This document shows positions 1 through 64,000 of a DNA stretch of 64,000 nucleotides, piece by piece. Below the pieces are notes generated by a model. The model saw only the letters and a program-made list of their open reading frames with translations. It had not been told where the DNA came from and did not search any database. Within the stretch, counting starts at the first letter, position 1, and every line of letters starts with the position of its first letter. The stretch is from NCBI GenBank assembly GCA_026874595.1, contig CM049307.1, positions 76,112,643-76,176,642 on the forward strand. Reading direction: 5' to 3'. The position numbers and the translations under genes were made by a program. This DNA is from Sipunculus nudus. Its lineage: Eukaryota; Annelida; Sipuncula; Golfingiida; Sipunculidae.

Positions 1-1198
1 CTTGTAAGTTCATGGTTCAAACGGCCTCATGTTTTAGGGGGAGGGGGTAAAAGAACATAGCTCCTTGTTGTTCTCATAAAAATGGTCATATTTATGATCA
101 CTGCAAAGCTATTAAGCAAATATATTTCTGCAAATATTTGACTTGCTTGTCCATGATTGTTAATTGTATCTAATCTTGCTACATTTTAAACACTAATGTA
201 AAATATGTATATGCATTTGTGCATATTCAGATATCAGGGTATACTCAAATCCTAAAATATGCCTTTGGTAATCAAAATATCTGTAAAAAATGTCATCTTT
301 AAAGAAAAATTAAGGGGTACGGGTACAAAAGTGGCCCAGGAATAATCACATGTTACATTTTCAAGACCACATTATATATAATACTACAAAGCTAATGTTC
401 TTCCAATTCCGTTGATGCCACAATTGTGCACTTATGACGTATAATAAGAAAGTTATAGTCCATGAACCAATGGAAAGTCGCACCAGAAAAAAAAGTTTTC
501 AAATTGAGAATGTGTTTTTTTAAAAGTTGATTTTCCAGGTGTTTGCAGTATTTATGTGTTTGGAAACACCTGGAAATGAGTAAAGGACACCTTAAGGAAG
601 AGAACAAGGGGGGTCGCAAAAATTCTCGGGGGGGGGGGGAAGGGTTTCCCTTTCTGGCCCATGGACTAAAGTAGCGGAAGCATTCGTTTGGGCTACCCGG
701 AGATAACTGCTGTCAATTGAGGTCTCGACAACTAGATGCCAAAAAAAACATCCTTCAGGAAGGGTCGTTTCTACCGGGAATATACATCATCCAGTTAGGG
801 ATTATGGCCGGGACTACTGTCTCACCGGCATACAATTTCTTCACAATCAAAGAAAAGATTTCTGTTTAAACTGCACATAACTAATATAAAAAGTATACTG
901 ATTTGAGAAGAAGCAGATGGGCTAGTTTTGTTCAAATTTTGCATGCTGAAGTGTTTAACAGAAAAATGATTTTTCACACTGATCCCGTGGTGATGTGAAG
1001 TGAAATTTGGAGTGAAAACTTATTAGGTCTGTTATTCCTTGCTAACGGACGACTAGTTGCCAGTCGGACGGAAGAACGATGGACAAAGACAAACAGCTAT
1101 AGCTTAGCATGACATAGACATCCGAGCTATAAACGACTATGATTTAATTAGTAACAATGTAAATACAGCAGAAATGCATTGAGCAGAAATCTACTCAC
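1..1198. other. RLR intron with a repeat fragment
   Basis: No exon found. Positions of about 640-1145 resemble, in reverse orientation, the head of the TTTTTAGCTCAGCTGAC repeat family, with a run of GGACG-type motifs followed by AGCTATAG-like sequence. A short G run lies near 628-638. The rest is AT-rich with nothing recognisable. Confidence 0.4.
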
Positions 1199-1457
1199 CT
1201 GCATGATACCCTGTTGAAAGTACCTTCCATCTTGAGTCAGTCTCATCCCATCTGTTCAGAATCACCCGTTTAGCGAGCTCCTCGTCCACACAGATGTAAA
1301 ACGTACCCTTCTTCCTGATTTGGTCCGCGGTAGACAAGATATTGCTACAATGGAGGCAGACTATCTCTAAATCGTTGGCTCGATATGACAAGCCCGGATT
1401 CTTAGCTGACGCCCCCGGCTGATTCTTCTTGGCTTTATAGGAATCCCAATCTTCTTT
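1199..1457 (-). CDS. RLR exon e: first half of the C-terminal regulatory domain
   Basis: A 259-bp exon preceded by a strong polypyrimidine tract (ttttttttcctttacag) and ending GCAG|gtgagt. It encodes LEIVCLHCSNILSTADQIRK, then a stretch matching the RLR C-terminal domain up to the linker before the second CxxC/CxC pair. The last zinc ligands and the terminal exon are not in the 1.2 kb that remains, so they probably lie off the left edge. Confidence 0.85.
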
Positions 1458-4400
1458 CTGTAAAGGAAAAAAAAAATTAAATATCATATGCAATTTCCTG
1501 AGCATTTCGGGAACGGGCCAATGAAAAAGATAAGCTTTTGGTGTTGATTCGGCAGGTGAAGCGGATTCAGGGACGTCATCAAGGAATTTCACAAATGTAC
1601 AGTCACTTAAGCAATAATGAACCTGGGAATATGTGCCGAAAAAGGGAAAATAAACAAGGATTTGGGAGCATCCCTCAATTGGAACCGCCCACCCCCTCAC
1701 ACACACACACACACATGGCGGAGCCTTGCATTCCTTAGAATGCAGATTACTAGTTCCTACCTGTTTCTTCATTATATTAGCAGCTAACTTGGCCGGATCC
1801 TCGTCCTGTAGCTGCTCAAGTGTTTCTTTTATTTCTCGTATCTTCTTCCTGTTCTCAAGCTCCTTTTTCTCTACGTCACTTCCTTCTCGTACAATTAGGT
1901 AACACGCACGTGCTATACCACGTGACTGCAACGCACCAATTTCATTGGTTGTGACGTTGTATTGTATTAGGTAATCACACTCTTGAATGTCTACTCCTTC
2001 TTCGGCAACATCGGTGGCAACAAGAAGATTTACTGTACCTGATTGAAGTACATAAACCAAAGAGATAACAAGGGATCCATGGGTCACTGTGCTCAGCTGA
2101 AGTTGACCTTTAAGGTAAAAATCTAAAATAATATCAAATGAGATAAAGTGTGAGAGGAAGGGGTAATAAAGGCTATGGTTGGTTTAAAGGATTGGTTTGT
2201 ATTGATGAGCGAGAAACTGTTGCAAATAATATTTTGTGACCTGAAAACGTGTTTCCTAATGTTGAAACTGAAGCATGTGAGCAGTTTGTGAACAAATGAT
2301 CTGTACTATTACCATGATCATTAGTTGGCTTTTTGGTTAATTGTTGACAGTTCAGTAGTTTACACATTTGTACAATTGAATCTATTATTATATATATTAT
2401 TTAATGTATGTATTTTTTTTTATTTTATGAGATGTACAATTGAAATATAACTTATGTCCCCAGTCCACAGATGAAAGGACTTGGTGGTGGTGGTGGTGAG
2501 TGTGTGGGGGGGGGGGGGGGGGAGGTGGAATAATGGGAGTTACAACATATCTGAATTATTATAGTGTATATACATAGGATTTTTACTTAATTAAACAATG
2601 ATTATAGGATAAAAAAAGTTCATTCACAATTATATAATATTTAAAAAATGACAGACAGCCTGGTAGACAAACAAAGCTGATAATATACGAAGTTTCAATT
2701 ATTTCTTAATTTATTTATTATGTAATTTTTTTTAATATTAACATCTGCAAAAATACACAAATGAATATATAAGTTGGTTTCAAATTTCAGACTAAAATAG
2801 CTTAATTCCATACACATACAGCATATGAAAGTTATTTCAACAGTGCTTAAAGGAAAATTTCATAATTAATATATATTTAATGATAACGGAGAGATGATGG
2901 ACAGACAGAGCTGATCACTTTTTGTTCCCTTCTCCTAAGGCAAGAATAAGTTTCAATAAGATCTTAATTTTTTTCTTATCCAATCATTTTTTTTAATTAA
3001 AGTAATTTTACACATTTGCAATAAAAACTAATGTCCCAGTGCACAGGTGCACAGGATTCAATGGCAGCAGAGAGAAAGAGGAGGGGGGGGGGGGGGGGTA
3101 TGCATATACATTCAGGGCAAAAAAAGCCTGATCTCCAATTCAGTGCTGAGGCAGGAAAATAATGAACAATTGTTTGTATTAGATTCTCATTTTTTTACCA
3201 CATCAATTTTTTTTTAATTTTAAGTTTATATTTCTATACAATTCCAATATAACATATATATCTGAATATAAAAGCTGCTTCATAATTCTAAATTGCATCA
3301 TCATAAATCTCAATCTTGTCAGATAACACCACATCATGCATACCAATGTATATTGATTTTTTACCACCAAAATATATCTTTTAAACTTGCAAAACAATAA
3401 ATATCTAAGAATGATACTTGATTTAGATTTCAAAATTTGTGCCTTTATTTATCCATAATTTGTGCTTCATATTTTATAAATTTGTGCATACTGATGGGTT
3501 TAATTATATTTTTTAAATCATTTAAAAGAAAATTGATTTCTTTAAAAAAATTAACATTAACAATATGGCATCTTCTGGATTACACCTTGAATTACTTTTT
3601 CAAAGAAAGTTTTTGAATATTTGAGTGGAAACAGTATTACAATTAAGGAGATACAGTGAAAACAGTGTCGCTGTTGTCGGCCATCTTTGTTTTTAGTCCT
3701 ATCAGAGGCTGCACCAGCAGCACTTTCGCCCTCCCTTAGAGGAGATCAACGATCTCCGGAACCCCGTATTACTGCATAACACTCGGTGGGTTGGGTTTGC
3801 CTGGGGGGGAGGGAGGGGGAAGAGGGGGGTGATATGAGAATAAATGTACACCTGTCACAGCAGGGGCTCTCCCCCAGTGACTGTAACAAATCAGAAAACC
3901 TGGCATACCTGTCTAAATTGACCAGGAGTGGACTGCCTGCATCTGGACAAAGCAAACGACTACAATAGAGCCTCAAGAAAAAAATCAATAACTAGCTTAA
4001 TTTTCAAGCTTTTATTTTCAAATTTCAGATTTTTTTTACAAAAAATACCTACGTTTACATGCTTTGAAAATTTAATCAATAGTACTCACAGGGAAAAAAC
4101 GTGCCATGTTCAAAGTTGGGCAAAATTTAAGGTACTGATTTGATTTTTATGCCAATAACTTAAAAAAATTACAAAATTCAGATCTAATATTGGGTATACA
4201 ATTGAGTCTTAATTAAACAAAGTTATATGCTTGGGAAAAAAAGTATCTAGCTTCAAAATTTTTCATGTGTAGTGAGTAAATATTTTTCCTGATTTTTTTT
4301 TACAAAGTCCATTATGTTTGGGCCCATAACTTTAAGAATTCGATATTTCTTGGCACCGCCGGTGCCATAGTATCCCCAGACAATTAATCCCCCTCCCCCC

Positions 4401-6464
4401 CCCCCCCCCCCTTTAGGAATAGGCCTCCCATCTTCAGCAGCATATACTGACACTTGGCAAGCGACTATAGTTTCTTCCATCTATCAACTTAAGAAACAAT
4501 ATTTTTCACCAAATATGGGGGCCAATACGTTGAATCACTCTTGAGAAAAGAGCATTAATTTATTTTGTGTGAACGGGAAGGTAGGTGGCACCACCTGTCT
4601 GGTTTATGAGAAAACTTTCCAAGATGGATAGACATGCCAAATTTAAGACCATTACCTTGAACCACTCCCAAGATATGAGCAGTTTTCACCCAAAGCACAT
4701 GTAAAAATGGACGCCACGCAAAAATGATTGCAGATGGCGCCACCAGTCTTGAGTACAAGATGTAGGAGTCCGAGATCTATGGATATGCACATTTGCAGGC
4801 CCATAGGGCAAATCACTCCTCAGAAAAGGGCATTAATTATTCTACAAAACAGGAAGGTAGGTGGCACTACCTGTCTGGTTTATGAGAAAACTTTCCAAGA
4901 TGGATGGACATGCCAGTCTTCAATACAAGTTTGAGGTATCCAAGATCTATGGTCATGTACAATTTCAGCCCAATCTGTCCATTAGTTTTAGACTTATAAT
5001 GCTCACAGTATTGTCAAGTGGCAATGATTGTAGTAAAAGGCGCGAAAACAAGAAAACGACAGAAGGTGGCGCCACCTCTCTTCCGCAGAAGATAAAGCTA
5101 TCAAAGATCTTCGGTCAATTTGATTTTGGACCAATCCATGCATCCCTTATTGAGATATTTATGATTTTGTGTGATTTTCACCATATATCGCAATATTCAA
5201 GTTCAAGGCCATTCTCATAGGAAAGGTCATGACCCTAATTTAAATATACATCATTCCATAATCCATGTCTATGTATATGCATAATATGAAAGAAATCTGT
5301 CCATTAGTTTTTGACTTATAATGCTCACATTAAGTGGCGATGATGGAGGTATTAAATGGCACGAAAACAAGAAAAGGATAACAGGTGGCGCCACCAGTTT
5401 CAAGTACATGACACCACTATCCAAGACCTTCGATCAAGTTGATTTTTGGATCAATCCATTCAAGATTTCTTGAGATTTAAAAATATATGTGAGATTTTCC
5501 CCTAACATTGACCTATATAAGTTAAGGTCACTCTCCTAGAAAAGGTCATGACCCCATTTTAAATAGGCTTTGTCTTCTCACCCATATCTTTGCACATGTC
5601 AAGTTTGCTAAAGATCCGAAACTTTTTTTTTGAGTTATCGCGTCCAAACATTATCTCTGCGGCGGCGGCGGCGCGACCGTGCTTAAACCATAGTATCCCG
5701 ACATTGTCTGGGGATACAATTACACTTAACAGACTTAATTTCTGGCTAGTATATAGGAAATATATAGGAGATTACTTCTGGTAAATATTAAGAAAAACAG
5801 ATAAGTTGTTTTGAAATTATGCTGTCCTGAAGTGTGATAATAGGTTTTAAATGGAAATTTGAGGTTTTTCCTTAACATCTTGAAGGAACGAAGTCATATT
5901 GACCCAATTTTCGGTATGGTAGGAGATTTTGGGGACATCTAACGGTATTTGGATTCGCAGGTCTAACGGTTTCAAAACGTACCGATCTAACGGACGGACG
6001 GACAGACAGACGGACGACGGACAATGGACCACGACTGTAGCTCAGATGACTTATAGTCAGCTTAGCAAAAAATTATACCGGTAAATCTATTCTGCAAATA
6101 TCTGAAGTTTCCCTCACTTCGATACCTATAACCCCTCAGTCGCCACACTTGATTCGTTTTTGCACTTGCTACAAAAATATATGGTTAAACTTTAATGTGG
6201 TCTTTAAAATTAGATCTAATGACTGATTTTGCAATACGTCAAATTCCATAGAAATGTTTTACTCATTATTTATGCACTTTATAAACCGAAAATCATTCCA
6301 GATTCCTACCCAATTAAATTCCAGTCCTTAGGCCATACCAAAAAAATAATGGTTCTTCGGATTCGACGCTCCAGTTTTTCATGGATCACTTTTTTTTGCA
6401 AATGAATACCAGGTCCTTGGTCATTTTGCTAATAATTGTTATGGCACAGATTGTTATATTTCTG

Positions 6465-6520
<56 letters not shown>

Positions 6521-9500
6521 GAACTTCGTTTTGGCAAAGTCGAAGGGACCCTCAGACAACTTCGACACATCCGAGGTTCTACACAAGCGGGTTTTATTTG
6601 GTTATAATTTAACTAGATTTGTCCGGAATATCAAGTCTTTAACTTCGAAATAAGAGGGGTATTCGACTTAAGCGAGTTCGACACAACGAGGTTTCACCAC
6701 ACATACACACACACACACACATATAACAAAACAGACTGGTAATGGTTAAACCTTAAAGTCAAAAGACCTATATCTCTGCTGCATTGTTTCATTTTATGAT
6801 GTCTGGGAACGCTTGATTATAAATGTGTAGTTCTAAAATTTCCTTGAATTATATCCTGCACTGCTCGTACCGTTCTTGAACTGTTGCAGCACTTCCTTCT
6901 GTTCTTCCTCCGTCATTGAGTACTGGTCTACCTCCTGACCAGTCAGACGAGCTGGCCTCACATTGTCAGTCAGCTCAGGGTGGTCTTTGATGTATTGGAC
7001 CAGTCTCTCAGTTAAAAAACGGGTTCGTGTCAAAATCAACCCTGAACAAAAGATAAAATGACCCCTTGTCAATACATACCCGATATTAAAAATAAATGCA
7101 GTTTCGAATAACACAGCAAATTCATTGATCGTTACGACTAGCGGTATACCAATAATTTCGAGATGCGACCTGTGACACACCAGTTTTACTGAGTATGCAA
7201 TATACCAGTCTCCGTTTGCGGTGCGGATAAAACTGGGAGAAATAAACCTATCTGGATTCGATTGGGGAACGGAAATGCGACACGAAAGTACTTAGAATCA
7301 GTGGAGACAGTTTGGTGGCAAGGTGAGTTGTATCAGCAAAGTTTAGTGCGGAAAACGCTATTTTGGAACACGTATAAATCCTCAAATTATGCTTGGATTC
7401 GCCATAAAAATATCAAAAGAGATAATGGCTTAAAAAGTCTTTCGATTAAAACACAAGATGATCGTGCCCCTGATCATTAAACTGACATAGACACTTTATT
7501 TACGCTTTTTTAGCGGAAATTTATGGCTCTGATGAATACATTTTATCAGTCAGATAACAACATGTTAATTTATGAGCATTAATTATAAATATAAAAAAAT
7601 AAAAAAAATAGAGGATGTCATTTTTAAACGATCTATACATTTTTCACAAAGTGAAGAGTTGGATTAGACTGGGTATTTCATATGTATCACTGAAAAAAGG
7701 GTCTAAATACAAATAAGTTATTTTTCAGCTCGAATAACCGAGTCTCATGAGTCAATGCGATCACCCTTTATCCGACGTCCGTCCTTCCTTTAACAATTCA
7801 CAGATCGTTACTGTTGAATCTAGAAACGTATCATCAAGGAACGTCCTTACAAAATCTCCTTGGAAACTACAATTAGGTCACGGAGACCTACATTCCACTA
7901 GCTACGGGGCATGAACATGATTTTGAACACTCATAAAGCGTTTCCGCCTTCGACTCCATGTCCAGGCCCCTTAATTTAATTGAAATTTAATCGTACACCA
8001 GAAATTAGGTAAAAATTTTGCATTTTATGAAAGTTAGTAGCATAAATGTAAAATCATTACCTTAAATGTTGCTAAAGTTTGACCAGGACACATTTTTCCT
8101 GTAAGCACTGTTGATATAATTTACACATCATGCAAAAATAAGGTTATAATCTTTTGAAATAAGAAATTTTAAAGGAAGTGATCAAGAGTATCTTTAATTC
8201 AGGTTTTTAGAACCATGTCAAGTATTGTTTGTCTTGATGTAGAGTTGATATTCGTCGGGTTGCATGTCATAACAACTGAAGCCAAAAAAAAGATTCCAGT
8301 CATTTATTGTTCCCAACAATAAAAGGCCATATCCCAGATCACAGTCAGAACTGCTATCTTGGTTATAGCGTTATGGTTGGTATCTACTATATCTTGAGCA
8401 TGCAGAATAAAATTTTACTGGGCTTCACTAAACCAATTTTAAGTGTCATGCTTCCCTTCTTTTCCAGGGCCACTACTCAACAGTGCATACAAGGGTCCAG
8501 CATGTTGGGCAAAGTCTCTGTGTCACCAGAGGACTGTGCCTAAGTTATTGTACTGCATGTGCTAGGGGGGAGTATAACCAGATGATTTTTTTGATAATTT
8601 ACTGTACATGTATATGAAGTATCATGTTTAGGTATTAGCGGGAGAACTTTGGTATGAGAGCACACGTGTCTTGTTTGATGTTGATCTTGTGAGCCGTCTC
8701 TGTTGGGCGGTCTCTGAAAGTAACGACTGTTTGTTGTAGACTTCAAAGGATGAGCACCTGTTTAGTTTGGTTTTCTCATAATTTTGTCTCTGTAGGCGTG
8801 TCCATATTTAGATTCATGTAATAATTGGCAGTCGGCATGATAGGAGGTGGTGATTGGCCAGAAGACGGTCAGGATTTGTGACGTCAGCAAGCATATATAA
8901 GACGTGATTAAGACGATATTTGCGACTTTTGCCCGTTAAGCGTGCCAGGATGGTATAGCCTGGCGATACATTATCTGCAGTCCAGGGGCAGGTCTGCGTG
9001 CATCAGAAGTCTAGACAGCTGCATTTTGACGTCTATAAGCGTAGATAGTCGATGTCTGGGGAAGGCCAAGTGATTTCTCTGTAACGGACTTCAGAGCGAG
9101 TATCGCATTTTTCCGACGGACTGGTAATCTGACGATTAACCTGTTGTGAGCGCTTCCAGGAACAGACCGAGGATTTATTTAAATGCGTAGCAGTAGAGGT
9201 ACTGGATATCGCTGTGTTGAAGCATATAATGCTGTCTAAAACTAGATGATTCGAGGAGACATCAGCTGAGAGAGACATTGGTTCTGAGTCCAGATAGAAT
9301 AGTCTGTGCGTGTTGAGTGAAATGTACCTCGAGAGGTAAACGAGTATACTACAGCAAAGGACTGCTCCCTGTAACTGAGTGGACAGATTGTACTAAGTAC
9401 AAGCGCGAGAGAGCAGAGAGACGACCAGTGCAACATTCCGATGTCATGTGTGCGCGATGGTCATATGATCAGGGGAAGTGTAAACAAAAGGACTGCTCTG

Positions 9501-10125
9501 TGTAGTGTGTCTAATGGTGCTTATTTCTGTGTTGATTATCGGAAGTTAGTATTCATCAGTGCTTGTATATATGGAGCGCCTCTCCAGAGAATTTATCTTC
9601 TTTCTTAAATAGATTTTATTTGTTTTTGTTAACTTATATCTTTTTCTTATCTTTTGGAGTGTATGTATGCATGAGTTTCAGTCAGTTGGTTTCAGAGTTA
9701 AAAGAACCTGTTCGTTCACATCTCTAGTGGTGTGACACTATGACAAAACGTCTATATAGTATTAAGCCAAACCCAAAATGATCTAGGATAGCCAACGGTA
9801 AAGCCTCCCTCCTCCAGCCCGAGCTGTGGGCTATATACCTCTAGCTCCACTAAGTATTCTGTTAAGGTGAGATCAAGTGGCTTCCTCACAGGCAAATAGA
9901 ATTTCATAAAAATAACAGGCGGAGTTGGCCCAACACGTAAATCACTGAATGCATCCGTTAATGTCCCTGCCATGGCCTGGGCCAATCCTTCCTCAGAATC
10001 TGTCTTGTAATATCTTATTTAGCGCCTATAATGCAATAGGTATTTGATATTAAACACCTAAAATATCTATACAATCAGCTAATAAATTAATGTAAAATCT
10101 TTTCTGAGATCCTTAATGAGTATTA

Positions 10126-10187
<62 letters not shown>

Positions 10188-13100
10188 CTCTGAAGAAAAA
10201 CAACATTCACCTGATGATCGGGTCGCATCCCGTGAAACAGACTGTAGTGAATTTACAGTGTTGTTTTTCTTCAGAGTTATACCGCTCTTATGTCAACATG
10301 AAACTTTCTATTTTATTTGATTAAGGTGTACGAGTGTGAAATATTTTATTTACATCACATGTACATATATACACAGCAAACAAAGTCTGGAATCATAGAT
10401 CGAAAAGTTCCACCAGAACAGCTTCTGTAGTCATTAACATGCAACATGGATCGCTTAACGTAATAGTCAAACCAAGGAGATAACAGACAGTTGATACTCC
10501 AGTCTGTAATCTCCTTGGTCCAACCAAGAGGGGAACTGCACATCAGTTAGTCAGGGCATCAAACGAGTGTCCATTAGAACAAAACGCCATGCCAGCTCGC
10601 GACGGTGCTCAGGCTCAACCTACGTCCAGCATCAAGGGAAACAATGTGAATAAACGTGTCCTGCCAAACCAAACAGGGAAGTTAAACTAAGATCCCATAC
10701 GTACGGAATGCCGAATACGGCCTGCGGAATGCGTGTTGAGAAATATCATATGTTACTGACAGCCAGGAATCAAGGCTCGAATTACTTTTTGAAAATTGAT
10801 GAGCAGGATGTGCTTATCGATTTCCAAATTAATTAGCAAATAGTCAAAATTGATTAGCGAAAATAAAATTGTTTTGTTTTTATTGTCTGTTTAATGGATT
10901 TTCTTTCGACTGCTTCAATACATAAAAGTCCGTTCTATCCCTTCGTGTCCACCAGTTTTTTTTTTTTTTTAATTTTTTTTTTTTTTTTTTTGCTATGAAC
11001 ATTTGTATTAGTTACATTTCGAGGGAAAATGGTAATGTAGGGTAGAGAGTTTAAAGGGTCAAATTTTCAACAAGGTTAATAAATAGCTAATACCTATCTT
11101 GATCTTATTTAATGAACAGATTTTTTTTAAACATGAGAAATCGGTATAATTTTTACAACATATCAGGTGTCACAGGTGTCAATAGGATTAGCTTTCCGGG
11201 AAACTTGTGCAGTGAGCACGTGTTAGTTTATACACCGTTCAATGAAGCTCGCTCACGTGAGAATAAAGCGAACGCCGCAGTCTTTTGTCATGCGCCTGCG
11301 TTTCTTATATTCATGTTTACTATTGTTAACGCTGCATTTCACCAAGCAGGGGTGTCCCAGAAATCGTTTTTCTCAAAGGTGAGACATGCATTTTAATTGA
11401 TTCGCGGACAAACCGATAGGAAATGGAAATTGGTTTTCAGCGGGTTCATTTTGCGTACCGGCACCGCAGCATGCATGTTTTCTATGTGTTGCCTCTGGAT
11501 ACAATGCGGAACCCGCAAAAAAGCTACATGTACATTTTATCCGCATTCCGCATGCCGCACATAAGGAATCTTAGCTGTACGCACCTCACGCAGCGGTTAT
11601 ACACTGCAGTCATCCCAGACATCCTTTCATGTAACCGCTGCTTTGTATGGCAAGGTTATCTGGGGAGATCACCACGGTGCGCATAGAGCACAGAATTGTT
11701 ATCAGACCACTGAAAGGGTGGTACTGCATTATGCATCCTGCCAAAAATTTAAACATGCGACATCCGCTCTCGTTGGCTTCATTACACTGGGACACAATCT
11801 CTCATTGGTCTTATTAATGGCCCTATGCCAAAACAGGTGTTATCAGACTATCGAGACCTGCATTAGTGAAAATGATGAACTTCACATCACGAACTACGAT
11901 AAACTCTGAATTTATTCAAGATTTGTTTTTACTCTCTCTACATACTAAGTTGCATTGTGTATGTGTTACATTACGAATTACATGTACATTATATCTTATT
12001 GCCATTTTTAATATCCCCGAATGCGGAGACCGAATTCGTTTTAGCTACTTCAGACAGAGATGTTTTTAAGACAAGGATTTGCTTATGCATTTATAAGACA
12101 ACTAGAATGAGCTTGTTTTTGCGTCGCAAAAACAGATACATGTCTCCCCTCAATATGGGCCTCCTCTCATCAAAATTTGAATGAGAAAATATGGACTAGT
12201 TCAAAAGATATATATTGTTCACAAAAATGTATTTCGGCTGATTTGATTCTGAAAATAAAGATCAAGGTCTCTGGTTTTCGAACACATCCAAGATTTTGGT
12301 GAAAATAATTCACATATCAACATGTATCAAACTTTATGAAAATATACTGAGTAGGTCAAAATTTTACGCGTTCACAAAATATTCTATTTCGGCTGATTTG
12401 ACCTTGAAGGTCACCAGTTTTCAAACATATTATATGACTTGGTTGAAACAACTTGTGTATCAAATTTGATGAAGGAATATGAAATGTTTCAAAAGTTAAC
12501 ACGTTCACAAGAAATCGTAGAAACAATGGGCAGTAATAAAGCCGACTTGAACTTAAAGGTCAAGGTCACCAATTTTCGAACTTATTCGTGAACTTGGTTG
12601 AAAAATATTGTGTATCCAATTTGAAGGGAAAATATGTCATACGTCAAAGGTTATAGGGTTCACAAAAATATATTTCGGCATATTTTATCTTAAGGTGATG
12701 GTCAAGGTAACCGGTTTTAGATCTTGTCCGAGATATTGGTAGAATTAATTTCATGAAACATTTTGACTGGTTCTAAAGTTATCGCGTTCACAAGAAATCA
12801 CACAACGACAGCGCGTGTCCGAACACTGTGGAGGGGAGATATAAATATCGAAGGATAATCTAACCGAAGGAGATACATATCATTATTAAGTTAAAGAACG
12901 TCTGATTTTAATGACTCACCTTTAGCCGGGCTGTTCCCGTCATTCAGCCTCTGCAGCAGTGATACTAATCTCAGGAGAAGACCGTTATTTTCCACTCCGT
13001 CTGTCAGCTTCGTCAGCCCCGGCATGAGCAAAGTGAATCCATGAGACCATTTCTCCTCTCCAAGGAACACGTCATTATTTTTAGCTATATTTCTGAGCGC

Positions 13101-15022
13101 TTCGTGAAATGCGTGCTGTGATCCATAAGCCATTCTTTTAATGATATGTACATCCCTTTCATTTTCTGCATTTACTTTTGTATTAATTTCCACTTTTATC
13201 ACCCTGTTTCCTCTCCGTAATTCGATTGTTTTAACTTTTTTTTCAAGATAAGAATCAAACTCAGAATCAGGATCGATTGCAGAAGATTCAGTTGTTGTTT
13301 GGTCACATGACTCTGAGTGTGCTGAATCTTCTTCCAGTGACGGGTTCGGCGAGGCTGAGAAATGATCCTGCAAGTTTTTGAGAGCATCCTGGCCGTCAAG
13401 CTCTTCGTAATACATGAGGGAGGTGTTTAAAGTTATCAAGGCATTGAAAGCAATGATTTTGTCGCGCTGTTTCTTCCCCTCTGCAGCCTTTCTCCTTGTA
13501 ACTGCCCAAGTTTCGTAGTTCCGTGTGCCCGGGGATACCTTGGACATCTCCCCCGTCTTTTTCTCTATCTCTTTAATAAAATCCATTAGTTGTACACGGA
13601 GAGGGTCATTCATTGGCCTTCCATGTGCGCCGATTACCTCAACTTCATGTGGCTTCGGGTTAATCATTCCCGATTCTTCCAAGTTCTTTCGCACCTGAGA
13701 TATCTGGCGACAATCGAGATTACCACACAGGGTCAAAAAGTGATCATACGCAGTCTTGGACTTTCCAGTCCCAAGACAAACAGTCAAACCCAAGATTTGT
13801 GGCAATCCTGGAGTGTGGTTATCCAGTTTGGCTTCCAAGTATTTGCGCATGAGTTCATTATATGGATGACTCCCGTATGCGTGGTGGCATTCATCAAATA
13901 CCAGTAAATCTACGTCGGTTAGTTTGAAAATTCCTTTCTTGATGGCGTTCATGACTATCATTGCAGTGAGCACAACAACCGTGGTAGACTCCAGAATTAC
14001 ATTTATATTTCGCCCTTCGTCTATAATCCCCACTTTCAGGCCCTGTCTGTTCAGGAACGCGCCAAGAATGGTGGACTTTTGTTGCACTAACTTTCTTATG
14101 TTTACTATAAACAAAGCTTTGAATGGGCGCTCTGGATCTTTCTTCTGCAGGAAGAGTTGGTGGATCACGTGACTTGCCATGACGGTCTTCCCGCAACGTC
14201 TTGGGGCATAGATGATACTGTTTGTTCCCTGTAGAGGCGCTCGCGTCAGCTCCAACTGATATTTACGCAACTTCAGGATTCTGAAAGTAAAAAGTAATAA
14301 TTTGGTGTAATGTGTTGTTGTCAAGGATTGACGTTTCTATAACATATTGAACAAACGAAAGCATAAATTTGAGGAGTAAATATCTTTTGTACAGAAAATT
14401 AAGACGCATATAGAAAGATATTTTCTCCTTCAACATCATGTAAGCACATAATATGAAACTGACAACTTTTAGAGTTGGAGTTTTGTATTGGACCCTTTCT
14501 AGCGACCAATCAACTGAGGTGTAAGTTTCTGTTAGGTTTTCTCAGAGTTCGTAAAATATGTCGTCCTTGGGATTACCCATGAACATCTGTAATATATATA
14601 GATGGAGCTGACAAATTCTGTATATTTTGAAATGTCATAAATCTTTCAGAGCAACAATTCAGTATATATATGAAGCAAAGACCAAATCCTTATATGTTAT
14701 TGGTTATTGCAAAAGAAATGACTTAATAAAATGTAGTTTCAGCAAGAGCTGGCAGGATGTCAAACTTTAACATATTCGCTTGAATGGTTAAAAATGCGCG
14801 TGACGACATGTATCATGAAGACCTATCGCTATATCTCCGACAATTTCGGTCATGTACAACCTTCGTTATATTTCTTGGCCTTGAGAAAAAAAACCAAAGT
14901 GAAAGAAGTTACCCATCATCGATGGTCCCCCTGGAGTTGTCATTTCCCGGAAGATCCTCTTTCTGAGGAGCAAAAAAATTCGAATCCTCTGTGGGGGTAG
15001 AAGAATTATGTGTTCTCTCCAT
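1199..15022 (-). CDS. RIG-I-like receptor helicase (MDA5/LGP2 type), partial gene
   Basis: Cytosolic double-stranded-RNA sensor of the DExD/H helicase family (RLR). Five exons, 15022-14913, 14280-12920, 7041-6871, 2038-1761 and 1457-1199, have GT-AG borders and join in frame at every junction (phases 2, 1, 1, 0). Domains in order: short acidic/Ser-rich leader, helicase domain 1 with an APRRCGKT P-loop (14184-14207) and DECHH (13881-13895), an insert domain, helicase domain 2 with ATDVAEEGVDI and QSRGIARA, an alpha-helical pincer rich in K/E, and the RNA-binding C-terminal domain with its first CxxC (CLHC, 1347-1358). The second zinc-binding half is missing because the gene leaves the window. 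The helicase-2 segment resembles MDA5 and LGP2 (TNEI, EQKEV, EEGVDI) more than RIG-I. No CARD is visible; the ATG at 15022 is only a candidate start, since the frame stays open upstream to about 15170. Several motifs are atypical (see findings). Confidence 0.88.
1761..2038 (-). CDS. RLR exon d: helicase motifs V and VI, pincer
   Basis: A 278-bp exon encoding VNLLVATDVAEEGVDI (motif V) and QSRGIARA (motif VI, 1905-1928), then a charged helix ending IMKKQ that corresponds to the pincer. The motif VI consensus in the family is QxRGRxRA. Here the second Arg is Ile, an ATA codon read at 1916-1914. The splice acceptor is ttcaatcag|GTACAG and the donor is AAACAG|gtagga. Confidence 0.88.
4371..5719. 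repeat. Insertion with GGTGGCGCCACC modules and short inverted ends
   Basis: GTATCCCCAGAC (4371-4382) and its exact inverse GTCTGGGGATAC (5708-5719) bound a block of degenerate modules. Modules repeat the phrases TGTCTGGTTTATGAGAAAAC (about 4597 and 4870) and GGTGGCGCCACC (5065-5076, 5384-5395). Related phrases occur in STK31 introns 1 and 10. The block ends in a GCGGCGGCGG stretch near 5658-5672. It sits inside a reversed TTTTTAGCTCAG element. The family is not identified. Confidence 0.5.
5720..6071 (-). repeat. Head of a reversed TTTTTAGCTCAG-type element
   Basis: Read on the minus strand from 6071 this matches the heads of the two plus-strand copies in STK31 introns 6 and 9: the AGCT..GACTATAAGTCA start, a GTCCGTCCGTCC tract, then AGATGTCCCCAAAATCTCC. 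More of the same element, also reversed, lies at about 3970-4350 beyond the insertion. Confidence 0.6.
6466..6517. repeat. TA microsatellite
   Basis: About 26 uninterrupted TA units directly abutting a MITE whose preferred target is TA. Confidence 0.95.
6517..6701. mobile_element. pogo/Tigger-like MITE
   Basis: Ends AGTGGAACTTCGTT (6517) and AACGAGGTTTCACCAC (to 6700) are imperfect inverted repeats of the GTGGAACCTCG type, which is typical of pogo-group (Tc1/mariner superfamily) non-autonomous elements. About 185 bp with no coding capacity, inserted at TA. Internal copies of TTCGACAYA-like phrases suggest sub-terminal repeats. Confidence 0.6.
6871..7041 (-). CDS. RLR exon c: start of helicase domain 2
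   Basis: A 171-bp exon (acceptor ttttgttcag, donor AACG|gtacga) encoding GLILTRTRFLTERL through EEEQKEVLQQFKNG. This is the motif IV region, matching the MDA5 segment GIIFTKTR...EQKEVISKF. Phase 1 on both sides makes a seamless join with exons b and d. Confidence 0.88.
7724..8245 (+). repeat. Fragment of a TTTTTAGCTCAG-family element
   Basis: It begins with TTTTTCAGCTCGAATAACCG and a GTCCGTCC tract. It then shares the interior phrases of the full copies (ACCTTAAATGTTGC, TTTTTCCTGTAAGCACTG, TTCAGGTTTTTAGA). It is shorter and more diverged than the copies at 27.7 and 34.5 kb. Confidence 0.5.
8853..8901 (+). promoter_or_regulatory. CAAT-CRE-TATA cluster
   Basis: ATTGG (8853-8857, an inverted CCAAT), the palindrome TGACGTCA (8879-8886, a full CRE) and TATATAAG (8894-8901) occur in the order and spacing of a strong RNA polymerase II core promoter reading on the plus strand. 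It lies inside an intron of the minus-strand RLR gene. No clear exon follows. The surrounding GC-richer block (about 8.56-9.73 kb) could be a solo LTR of an old retroelement, but I found no convincing terminal or target-site repeats. Confidence 0.45.
9752..9999 (-). other. Unrecognised ORF in the RLR intron
   Basis: The frame is open from an AG at 10001-10000 to a stop at 9752 and encodes DSEEGLAQAMAG...LTEYLVELE... followed by VYSPQLGLEEGG. The amino-acid composition looks protein-like and the codons are GC-richer than the surroundings. I do not recognise the family. A possible donor (GAG|gtatat) lies after LVELE, but its phase does not fit a cassette exon in the RLR transcript. It may be an exon relic or part of a repeat. 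Confidence 0.25.
10127..10186. repeat. TA microsatellite
   Basis: About 30 TA units immediately next to an inverted-repeat element. Confidence 0.95.
10184..10280. mobile_element. 97-bp hairpin element (MITE-like)
   Basis: ATAACTCTGAAGAAAAACAA at 10184 and its exact inverse ending at 10280 form a stem of about 20 bp around a ~55-nt loop. An inner ATTCAC/GTGAAT pairing extends the fold. It abuts a TA repeat, so a TA target is likely. No coding capacity. Confidence 0.6.
12135..12850. repeat. Modular repeat with short inverted ends
   Basis: Four to five degenerate modules of roughly 130-150 bp share GTTCACAAAAAT, ATTTCGGCTGATTT, AAGGTCAAGGTCACC-like phrases and TTTTCGAAC. The block starts TGTCTCCCCTCAATATGG and ends CTGTGGAGGGGAGATATA, so TCTCCCCTC/GAGGGGAGA form short terminal inverted repeats. 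It looks like a non-autonomous DNA element with internal tandem structure. Confidence 0.5.
12920..14280 (-). CDS. RLR exon b: helicase domain 1 and insert domain
   Basis: A single 1361-bp exon with acceptor ttactttcag and donor AAAG|gtgagt. It carries the P-loop APRRCGKT, the motif II DECHHAYGSHPYNELM and the motif III position LTVCLGTG (13764-13787), followed by the helical insert domain. The insert holds an acidic and Ser-rich loop (around 13250-13380) that looks disordered. The large intron-less core exon contrasts with the many small exons usual in vertebrate RLR genes. This could reflect intron loss in the lineage or capture of a processed copy. Confidence 0.88.
14281..14912. other. RLR intron, nothing recognised
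   Basis: A 632-bp intron between exons a and b. AT-rich, with no exon, repeat or RNA gene seen. Confidence 0.6.
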
Positions 15023-15150
15023 GCTGTTTTGTAGGCCCACTGTTTCTGTTCCTCGCGAAGCCTCCGTTCGTGCAGAAAACCCTGTGGTTGCTCGTCTGGA
15101 GCGTCTGTTTGTAATAACCACGGTCGTAGAATATTGGTGTGTGTTGAGGT
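14913..15150 (-). CDS. RLR exon a: N-terminal leader/linker
   Basis: The frame is open from a stop near 15190 to a good donor (GATGG|gtaact, exon edge 14913). It ends two bases into a codon and joins exactly to the next exon to give DDG-ILKLRKYQ. The encoded stretch is Ser/Thr/Asn-rich and looks like a disordered linker. Its 5' edge is uncertain: a weak acceptor lies near 15150, and an in-frame ATG (MERTHNSS) lies at 15022. If that ATG is the start, the receptor would be LGP2-like, without CARDs. If not, CARD exons lie further upstream and were not recognised. Confidence 0.6.
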
Positions 15151-16520
15151 GTTCTGTAGACTCTTTGTAAGTGGGATTAATTGTATTTCACACTCGGTGT
15201 CCCTTTTAGGTCCCTAATTCCTTTTATTCGTCAGGGTTCTGTCATTTTATCAGATTGACCTTCGACCCTGAAGAATAAAATGTAGGATTGGTATTTAGGG
15301 AAATATTATTTTTTTACTTCTATTATAAACATGCAATCAATGTCCCTCTATTACGTAAAACGCTGTCTCTCTCATATGGACTTTCCTTAGTGGGTGAACG
15401 CAGACTGCAGTCTAGAAATCATGACAAGATTTTTCGTAATTATAGTGGTGATTCTGGTCCCATCCATAAGTGGAAACACAAAATCGGAAAGCAAAGTCCT
15501 ATGTGCACAAAATATTTTGTCACTGCGGAGACACACAAAACACGTGCAAAAATAAAAACTTATTTATAAAACCAAGGGTTTTATTTTCGTTTGTAAATTT
15601 TGAATCCCGGGGAAATATTTTCAAAATTAATTATTCATGGCGTACTATAAAGTCAAAGTTTCATGTATCACTTGAATTCTGGTGGTCTAACATATAGCAT
15701 ATTTTAAAACATTCCTGACATTTTATATACCCTGTGTAACAGCTTATGGTCACCTAAACAGCCTATATCTGTAACACCCTGCATGTTTATCAGCAGGAAT
15801 ATACTATATGGATGGCTAAACGCACTTTTTAGGCTTGAATCCGGACCCATCTGAGCCACGCAACATTATGGTCAGTTAGGTCCCTATTTTTACGCATTTG
15901 TACTCATATTTTTCACGATAGAAGCCAAGCAAACAAAATCTCTAAATTTAATGGACACACTGACAGAACGTGCATCACCCACACGTTTCTGTCACCATGG
16001 GAATTATTTTCAAAAATATGTCAAAAGAAGTCTTCTTAGCTGCTGCGGGCACATGTTTTAAACATATCATATTGTTCCTGGCAATTTGGGACAAAGTACA
16101 AATCGAAAATTCTGTCTTGGCATGATGGTAAAATCGGCTTAGAGACTTGAAATTCTGTCATAGTGACCTATATTTTACGATCATTGCATTTTATTATGCA
16201 TTAAGCACATCATAAAAAAAGATTTGTGTTAGTGCCGAGGCTGCAAAATTTTGTATTCAACGCAAAATAAAATTGTTTGTGCATCATTTGCATATATATC
16301 ATTGTTAAGATGAGATAATATGAGGAAAGCGGCCAAGCCAGTTCTTCAGAACTGTTTTGAATACAATTGCAAATCCTACATTCGGTAGCTTATTGAATAT
16401 GGCTCGCCCCTCCAGTTGTGCAAGACTAGTGGCGCCATCTATATTTTCTTCATTTTTATGGATTATTATCCAGCAAACAAATTCTTTACCTTTCATGCAC
16501 AAACTGAAAGAACGTGCATA

Positions 16521-16625
<105 letters not shown>

Positions 16626-18202
16626 ATATACTTTTGTAGAACTTCTCGGTGGCACAGATCAGCTGCGTGTCTTGACCCCTGGGTCACTTACTTTTTTCAA
16701 ATAGGACCAAAAAATGCCATTATATGACTTAAGGTTGAATCGAAATTTCTTTATATTGCGCGTTTTCGGCCTGTTTTAGTTTACGTTAAGATAGATACAT
16801 ATATTTTTACAATGACTATATACCAGTAATTCCAGTACTTGTTATATTTTCAGATCCATCATACTATATTTGACGTCTATTATAGACGATTCTTTGCTTA
16901 CTTTTCATTGCCCCCTCCCAGTTTTGCCGGTTGTTGGGTTATTTCTTCCAGGATAATGTCAATACTGTCATCTTTGTATTCTGCTTACCAATAGCTGCCG
17001 TGCTCTGGATGTAACTAGACGCAACTATATGCAGTTGAATATTCCTGTGCTTTTGAATTGTAAACCTACAGTTATAATGCTATATATTATACCTGTGGAA
17101 TGCTATATTGTAATGCATTTTCTAGTTTTTTTATATGTAAACGAAAATTATACACCTAATTTATAATTACTCGTACAGTGTGTCATCCAACTACCTTCAG
17201 GAACACAATGGCCTACCCGGACTTTGACACCAGTGAGCAAGCCGGCACAGGTAGCTGAATGCGGGATCTCGCGAGGCACATCATGAACTTATACGGTTAC
17301 ATAGTCACAGGAGGCTTAAACCTCTTCTTAAATATACATTTAATTAGCTGATTACAAACAAAAATACCTTCAGAAACCTAATCCGTATCTGCATGTCTTG
17401 TTGGGACATCACTTACCGGTGGGAAATCCGGGGAGTCAATTCTTGGAAGTTTATGGGTGTATATTGCCATCTGGCGACAGACTATCAAACTAAATTAGAA
17501 ATGCTCCTCGATGGAATATATACAATATTATATGCTGATGACGAAAAAACTTGCTAAAACTTTCATAACTGGGTAAACTGGTAATACGGTCCAAATGGCC
17601 GAAACTGCAAGTATAAAGGCGATGCGTCTCGAAACACTGTCATTCATAAGAACGAGTTCGGCTCTCGAATGGCATAGCTGGGTCTCCGCTGCTGGGATCG
17701 GTGGAGGGAATGTGGGTTGCTTCTGCCTTTGCGGTATAGCTTTCCTAAAAGGGCACCGGCTCGGGATGTACGGTGGCGGACTCTCGCTGCTGTCTGCTTG
17801 GCTTGGTGTGGCATCGCGTCTGTTGGCTCAGAGAACGTGCTTAAGGAGCGCACAGGGCTGAGGTCTTGACCACATGTGCAGCAACCTGCTCGAGGAGCGT
17901 ACACTTCTTATGGATGGATGGAATTTACATTAAATGTATATATATATATATGAACATTGCATTGTATATAGGACTGGGCGTCGCCTTCAATTTTCGTATT
18001 GCAGTATATTTCGATATTTGTTATCGTATTGTGATACTTACTGCGTTATTTCCATTTATCGCAATAAAAGTATATTTGGTACCAATGCGTCTTCGAGCAA
18101 ACATTCAGATTTCCTGAGATGGACCATTGATTAATATGGCAACTCACGCTATTCGAGCATTTCCTTTTTCACGACCTGTGGCCTTTCACTAATCTAGCTT
18201 AA

Positions 18203-18596
18203 AGCTGTGTTTCCATTCATCCGTAAATCTCGTACGTCTCGTACGGACAAAATCAGACCTCTTTTTAAGATGAACTGTTTCCATATGTACGTTTTAGCGT
18301 GCTCCGCATGCGTATCCGCAAAAACGGACAGCATCGAAGCGGATCGGTGAGCGATTCATCCGTTTTGCGGATGGCAAAAATGCCTACATTTCCCAACAGT
18401 GCCCCGGCGCCAGGTGTGATGAGACGTATTGACCTTCTTCCTGCCTGTCGTCCTTGCAGTTTCAAAAGAGGCACGAGAAAGGGTATCCGCAAGAAAAACG
18501 TACGTACATATGGAAACAGTTTTGACGGACTGTGCACTAGGGAGCGTACGTACGTCTTTTGCGGATACGATTTTTACGGATACATGGAAACACAGC
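18203..18596. mobile_element. MITE flanked by TTAA
   Basis: Terminal inverted repeats GCTGTGTTTCCATTCATCCG at the left and its imperfect inverse at the right (…CGGATACATGGAAACACAGC) extend about 28 bp. TTAA lies on both sides (18199-18202, 18597-18600), consistent with a TTAA target duplication, though one base of slippage at the left end leaves the exact border uncertain. Sub-terminal GTACGTACG and GCGGATAC phrases recur in both halves. No coding capacity. Confidence 0.6.
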
Positions 18597-19704
18597 TTAA
18601 TACATTTATAGATTTCTAAATTTATAACAGAAACTTTATTTTTACCACAATAAATCAGTTTCACTCACGTTTGACAAAATATCGAAAAATATCGATATTT
18701 GAAAAAAATTTATATCGCGCGATACGCAATACGCAACTCGATCGTCGTATCTCGATAAATCGATATATCGATAATTTCGCGGACCCCCTATAGAGCCGGT
18801 ATGCATATATATGTTTACACAGGCGCCCAAGGTATATATGCCTGAAAAAAAAACACTCAGGTGTAAATCATTACCGACCAAGGCGCCCGGCGCTGACCAA
18901 GTTTTGGTGGACCTCCTTTAAAACTGCCGACAAATTCCTGTGACTCGGCTGCGGCCAGTGATTTCGAGCCCTGACATTGAATAGGGTTGGGGTCAAATAT
19001 ATATAAACGTATACAGTTAATTTGCTAAAAACAAATAGGCCTATCCTATATAGGTTGTATATAAACCAAAGACAAATACAACTGAGTGATATTTAATAGA
19101 AATACAAGGCAACAAATACAAATATGCAGATAAATGATCATACAGAAAATGTGTTCTTTTCAGTACCACAGATATATTTCCTGTGTACTCGCAATGTATA
19201 GTAGTATATTATGTATCAGGGTTCTTACTCACATGGTATTGTCACTATTGAAGGAACAAAAACACTGGAAGCTGTCACTGTTGTTAAGGAGTTAGGTAAT
19301 AAACACTTAAGTTTAATATAGTAAAACATAAGATGCATGGAGCATATTACATATATATGAATATGAATTTACATGTTTTTATGCAGTATTTGTTTACATA
19401 AATCAAAATATGTATCATATATATAAATTACATGAAATGAAATATGTATCTGACCCCAACCCTGCAGGTGAATTAGTTTGACCGATCGCCGAGACCATGG
19501 ACAGGGGTGATCGCTACAGCTTAGCAGACACTGTGTTAGCAGCTAGTGTCCGTATATATCAATAGATGGCGGGACTGTCGCTACCGGAAGCTATGCATCA
19601 ATCGCGGGCACATGTGCAGCGGAAATAGGAGAATTGGCTTCAAAACCTGAACGCAGAGAAAATAGAGAGCCGCAACCTAAAATAAACAGCTCTGACCCTG
19701 CAAG

Positions 19705-19791
19705 ATGTCGTCTTCATTCGGTGGCAGTCTTCATGGGGGTCAGCTAACCTTTGACCTGTACGTGGGAAACCTCCCTGGAGACACAAGCGAG
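19705..19791 (+). CDS. STK31: STK31 exon 1: start and RNP2
   Basis: ATG at 19705, then 29 codons ending GDTSE and a gtgaga donor, phase 0. It contains LYVGNL, the RNP2 strand of an RRM. Confidence 0.85.
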
Positions 19792-22700
19792 GTGAGATAG
19801 GGAAACTCAACAAGATACGAAACCCAAAACTGTTACACTTACAGCACTCCCCCCCCCCCCCCCCCCACATACACACACACACAAATATGCAAACTCCATG
19901 ATGATTTTTTACAGTCATACTTTGTGACCTTACTGGAAGCGTGTTAAGAATGTGGTCTGCGTTCTGGGACATGAAAATATAAAGAAAACCATTTCTTCTC
20001 TTTTCTTATTTTACCTCCTATATTTTGCTGCAGATGTCCCTACACTTATTTCACCTTTTCTAACATGAATCACCACTAAATATCAGAAGTCACTCAAATC
20101 GGGAATCAAACCTACTATCTCTAGACCCCTACACCCCCCTCTGGTGGGAAACCCAGGTTCCTTGACCCCTCCTCCTCTATTATAATATTAATAAACTCCA
20201 GTTATGAACAAAATGAAATACCGGAATTTCTCAGGAAAATAAAATGTATCGGCCTTTTTCAGGAAACAATAATTTATGCAACACCTGTTTTGCATGAGGC
20301 GAACTGAAGACTGGATTCTTAACAACTGCCACCATACTGTTTATCAATATCATAGCATCAGTATGACTTTGGAGACATGAGAAGTTCAATTAAAATTTTG
20401 TCTTCAGGTAAAAAAAAAAAATTAAAACTATTTCAGTTTACATTGGCCTCCAGAAGCACGTGTAGTTAAAACGTTGGTGTTTCAAACTGCTTCAAATCAC
20501 ATTTCAGATCTAGACCTAGTTGTGGCTCTGTCTTAAACACAGAGCCACAGGGCCCTGCCTTCATTTATATAGCGGACAGGAACACATGCATCTCCTGATG
20601 ATGCACCCAGTTTAAGTACATGCATCTTAAGTATGGTGAACCGGGGTGATTGATTCAGGCAGCAGTGTGCATTGCATGTGTTACATCATCACTGTTGTGA
20701 GTGTCCTTGTAACTGGACCTCTGGCTTCACAAGACCGCTGGCTACACGGGTTGTTACCAGGGTCTGACCTTCGCACTGGATTGTTTCAGCCGGCCGGGTG
20801 CATGTGTCACATTTCAGCTGGGTGGGTCAGGAAGTTAGCAGTGTTGATGTAATGTGCACTGCACACTGCTGGCTGAAACAATCACCCCGGCTCACCATTG
20901 TTTAACAGTGCATGCGTTCTCATCCGCTAGATAAATGAAGGCAGTGACCTGTGGCTCTGTGTTTACAACAGAGCCACAACTGGGTCTAATTTCAGATCCA
21001 AAATGGTGGACTTCTTTGCAGAATGGTAACCTACACATAACTGTGCTGGGTACCACTCTAACCTCTGGGACATGGTGTGGTAGTTTCCGGAATGGAAACA
21101 TGATGGCTCTAATGATGACTAACGGTGTAGCAGCATGCAGGGCGCACTAGTAATGGTGTCACAGGAACTCTTGATGTCATGTTGTGCCGGGAATGGTACC
21201 ATCTGAATTATTTATGAGCTTTAAAATTATCTGTGTATAAATTTCATTAAGGTGTTGTTCAAGAAGTCATAAATAAGGGCCCTTGTGACTGCATTGGTCA
21301 CTAAAACTTCAAAGGGTGGCAGGACCTTGCACATGAGTACTGAATGTGTGGCAGGAAGGGCTGCCCTGGTGTTTTGGTTGTCTCGTAGTTGTATCGTAGC
21401 AAGACACTGTCTCAATCATCTTGCGTACATTTTCATGATTTACAGCAGAAACACTAGACATGTCAAATATTTACTTTTATCCCTCCAGATCAGAACAGAG
21501 GGGGCCTCAGGTCCATGCAGAAAATATATCAGTTAGACATGTGACTTGTCCCAAGTTTTAGAGAGCATTTCCAGAATTTTGTCCACATTATGGAATGTGA
21601 AATACAAACAGACTCATTTTACTTTCTCATATGTACATCACAAGTATTCCAGTAGATACCCTGCCATCGTTTTACTTATTCTGACATGAAATAAAAGAAG
21701 TAGTCTGAGTTGGGAATCCATCCTACAATCTTTAGATCTATTAGAAGTCCAACATGCTACTAACTTAACTGGGAAGAAAAGTATGGTTTTTCTATAGCTA
21801 TGTGCGAAGGGCTATCTCTTGAGTACGTTGGGAACTATTTTGTATTTATACAGCAAATTCAACATGAAGTGTGTGTGTGTGCAGGGGGGGGGGGGGGGGG
21901 GGTCTCTGAATACAAACCCCATCCTCTTTCTGATTAAACATCAAGATAAAATGGAGGATTGAGAAATAGCTTTAATGTCAACATGTGCAATGTCAACTTT
22001 AACCTTGAAAGCTCATGCTAAATACCAGGTAAGGTGCCCAGTTGTTCATATGTAAAATTTGTATGTTTATACTTTAGTTTTCTGAATATGCTGAAGCTGC
22101 AGGTACCATATTGTATATAAAATCATATTGGAATATATACATCTATACTTTTACCTTAAATAAGTTTGTGGCATTTTGTTCATGGTGTGTGCAGATTTAC
22201 GCAGATAATCCTTCAGCCTCCTCATTCCTCAATCTGATACATCTCCTCATCCATATAATAAAACAATTAGCAACCTATGTACACTATGCCTTTATTAGGA
22301 GAGCTGATGAATTGAAAGCTATCATCTAAGTAATCTATTTATTTCACTTACTTATTCATCTGCCCATTAAGAAATAGATACTGTTTTACATATATGCATT
22401 GTATTACTGTTTGTTTTATATGTTCACTTATTTATTATTATTTTTATTATAATTGGTATTATTATTGTTATTATTCATGACCTCTAAATGAAGTGAAACA
22501 TGTGATTACAAAATTTCTGCTTGTGTTTAGATATTGCAAACATGGGTTTTTTATAGTTACATTTTCATACAAGATTGTGTTTTAATGCATGTTTTGTTAG
22601 TTCATGTTATGCAGTTACATTTTGTTATTATTGAATTTTTATGATTCTTAACACATGCTCTTTGTGGAACCATGGGCCTGAGGCCTTTTATTTCAGAATA

Positions 22701-25700
22701 AATTTCTATTCATTCATTCATTCACATCTCCTCATCCACAGTGTTGTATGACTGAACTGTGTATATAATGTCTTTGATGTAAGTAACCTTGAAAAGGCTT
22801 AAAAGATCTTGAATTTATTAACAGAGCTACCTTCCAGGAGTTCCCTCTTTTCAGTTCCTCTGATAAACATGGAATTCTGTGCACTAATTTAGTTTTATCC
22901 ACTTTATTGTCAACACAACATAAAATCAGTCACTTTTAATGAAATTGTTAAACAGGGCCTTGAATCTGGATGATTCCTGTGTACACTGGGATAAAACAGA
23001 CTTGTAGAAGTTAACTGATCTAAACTTTCATAATAATTATGGAAAATCCATGTATATACAGTACAGCAGTAAAAGCACTTGTCAGATGGTATTTATATCC
23101 GGCAAACAGTTATGCGGATACTATGCTTTTAAGCTGAAATTGTGCATGTCCTTAGATCTTCGATACCTCCATCTTGTACTCAAGACTGGTAGGGCCATCT
23201 GCAATAGTTTTTTTGTTGTGTCCATCTGTACATTTGCTTTAGGTGAAAATTGCTCATATCTCAGGAGTGGTTCAATGTATTGGTCTGAAATTTGGAATGT
23301 TCATCCGTCTTAGAGAGTTTTCTTATAAACCAGACAGGTGGCGCCACATACCTTTTTCATAGAATACATTGATGTCCTTTTATCAGGAGTGGTTTGCCGT
23401 ATTGGCCTGAAATTCTGCATGTCCTTGGATCTTGGTGCAATTTGCAGTTGTTTTCGCGTGGCATCCATCTGTCTGTTTTATATGGGTAAAAGTCACTCAT
23501 AACTCAGAAGTGGATGGATGTATCAGCCTGAAATTTTGCGTGTTTATCGATCTTTGATAGCTTTGTTGTAGACCAGATAGTTTCGCACAACCTGCTGTTC
23601 TGTTTTTATAGAATACATTGATGCACTTTTTCTCAGTAGTGGATTGGTGTCTGGACCTGGAATTTTGCATTGTGTATCTATCTGTAGAATCAGTTATGGG
23701 AAAAATTGCACATTATATGAGGAGTTTAATGGGCAACACATTTAAGGGATGTCTGGGATCATTCAGTTCCTTACTTTACCCATGCCTCTGTGATTTCGTG
23801 GATACACTTAGTCACTGGTCAACTGCCCGTATTCTTGTTTTAGAAGGAAAGATGATTAATTTTAATGGCATACAATAAGTAAAAGATTGATTCCTCATAA
23901 AACATGTTGTCTTTATTAATTGATGTATTTCCTTTGTTTTGATTGTTAGCATATGCTGAAGGATTTGTTCTCAAGTTTTGGGAACATTCATTCTGTGAAG
24001 TTAGTGGATTCGAGAAAAAATGATGGACTTAAAGTTGGGTAAGTATCTGAAGAGTCTTAGACTGATTCTGTTGGTATATGTCAGTTGTCATTGGGGTTAT
24101 GTATAGGACATAGTGTACAGATAGCTGGCAGTGTGATGTTAGTAGTGGTCAGAATTGTTTGAGAAATTATGTTCAGTGATAGAAAGAAAACAAACAACAG
24201 ATGATCAATTATTAATCAGTTATTTTATGTACTTTCTATATTACCATGATATTTTTGCTTTATATTATTATACAACAAATATTGACCAAGTAAATTCTTC
24301 CGACTTGTTCTGAAGTTCATCATGCTGTAAGGTCAGGTTAATGGACAAGTTGTTGACACTTTTTCACTGCACATGGTTCAGTTTTAATGTTGTTTGCTAC
24401 TTTTCGTCCAGTCTTATCAATTTCTCTGACTGGATTAGAATATTTTTTTTTCTGGTTAATATGACCTCTTTGCATGCACATACATAATTGTTTATGATTA
24501 TGCAAAAATGCTACCAGTTTATTTGATTATGAAAGAAAACAACAAATAATTTATATAATCAATTAGATTTTAGTACTGGAAAATCTTCTCTCCGATTTTA
24601 TACAGATAGAAAAATATATTTGCTTTATTAGTACTAAAGGCAGAGGTTCTCTGATGGAGTATTACTTCACAGTTCAGCATTTAGCAAGTAACAATAGCAG
24701 TATTGTAACTATTTGTTACATCCTTTATTCTTAAAGGAATATAAGAAGCTTAAATTAATCAAGAGGCATGTTGCTCTTTTTTAAAAGGACAGTTGAAATT
24801 GTTACTTTTCTCCGTAGGTTTGTGCGGTATCTTGAGGAGGGTGATGCCAACAAAGCCTCCATGGATATGAGAAACTATGAAATTGGGAACCAGAGACTAT
24901 TTGTCAAACGCACAAAGAAGTAAGTTTGTTCATGTTGATTTGCCTATTCAGTGCTAGAAACAAAATTGCATGATTACTTGCTGCAAAAAAGTGATGGCTC
25001 AAATCATGAATTGTAAAGATTAAAATAATGTACAAACACAAAGTTTTGCATTTATTGATTTGACATGCAAATGTTGAATAATCAACTAATTTATTATATA
25101 AATTATTATAATTTATTATAATATTATTTATTTGTATAATGTGAAACCTGTTGATATCACAGTTTTGTGAATGAATGCAGTTCACCGTTTTGTCAACCAC
25201 ATGTGAAATATTTAATGGTAGCATACTTTTATTGGGCAGATTGAATTTATTAACTAAGAAATTAATATGTTATCTTAGGAAATGCAAAATTAAAATACAT
25301 TATATCATGCCACTGAAATGGAAGATAGAAATTGAAAAAAAAAATATATATAAATTTTCCACACAGACCAGATGGAGGGGGTGGCAATGAGCCGGCAGGG
25401 AGAAAATTTGGTTTATCACAACCTGATATTGTCTCCAATCATATGCCAGGCATCAAACCACAGACCCCACAAGTCATCAAGAAGGTAAGTCACTGACAGT
25501 GGTGCCAGTTTTACCTAACAGTAGTCAATTGGGAGGAGATGTAGGCCTGCCAAAGCACTTGTTTTTAAAATACTCACTCTTTTTGTAGATTTACTGAAAA
25601 AGACACAAATTCCTCTTTTTTCACACTTTTTTTAACAGCACTTTTTTCCCTCTTTTTTTCAATTTCTGCAAAAGTTCAGAGGTATATATGCTATTTCTCT

Positions 25701-27157
25701 CCTGCTATAACAGTCCAGAGCAAGAATGGGATACTTTGCAATTTGTGTGTGTGCAAATGTCGATTATGGGTCACAACATGTAAAAAATGCCCATATCTTC
25801 ATTCAGGGGGATGTACACTATGTATGATTAAGATGTTGGGAGTTGTACATTTACACTTATGTAGTATGTAAAGCACATCTTTTTTCAGTCTGTGATAAAA
25901 AATTGGGTATTGTTGGATTTGTTGCTAATCTTACTTTTATTCCATTCATTTATTTAAAAAAAGCTACTCCTTTTTCCAAAGCACTTGCTTTTTTCAGTAA
26001 TTTACCTTTGGCAGACCTGAGATGGCATTGTTGACTGATATTTTTCATGTAAATGTCCTCGCAGATGAGTAGTTAGTGTTTCTGAGTGTTGAGCTAGTAG
26101 GTGGGAATATGTTTTGACTTGACTTTGAAAGGTGTCTACATTTTTATCCCTCAGGAATTGATAACATTCCATTTGGGCTCTAGCTCAAGTTTACACTTGA
26201 TCATGTTTACGCTTGACATTGCATGCATCTCAAAGTCGCCCTTACGCCCCAGGGAACCCACAAAAGACCAAATTCATATACAGCTCAGGGTAGTGTCAGG
26301 CGCATGAAAAAAATTGATGAAGGTGCCCCTACTAAAACAATATGAAAAATATGTAATGTCCATGAAAGTTGCACCAAAAGCCATGCAATATCAATTTTGG
26401 CATGAATATTTATGATAAACTTGCTAATAGAATATAGACTATAGGTTCTGAAGTGGTCCAATTAATCATTTTCAGGCATTTGATATATTAAGAACTACTT
26501 TGGAAATATGGGTCTTGACAACCAAGTGTGAAATCAGTTCATGCTGAATTTTAGCGGTTTATGCCCTCATTAGTAACCATCTCTGTCTGTCTACTTTGTT
26601 AAAAAAAACTACAGTCAGAGATAGGTCTACTCAGATGGAAATAATGCATGAAACCATGCAAATACCGAATGACATAGATTCTTTTGACAAGCAGAAATAA
26701 CATTTCAGTTTCCATTGCCAGCCATTCATGTCTGATTTATCTCATACACACCAGGAACAGTTGATGGTGACACATGTGGAGCAGCCGACCGTGTTCTGGG
26801 CGCAGGTCGTGGATGATACAAACCAGGTGGAGGAACTGATGAGGATCAGCGAGGACCTCAGTCAAGTGTGTCCCAGCGCTCAGGGAATAACGGAGCAGCC
26901 ACAGCAAAACAAGGTAAACTATACCTTCATTGGTACTCAGAGCCATTTGGTGTGTATCTTTACAGTTACTTACTATTATCTTTATATCAGTAATTTACCT
27001 GAACTTTCTGATGACCATTTTCAGGGGATCACTCGATTAGTCCACAAACATCTTGGGTTATGTTAGTTTGCCTTTTCCTTATATTTTTTATTTTCTGTAA
27101 ATTTTACTGCACTGTTTCTTTGTGTATAACCTGACTTGGCTTGTATTGCTACTAAAT

Positions 27158-27189
<32 letters not shown>

Positions 27190-30100
27190 CAAACATATAT
27201 ATATATATATGTATATATGAACTCCTCTACATACCTTCCATGCTTCCTTCCCACTGTATCCACCTCCCATCACAATGAAACAGGAAGACCGCATCTTAGC
27301 AAAGTACGTACAATTGCATCAATTAAAAAAAGTCCCCTTCTGGCTTTTGTATTTGATCATTGACTTAAAATATGTTTTACTTATGTTTGAGGCTGGACTT
27401 GTTGATCCTAAATTGTCTGTTTGTCTTCAGATATATGGCTGTCTCTTCACTCAAGACCAGGCATGGTATCGGTGTCGAGTGTTGAAGTATGTGACAGACA
27501 CAGAGGTAGGCATTAACACTTGCTGACTCAAACTAGAATTTGGACCATAAAGATACAACATACCCATCTTTAAGACTACTTTCAGGTTGATAAATTTTGT
27601 GTATATTTTAAATGCAGCATGTTCTGCAGCATATAATGTGAGCTGTGACGTGATATCATAAACCAGGTCACAGTTGCCTTTTTAGCTCAGCTGACTATAA
27701 GTCATCTGAGCTATAGTCGTGGTCTATTGTCCGTCGTCCGTCCATCTGTCCGTCCGTCAGTCCGTCCGTCCGTCCGTCCGTAGATGTGGCACGTTTTGAA
27801 ACCGTAAGACCTAGGAATCCAAAATTCGGCATAATGTTAGATGTCCCCAAGATCTCCTACCAAGCCGAAAACTGGGTCTTTTCGACTTCATTCCTTTGAG
27901 AAATTAAGGAAAAACTCAATTTTTTATTAAAAACCTATTTTCACACTTCAGGACTGCCTAATATCAAAACCACTCATCTGTTTTTCCTCATATTTACCAT
28001 AAATATTCCTTTTTATAGTTCCTATGTACATTCAAGAAATTATGTCTGTATTATATAATTTATAAAAGTTATGGACCCAAACATAATGCATTTTGTAAAA
28101 AATCAGGAAAGATATTTGATCACTTAACACAAAACATGTTAAAGCTATGGACCTTTTTTCCAGTAATATAACTTTAATTAATCAAAATTAAATTGTATAC
28201 CCAAAATTAGATGAAAATCTTTTAAATTTTTTAAAATATTAATAAAAATAAAAAATTGGTACCTTAAATTTTGCCCAACTTTGACCATGGCACGTTTTTT
28301 TCCTGTAAGTACTGTGGATTTAATTTTCACAGCATGTTTTTGCTACCTTTTCACCTGTTAACACCAAAAATTTGAAACCAGTTGATCAAAAACTGTAGAT
28401 TTTATTCAGGTTTTCAAGCACCATGTAACATATTTTTTACATCAAGCTAGTGTTATGCAGTTTGCAAGAGCTCAGCTCCCCAGCTTCAGCTCTTAGTTCC
28501 TTAAATTCGGCATACAGCTAGATGTCTCCAAAATCCCCAACCATGCCAAGAATTTGGTCACTAGGACTTAATTCCTTCACGATATTATTGAAAAACTTCA
28601 TTTTTCCATTAAAAACCCATTGTTACACTTCAAGACTGCCTAATATCAAAACCACTGATCTGACTTTAATCATAAATAATATACATATTTTTCATTCTCT
28701 ATGCACATGCCAGAATGATATCAGTTTTGCGTAATTGTTTTTAATTAGGGCCCAAACATAATGTACTTTGTAAAAAATCAAGAAATATATTAACTCCCTT
28801 AAAAAGGAGATTGCTAAAGCTAGAGATTTTTTGTCAGGGATGTAACATTATTTAATCAAGATTCAATTGAATACCCAAAATTAGTTATGAATTTTTCAAA
28901 TTTTATAAGTTATTAGTATAAATGTAAAATTAGTAACTTAAATTTTGCCCAACTTTGACCATGGCACGTTTGTTTCCTGTGAGCACTGTTGATATAATTT
29001 TCATATCATGCACACATAAGGATTTCAGCTTTTAAGTTTAGAAAGCTGAAAGAAATTGGCCAAAAATTGTAGCTTTTATTAATGTTTTTATGAGACCCTG
29101 TCAGACTTTGGCTCTCTCAAGCCCCTCTTTAGTCACCTGTATGTTGACCTTGTTGAACTTTCAGCAAATTATGCATGCTTGAGGCGAGGCATACACGGGA
29201 ATCAAGGCAGCTTATGGCCAGCCACAGTTTATCCAGGTGTCCAACCCAACTCATCTAGTAGTTTTAACCAACTACATAACAATAAACAATAAATTAATAA
29301 ATTTTTATTGGTTTTTTAATAAAAAATTAAAGAAAAATAGAAAAGGAATTTGTTAGTTTATAATAACAGGAAATTAACTTGCAGTTACTGATGATATAAG
29401 AATCTTGTATCGATGGATAGAATGTCACGTATTCCAAATAACACCATGCAGTCACCTATGGTATTTTTCAGTTCAATTTTAATGATAAAGAAGTAAATCA
29501 TATCATTCATTACTAATCATTAGGGATCATATGATGGAAATTAATGATAGACAAAGATGCAGTTGATAATATTAATCTAGATTCCTACTTTGTCTAGTGT
29601 GTACATTGATGTGAAATTAGTCCAAAATGAATTTATTACAGTTATTTTTTAATATAAATAAAAGCCATAAAACCAGGTACTTATGATCATTATTTAAATG
29701 TGTGAATTTTGTATATTCTGGATTCTCAACATCATTGTTTGGTGAAAACTGAATAAATACCAGACATGGTGCGAATACTTAGTAATTGTATTTAAATACG
29801 AATATGATTATGTACTCCATTATAAAATTTCTTGCATAAAGAATGGGAATTCAGGTAAAAGTGAAAGTATATGAATACCAGTGCAAATACTTTCAAAATG
29901 TATTCATGAATGCATTCATGAATATATTCTTTAATATTATTTTAATAATCATTTCAGTTATATTTCATTTTAAAAAATCATGATTCTCTTATTATTTTAA
30001 ATAAAAATTATATTTGGGACTATATTTGTAATTTTTTTTAATTAATAGTTAAACCCTTATATCATATATTCTGCTTATAAGTTATATGGCCAAGTCTAAA

Positions 30101-32632
30101 TCTGTGTGACAATAGTACTCCATTTGTTAATCAAATAAATGAAATCAATCCTCTTCCCTGTCTCCAAGGTACTATCAAAATCATACATAAGCTAAACAAC
30201 AACAACTAATAATACAGCTTATATTTATTACCACACAAAACCAGCATGTGCCTTATTTCTAAATAATATTTTTTAATCATATATAACAGCTGAGCGTCGT
30301 GACCCATAGGTCCCTTGTTTTCTTTATGATTGTATAGTGCTTCAAATTTTAATCAAATGCTTTCTATTCAAATGGAGTTCTTTATGCTGAACACTCCACA
30401 GTGACATTTTACTGGGAATCCACATTTGGTATTAAAACAAAATGCAGTTCAGCTAAGAATGATCAGAGATTTTCTGCCGTAAGCAGATTGCAAGTTTTTT
30501 TGTTGGGGAAGAGTTTGTGGATTTTCAACTGTTGAAAACAACATCCCAGAACCATGCTGGCCAAATTTATTGACACCAGTTGCCAGGTCACAGTGTGCAA
30601 AGTATCATGGAAGAAGTGGAAGAAGACACCAGGAGAAATAAAATTATTGTGATCCAAAGTTTTGTAACAAGACCAGGCAAAACAGCATGCATATTAAAAA
30701 ACTAGAGCCAGCTACTCACCAACCTTATCTATAGAAATATTGTGATTTCTTCTAACTCTGCATACATATTAATGAACTCTAGGTAATTCCTGTTGATAAA
30801 AGTTCTTTATAAAACCTCTGTGACAGATGTATGAGCTGTTAATAAACACAAAAATGTTGACAAATGAAAAACCATGTAATCTAATGTAATTGATCCTTAT
30901 ATACAAAGTCTAAAAGGTCACTAGATTAAAAAAACCCTTGGCAAAACTGGTTTGTCTGACTTGGTGCCAGATGTCCTTGTTGAATGTGTTTAGATTATTT
31001 TGGCACCCCCCCATGTTATAAACACATGGATGTAAACAAAAGGAACAGCCTGTGTGCTGTGGGATTGGTGTATACTTACCTATTTTATAAAAAGTCAAAG
31101 GGATTCCCTAAGTTTATACACATCTGATATCTGAATAATCCCCTTTAAATGTGAAAAGATCACACTGCATGAACTCCAGGATTGAATGTTGTTTAAATTG
31201 GTGAAAATGTCAATGTTGTCAATTTCAGAGTGAAGTACAGTACATAGACTTTGGGAACAAAGAGGTCGTTCAGAACAACACAATTGTGGAACTGCCCCAG
31301 ACGCTAGTCAACCATAGACCTTATGCCCAGTGCTACACATTGTATGGTCTCAAACCCACATGTGAAGATCCTACGAGTATGGGTTTCACTCAGGTAGTTA
31401 TATGTGTGTATGTTTGCCATTTGTCAGTTCAGAATATAAAATTGTTTTAATTTAAGTGGCCAAGACCAGTTTTGATCTGTTTTTGGTAATTCCAGATAAT
31501 GCATAATATTAAGTCTAGTTAAGCTCGAAGTGTTCAGTGTTGACACTACCATTGCGTTCTGGTCCAATCCTGATAATTCCTTTATTCCAAAAATAATAAA
31601 TTTTCTCAGAGGTCGAGACAATAGAGGATATTTGAAAATTATCTTCCTGCAGAATTTGCAGTGGTCAAGATTTTAGAGGCACGCGGTTTAATAACCTTCC
31701 CTAGAGCCGCAGAGCCGCTCTGACACTCGAGCGGTCAAATGAATTGAGTGATAATTTGGTCGTTTATAAGTTTGTTTGTTAGCTAAACAAGTATTTTCTT
31801 ACAAACGGGCTTCCAACCGTCACATGAATTACACAGTGCCGGCAAATGATTAATAAAACTGAGCTCAATCACTTTACAAAATGATCACTACTTCGCGTAT
31901 AGGTACGATGACATAGACGGCAACTCATGCAACTACCAGTTGTTTCAAGTTAACCCACCAGGCGGCGATATAAAGGGACAAGCAGCTGCACCAAGTTGGA
32001 AGAAGACTTTATAAAAAAATAACTGCCAATTATCAGATAAATTTTATTTGCACAATACGTAAAAAATACAGGAAAGTAAAGGCACGTTAAAATATGTACG
32101 ACCGGAAATGGTCCTAGCTGGCATGCCCTCGATCGGGCCCTGTTTTGTATACGCGGTCACCCATCCAAAAACTAACCAGGGTCGTTTAAACTTAACTAAG
32201 ATGACCGGTCCATTGTGTCACAGTTGTTCCACCATGCGTGCTTCCCCGTACTTGGTAAATATTATTGCTAATTATACCAAGTGAATCGCACACAAGACAT
32301 GTGCGTACCAGGAATGGTACACGAGTTTGCTTCGTCACGGACACCCATTTGGAATTTGAACGCTTTATCATGTTTATATATTATGAAAAACGCATCTTTG
32401 TATCTTCAAAAATTTTATTGCAAACAAGTTTGATGTGGATGCTCAGTGCAATAAGAATCTAGTCAGATGCAAACTGCGGTGCCCGTGAGAGACGGAGGCA
32501 TTACACCTTAACATCGTCGACAGAAATCATCGTCAGCAGTCGCGAAATTAGAGTCATTTTAGAAATTATGCTTTCAAAATATTTTTTTGGGGTCGAGAAA
32601 TAAGAGGGATCGCCAAATTGGAATAAATACGG

Positions 32633-32726
<94 letters not shown>

Positions 32727-35700
32727 TGTATATATATAGAGTGATTATGTACAATGTGTTTCAGGGCATGTTTAAGTAATTTGATTCACATACTGAAAAT
32801 ACACTTCAGCTAGCATTTAATTTATATGTTCCCTTCTTACATAAATCTACAGGGAATTGAAACCTTGAGAAAGATGACAGAGAGTGGTATAGTCCAGGCG
32901 TCTGTGTACGGGGCCAAGTCCATCGGAGCGATTCCAGTGGTGCTAGAATCAGACGGTGTGGACATCAATCAGGAAATGCTTAACCAGAAATACGCTGAAC
33001 GCAGGCAGCCCAGGCCAAAACAGAACCAGGAAAGATTTATCCAAAATCAAGTAAAGCTCATTTTAATGTTGTTTAGCTAGTGGAGAAATCATGCAGGTCT
33101 TAATAGCAGTTAACAGCAGCAAATAATGGCATACTCCAGATTTCTATGGTTAATCAAACCAAGAGTTTAATGGTCCCTTTATATACCCCAGGAAGACATC
33201 ATACAGAAGTTCAGGAGACATTAGCACAGTTCTCTATAATGCACACTAGGGTGGCAGGCTGTCTTGCCTTTCCCTTTTTAGATATGTCAGAGCATAATGA
33301 TTTATGTTTAATTTCGAACTGGAGCACTCACCACTGTGGTTATTTTAGTAAATGTATACATCTGACTGCAAAGGTTGTACAATAAAAAGTGTGGATCGTT
33401 ATATCAAAATATGGTAGTTTGACCCAGGTTTGGGTTCAAATTACAAGGGCTCTAATTGCTGTCAGTAATAATTTTGATTAAATTTGGTATTTTCTGGGTG
33501 ACTTTTGTTATAAATTTGGTTTTATGGATTTATTTAAGTGTTTTTGTGACAATTTTGTCTTAGATGTTAATCAGATGCAGTTGTACTTTTTATGTATGGA
33601 AAAATAAACAATAATTGATTCTTTAATAAAAATAAATTTGTCATAAGGATTTTAAGAATGAAGTTATCAAACTAAATAAACTTTTTTATTAATGAAGTTA
33701 ATTTAATCAGATAATTCTATTTATATTTTTACAGCAGGGCCCACCATCTCAAGGTCAGGGCATAAGACGACCACAGATGAACCCAGTATTAGGTCAAGGT
33801 GACCCACCTGTAGCCATCAGTAACTGGTCCTCCGTCATGCCCCCGCTAGAACAGAGAGTGGAGACCAGACAGCCCCCTCCACCGATGATGGGACAGGGAA
33901 GACAACAGTCAGGATACGGACAGCAAATGTAAGTGTTCTCTTATGTGTGATACATTTGGTTAATATACATGTCAACATAACTCACTACAAATTATGTCCT
34001 CTCTTCACTTCAGTGGAGATCGATATAGTGTTTGGTCTGTCATAATCTGCAATCGCATCTGTGTCATTTTTTGTGAACATGACAACTTCTTATCCACTCA
34101 ATATACTGTAGATTCAGATAATATTGTGGGCTTAAAATTTCATGGTTTTTATACTAAACGCATATCCTAGGGTATTTGAATTCGTGGAAAGACCAGGAAT
34201 ATTTTAGAGAATCTTGGTTTTTAATCTCCATGTGCACATGGAAGACGAGAACATATGTACACAGGTAGTACACCGATGGCTCGACTCAGATGCTTATCAC
34301 ACGGTGCGCCTGTACCGTGGTCAGTAAGGTCAGTGTTGTGCAAACAATTTTCGCCCGACCCTAACAAAGGAATTAATCAGCTGTAACTGACACGTGCTGG
34401 ACAATACATCGGCTAGTTGTAACACACGATACATCAGCTATTAGTTATAACACCCGATCGCACCACATTCACAGAAAACGTTAACCCTCACTTGATCGGA
34501 GGAAAAATAAAACGGGACCGGCCACATGAAGGTTTTTACCTTTTTAGCTCAGCTGACTATAAGTCATTTGAGCTATAGTCGTGGTCATTTGTCCGTCGTC
34601 CGTCCGGCCGTCCGGCCGTTAACAGGGCACGTTTTAAAACTGTTGGACCTACGAATCCAAAATTCTGCATAACATTAGATGTCCCCAAAATCTTCTACCA
34701 TACCAAAAATTGGGTCATTAGAACTTCGTCCCTTCGAGAAATTAAGGAAAAACCTCCGTTTTCCATTAAAAAGCCATTGTTACACTTCAAGGCTGCCTAA
34801 TATCAAAACCACTGATCTGTTTTTGATCAGATTTAGTATTCATATTCTTCCATACATTTTCTGTGCACATACCAAATATTAGGTCAGTATTGGGTATTAT
34901 TTTGAAGTTATAGGCCCAAATATAATGCAGTTTTTAAAAAATCAGGAAATATATTTGCTCACTTAACATGAGAATTGCTGAAGCTGGAGCCTTTTTTTCA
35001 GGAATATAACTTTATTTAATCAAGATTCAATTGTTTACCCAAAATTAGATCTGAATTTTGCAAATTGTTCAAGTTATTAGCATAAATAAAAAATCAATAC
35101 CTTAAATTTTGTCCAAATTTGGCAGTGGCACGTTTTTTCCCTGTAAGTACTGTTGATTTTATTTTCACAGCATATATACATAAGGATTTAATCTTTTAAA
35201 ATCTGAAATTTCAAAGGAATTGTTTGAAAAGAGTAGCTTTTATTCAAGTTTTCATACACAATGTCAAGTGTTGTTAACATGTGGCCCACCTAGTAGTACA
35301 GCCTTCACTTGCATTATGTAACCCACCCCAGGCAGCTTGCCTTGGCCCAGCTTGGCCACTACTAGCAGGCTTCCCCGCTGCCCTGCACTCACCCCCCCCC
35401 CCCCCCCCAGCTGGTGCATAAACTAGATGAATGTTTTAATTTTCTGTATTTTATTTTATTCTTGGACATGCTACATTTTAGATTTTGTATTGTAACACCA
35501 GGGTTACAATGATTAAAGTGCACATTTAATTGTGTCAACAAAGTGATGTATTGCTATGAAAATGTGGATGTTCATCAGATAAGTAATGCTTTACTTCAGA
35601 AGAGTAAAACTTCACCAGGTGTGAAATTGACTATTAATTCCAGTAATTAATTATAGCTGAGATTGTATGTAGCATAATGATATTGTTTGTCCCTCATTCA

Positions 35701-38700
35701 ACCAACAGTGTGTATACTTTATTTGAAAAGATGTTTTTATTTTATCAAATGCACTGAATCTTTTATTTTATTTCGGTGAATAAAATTAAGCATGTACTGA
35801 AAACTCCAATGTGCAAAACGTTTTAATAGGGATTCAAGGAATAATTTTGTAGATGCCATGTTGTTATATATAAACTTTAATGCATTATTCCCTTGAAAGT
35901 GAAATGAAGGTATTAGTCCATTCTGTCCACTTGCCTGTCCATCTGCAAATTTTTCATATGCATCACAGTATCTCAAAACTTTTACTGTTTCTCTTCATGA
36001 CAGTCTTGTCAGAGTATTAGTTTGCATCATATATTGAGAACTTTACTATAACCAAGTAGGAGGGCCCTTTCCTCTTAGCTTCTCATATGCTTATATAAAT
36101 AAAAAACATTACAATAGAATATTTTTCATATTTTGCATTTGCAAAAATTTCAAACTTAAGCTGGTTGTCGTGACCCATGGGTCCTTTTTATATTCTGGAT
36201 TCTCAACATCATTGTTTGGCTAAAACTGAATAAATACCAGACATGGTGTGAATACTTGGCAAATGTATATGAATATGAATATGACTATGTACTCCATTAT
36301 AAAATTTCTTGCATAAGAATGGGAATTCAGGTAAAAATGAAAATATTTGAATACCAGTGCAAATACTTTCAAAATGTATTCATTAGTGCATTCATGAATA
36401 TATTCTATAATATTATTTTAATAATCATTTCAGTTATATTTTATTAAAAAAATCATAGGATTCTCTTATTATTTTTAAGAAAAATTATATTTGGCACAAT
36501 ATTTGTTATCAAATTTTAATAAATAGTTAAACTCTTTATCTTATATGTGCTGCTTATCAGTTATATGGCCAAGTCAAAATCTGTATGACAGTGGCACTCC
36601 ATTTGTTAATAAAATAAATGAAATCAGTGTCTTCCCTGTCTCCAAAGAAACTATCAAAATCATACATAAGCTTAACACTAACAACTCATAATACAGCTTA
36701 TATTTATTTCCACACAAAACCAGCATGTGCCTCATTTCAAAATCATATTTTTTTTATCTTATATAACAGCTGAGCGCCTTGACCCATAGGTCCCTTGTTT
36801 TAATCATGGCAATAGTCACATGTGGCACCTGTAAATCTTAGATGGGGCCGTGAGACATACAAGAGACAAAATTTGTTCGGCATTCAACGTGTCAACTAAA
36901 AAAAATAGAAATCGGCTTATTGGGTCGACTATAGACAGTAATTTTACTCTTCTGAAAATTAGAGGGGCATAATTTGCATTTGTATTCTGCGACACTTACT
37001 TACGCTAACATTTATGTACAACTATCGGCAATATTCGGAGGGAGTCCCATCTGTCATATTAATGGCTCATTTTTATGCACGCAACTGCAGTCGGCAATAT
37101 TCGGAATAAGTTCTATTTACATTCGCGTCCCCACGGTAATGCAAATGAGTATACATGGCCCTTGTCTTTTAAGCCAATAGGGAGCATAAGTCTCGTTTTA
37201 TCTCTGTTGAAATAAGGTTGAAAAAAGCCGTGCCTCGGTAGCTGTGGTTACGAACATTGGAACAAGTGTACCATCCTTGTCGTGTCAGAACTACCGCTTT
37301 GAGCGATAGAAATGTGGCATTTTAAATAATTTGAAGAAAAAATAAAATTTATATGATTGAAATGTGAAACTTGGCTTTAATAGAGACAGCTAATAAATGA
37401 TACATGTTTTGATATTATTGTCTCCTGCTTGCTTGGAATGGGGGACATTGTATGGGGTATGTCTGTCTGTCAGTTTGTCAGGTTTTCCTTGTGCGATAAC
37501 TTTCCTAAATATTATTATTATTTCTCCCAATTTGGGTCAGTGATTGCTCTCATGTTTACCTTGGTTGGGATTGGTTTTTGAGTGTCTGTCTCACAAGATA
37601 ATAATACATTATGATATGTAATTTTTCATATGATGAATCTGCACATTTAGTTTCACTAATCACCAACAGTTGTCGCTAGCGGGGGACATAAATTGATTGA
37701 ATTTGCTTGTTTTGGTACATTTCAAGGCCAGTGAGACCTTTTGGTGCTCCCGAGTCTATGACCAGTGGACCACCACCAGTAGACGGCATGGCTGAAATTA
37801 ATCGTCTGAAACAAGAGCTGTCACAGACTCAGGCTGACCTGCGAGCATATCAAGACAAAATGGCGTACATGGGTGACAAATATCAACGAGAGAACGAATA
37901 TCTGAAGGGAGAACGAGAGCGAGCCGTCATGGAGCTGGCGGCAACCAGAGAACGAACAAAGGTCAGGAAATCACGAAGTACCCGAGTTCAAGTCACAGAG
38001 AGGTCTCTTACTAAAGTGTCCTGCTTTCCAGACTCTTGCTGTGTAATTTTTTTGTCAGTTTTGTAGAAAAGGTATAATATTTATATCATGTGTGATAATA
38101 AAATTCTAAAAAAAAAGTCACAAATCTGATATTGACATTTTAAACTTGCTGCCCCAGGTCTCAAGTGAATTTTGCCATCTGTATATTGCTTGAAATACAC
38201 TTAGTAAGAAGCACTTTTATAAAAAATTGTTGTTTCTAATTTTGGTACATGATGACATACAGGTTTATGGACTAGAGTCTCTGATATATTATGATTATTT
38301 CAACCTGTTTTTCTGATACCAGTAATCTTAAGGCAAAGGTATTGTGGAATCGGGTGTGACCTAGTTGCAGTAACCGTTGTTTTGATCTTATTTTGCTGGT
38401 CATGAGTAAACGTGACTAATCTTTATTGCCATTATTAGGGCCGAGATGGCAGCAAATATGGATAACTAATACCTGACATAGAACACAGTACCATTAATGT
38501 ATGAACACTACAGTTTAAGTTAATATGCACAGATGAATAGACTTTCTTGCAGATTTTTCATGTGTACATGAAAGTATACAGAATTCAGTAACTAGCCTGA
38601 ACAGGTAATAAGATAGGATACTGCATGTGTCTTAAACAGATTATTAGGACTGATCATTGAATAAATAATAAACCTCATGTATTACAGTTAAGGGACCTGG

Positions 38701-41700
38701 TCATTAATTTTATAAGAAATCACATCAGTAGATATACTTTGTTACAACATTCCTTTCCATGTGAATTGTTACATTCTTTTAAATCCATTTCATTAGGCCA
38801 CTCCAAAGCAGCAGACATGAAATGACAAATGTGTATTTTATACCCAACAATGAATTTCATCATAAAGAAAATTTATTAAATGAACCATTTTGTCATTAAA
38901 GCCATGCAAATGACTTCATCACTACAATAGTTGCTCTGTTTTAAGAATAACCCTCCGGGTTGTGTCCTGACCATAGCTTTAGTCATCATAAAAAATAAGT
39001 TTTTTTAGTATTTAGTTTGTAATCGTCTCTTTGCAGGAACTGAATTAAATGAAGTATTACTTTCACTCCAGTTATAATTACACATTTTCCTGGTTCTGTC
39101 TTTGGGTTAAATTTAGGGCTTAAATACATGTCTAAAACAAATGTGGTATAGAGAGGCTAGGGGTTGCAGATTGGCATACTCTAGTACATATGCTACTTTT
39201 AGACCTAAACAATGACTTCAGTTATTTTAGTACTTAATTCTACATCTTTTTAGCGAACCTGTGAGCTTATGCGATGGTGCAGCGGCGTGCGTAGTGTGTC
39301 GTGCGTCGTCTGTAAGTTAACCATAGCTGTCTAAAAAACGGCAGGAGCTAGCATCACCAAATTTTTTGAAAACAATCAGTCATCCAAAAAACTATATCGG
39401 ATTTTGTTTATTTTTTTTGTAACTGCATTTTCTTAGATTTTATAGGGAAAAAGCTAAAAAAGCTTTAAAAATCTTCTTCTCCGAAACTGTCCAGCCAAAT
39501 TGTCCAATATTTTACAGAAATGATCCCTGGAAAATCTTTCTCAAGTTTGTTCGAATGGTTCCAGTTCGGAGATTTTTGGCCGAGTAACAGGAGGTTGAAC
39601 TTTGTTTACTGTGCAAAAAAGCATATTAAAATTTAAATCTCAGAAACGGCTGGAGCTATCATCACCAAATTTTATGCCAATGTTGGTCACGTAGGTCATA
39701 TCTGAAATTGAGGTATTGGTGGCGCCACCTGCATCGGCCTTTTTTGTACGGGGTCATCAGTGCCTGTATCACACTGAGGGCTACAAAAAACTTCTATTCT
39801 GAAACCATATGGCCAAAATGTTTAATATCGCACAGAAATGATCCTAGGGTACTGCTTTCTGAAGTTTGTTCAAATGGTCTCTTTTCAGTGACTTTTGGCT
39901 AAGTTATGGGAAGCTGAATTTAGTCATATGCTGTAACAGCCCAATCTAGCTCAGTGGCTACAAAGATCTTCTCCTCAAAAACCACTGGGGCAAATTCTTA
40001 AATCTCACACATTAATTATCCTTAGATGTTGATAATTCAAGTTTGTTCAAATGGTTTTGGTTCAGTAATTTTTGGCTGAGTTATGGGAAGCTTAACTTAG
40101 CCATTTTGCTGTATGAGTTATATATTCCCATATGAGTTATAAACCTGTAAAACGTTTTTTGACTGCCGCTACTGAGGCCAATTTGTTTAATATTTTACAA
40201 GAATAATCCCCTGAATAATTCTTATAATAATTGTCTTTTATGGTTACAAAGAATTAATTTTACCATATATTACAGCTGTGTGAAGCAGATACATCTAGAC
40301 TGGCACCAGTTTATCAGCATTTATTACATCATGCCTCTAGACATTTAGATTTCAGGTTATCTATGGTTAATATTGACAAGAATTTTTTTTAAAAGCTTTT
40401 AAAAAATGTAGATTTATGATATTTAGATATTCCTCATGCCAGGCAATGTTTACAATCACTGGTATACAGCTCTCTGTGGGTATATAAAGATGGCTGTACT
40501 GTGGGTATATAAAGACGGCTGTACATGGATTATAAATAATTAGTATCCATAGTCTTATTAATTTAACATTTTGCCATCAGTGAGATGTATCTGTATTACA
40601 ATTTTGCATTCAATATGCATCTGTAATATTTTTAAGGGAACCTGTGAGCTAATGCGATGGTGTGGCGGCGTTTGCTTTCTGTACGTTAACCAATACTATT
40701 TTGAAAATGATTGGAGCTAGCATCATGAAATTTAATGCAAAAAAATAGCCATCTCAAAAACTCTGCATTTTCTAAAATTTTATAGAGAAAAAGCTAAAAA
40801 AAACCTTTAAAAATCTCCTCCTCCAAAACACTCGAGGCAAATTGTTCAATATTTCACAGAAATAATCTTTTATACCATCTCCCTCAATTTTGTTCCAATG
40901 GTTCAAGTTTGGTGAATTTTGGCCGAGTTACAGGAAGTTGAACTTAGTCATCTGTCCAAAAAAGCATACTAAAATGACAGTCTCAGAAACGGCCGGAGCT
41001 ATCATCACCAAATTTTTTGCCAGTGTTGGTCACATGAGTCATATCTGAAATTGAGGTATTGGTGGCGCCACCTGCATTGACCTTTTTTGTACGGGGGTTA
41101 TTGATCATCTTTTATTATTCTAGATATTTTGATTAAAAGTTTATGAATATGTCGGCTTGAAAAAAAAATTTTAGCCAAAGTCTTTCAGTATGTGTAAACA
41201 GATATACCAACAGGCCAAGATTGAATCTGTACCTTTAAATAGGTTGAGAAACTGCCAACTGTTTCAGATTTGGCAACAGATCAAGAGTTCATACAGTGCA
41301 GCCAGATATAGGTCAAGAGTGTAATCAGTGCAGCCAAGCACAAGGCATGTGATCACTTCATGGGTGTCAAGCCCCTCATGGCAGGGACCCTGCATGAGCT
41401 TATGCAACAGTGTGGCTACTATTTCAGATTTGGCAACAGGCTAGAGGTCAGTCTGGATCTATTTATAGCTTTGGCAGACTGCCAACTGTATCAGATTAGG
41501 CAAAAGGTCAAGAGTTCACTCAGTGCAGCCAGGTATGGGTCAGGAGTTTACTCAGTGCAGTAGCTGCATTCTATTTATAGCTTTGGCAGACTGCCAACTG
41601 TGTCAGATTATGCAACAGGTCAAGAGTTCACTCAGTGCAGCCAAGTACAGGTCAAAAGTTCACTCAGTCTAGCCAGGTGCAGGTCATGAGTTCACTCAGT

Positions 41701-44700
41701 GCAGTAACCTGAGCAAGGAATTTGTCACAGTTCACTCGGGGCAACAGCCTTTCTCACCTAAGCCTGGTCAGCCCCATGCATCAGACTCAAGATAAGTTTG
41801 ATGTATTGGCCAAATATTTTGACCTGTCCATGTGTATTTGATTGCTTTCTCGCTCACAAGACAGGTGTCACCACCTACAATGACTTTTGCACAGTGTGTC
41901 CCTGCGTTTTTCTCAGAGGGGTTTGATATATCAGTCTGAAATTGGGCATATGTATATATCTCTGATAGCTTCGTTGTATACAAGACTGGTGGTGTCAGCT
42001 ACAATCTTTTTAGTGTTGTGTGCACCCATGCCAGAATTTCAGCAGTGATGTTTGTGTAATTGTTTCTTATTCAAAATGTTTAGTACTTGCATTGTTCATT
42101 TACATGAAAAGTAATGGTCCAGCATTGAAGCATTATACCTGGTGTATTTCCCAATGCACAGGTTCGCATTAGGCCTGTAGGCCTTGTTATATTTTTTGCA
42201 GGCTTTAGAAAATGACATCAACATCCTAAAAGATCAGCTGGCAGATGCAAACTTATCCCAAAAGGTAAGAAACACGGGTCATATTCATGACTTGAATAAC
42301 TTTTAGAGTAGGAAGTGGTAGCAAATTTTAACAGTTTGCAGTAAAGTTAAAAACCTTCCACTTGTTCACATTTTGTTTATTAATTGGCCATATTGTAGGA
42401 AAACTAGGAAATCACATTCAGTCATTGGAAGTAGAAACATAGAGTGGCTGAAAGATATTGTAGACTGCAACCATTCTGTTGGTCTCAATAAATCATAAAA
42501 GTGGAGATTTTAAAACTCAAAATGCCTTTTTAGAGATGAACAAAATTTTAAGCCTAAGAAATCCAAGTTATCAATATCTTTGTAATCTCTTTATTTTTAG
42601 ATTTACTGCAGTATATTTTGAGTTGTTCAGGTGTGCATAAAATGGTGGATATCACTATTCTGTTTCACTGGCTCTTTTAACATTTTAAATAGTAATGTCT
42701 GTAACCATAATAACTGATTCTTACAGTTTTTACTCCATTCAGATAATTCAGAGTCTGTGTTTTGTCTTTTATAGTTGGGAAAGTTACTTGTTAACCTGGA
42801 CCAGGTGAAGCTATTCAGGTAAGTTGATTATTAGTAATGTAACTTATATTTGTTTACAAAGTGGATGATGATATACAGGTGTATGGACTAGAGTCTCTGA
42901 TCTGATGTGATTAGTCAAGCCTGTAGTTCTGACACCTTTCATTGCAAATAAAATCAAAACAGAATGGACAAAGATCTGTTGGAAAATCTGTTGATATTAT
43001 ACATACACACAGTGAAACCTGTGTTATAAGACCACCCATGGGAATGGCCGTCTTAATCCACAGCTGGTCTTATTATTATAACCATAACCAGTGTGAATGA
43101 TTTTGGTTCACTCGGTGGTCTTAATAAACAGGTGGTCTTATTGGACAGTTGGTGTAAATTTCCACTGGCTGCTCAGAAAAAAAAGTAGAAAAACACTAGT
43201 ATCTTGCTTATTCGAAATTTATTGACACTCTATATAACTGTATCGTGCATTTTTAATGTTAGAAAGATGTTTTAATAATGTTTGTTCACTGATGGATAAA
43301 ACATATAACATGTGATCAGTTGTTGATCTAAGTTTTATTATGTGCAGGTCACAGTTTCCCACAAACACAGACACAAGGGATGTCATTGAAGAAAGTATAG
43401 CCTTGACCTCTGATGACCCCAAGAGAGTCAGCCTAGATGGCTTGGATGTTATTCAGAAGCTTGAGGCTGCTTTGGACTCATACAGACTAGCACAGGACAA
43501 CATTAAAACCTGTAGAGCAACGGTGAGTAACAGGGATATATATATACATATTAGTGGTAGGAATTTTTATTAAAATCATGTTTTGTTGATTGAAAGAAAT
43601 AAAATTGCCGATGATCAATTATTAATCAATCAATTTCTCTACCTTCTATACTACCTTTTAATCTGCTGTATAGAATTGCACATAAAATATTGCCAAGTGA
43701 ATTTAATCACACTGTAATCACACTGAAAGGTCAAGGTTACAGCCAGCTTGTTGAGACTTTTTCGAGGCACAAGATTCAGTTTTAATGCTGTTCCCTAAGT
43801 ACTTTGTATTCAGTCTTTTTTTATTCTCTGGCAGAATTAGAATATTTATTTGGTTATTTTTTGCATGTTAATATATAATGTAACCAATTTAATCGAGTAT
43901 GATTTAAAATGATCAATCATTGATCTAATTGATTAAATGGCACACCACTTATACCAAAAATACTGCCTAGAATTAGAGTTTGAAGATATGTTAGTGCCAT
44001 AGTTATACTTTATCTCACTATTTGTCCAAGTAGATGTCTAGTTCAGTATGACAATGAGGTTGAGAGGTTACATCACATGGCAACTGAATATGACAAGGTG
44101 TAATAATAGTGTAATATCAAGGTGATGTATTAGTTATTTGCCTGTTCTTTAAGGAGGAGTTGGTTGAGTTTGACCTATTATAGCATCAGTAATTGAATAT
44201 GCAGCACTTCAAGATAAAGGGTATAAGGTTAAGGGCTTACAAATTAACCCATTGTTTTTATTTGCCTTGGATGATGACATGCAGGTATTGGGACTAGAGT
44301 CTCTGAGCATACATGATTAGTCAAGCCTGTAGTTCTGACATTCATGTGGTCCTATGTCACTTTAACAATCTCCAGGAATGAGGATTATTGTTAAACTTTA
44401 GTAAAAAAAAAAAACCAGCAATGTCTTAACCTTATGATCAGCTCCTCCAGCCAATTAAAACATTATAATCAGCACATAATGCAGAGATGATCTTGTTGTT
44501 ATGTTCTTAGAATCAGAAAACTATTTATGGAAACTGAGCATTGTAGGGGAAAGTTGCTGATGATATTGACTTTCTTATATTAAAAATTGACAAGTTTATA
44601 CAAGGATCAATTTCATAAACTCAATAAAAATGCGATGTCAAGGACTGAGAAATTTAGTTTTCAGTTGCAAGAACTTATGGAATGTTTATGATTTTTTTGT

Positions 44701-47700
44701 CACAGATGGGACTTTAATATAGCAAATCGCACTGATTATATTAAATTTGTAATAATTTGCACTTGTTATATTAATGTTTAACTTGGTGCTGTCATTGTCT
44801 GCAGGATGAGTTAGCTGGTCTTGTACCTGACAGGGATGCAGCACGTGTTCACCTCCACGCTGAACTCCAGAAGTTCATTGAGGTCGTTTCACAGCTACCT
44901 CTGGAAGCACGCTGTGCAGACATTGAGGTAAGTATACTTTTTAAATAATTTACAAACTTCCTTAGCAAATTTAGAAAAAGTTCTGAAGCTTTTGTATTTA
45001 CTGTGACATCATATGTTGGTATTTATGTCCACGTTTGATCATGTAGACTGTCAGATGTTCATGTGCCTAATATAAGTCTTGCAGATGTTGTCCTCTTTTA
45101 ACCGATTGCTGTTTGGGACGCCCCATGGACGCCCGTCACAAAACTAATACGCTGTATTCATAAGCCACGATAACGCACGATGGACTCACCATAATAATCC
45201 AAATTCCCATGCTAATTATTTGCGTTAAATATCTTTCCATATGGTTCAAGGACACCCCTACCGTAAAGTTGATAATTTTTGTTTATTTACATGGGAATTT
45301 CTCGTGAATATTAATTAAATTCTAATTAGGACTCTGTTGGCAAGCCGATTGGTTGAATTGAGTGGGCAAGTGACACAAGGTTCGCCAACAAGCGCAGTGT
45401 TTCAACTGACTGTGCCGTGTTGTTATGACAATAACTCATATAAAACTTCCATAAAAGATTGGTATCTACCTAAATTATTATCATTTTGTACTTAAAATGT
45501 GAATATTTCTCATTCCTAAAGCCATTTTCTGTGTTTATGATGCCTGTAATGAAGGTCGAGCGATGTCACAAATTTTCAAGATGGCAGCCGTCGGACTTGC
45601 CGCTCGATAGACCTCGTGCTTTGACAAATCTCAGAATATGTTTTGAACAAAATAATTATGAAAAGATGCTCAATAAAGTTTACTAACTGAAATTCCAGAA
45701 TGTTTATTATGTCTTAAGATAAAAAAAGACAACTAACGTTTTGACACTGTTAACCATCATGCAATTCCACGGGGATTCCCCGAAAATAACTGTCACCGGG
45801 CGACAAAACGGGAAATACGCACTTTACCGGGAGTACCAAAACGATCTAAGTTAACATTACAAAGGTTGAAATACATACATAAATGTTAGATTTTACCATT
45901 CTGGTGGACTTCTGGCTACTTTCATAGGGTTTTATACATATTTGATGGATAAATCAGTGAATTTACAATTTTTTATCACCTTTCTTTGAAGTTCACCTGG
46001 TCTTAATTAGTTCTTCATACCTGAACAGGTAGGCAATTGCAATTTACCCTTATTTAAATCAACATGATATTTCATGTCAAATATACAAGTATTATTTTTT
46101 TTATAAATTTCTTCTAACAAATCTTAAATGGTTTTGTCTAATTTATTTCAGGACTCCCCACCTATAATAACTTAAATAACCTTAATGATAATTCATTAAC
46201 CTGTTTTACCTAGATCTTCCATGACAATACACCAGGTACCTGCGGATGATAATTCCCTTATTGTTCCTAAATTCTACAATGTCTTCACTGGGATATACTG
46301 TAGACATTCATGTAGAAATATGCTAAAACAACAAAGAAAATATACTTACCTGAATTTACCTAATTTACCTGGTTCTACTAATAGATATAGACACATCCAA
46401 TGTTTGCAAACAAAGCCCCCAAACTGGCGCATGCGCACTGGGCTGTAAGGCAAGAAGCACAGCCCAGCTTGACTGCCAGCCATATAATCAGCACAGTTTA
46501 CCTATATAATAGCATTAATGTATGTTTGATCAGTAACAAAAAATAAAAGACACTCTGCCATGTCCTACAGTAACTTTATTATCCCAATAAATTAGGCTAC
46601 ACTTAACCCAGTGAAAGAAAAGTGACAAGCCTAGGCTATTTACTGCAACAGATCAATTTGGTCAGTTCTGTCAGAGATGACACTTGTGAATATAAGATTG
46701 TATAGGGCAGAAATGATAAAGTAGTTTAAATATCTAAGAAGACTTGTCTTCCATATAGCTTATACAACTTGAAAATATGTTCATTTTTAGTGAAAAAAAT
46801 CCATGATTTATAGCAGTAGCCTATAAAACTTTCATGAAAGTACAATTAATGGTGCAGTTTTTCCCTCAGTAAAAAACTAATACTACGGAATATACAAGAA
46901 TACTGAACTGTTAATTCAGTCTCTTCTCTAAACCATGATAGTGCCACGTAGATTTAAAGTTATATAAGTATATCATAATCTTGCTAATTTGCAACAATGT
47001 TGTGCTCATCATAGGCCTATACATGTATATATGAGTGTCAGTAGTGATGTAACAAGTGATGTCTCATACTGTACAAAAAACTGCAATCAAACTTGAACAA
47101 TTTTATATAGGATATCATGTTTTTTGTGACCAACAGACTCTTAGGAAAACATATTGTCAAATTACAAAAAATGTGTTCCCTTCTTAACTGCTTCATAATT
47201 TGTATGGCTTATAACAAAATAGTCTAAACTGCCCCCCCCCCCCATCCCCAGGACCAATAAATGTTAGAAATATCATCAAATCCCTGCCCATTAATCACTA
47301 TTCACACCTTAATGCCAATCCTTATTTCAAACAGGGCAATAATGCACCTCCCAAAAAAAACTTCCATATTTAATTATGGAATTATAATTAATGTAGTATT
47401 ATTCAAAATAAATGATTGATGTCTTCCAAAACCTTGCTTTGGTTTCCACTAGTATATGAAAAAATAAATTCCACTATATAGTACTTCATATGAACCATGA
47501 ATAAAAAAGGAACCTTGCAATTTTTTTTTATATATTCTAATTATTATTGTTATTGTAATAATTATTGCCAGAAGAGAAGCTGTTACACAATGTAAAGAAT
47601 GGTTTCCTTTGAAGTATTATTGTAATCAGTTAAATAATTATTTAGGCGATATAGTCGGTAAATGCAACGGTATGTGTTTGTTTGAAAGAGAAAGCAATTG

Positions 47701-50700
47701 TGTTGTGTAAGTTTTTATGTTAACTTGTGGTTAAAAATTTGTGGCATATGTTTAGAATATAATTTAAAACAAAGTAAAATTGATTATAACTTTAAAAAAC
47801 ATAAAAAATATATGGATTTGCTAAGGTTGTCCTTTCTAGTAGTTTTGATATTAATGATTTTCATATTATTATTAAATTTGTTATGATTTATTATTGATGA
47901 TTATAAAAAAATAATAAAAATTAATAATAATACTAATATTATTATTTTTATTATTATTATATTGTTATTTTATATTATTATTATTAAATTATTATTATTA
48001 TTACAAGAATAAGAAACTATATGATAAAAACATTTATTGAATATTAAGTGAAGGGGTATATCTGTTGCAGATTTTGAGTCTCAAATTACCTAAGGAAAAT
48101 TAGTAATTTATTATGTCATCCGATTAAGCTTCCATGGATATTCTCAACTTGGATCAGCTAATGATTCTATATTTAGAAGGAAAAAAAACAACTCTAAAAA
48201 TGTGATTTGTTAAGGGAAATAATCCACCAAAATGAAGGCTGTACTCCTTTTTTGGCATTTATAACATTTACCCCGCAAACAGGGAGGTCCAGGTCTGGAC
48301 AAGGAAGTCTGACATTTCTTCTGCAGATTAAGTGAATAAAATTATCCATGTACGTCACATGAATGGAACTGCACTTGTGGTAGGAAAGCATATTACAAAT
48401 ATATAGAATGAAGCATGAAAACCTAAATGTCAAAACCTCTGACCTCTTGATCAGCCATGGCTAAATGCATGGATGCTGAACACCAGGTGGGATTGTCAGC
48501 TGCAAGTTTAAATGTTCTGGGGAAGGCCTCCTGGAGTTAAAATGACTATTTAATTGTAGGGACACTAGAATGACATGTTTATGGTGTTGGATATAGAATA
48601 TGACACTTAACAATGAGAAAAAGGAAGGATAACTCAAACTGGTATTGTAGTGTAAATAGCTTGTCCAGTGCCTGCCGCAGCCCATGTTTTGCCTTACAGA
48701 ACACCACGTGGTCAGTGACCTAGTTTCTGTGACGTCACGATCGGATGTGTCTATATGTGAAATTTATGATTGGTTAAGTCATTAACCTCTTGCTTGGTAT
48801 CTCTGTAATATGTGTTAACAATTTCATAAGGATCCACCAAAAATTTATCACATTATCAATCATAACATTAATGTACAGTGTGTCAAATTGAAACTGTGAG
48901 AAACCTAGAATTAATCTGAACAGTAAGGGGGGTGTTTTGTGACAACCAAATACAAACAGTAAAGGGTTAAAGGCCCTAGTGAGCAACAACCACTTACCAC
49001 CTCAACTAGTTGCAGAAAACAGGTGGTCCTGGCAACTGCCTACAACTATTTGGCATTAAATCAGTTGCAGTCACATCAGGATAAGATTAATGCATGAACA
49101 TCGCACAACCACTTGTGACCCCTTGCAACTTGTCATGCGATTTGTTGCTATTTGTGACCAATCTCTGGTCACAAAGGCATATTGTTGGTTCCACTTGGTA
49201 AGACTGTCATATGATAATCTGGGACCACTTAAAGACAGCTTACAATTAGGTATGTCTACCAACGACTATGCCAGTCATAGGGTGTTCTTTGTGCAGGATC
49301 AAAGACCTTACAAACAATCTTCTCCTGTGATAATTCACGACCACCAGGGGTTACAGTGAATTGTTGTGCCAGCATCTTACAACTGTCGGTGACTTCCCAT
49401 GGTTTCAGGTCGAATCCAGTTATAAACCAGTTCTCTAGTGTGACTGGGCCCTAAGCGTCTTCAGTTGCACATTGTGCAAACCTGCAATTGCTTTGATATT
49501 GTGGGTACACAAAACTTTTTCTATTTCATACACTGATTTACAAGTTTTATTGAGGCTTCTTAATTTGAATCTCTGATGTTGTATTTTTAACTTTTTGTAT
49601 TCAGGCTCATATAATTTATACATTGATTCATTGAGCCACTGAAGGAGATTGAAACAAGTCAGTTAGGCAAACATTGAAGTGATGATCTAGATGTTGACCT
49701 AGAAAAGCATGGAATATTTTATGACATGAACTTGGGGATCATCTTTCCTGTTTACATTTATTTAAGATTTCAGACAAATTCTGACATTTTATATTTACAA
49801 AATAACGTAAGCAATATTGTTATCAGCTTTTGTTGTATCTTTACCAAATTTTCAATAGGTCTTACTGAGAGAGTTAAGGTTATTGGGAATCGAGTCTGAA
49901 ACATAAACTAAATATGCAATATGTTTTACCACAGAGAGGGAGTACAAGGTGGCAATTTTAAGTGAGCTTTAGTGAGCCTGTAAACTGTAAAGGGTAAAAA
50001 AAAACCAGAAAGCACTCCAAAATAATGCAGAACATGAAAGTATTTGAAGGGAAAGCTTGCCAGGACTGGGACACTGTTGAAATTGGTTGACTTTTTAAGT
50101 GGATGATGATATACAGGTGTATGGACTAGAGTCTCTGAACCATTGTGATTAGTCAAGCCTGTAGTTCTGACACTCCTGAAACCTTGACCATCAGCCCAAC
50201 TGTAACAAGTCACAGGTTAAGTCTGAATAATGACTTGTAAACATGAACATTGGAACTTACTAATTTTAAAGGTCCATTTATGGTGTTAGTGATCAGTGTA
50301 TATTTTGTAATAGATTATTGGTAATGAAAACATTTCACCTATGAAGAAGGGTACATATCCAGACAGGTAAATTTAATGTTTGTGTAGACAATTTTGTATG
50401 TGTAAAGGTAACTGAAGATATACTTTGTTTCATGACCAGTATTAAACATAAAATTTTTTGCAATCCATGGAGATATTGTCCATGCTTTGTCAACTTTTAG
50501 GGGCTCATCCGGGAACAGTCTGCTCACCTGTTTGTATTATTTAATTGTTTTACAGGGTCTTGTGGGCATGCTTGAACAAAACTACTCCTCTTTCCTCAGG
50601 GTACAGATACCTAGTGATATACAGTGGTCTGATGCCATGCAGTTATACAAAGACTGGAAGGTAAGCTCAGGTTCTCACTCAAAACTCTTCAAAATGGCAT

Positions 50701-53700
50701 TGGCAAGTATAAGTATAGGTTTCTATACCTGTATTATGTACATGCACAAGTACTCAAGTAAAGAGAATTGGTAAGAACTGCTCAGACCCATGTACCTTAG
50801 TACTACTTTGCTCACAACTTAACAATCCAACAGCTGAACGACTTAGTTTGTAATCATGACAATCAGTATCTCATCTAAAACATAGCAGTAAAAAATCAAC
50901 AATGGCTCTAGCTGTTGATCTACAGTGGCATGTGTACAAATGGTAATTTTTCCACATGAGCAAGTTCTTTTCAAATTTCTTAAGGAACTCCTGACTCTGA
51001 GAGATTTTCCTCAAGGCTGCATTCAATTGGTGACCATTCGGGGTCCCAGAGGTGCTCAAACCTAAGTACCAATTTCCATGCATAAATTGTCTTTTACAGT
51101 CTGTTGAACACTAACATAGTTCTGAGTGTATTTTTTGCTGTATGTTGTGATGACAAACAGGTTTATGGACTAGATTCGCTGATTCTCCATGTTGATAAAA
51201 GCCTCTGAAACTGATGCATGCAGCCTAACCACTGTATTATGTAGCACCTTTTTAGCCCTTCCTTGATTAGTGAGTCTATCTACCACATCAGTGTGACAGT
51301 GTAAGTCAGAATAAAAACACTGGTGAATATATTCTGAACACATCAAAGCGACAGAGAGTAAAATTAAAAAAGGCATGAGGAATATGGAAAGACAGTCTCC
51401 CTGTTCACCTTCAGGATGTTGCAGAAAAATTTCCTGAGTAACCTAGGAACATCATGGGATTGAAAGGGAACAGTTGATTGATTTTGTTTTATATCAAAAC
51501 AATTAGTGCACTGGATGATCCGATGATTGACTCTGCTGGTATTGTCTATGTAAATCTGGGAAATCAGTCAAAATAGTTTCCCTGAAATTATAAAAATTGA
51601 AAAACTGAAAAATCAGGGAATTTTGTTTTCAAGTAATTCTTATAGGTTGATTGAAGGGATGTTAGATGTCATTTACATGAGCTTTCTCATTTAGGGGTTG
51701 ATGTAAGTGTTTGTATCATATTATCAGCAAGCAGTTGATTTCTTTTAGTTGCCATGGTAACTAACCATTGTGATGACTTGTCATTTTAGGTGAGGAAATG
51801 TAATGAGTTCGAAGATGTCCGTACAGTCACAAATACTTGTCACAATGCACTCAACAGCGCCCTCCAACAGCTTCAGCAGGTATTAATTTAATGGTTTTTG
51901 ATTTTCATCTTCTTCCTATATCAAGACCATAAGTGAAGATAACCCTGGTAGTTTTCTGTTTTAATCATTGCATACAAATTGACATATATTGTAATTGTGG
52001 CAGTCTACCCAAAACAGCGGTGTTATTTAATGTAAAACAAACACTTACTTATAAATGTGTTTTTATTTATATATATATGTATAAGTATATGTATATATAT
52101 ATATATCAATTAATAAGTATTTTAAGTAAAATATGAATCTTTGTATTTTAGTATTAAAAAATTATATTTTTCTAATTATAAATAAATTTAATATTAACAC
52201 CATTTTTGCTCTATAACTACAAATTACCATTAGTATCAAACAAATTGATTAATGTGACTAGGAATTATCCTCAACCACAGAGCATAAAAACTCTTCATTA
52301 TCAATATTTTGTTGCAGCAATTGTCACTTGATGGGAAGATGATGAGAGAGATGCCGACCACGTTAACCAACCTGGATTCTCTACTCTCAAATCTGCAAAC
52401 GGCCACCAAAAAGGAGATTGAGATCACGGACATGGTGAGCGGCAACGATTCACTGGATTCATTTTTAGTGAATATTATAGGACAAGTATGCAATTCTTAA
52501 GATTAGTTAAGCTTTGATTATGTGACTGATACATGTGGATAACATGACTTTTTTGTAGATCTCTGGCTTGAAGGGTAATTTCTTGTGAATTATGAGATTT
52601 CCAATTTTCCAGGGTATTTGATTCATTTTGAGAAATGAATGGGATCATTATTTGCTTTTAAATATAAGTGGATTATCACAATGAATAATTCATGATTTTT
52701 GAAAAATTGTTAAACTTTGTATGATTATTGTAAATGTAGAAATGAGGTTAAGCTTGCAAGTATAAAAGTGTGGGTTTTTTTTGGCCGAAAAAAAAGATGA
52801 AGTTCAATTTACCCATGAAAACAACATGGGCTCTTGTTGATCACAAATGCTGTGTTGTCATGGAAATGGCAGCTAATGATATTAACCGTGGTTACAGAAT
52901 TCAGGTTCCGGAAGTTCCAGAATTTACTTGCTTTAGGTTCCAGGACTTTCATCAGACATTTCTGTTAAGAGTGCACTCTTATGAAAGCCTTGATAAACAG
53001 TTTAAACCTTAAAAAGCAATAAAAAAAGATGTCAGTGTTGCTTTCTGTATCTCCTATTTACATTCTTGATGCTTACTTGTCTGCTTATTGGTCTGTTCCT
53101 CATGCATATTCATGATATATTTGAAAGGAATCAGTCACATAATCAAAATGAGTTAACTCCCTGAGAGTAGATACATTGTTTTATAGCCTGAGGCATGTGT
53201 ACAACTGATGCACTAGAACTAGCCGTCAGTAAGATAAGTCAGTAAGATAAGTTTTTTTAGTTACTAAGGTTTTCATTCAATACATGTTTCAAACAGGTGT
53301 GATACTCTCCATTGCTCATGCACATTAGTAAAAGAATTGAATTAGCCAATCTACTAACCACTTATGTAATAATTACAATTGTTGGATGCAGCAAAATAAC
53401 AGTACAGGCTTAAACAAAAGCACTGATAAAAGCCCACCTACACTTCATCACTGTATATATTTAATTACCTGCACAGGCAATGGTTTTGAATTATCTTGGG
53501 TTTTGAACAAGTTTTGAACTATCATGTCTGTTATTAATTCATACAGACTCTTGAGTAGTGGGTAAGAACAATGATATTATTGATTTACTTGATCGAGTTC
53601 TTTGTTTTGTGATAAATATTATAAATGATTTTCTCTAACAAATAATGAAGTGCCCATATCAGTCCATCAGTTGTCACTGTTGCAGGCTTTGTAGGCCTGT

Positions 53701-56700
53701 CAAATCTTTGAACAATTAAGTGAATTTGCTTGAAAGTCATGAAATATCAGATAATGCAAATCTTGTCTGACAGTGTCAGAAAATCTTTTGTAAAATAAGA
53801 ACTTCATTCACCATGATATAAGTGTTATAAGTGTTATGTGTGAATCAAATCCTCAAATTTTTTTTGTATCTGGTCAATCATAACTTCTCGTGAATGATAC
53901 CATTTTAATAGGTCTGATAGGCATCTATTTCAGCTTTGAATTATTTATAAAAAAAAATAATTTTGATCTTTTCTGATTTATTATCATCAGTGGATAAAGA
54001 AGCACTGAGCCAACAGTTTTTTTTAGGAGCTTCTTTAATTTTCATTTTTTGAAATTGTATGAAATCTGCTCAGACCTGGTTTATTTTTATACGCCTATCT
54101 TATGACAGGAGTATTATGATTACCCACTGTCAATCCGTTAAATTTTTGGGAAACTCACCATAAGTACTAACCAACAGATCAACTCACCCAGTTCCATTAT
54201 GGGCAACGTCCATGCATATTTAATAAGCTCACAGGTCATTCCGCTATTTTCTGGTGTCACCGCAATAACTTACAAAGAAAATTAAGAATTTTGATAAAAC
54301 TTATCAGAAATGTTAATCAATAAAATATCTCACCTAAGTTTGAGTTCCAGCGAAATCCCTGCGTTTTTAATGAGGTCAGAGGTCACTGCACTTTTGAGGC
54401 ACATGGTGACATACGAAAAATCCTATGGATTTTCATGAAACTCATTATACATATTTACCAATGGACTTTCTCACCTGATTTACATTCTCATCAAAATTCA
54501 CGCATTTTTAATTAGGTTAGAGGGTACCGCACTTAGGAGGTACCGTGGTGATTTAACAAAAATCCTATAGATGTTCATGAAACTCATTATACATATTAAC
54601 CAACAGAGTTTCTCACCTGAATTACATTCTCATTAAAAGTCTGCATATTTAATGAGGTCAGAGGTCACCAGATACATGACAAACATATTATGCACGTTTG
54701 CAGTGCTCTTGTTATTTAACTGTTCCCTTGTCCAGTAGATGAAGCATGCATTTCCCAAACAAATACCTCTATTGATCCAAAGGACACGTTTTTATAACCT
54801 CTGTTATATCAGTGTTTATCAAACGTCTTTACTCACGTTTGACGGTATTCACTTATAATGAAAACCATTAAATTAGGTTGTGCGTTATTAGTTTAACCCT
54901 TATAGATCATGTATATCTACCAATAATGAAAATGAGCAAATTAAATATGTGATGTCATATGTGATAAAAATATGTGATTGTTTGTGGGTTTTAAAATCCT
55001 ATATTAAGACACACACATTCTAAGTTCTCTAAGATAAGCAAGTTTCCATGGAAGTGGTGATTTTTCCATGGAGATGTATGTTTCCAGATGGGTGCTATTG
55101 AAGACAGTTTCCAAGGCCATTGGCAAGAGTCTATGGTAGGTAGAGCCTTGGTGTTCCCTCACCTTGGAAATGTTATGTCGATGTTGTGTGGTGACTTGGT
55201 ATCATCTATAACTGAGTAGAACCTAGCTGCAGTGCTTTTTTTAAGCATCTGAATGAGGGTTTTTTGCCTTGTTTACTTTTACCTGCATTGAATGGCATTC
55301 TTAATGCAGCTTTCATGGGTGTCTCTATTAAAGAATGCTGCCTGTAGATGACTGGGGGTTCAGGAATGCTTTTAAGTTCTGATGTGTTTATGAATTATGA
55401 TACAATATAATACTCCTGCCATGGTTGCATACAGCAGTTCATCAGACGCCAAATTAAACAGCCTAGAATGGGAAATAGGACCACATTTAATGTTAACCCT
55501 GGACACTCAATATTTTGGCATACTTTCTCATTGCAGTTACATGGTAGTATGATATTGATATGCTTGACATGTTATGCAAAAGTCAGCAATACCCAAATTT
55601 TCCAAATAATTTTTCTGTGACAGCAAATTATTTTATATGCCAGGCTTTCAGGAACATGGAGGGGGGGGGGGGGGGGGTTAAGCAGTTCTGACACTTGAAA
55701 TCTCATTCAGATGCTCAGTTCCATATGTCTGAGCATGCGATCTGACAGCCAATTTGTATCAATCTTGAATCAATCAGTTACCATTGCTGACAGCCTCAGT
55801 CAAACAAGTAAAAAAATTACCCTGTCAACCGTAAATGCCCCCTAACATTACACCATGACCAAATAGTTACACAGTGATATGATATATATTATACAAATGT
55901 CATAGCCTACTAAAAACTGATTAAATATTACTTAACCCTTAAAAGATTTACACTGATATCGACCCCTTGGATGCTCCAAAATCCCCCTTCATCCTTTGAA
56001 ATTTTGGCCTGAGCATCCTGTGCACTCTCATCAATTTTTATACCTGATAACTGCTTTGGTATGATAAAATGATCAGCATTCCAGATTGGTAAAGTGGGTT
56101 CTGAAATTGCTGCACCAGTGTCAGTGAAATTTCTGTGTACCTTTACTTTCACTTGTGTTTTTACTGTTGATTTATATACAGCAGGCTGTTTGAGGGTAGC
56201 AGAGGAAATTACAGCAGATCTGCAATATATGCATCTTTATGAAGTATTTCCCTATGCAAGTAATGGCCCTTGGAGCCCTATCAGAAAATGATTGCTTTTC
56301 ATCCAGACAGGTCTTTCTGTAATCTTTAATACCTGTATTTAGATCACTGTTACATATATTGTGCAGGTTACATGGTAAAAACTTGATTTTTATAGCCTTT
56401 GAAAGTCAAGTTTTTAAGGCTGTTGAATGAAGATTTAACAAGGATCACAAAAGTGAAATGTTTAATGTTTACACCTTAATCTTTGTCATTATGCAAAATC
56501 TGACCAAATTAGCCAAACCAGTCTTTTGAAAAAGTCACCAACAGATCTGATATTTTTGTTATAATAATTTTAGTTAAATAATGCAAAAGTTCAAATTTTT
56601 AAATTACTCAAAACACAAAAGAAGTTGTAATTGCAAGTGTGAAGTACAAATAAACTGTATAACAGCAAAGCAATCAATAAACTTTTAAAATAAATAAAGT

Positions 56701-59700
56701 TCAGATATCTTGTATCTTCAGATAGACAACCTTCACAGAATGATCTGTTCCTCATATATTTACAAATTCTGGGGTATGAGAACATTATAGAGTAACTGTA
56801 CACAAGAACAAGATGAGGAACTTTGAAAACTACTATTGATTTCTACAAGGATTGTAACAGGAGTAAATGGACTGTCACATGAACCATAGAATTGATGATT
56901 AACATCAATGAAACTTGATCAGTCGGTTTAAAAATATTCACAAAATGCAATTTAAAATATTTCTTCATTTTAAAAATCAACTCTTATGGTTGAAGTATCT
57001 ATGACTGTTCTCAGATTGCATTGGAATGCACTGTTTCACATGCTTTATTTGTTTTTTCGCTGAGACATGCCCAAGGACTACATTCAACATATACCTAGCC
57101 CATTCTGCATGTTTTGCATGGGCCTTCACACCTAGTTAGACCAATACTCTAGTATTCACTAAAGTTGGCATCTCTGTGCATGTCATACTACGTTTCATAC
57201 TAACAATTTTCAATCCAAGTTAATCTAAGATTTATACTAACAAGTATCAATACAAATTATATCTTAGAATTATACTAACAGCTTTCAATAAGTTAGATCT
57301 AAGATTTATACTATCAGTCCAAGTTGAATCTACATTTCTTAGACTAAGAAAACTGCTTAAATATAGTGATGTTACTACTTTGACACAGGCTTTCATTTTG
57401 AGAAGTATGGACTTTCCTAAGTGCTCATATACATTCTGTTATTACCTTGTTATGTCTGTTTGTCTGTTTGTTAAGATTTGGTGTCACAGCAATAACCTTA
57501 AGGAATTTGAAGGGTTTACATGAAACTAAGTATCAATATTCATTAATTAAGTATCACACTTCAGGTTTATTCTTGCAAACCTATACATATTTGACAAGGT
57601 GAGAGGCCATTGCCCATTGGAAAGACCATTTTTGTTGTGCCACTGTGATAACCTTCATGATATTAAGGTGGTCATGTTATGGGAGTAGTCATTGAGTGAG
57701 GTTTACTCTACATCTTTTAGTTAGTTTATATAAAAAAAAATACCTTTGTGCACAAGTATCAGTTGATAATTGTACAGTAATAGCTGTGGTCACAGGGTTT
57801 TGTTAGTTGAATTTTCATAATTTTCACCTTTTAAGTTCATTTTGCAATGTGGGTTCCATTATTCACAACCTCAGAGGAACCTACATTTTTGTATATTATG
57901 GTATTTGATCATAGGACTATTTTCCATAATTTTTAATATATATGCCAAATTTTTGATTATTTCTTGAGGACCCAAGGAAACATCCAACATCATTGACAGA
58001 TTATATAAAACATCTGATATAATTAATGATTTGTAATATTTATCTTCAGTTTAAAGGTACCATAAAAGACTTTTAACATCCGTCTTTAGTGAGCACACTG
58101 TGCATGGCCTGTGAGGCTACTGTATAAATGAGTGGTATCCCGTGTTTATGGGATGTCTTATTCTTTTATGTTTCATTTTCACATTAATTTCCTTTTTTAA
58201 AACTGGCTAATTTTAAACTGTCACAAACACATAAACAACCACAATTTCTATAGTCTGGTAAGGTTTTATTTGAGGTTTGTTGTCTTTAAGTATAATTCAG
58301 GTCAATGCTCATACAGGTTCGCGCTGATTGTGATGATTGTCGATGTCTTGTAGGAGAGGAGTTCAGATTGCACTACAGTGGCAGCTGTTGTTCATTTCTT
58401 GATGCGTACCCTTCGTTCAGAACTGAAGGACATCCATTACCTCAAACATCAGCTGGTTGAGTACAGAGATCTGTGGATGCAGCTCAAACCCTGGTTGTCG
58501 GAAAAACCCGATGTTGCACAAGTCCAGAGCATACGCAAAAACATCAAAGCTCTCAAGTCAAAGCTCAGGCATCGTCTTGCAGATAAGCAAGACTTGGAAG
58601 AGGTTAGTACAAGTGAGACTGCATTAATGCAATATAGTTGTGTTTATTCAGTTTTTGATAGTGCATATTAAGTGTTGATTTCAGCTACATTTTCACCTAG
58701 TTGAGAATTTCTGAGTTGAGAATTTCATTAATATTATCTTATCATGATCTAAATATGCAATACATTTGGTATTTTGATGACCTTTTGCTCTTTCATATTG
58801 AAATTTTAGTTGACCTTTGACCTGTATATGATGATATACAGGTGAACGGACTAGAGTCGCTGAAGTCTGTGCTGAACAAAGCCTGTTTGTCTGATGCTTA
58901 TTTAAAGCATGACTGTGGTAGTCAATCTAATGAGCTTCTGTCTGCCAAGTTCTTGGTTCGTTAATAGCTTTTGAATACATATGCTCTAATCAAGCACACT
59001 ATATAAATCTTAAATTCTAGCTGTTTCACATAAGGTTTTGTGAGACGGCATGCAGCGGGTTATGTAATTTTGATAACAAGTAGTCATGAGCACATTTACT
59101 GCTCCACAAAAACATGTTTATAGTATACAGTCTGTAGCTTAGGGTTATATTGGCTGTTTTCTTGAGGACTTATATAGCAGTTTGTCATGGTTACAGGGAG
59201 AGTCAGAGGATGAAGATGCTTTGAAGAATGTCAACAAAGAGCTGGCTGAGATTCGTCAGCAGCTGCAAACTGCATTTATACAAGATGACCAGTGCTTGGT
59301 GAGTAATGACAATTCTATATGAGCTGGAACCAGTCTACTCAGCTTTGATGCATGACAGATAGACCATAAACCTGTAATTTTCTGTCTGTACGGCTTTCTA
59401 CAGTCGTAGTCCTTGTGTTGATGGTTGATTAGCTTAAGTAAAATGTGTTGTACAATCATGAATCAGTTATCTCCACTCAACTGAAACTTTTTTAATTTTT
59501 TATAGGCTTTTATAAGTTTTTTTTTCTGGACTTGGGTATAATGTATTGGAAGAGTAATAGAAAATCAGTTGATCATTAACAATTGATAATAGTATACATT
59601 TTAATATAAAACAGACAGCCTTTTCATATTAAACTTCAGATATTTGTTTATGTAAGTAAAAAATATCAGAGCAGTTTTAGGTACTGTTTCATTCTGAAAG

Positions 59701-62700
59701 TACTGTGAGTACTAAAATCCTGATGTGATGCATGTGTACGATCCATAAAAAAACAGCATAGGATTGAGTGTGTCTTTCTTTGGTTAATGGTGACATTGAT
59801 GTTGTTTATTTTCAGTCTGAGCTGGCAGACCTACATGACAACCATTTCCCTGAACTCTCACTTTTACATCCTGATCTGTCTATTGAAGTAGAAGGGGTGA
59901 GTAATCAGCTATACTTAATGTACCAAGTTGTCATTAGGCCAAAAAATAAAAAAGGTATGGTTCTCAGGCTCTTTTACCAGAAATCACTGCGGGCGTTCGG
60001 TATTTAATTTTTTACCTTTTTTTATATGTTTCAATAAAAATATCATATGATCAGGGAAAAGCATGAAATTAACAGGTTTTTTTGCTAAACAGGTAAAAGC
60101 ACAACATAAAATAGGAAATCTTATAAAAATTGATTTATTTATCTTTTTGAAAGATAAAAATTAAAATTAAATGTTTGATGGGGGGGGGGGGGTTTAAAAT
60201 TGACTCAGGCAGTGCCTGAGAACCCTACCTTTTATTTTTTTTGGGCCTTACCATAAGTCATTTTCTGGTGGCCTTAGGAACAAAATATTTATAGTGTATT
60301 CTAAAAATAGTCCAAAATTAATATTAAAAAAAAAATATTTGAAAGTTTTTGGCTTATTATATATGAAAAACCAAAATACCTTCCTGACTTGGACTTATTT
60401 TTGTATGAGCAGAGTAAGACATTTCAGATTCTGCTTGGTTATGTTGACTGCTGAATGTTTACATACGATAGTTTGTGACAAAACACACATGATGACATAC
60501 AGGTATTGTGGACTAGAGTCGCTGATCTCTGTGATTATTAATACCTGAATTCCTGATGCTGTGTGTGTGTTGTAAATACTATAAATTTTTTATTTACATG
60601 TAAATGACCTCATAAATTGTGAAGTAGGTTAATAAGTAATTATGTCACTTGTGCTGAAATACATTATGACTTCTTCTGGCATTGGGTTATATTTATTGTG
60701 ATATCCATTAAATTTACAATAATAATATCTGAAATGTTTGCTTCTTATTACACTTTCTCATAGTAGTCTTTTTGACAGTGCAAAAGTAAATGAAAGAAAA
60801 GTCATTTACAACTGTACTGTTACTCTTTCCTCTTTAGATCTAATGATTAAGAAATTGAGAGTAATAATGTACCAGTTCGTTCACTGTATTTTACCAGGAG
60901 ACACGTGGGTTACTGAAATCCGGCCGAGCTTTGGATCAGTTTGACTTGGTACCGATGGCCGGGAAGAAATCTGTGATGACATCCATTCACTGCGGCAGAC
61001 CTGTTATTATCAAGGTCAGTCCATGGTCACAGCAAGCAGTTAATGTCAGTAGCCTGAAAATGTCATTATAAGACAGAGCTCATGTTAAGGTTTCAAACAC
61101 ATTGACTTTACAGTTTTGAAAACCCTTATGTTTCTACTTAAGTCTGTGTGATGGGTTTAAGTGTAGCATTTACTTTTATGTTGGAATAATTCTTTTTAAT
61201 ATATCATCATTTGGATATTTGTGTCAGTCAGATATTTACATGACTTGTAACTGGATCAAAATTACAGGGAAATTTATGTGTAACTTGTATATATTCAGCT
61301 CTGTTTGTCTGATTCATAATAACTTGTGTGACAAAGTGCATCATTCATGTGTGACCAAATTGAATGTGTTTGTTAAAACAGTTGAATGCTCAAAAATTAA
61401 GTGGATGATAGCAAAGTAATTATTCAAGTTTTAATCATCAGATTTATAGTCAGATTATTGTGCCTTAAAGTTGATTCCTTCAGAAAAGTGTGGATTCAAA
61501 TTTAAAATCTGAAATTCAAATCCATGTCCTTATATACACAGTTGGCATATGATGACAGACAGGTATATTGGACTAGAGTCGCTGATCTCTGTGATGATTA
61601 ATGCCTGAACTCCTGATGCCATGTATTCAGTTAAATATTTTCATAACTGTATAAAACAATACCTTTAGCATTAAAATGAGTTTTCTGACATCTTGACTTC
61701 AGTAAATAAGGATTTGTTCAGATTCAGGGTGTTTTCTTGCTAATGTTAACCTTTAAATAATTGATTCTGTACCTTTTGGTTTGTTACATAGATAAATTTG
61801 GAATATAATAATCTGATGAATATAAAAAATGTCATTGGGGATCACAAGAGGGTGCTGATGAACAATTTAAGGTGTCTGTAAATATGTTATATTTAATATC
61901 CACTTATTCTTTGTCCTGTTCTGTAAGTGCCCTGCATGACATCTGAAGCCGGTGTATTAATGGTCCTGTCCTATTCCAGGAGTTCATTGTTGATGAGAGT
62001 GTTGGAGTTAAAAAGAATGAGTTTATTCAACGAGCTGTGGCTTACAACAGCATCACCCACCCGAATGTTCTGCCGCTGGAGGCCATCTTCTTTGACAAGG
62101 TCAGATGATATACTATGGTCAAGGTCATGTTGTAATATAAAATTCAAGAAACTGAGTCTGTTTATCCCATCCATATAGTGCCGTTACAAATATATTACCA
62201 ATGGATATGTGAAGGTTATGTTATTAATTTGTTTACACAAATGTTTAGGTATATTGTAAAGTTCATCTCAGCAACATTTATGAAAGTAGACAGAATTTCA
62301 TGATTGTTTGCAATAACTGAATCAAGAAATGAATTGAAGGCAACAGTTGATAGTCAAATTGAATGGTTGATCCCTCAGTAATTTACAGACTCGCATCTTG
62401 GGGAAGGTAGTTTTGATACAGTATTGATTGTAGGCTGGCAGATCACTTTTAGAGCATATGATGACATACAGGTTAACGGACTAGAGTCGCTGATTTCTGT
62501 GCTGAGCAAAGCCTGTTTTTCTGATGCTTAATTCATCTTGATGAATTGAGGGTGCTCTTGGATGGTTTTGTTTAATAAATGGGTATTTTATTTTGGAACA
62601 CAAGACAACAATAAATAGGAATATGAATTATTTTGGTTGTAAATTCTCAATTTCTAAATTGTGAAGCCAGAAGCAAACACAAAAAGAAAATATGTTGGTT

Positions 62701-63461
62701 TTTCATTTTGGAGCATGAAATGACAAAAAGATTGAAAATAAATGCTGATTGTAAATTCTTTTATTCTTAGAACTAAGCAAAAATATATGCACAAAGCAAA
62801 TGAGCAAATCTGTTTTGTGGAGTTCCAATGTGAAAAAATGTGAAGAGCTGATTGTATATAACAGTATTAATGTATATTATAAAAACAAACTTGTCCTTTT
62901 CTAATAAATATGTTATTTTGAAGGAATAACCTACTTTATAAGAGCTTTATACATGAGAAGATGAATATTATACCAGATTAGATTTTAAGATTCTGTAAAA
63001 TAATGTTTGCAAATTTCAGCAGTGTTCACATAGAAAAGGAAGTATGGATACAGCAAAGTCTTGATTGTTGGGTTTACAAGCAGTGTCTGAATATAGGTAT
63101 TTTTATATAGATTTAATTTTAATATACACTGTGAGGATAGAATGAGTAAAGGACATTTTATATATGAAATGCCATATATATGTATCAGTGTTCATCGCTG
63201 ATGAAACCTTATAAGACATCACATTCTGTTGCTCTTACTATATCTTTAACCTTATCTGTGTGAACATTGATAGTCTCCAAATGCACAAAGGTCTTTATAA
63301 ATCTGTTGGGGCTGTTTCTGCAGCCATGGCCCTGTCAGTGTTTTACTCAGTTTAAAGTCTGAGAAACTTTGTTTCAGGGGGAGAAACATGCATATGTCAT
63401 GATGTCAAAACAGGAAGTCAACCTGGAAACCATGGCAACCACATCAAGGATGTCAGACCAG
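19705..63461 (+). CDS. STK31: STK31/TDRD8 orthologue: RRM-Tudor-coiled coil-kinase-like protein, partial
   Basis: Germline Tudor-kinase protein; vertebrate STK31 is testis-enriched and linked to the piRNA/nuage machinery. Twenty-four coding exons with GT-AG borders and compatible phases encode, in order: an RRM (exons 1-3; RNP2 LYVGNL, RNP1 VGFVRYL), an extended Tudor domain (exons 5-7; AWYRCRV and VQYIDFGN), a Pro/Gln-rich linker (exon 9), a coiled coil (exons 10-12), helical regions (13-20), the [11 protein letters not shown] motif (21) and the kinase N-lobe (22-24). From memory, human STK31 shares FWAQ...SEVCPQ, IYGGLFSEDQCWYRCKVLK, LAQENIKTC, SIKKTLKSLKA and FPELPLLHPE with this protein, which makes orthology very likely. 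The start ATG at 19705 precedes MSSSFGG and lies just before the RRM. The kinase C-lobe lies beyond the window. Ten introns carry C/D-box snoRNAs. Confidence 0.93.
19792..23949. other. STK31 intron 1
   Basis: A 4.2-kb intron with a C run (about 19850-19866), a fold-back MITE (20511-20989), a G run (about 21886-21902) and, at about 23085-23640, a reverse-oriented block of the GGTGGCGCCACC module family (CATCTTGTACTCAAGACTGG, AAACCAGACAGGTGGCGCC). No additional exon was recognised. Confidence 0.6.
20511..20989. mobile_element. Fold-back MITE with 9-bp target duplication (Mutator-like)
   Basis: Identical 9-bp direct repeats TTTCAGATC (20502-20510 and 20990-20998) flank a 479-bp element. Its ends TAGACCTAGTTGTGGCTCTG and (inverted) TAGACCCAGTTGTGGCTCTG continue as an inverted repeat for about 60 bp. 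Inner segments also pair (GGTGA..CCGGGGTGATTG with CAATCACCCCGGCTCACC, and GCAGTGTGCA with TGCACACTGC), so nearly the whole element folds on itself. A 9-bp duplication with long inverted repeats is the hallmark of Mutator-like elements. No coding capacity. Confidence 0.8.
23950..24038 (+). CDS. STK31: STK31 exon 2: RRM middle
   Basis: Encodes [20 protein letters not shown] and following residues. This is the alpha-1/beta-2 part of the RRM (FSSFG-I). It ends two bases into the Gly codon of VGF. Confidence 0.88.
24818..24919 (+). CDS. STK31: STK31 exon 3: RNP1 and RRM end
   Basis: Encodes [17 protein letters not shown]...[11 protein letters not shown]. With the split Gly codon it forms the RNP1-like VGFVRYL and the beta-4 strand RLFVKR. 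Confidence 0.88.
25367..25484 (+). CDS. STK31: STK31 exon 4: linker
   Basis: Encodes a Gly/Pro-rich linker, [19 protein letters not shown] onward, between the RRM and Tudor parts. Ends IKK, phase 0. Confidence 0.85.
26755..26913 (+). CDS. STK31: STK31 exon 5: N-terminal part of extended Tudor
   Basis: 53 codons, phase 0 at both ends. [10 protein letters not shown] and [12 protein letters not shown] match the start of the STK31 extended Tudor region (FWAQ, SEVCPQ). Confidence 0.92.
27431..27505 (+). CDS. STK31: STK31 exon 6: Tudor core strands 1-2
   Basis: 25 codons, [20 protein letters not shown] and a short tail. The WYR aromatic and the G-x-x-F/Y strands form the Tudor barrel. Human STK31 has nearly the same segment. 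Confidence 0.93.
27506..31228. other. STK31 intron 6
   Basis: A 3.7-kb intron, most of it a long TTTTTAGCTCAG-family element (27679-30321). The remaining ~0.9 kb is AT-rich without recognisable features. Confidence 0.6.
27679..30321 (+). mobile_element. Mollusc repeat TTTTTAGCTCAG, long copy
   Basis: It starts TTTTTAGCTCAGCTGACTAT, passes a (GTCC)n tract (about 27733-27780) and ends CAGCTGAGCGTCGTGACCC then TAGGTCCCTTGTTTT. CTCAGCTG and CAGCTGAG form short inverted ends. The interior holds two tandem modules (about 27.82-28.45 and 28.50-29.10 kb) sharing AAATTCGGCATA, AGATGTCYCCAA and CACTTCARGACTGCCTAATA. The unique tail (29.69-30.32 kb) is nearly the same as in the intron-9 copy. No transposase frame was seen, so it is likely non-autonomous. 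Confidence 0.65.
31229..31393 (+). CDS. STK31: STK31 exon 7: Tudor core strands 3-5
   Basis: 55 codons with [13 protein letters not shown] (the YIDFGN Tudor signature that ends the aromatic cage) and IVELPQTL, then the start of the outer SN-like part of the extended Tudor. Confidence 0.93.
32090..32260 (-). repeat. 5S-rRNA-like segment (SINE3-type or 5S pseudogene)
   Basis: On the minus strand TTAGTTAAGTTTAAACG (32199-32183) and TTTTTGGATGGGTGACCGCG (32171-32152) follow the order and spacing of 5S rRNA (AAGTTAAGC ... TACTTGGATGGGTGACCGC), including the internal promoter boxes A and C. The sequence after the box departs from the 5S 3' end, as in SINEs whose head is 5S-derived. Too diverged to be a working 5S gene. 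The outer limits are approximate. Confidence 0.65.
32633..32738. repeat. TA/TG microsatellite with ~24-bp period
   Basis: TA runs are broken by a TG about every 24 bases, giving a higher-order repeat. Reading frames here are Tyr-Ile artefacts. Confidence 0.95.
32853..33050 (+). CDS. STK31: STK31 exon 8: end of extended Tudor
   Basis: 66 codons, [20 protein letters not shown] onward, ending ERFIQNQ. The [20 protein letters not shown] part matches the SN-like strands after the Tudor core, followed by a basic tail. Confidence 0.9.
33735..33928 (+). CDS. STK31: STK31 exon 9: Pro/Gln-rich linker
   Basis: Encodes [17 protein letters not shown] and a [19 protein letters not shown] tail. Low-complexity linker ending with AT of a Met codon completed by exon 10. 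Confidence 0.88.
33929..37726. other. STK31 intron 9
   Basis: A 3.8-kb intron dominated by a second TTTTTAGCTCAG element (34541-36801). It also holds a C run (about 35393-35410) and, at about 37420-37690, a segment bounded by GGGGGACA phrases that looks like another old repeat. Confidence 0.55.
34541..36801 (+). mobile_element. Mollusc repeat TTTTTAGCTCAG, second copy
   Basis: Same orientation, start and end as the intron-6 copy, and a near-identical tail (36.18-36.80 kb versus 29.69-30.32 kb). It carries one interior module where the other copy has two, which explains most of the length difference (2.26 versus 2.64 kb). Confidence 0.65.
37727..37961 (+). CDS. STK31: STK31 exon 10: coiled coil 1
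   Basis: Encodes [11 protein letters not shown], then a heptad-rich helix ([20 protein letters not shown] ... [20 protein letters not shown]). A clear coiled coil, as in the middle of STK31. Phase 0 donor after AACAAAG. Confidence 0.9.
38243..38321 (+). ncRNA. C/D-box snoRNA copy 1 (intron 10)
   Basis: C box ATGATGA (38249-38255), guide GGACTAGAGTCT, D' CTGA (38281-38284), D box CTGA (38313-38316). The terminal stem TGGTA (38243-38247) pairs with TACCA (38317-38321). The second guide differs from the other copies. Confidence 0.78.
39253..40180 (+). repeat. GAACCTGTGAGCT element, copy 1
   Basis: It starts TTTTTAGCGAACCTGTGAGC with GCGATGGTGCAGCGGCGT. The interior has three modules with CCAAATTGTCCAATATTTTA-like and GTTATGGGAAGCT phrases. 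GGTGGCGCCACC is at 39718-39729. Confidence 0.5.
40634..41110 (+). repeat. GAACCTGTGAGCT element, copy 2
   Basis: Same head (GGGAACCTGTGAGCTAATGC) and the same GGTGGCGCCACCTGCAT phrase (41061) as the upstream copy, in the same orientation, 1.4 kb away. Shorter. Confidence 0.5.
41278..41730. repeat. Degenerate minisatellite
   Basis: Units of about 30 bp built on GGTCAAGAGTTCACTCAGTG and CAGCCAGGTA, embedded in a longer ~110-bp unit with GCAGACTGCCAACTGT. Roughly seven to eight units, diverged. Confidence 0.75.
42202..42264 (+). CDS. STK31: STK31 exon 11: coiled coil
   Basis: 21 codons ([20 protein letters not shown] plus K), phase 0 both ends, heptad pattern continuing from exon 10. Confidence 0.88.
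42265..42774. other. STK31 intron 11
   Basis: A 510-bp AT-rich intron. Unlike its neighbours it has no snoRNA copy or other feature. Confidence 0.7.
42775..42818 (+). CDS. STK31: STK31 exon 12
   Basis: A 44-bp exon encoding [14 protein letters not shown], ending two bases into an Arg codon completed by exon 13 (LFRSQF). Confidence 0.85.
42858..42940 (+). ncRNA. C/D-box snoRNA copy 2 (intron 12)
   Basis: C box ATGATGA (42865-42871), guide GGACTAGAGTCT, D' CTGA (42897-42900), C'-like GTGATTA, D box CTGA (42929-42932). Flanks AAAGTG and CACCTTT can pair with a bulge. It starts only ~40 nt after the 5' splice site. Sub-family with copies 3 and 4 (shared TTAGTCAAGCCTGTAGTT). Confidence 0.82.
43010..43167. 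mobile_element. MITE with CAGTG termini
   Basis: Begins CAGTGAAACCTGTGTTATAA and ends TTTCCACTG. AAGACCACC and GGTGGTCTTA pair inside as inverted repeats. About 158 bp, resembling pogo/Tc1-type MITEs with CAGTGRAA ends. It shares intron 12 with a snoRNA. Confidence 0.6.
43348..43522 (+). CDS. STK31: STK31 exon 13
   Basis: Encodes [18 protein letters not shown], then [20 protein letters not shown] and [11 protein letters not shown]. The LAQDNIKTC motif matches LAQENIKTC of human STK31. Confidence 0.92.
44266..44345 (+). ncRNA. C/D-box snoRNA copy 3 (intron 13)
   Basis: C box ATGATGA (44271-44277), guide GGACTAGAGTCT, D' CTGA (44303-44306), D box CTGA (44335-44338). The 3' half is nearly the same as in copies 2 and 4. 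The terminal stem is weak, so it may be the least stable of this sub-family. Confidence 0.75.
44805..44927 (+). CDS. STK31: STK31 exon 14
   Basis: 41 codons, [20 protein letters not shown] onward, ending ARCADIE. Amphipathic helices; phase 0. Confidence 0.9.
48968..49454. mobile_element. DNA-transposon-like block with GGCCC ends
   Basis: The left end TTAAAGGCCCTAGTGAGCAA and the right end GTGTGACTGGGCCCTAAG are imperfect inverted repeats sharing GGCCC and AGT. The interior repeats CAACTTG and TTGTGACC words in both orientations. No coding capacity. Borders are tentative. Confidence 0.45.
50096..50176 (+). ncRNA. C/D-box snoRNA copy 4 (intron 14)
   Basis: C box ATGATGA (50103-50109), guide GGACTAGAGTCT, D' CTGA (50135-50138), C'-like GTGATTA, D box CTGA (50167-50170). 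Terminal stem AGTG (50098-50101) with CACT (50171-50174). Confidence 0.82.
50556..50660 (+). CDS. STK31: STK31 exon 15
   Basis: 35 codons: [20 protein letters not shown] onward to LYKDWK. The DWK end aligns with the KKFYDWK segment of human STK31. Confidence 0.9.
51137..51224 (+). ncRNA. C/D-box snoRNA copy 5 (intron 15)
   Basis: C box GTGATGA (51147-51153), D' CTGA (51179-51182), D box CTGA (51211-51214). The best terminal stem of the set: GCTGTATGT (51137-51145) pairs over 9 bp, with two G-U pairs, with GCATGCAGC (51216-51224). The guide reads GGACTAGATTCG, one change inside the rRNA-pairing core, so it may be retargeted or decaying. Confidence 0.72.
51790..51879 (+). CDS. STK31: STK31 exon 16
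   Basis: 30 codons, [20 protein letters not shown] onward to LQQLQQ. Helical, phase 0. Confidence 0.9.
52318..52434 (+). CDS. STK31: STK31 exon 17
   Basis: 39 codons starting [20 protein letters not shown] and ending EIEITDM before gtgagc. Corresponds to the LSVEGS...ILEKTESSVCKELEIAL region of human STK31. Confidence 0.9.
52435..55087. other. STK31 intron 17
   Basis: A 2.65-kb intron without a snoRNA copy. At about 54085-54670 there are four degenerate modules of ~130 bp with AATGAGGTCAGAGGTCACC, CATGAAACTCATTATACATA and TTTCTCACCTGA. Otherwise nothing recognised. Confidence 0.55.
55088..55135 (+). CDS. STK31: STK31 exon 18: micro-exon
   Basis: A 48-bp exon, [16 protein letters not shown], between a tttccag acceptor and a gtaggt donor. 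Phase 0 at both sides fits exons 17 and 19. Supported by frame, splice sites and position rather than by similarity. It could be alternatively included. Confidence 0.6.
55136..58353. other. STK31 intron 18
   Basis: A 3.2-kb intron with a G run (about 55661-55678) and a minor module fragment (57.45-57.70 kb) related to the intron-17 modules. No snoRNA copy. A 75-codon minus-strand open frame at 55928-56152 is unrecognised. Confidence 0.55.
58354..58602 (+). CDS. STK31: STK31 exon 19
   Basis: 83 codons starting [20 protein letters not shown]. It includes [12 protein letters not shown] and [19 protein letters not shown], matching KKQLIEYL and LLSIKKTLKSLKALLRWKL of human STK31. Confidence 0.93.
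58822..58902 (+). ncRNA. C/D-box snoRNA copy 6 (intron 19)
   Basis: C box ATGATGA (58828-58834), guide CGGACTAGAGTCG, D' CTGA (58860-58863), C'-like GTGCTGA, D box CTGA (58891-58894). The 3' half (CAAAGCCTGTTTGTCTGATG) is shared with copy 9. The terminal stem is weak. Confidence 0.78.
59197..59298 (+). CDS. STK31: STK31 exon 20
   Basis: 34 codons: [20 protein letters not shown] onward, ending DDQCL. An acidic patch, then a helix, as in the EESDDPDGSQIEKIKEEI region of the human protein. Confidence 0.9.
59816..59896 (+). CDS. STK31: STK31 exon 21
   Basis: 27 codons: [20 protein letters not shown] onward. The [11 protein letters not shown] motif is nearly the same as FPELPLLHPEI just before the kinase domain of human STK31. 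Confidence 0.93.
60483..60567 (+). ncRNA. C/D-box snoRNA copy 7 (intron 21)
   Basis: C box ATGATGA (60489-60495), guide GGACTAGAGTCG, D' CTGA (60522-60525), D box CTGA (60553-60556). ACACAC before and GTGTGT after can close a stem. An internal pairing CAGGTATT with AATACCTG is perfect. Sub-family with copies 8 and 10. Confidence 0.8.
60898..61014 (+). CDS. STK31: STK31 exon 22: kinase N-lobe start
   Basis: 39 codons: [20 protein letters not shown] onward to [11 protein letters not shown] supplies the beta-3 lysine. The usual GxGxxG loop is not visible upstream of it, in line with the degenerate kinase fold of this family. Confidence 0.9.
61543..61621 (+). ncRNA. C/D-box snoRNA copy 8 (intron 22)
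   Basis: C box ATGATGA (61549-61555), guide GGACTAGAGTCG, D' CTGA (61582-61585), a perfect C' box GTGATGA, D box CTGA (61613-61616). Terminal stem TGGCA (61543-61547) with TGCCA (61617-61621). The most canonical copy. Confidence 0.87.
61980..62099 (+). CDS. STK31: STK31 exon 23: kinase helix C region
   Basis: 40 codons: [20 protein letters not shown] onward, with [16 protein letters not shown], the typical H-P-N-(I/V)-L step after helix C. Confidence 0.92.
62452..62529 (+). ncRNA. C/D-box snoRNA copy 9 (intron 23)
   Basis: C box ATGATGA (62458-62464), guide CGGACTAGAGTCG, D' CTGA (62490-62493), C'-like GTGCTGA, D box CTGA (62521-62524). Terminal stem AGCA (62453-62456) with TGCT (62525-62528). 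Confidence 0.83.
62530..63377. other. Remainder of STK31 intron 23
   Basis: About 850 bp of AT-rich sequence between snoRNA copy 9 and exon 24. Nothing recognised. Confidence 0.6.
63378..63461 (+). CDS. STK31: STK31 exon 24: kinase hinge region
   Basis: 28 codons: [20 protein letters not shown] onward to [12 protein letters not shown] aligns with the strand before the hinge (AYLMVPYY in the human protein). Last coding exon in the window; the catalytic loop lies outside. Confidence 0.88.
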
Positions 63462-63675
63462 GTATGAATAAGTATCCAGATTCTAGTAAATACAAGTCAG
63501 TTTATACGGTCCTTATAGACAGTAACAGAGGATTAAAATACATGAATGTTTCTTTTTTATGTATCAAAGAATATAAACTGTTTAATCCACTGAATCTGCT
63601 TTTATCCCTCTGTTTGTTATTTAACAGTTATCTCACAAATGTTGGTACATTTTGATATAATTATGATCCTTACTT

Positions 63676-63839
63676 ATATTGTTACAAAGAAAAATAAATG
63701 AGGGGAAAATCCTGGGCCGATCTGGGATTCGAACCCAGGTCGGTGGCGTTCAAGTCTGGCGTACCAACCATTTCGCTAGAAAAGCAAGCTTCACTAGCAA
63801 GACAGTCCGGTCTGCTTTTATGTCACCCCGTTACAATAT
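63676..63839 (-). repeat. tRNA-like SINE (short)
   Basis: On the minus strand it carries a perfect B box GGTTCGAATCC inside a 5-bp T-stem (CTGGG/CCCAG, 63738-63722) and an A-box-like TAGCGAAATGG. Acceptor and anticodon stems do not form, so it is not a working tRNA gene. A direct repeat GTTACAA (63681-63687 and 63830-63836) could be the target duplication. The same ends also read as an imperfect inverted repeat ATATTGTTAC/GTTACAATAT. Confidence 0.6.
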
Positions 63840-63925
63840 ATAGACTATCCATGAATCTGACTGCATACTAATTGAGTCATGCACACACATTCATTTGCTT
63901 TCCTATGCATACACACACACACACA

Positions 63926-64000
63926 TGGCATATGATGACATACAGGTATATGGACTAGAGTCGCTGATCTCTGTGCTGAGTAATACCTGCTATCCTGATG
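63926..64000 (+). ncRNA. C/D-box snoRNA copy 10 (intron 24), cut by window edge
   Basis: C box ATGATGA (63932-63938), guide GGACTAGAGTCG, D' CTGA (63964-63967), C'-like GTGCTGA, D box CTGA (63995-63998). TGGCA at 63926-63930 awaits a TGCCA partner just past the edge. An (AC)n run lies directly upstream. Confidence 0.8.

What the first reader, a model, noticed from the sequence alone, without database searches (positions are those of the whole stretch)
38243..64000. Ten intronic C/D-box snoRNAs of one family inside an STK31 gene
Seen directly: a ~70-80 nt sequence recurs ten times, always on the sense strand, one per intron, in introns 10, 12, 13, 14, 15, 19, 21, 22, 23 and 24, and never in an exon. 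Each copy has a C box, D' and D boxes with fixed spacing (C to D' ~31, D' to D ~31-32) and a C'-like box. Several terminal stems differ in sequence but keep pairing (TGGTA/TACCA, AGTG/CACT, TGGCA/TGCCA, a 9-bp stem in copy 5), which argues for selected RNA structure. Known: intron-nested C/D snoRNAs guide 2'-O-methylation, and their hosts are usually ribosomal or translation genes. A germline Tudor-kinase gene hosting an amplified guide family is, as far as I know, undescribed. It would tie snoRNA dose to germline transcription.
Basis: partly seen in the sequence, partly recalled or inferred. Interest (0 to 1): 0.93.

Follow-up and report, generated by a model that had tools for sequence, protein, structure and literature searches.

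The report
SNORD52-like guide RNAs in STK31 introns
Twelve near-copies of one small RNA, whose guide is the same as that of a human RNA that marks a ribosome site, sit one per intron in a gene related to a germ-cell gene, which raises the testable idea that the germ line makes its own supply.

Summary
Ten sense-strand ~80-nt copies lie in the window, one per intron of a Tudor + kinase (STK31-type) gene; the downstream genome adds two more in that gene (12). Two further copies lie about 160 kb away in introns of a SAR1 GTPase gene, same strand. An exact genome-wide pattern scan (1.43 Gb) found 13 matches, all on this contig and strand; this is not a dispersed repeat. D' and D boxes are intact in 14 of 14 copies, the C box in 13. 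Terminal stems differ yet pair better with their own partner than by shuffling (P 0.006), though not every covariation measure is raised. The family is identifiable: GACTAGAGTC beside D' is the guide of SNORD52, which serves Um3904/3925 of human 28S rRNA. SNORD52 is the best Rfam match for several copies but below Rfam's cut-off (30 vs 45 bits), so I call them SNORD52-type, not filed members. Multi-copy C/D families in one host gene are known; twelve copies of a human singleton in a germline-type protein gene are the unusual part. Germline dosing is untested, and the SAR1 copies argue against exclusivity. No expression data and no rDNA of this animal were available.

The parts
38243..38323 (+). 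snoRNA copy c01 (best SNORD52-model score, 30.2 bits)
42859..42939 (+). snoRNA copy c02
44265..44345 (+). snoRNA copy c03
50097..50177 (+). snoRNA copy c04
51141..51221 (+). snoRNA copy c05, among the most divergent; one change inside the guide (GGACTAGATTC)
58822..58901 (+). snoRNA copy c06
60483..60563 (+). snoRNA copy c07
61543..61623 (+). snoRNA copy c08 (C' box exact, GTGATGA)
62452..62531 (+). snoRNA copy c09
63926..64000 (+). snoRNA copy c10, cut by the window end (continues 5 bases beyond); c11 and c12 follow at window-equivalent 65171 and 65992 (L012:2171-2250, 2992-3072)
26755..27505 (+). host gene, Tudor exons (26755-26913, 27431-27505; continues at 31229-31393)
31229..31393 (+). 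host gene, end of Tudor domain
37727..59896 (+). host gene, middle exons between which c01-c06 lie (for example 37727-37961, 43348-43522, 44805-44927, 50556-50660, 52318-52434, 58354-58602, 59197-59298, 59816-59896)
   Evidence: own splice model
60898..63461 (+). host gene, first kinase-domain exons (60898-61014, 61980-62099, 63378-63461); the domain continues downstream of the window

Best explanation
These are intron-encoded box C/D snoRNAs with the SNORD52 guide. Shown from sequence: C, D', C', D boxes, a terminal stem that tends to be kept by compensatory change, an almost unchanged 11-nt guide upstream of D' (one base between), one copy per intron of a Tudor-kinase gene, sense strand. Inferred: each is released from the spliced-out intron, bound by the C/D proteins, and directs fibrillarin to 2'-O-methylate the 28S rRNA uridine in GAC(U)CUAGUC, the equivalent of human Um3904/3925 (helix 73). 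The family probably spread inside the host gene by local duplication or gene conversion and may have reached SAR1 from there. The stretch before D varies between copies, so it is probably a single-guide RNA.
Against: No Rfam family reaches its gathering score (SNORD52 best 30.2 of 45). The genome-wide SNORD52 hits are weak in themselves (best E 0.094), and the same search also gives sub-threshold hits in all 14 prokaryote control genomes; only the coincidence with this family is telling. Two of five covariation measures are not raised: pairs with double change 5 vs 4.1 (174 of 500) and further pair types 10 vs 11.4 (465 of 500), and the +3 slide has 13 types. RNAalifold's own consensus leaves the terminal stem unpaired, with a covariation term of 0.03. 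No expression data. The animal's own 28S was not found (empty; 41, 77, 78 not answered). c05 has a guide change and c11 a C-box change. Distances to the next exon are 295-3879, not the ~70 nt I recall as usual in mammals.
Confidence: 0.87

Rival explanations
1. The copies are mostly dead: one or two (for example in SAR1) supply the RNA, and most STK31 copies are drifting duplicates that survive by chance.
For: c05 has a guide change and distances of 0.28-0.42 to the other copies; c11 has a C-box change; c03 and c07 have short stems in one count. [quoted passage not shown]
Against: 13 of 14 copies keep the guide exactly and 14 of 14 keep D' and D while other positions and most flanks differ widely.
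Confidence: 0.2
2. The STK31 copies no longer serve rRNA methylation mainly, but act in cis on splicing or level of their host, or on another RNA.
For: One copy per intron in 12 of 15 introns considered. A conserved inner pairing CAGGT/GCCTG that is not in the SNORD52 model is unexplained.
Against: Among the most constrained stretches is the rRNA guide, in the same register to D' as SNORD52; a cis role would not need it.
Confidence: 0.08
3. A transposable or dispersed repeat that resembles a snoRNA.
For: Most pairs share only about the ~80-nt unit, with unrelated flanks, as mobile copies would.
Against: 13 of 13 exact pattern matches lie on one contig and strand, in two genes; BLAST with c02 and c12 found only the same two clusters (5 of 5 and 8 of 8 hits), though neither listed c05 or c06, so divergent copies are missed; no target-site duplication signal (own flanks 5.14 vs 5.07 for swapped flanks).
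Confidence: 0.02

Closest known systems
[not shown]
   Same: Identical GACUAGAGUC guide, next base U and D' box in c01-c04; C and D boxes; length class.
   Different: About seven extra bases after the C box and an inner CAGGT/GCCTG pairing; G instead of U before D' in c05-c12 and both SAR1 copies; score below the gathering cut-off. Human SNORD52 is described as a highly expressed singleton (PMC8178906, discussion section read).
Multi-copy C/D families within one host gene by cis-duplication
   Same: Paralogues in different introns of one host gene, described for human (PMC8178906, abstract and discussion) and vertebrates in a chicken study (PMC2653536, passages).
   Different: Twelve copies of one rRNA guide in a Tudor-kinase gene. 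SNORD115/116 arrays are large too, but (recalled) in non-coding hosts and without rRNA targets.
Constrained-drift model of snoRNA location, including hosts with complementary expression (PMC3511168, abstract and passages)
   Same: Predicts migration between hosts as long as total expression suffices.
   Different: That study found hosts to be broadly expressed; STK31 in mouse is germ-cell specific (PMC3929691, abstract and passages).
Maternal- versus somatic-type snoRNAs in zebrafish (Pagano et al. 2020 preprint, seen only as a citation in PMC11075544)
   Same: A germline/soma division of snoRNA supply is conceivable here too.
   Different: Nothing about expression was measured here.

Membership tests
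Box C/D snoRNA | C box RUGAUGA and D box CUGA near the ends | tested here: met
   D 14 of 14, C 13 of 14 exact
Box C/D snoRNA | Internal D' and C' boxes | tested here: met
   D' CTGA 14 of 14; C' within 2 changes of RTGATGA in 14 of 14, exact in c08
Box C/D snoRNA | Terminal stem closing the C/D motif | tested here: met
   75.7% of cells paired, 4 of 5 pairs with double changes; own-partner test P 0.006. Against: 2 bp only in c03 and c07, and two of five measures not above shuffles
Box C/D snoRNA | Complementarity to rRNA next to D or D', with a methylated base at the fifth position | tested here: inconclusive
   Same guide and register as SNORD52, whose human target is Um3925(3904); own 28S not found
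Box C/D snoRNA | Stable RNA bound by the C/D core proteins | not testable with these tools
   needs RNA data
SNORD52 (RF00276) | Rfam gathering score of 45 bits | tested here: not met
   best 30.2 bits
SNORD52 (RF00276) | Guide GACUAGAGUC adjoining D' | tested here: met
   13 of 14 copies exact
STK31 (host) | N-terminal Tudor and C-terminal kinase domain in one protein | tested here: met
   TUDOR E 1.2e-21, Pkinase E 1.3e-15 on the joined exons; architecture of mouse STK31 in PMC3929691
STK31 (host) | Orthology by protein tree | not tested
   no eukaryote protein collection was at hand

The most novel reading that the evidence does not exclude
This animal has split the supply of one rRNA guide: the germ line (and the egg's stored ribosomes) gets its helix-73 methylation from a 12-copy array driven by the STK31 promoter, while other tissues rely on the two SAR1 copies. 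Methylation of that site, scored below full in human cells, would then be set by germline identity.
Probability: 0.25. Interest if true: 0.75.

Novelty: new variant of a known kind. Interest (0 to 1): 0.55.

Why it matters
A guide that is single-copy in human (PMC8178906) has at least 14 copies here, and most sit in a gene that, if it behaves as in mouse, is on only in germ cells. That goes against the finding that snoRNA hosts are broadly expressed (PMC3511168) and gives a concrete system for asking whether copy number and host choice set the level of one rRNA methylation in germ line and soma. PMC8178906 argues the other way for human, that copy number does not serve total abundance, so the question is open. 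The variable bases let many copies' output be told apart.

Tried and rejected
Rejected: a dispersed repeat; retroposition with target-site duplications. Rfam at gathering threshold gave nothing, so the relaxed threshold was used. Duplication mode stays open: c11 and c12 share about 200 nt including flanks (77% identity), a DNA-level copy, while c02 and c04 (95% over the unit) share no flank; gene order and similarity correlate modestly (Mantel r 0.30, p 0.02). In a 15-row tree (14 copies and the SNORD52 consensus) most nodes are weak; c05-c12, d1 and d2 group at 95, which hints that the U form (c01-c04) is older and that the SAR1 copies derive from the STK31 set, but the outgroup branch is very long and its 5' end is badly aligned.

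The 28S target in this genome could not be found: a 30-mer pattern typed from recall, a 91-mer typed from recall and a looser pattern were empty; the tool itself says that an empty answer without a positive control shows nothing. The LSU family search gave no usable answer or did not complete, and one more pattern did not complete.

Predicted exons at 39254, 41385 and 55088, and four upstream of 26755, came out of the splice model but were dropped as doubtful before the protein was joined. The first, stricter splice run missed several exons and was superseded. 14-row alignments with misplaced d1/d2 limits were replaced.

Full report
What is there. Ten copies of an ~80-nt unit lie on the + strand of the window between 38243 and 64000. 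The genome continues past the window: two more copies follow at window-equivalent 65171 and 65992, so the gene has twelve (c01-c12). A scan of the whole 1.43-Gb assembly for CAGGTNNNN(N)GGACTAGAGTCKCTGA gave 13 matches, all on the + strand of contig C2, none for the reversed control pattern: 11 of these twelve (c05 has one change and escapes the pattern) and two more, d1 and d2, about 160 kb downstream. BLAST with c02 and with c12 found only places in these two clusters, 5 of 5 and 8 of 8 hits; neither listed c05 or c06, so divergent copies elsewhere could be missed, and the tool calls its counts lower bounds.

Hosts. A simple splice model built here places the twelve copies in twelve different introns. 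Joined exons (988 aa, incomplete, seven doubtful exons dropped) match Pfam TUDOR (E 1.2e-21) and Pkinase (E 1.3e-15) in one protein, the architecture of mouse STK31 (PMC3929691, passages). The catalytic loop reads HGSVHPGN and the DFG site YDF, so it may be a pseudokinase (motif reading from recall). Random placement of twelve points by intron length lands in twelve different introns in a fraction 5.5e-5 of 200,000 draws. d1 and d2 lie between exons of a gene whose five exon peptides, set end to end, match SAR1 structures (best E 5.1e-89): d1 between exons ending at 20416 and starting at 21690, d2 between 21794 and 22601 of a stretch that starts at C2:76316000.

Anatomy. Over 14 aligned copies D' and D are invariant, RTGATGA is exact in 13, C' is recognisable in 14, and the 11-nt guide is exact in 13. 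Invariant columns: guide 10 of 11, D' and D 8 of 8, C box 5 of 7, inner CAGGT/GCCTG 8 of 10, the rest 5 of 46. Terminal stem: 4 of 5 pairs have double changes and 75.7% of cells pair. For terminal stem and inner helix together, double-change cells (14 vs 7.1), covariation score (0.281 vs 0.197) and cells paired (85.7 vs 79.4%) exceed shuffles, but pairs with double change (5 vs 4.1, 174 of 500) and pair types (10 vs 11.4, 465 of 500) do not; these last two are the measures that the tool says relatedness inflates least. RNAalifold's consensus omits the terminal stem. An alignment-free test, made after these, compares each copy's longest own stem with stems from shuffled partners: sum 64 vs 48.9, P 0.006; c05 has 9 bp, c03 and c07 2. 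So stem conservation is supported, not overwhelming. The inner helix CAGGT(A)/(U)GCCTG pairs in 94% of cells, but three of its six pairs never vary and one has a double change (A-U to U-A), so it is suggested, not proven.

How it likely works. Inferred steps: co-transcription with the host; splicing and debranching; trimming to the terminal stem; C/D protein assembly; pairing of GGACUAGAGUC with 28S GACUCUAGUC; methylation of the U opposite the fifth base upstream of D'. The animal's own 28S was not found, so this pairing is not shown here; the 28S motif is recalled.

Origin. Most pairs share only about the unit itself; c11 and c12 share about 200 nt. No target-site duplication signal. Similarity falls with gene-order distance (Mantel r 0.30, p 0.02). 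Local duplication, perhaps with gene conversion, fits better than retroposition, in line with cis-duplication of C/D paralogues.

Against the known. Five papers hold both snoRNA and STK31, each term once or twice, with other subjects by title and abstract start. Of 20 papers with SNORD52 and 28S two were opened, and no title is about such an array. Searches on mollusc or bivalve snoRNAs (13 of 13 and 15 of 62 listed), on invertebrate host genes (20 of 41) and on snoRNA paralogues in one host (10 of 10) show none by title. They cover open-licence papers only. Hosts of old snoRNAs are broadly expressed (PMC3511168), while STK31 is germ-cell specific in mouse. Zebrafish maternal ribosomes have their own 2'-O-methylation pattern, and a preprint on maternal- and somatic-type snoRNAs is cited there (PMC11075544 passages; a search for open papers listed two, not opened). 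That makes a split of supply between STK31 and SAR1 plausible. [quoted passage not shown] It remains a hypothesis.

Noticed in passing
G000 C2:76337256-76337333 and 76338167-76338246 (L048, L049): Two further copies in introns of a SAR1 GTPase gene on the same strand, about 160 kb from the STK31-type gene.
   Followed up: yes
L041 (G000 C8:45818964-45819024): A weak SNORD52 hit (23.7 bits) with CAGACTAGAGTTTCTGA, one base off the SNORD52 guide plus D', near a possible splice acceptor; perhaps a decayed canonical SNORD52 or chance.
   Followed up: partly
all copies, after the C box and before the D box (for example 60500-60507 with 60540-60547): A conserved inner pairing CAGGT/GCCTG absent from the SNORD52 model; its role (structure or extra rRNA contact) is unknown.
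   Followed up: partly
window 39300-41100: An interspersed repeat; of 2223 candidate places for its 40000-40300 piece the 40 scored lie on many contigs, mostly 85-94% identical.
   Followed up: no
window 12891-14336, - strand: A 481-aa open frame with a helicase-like stretch (PRRCGKTVMASH, DECHHAYGS), perhaps a neighbouring RIG-I/Dicer-type helicase gene; named by eye only.
   Followed up: no
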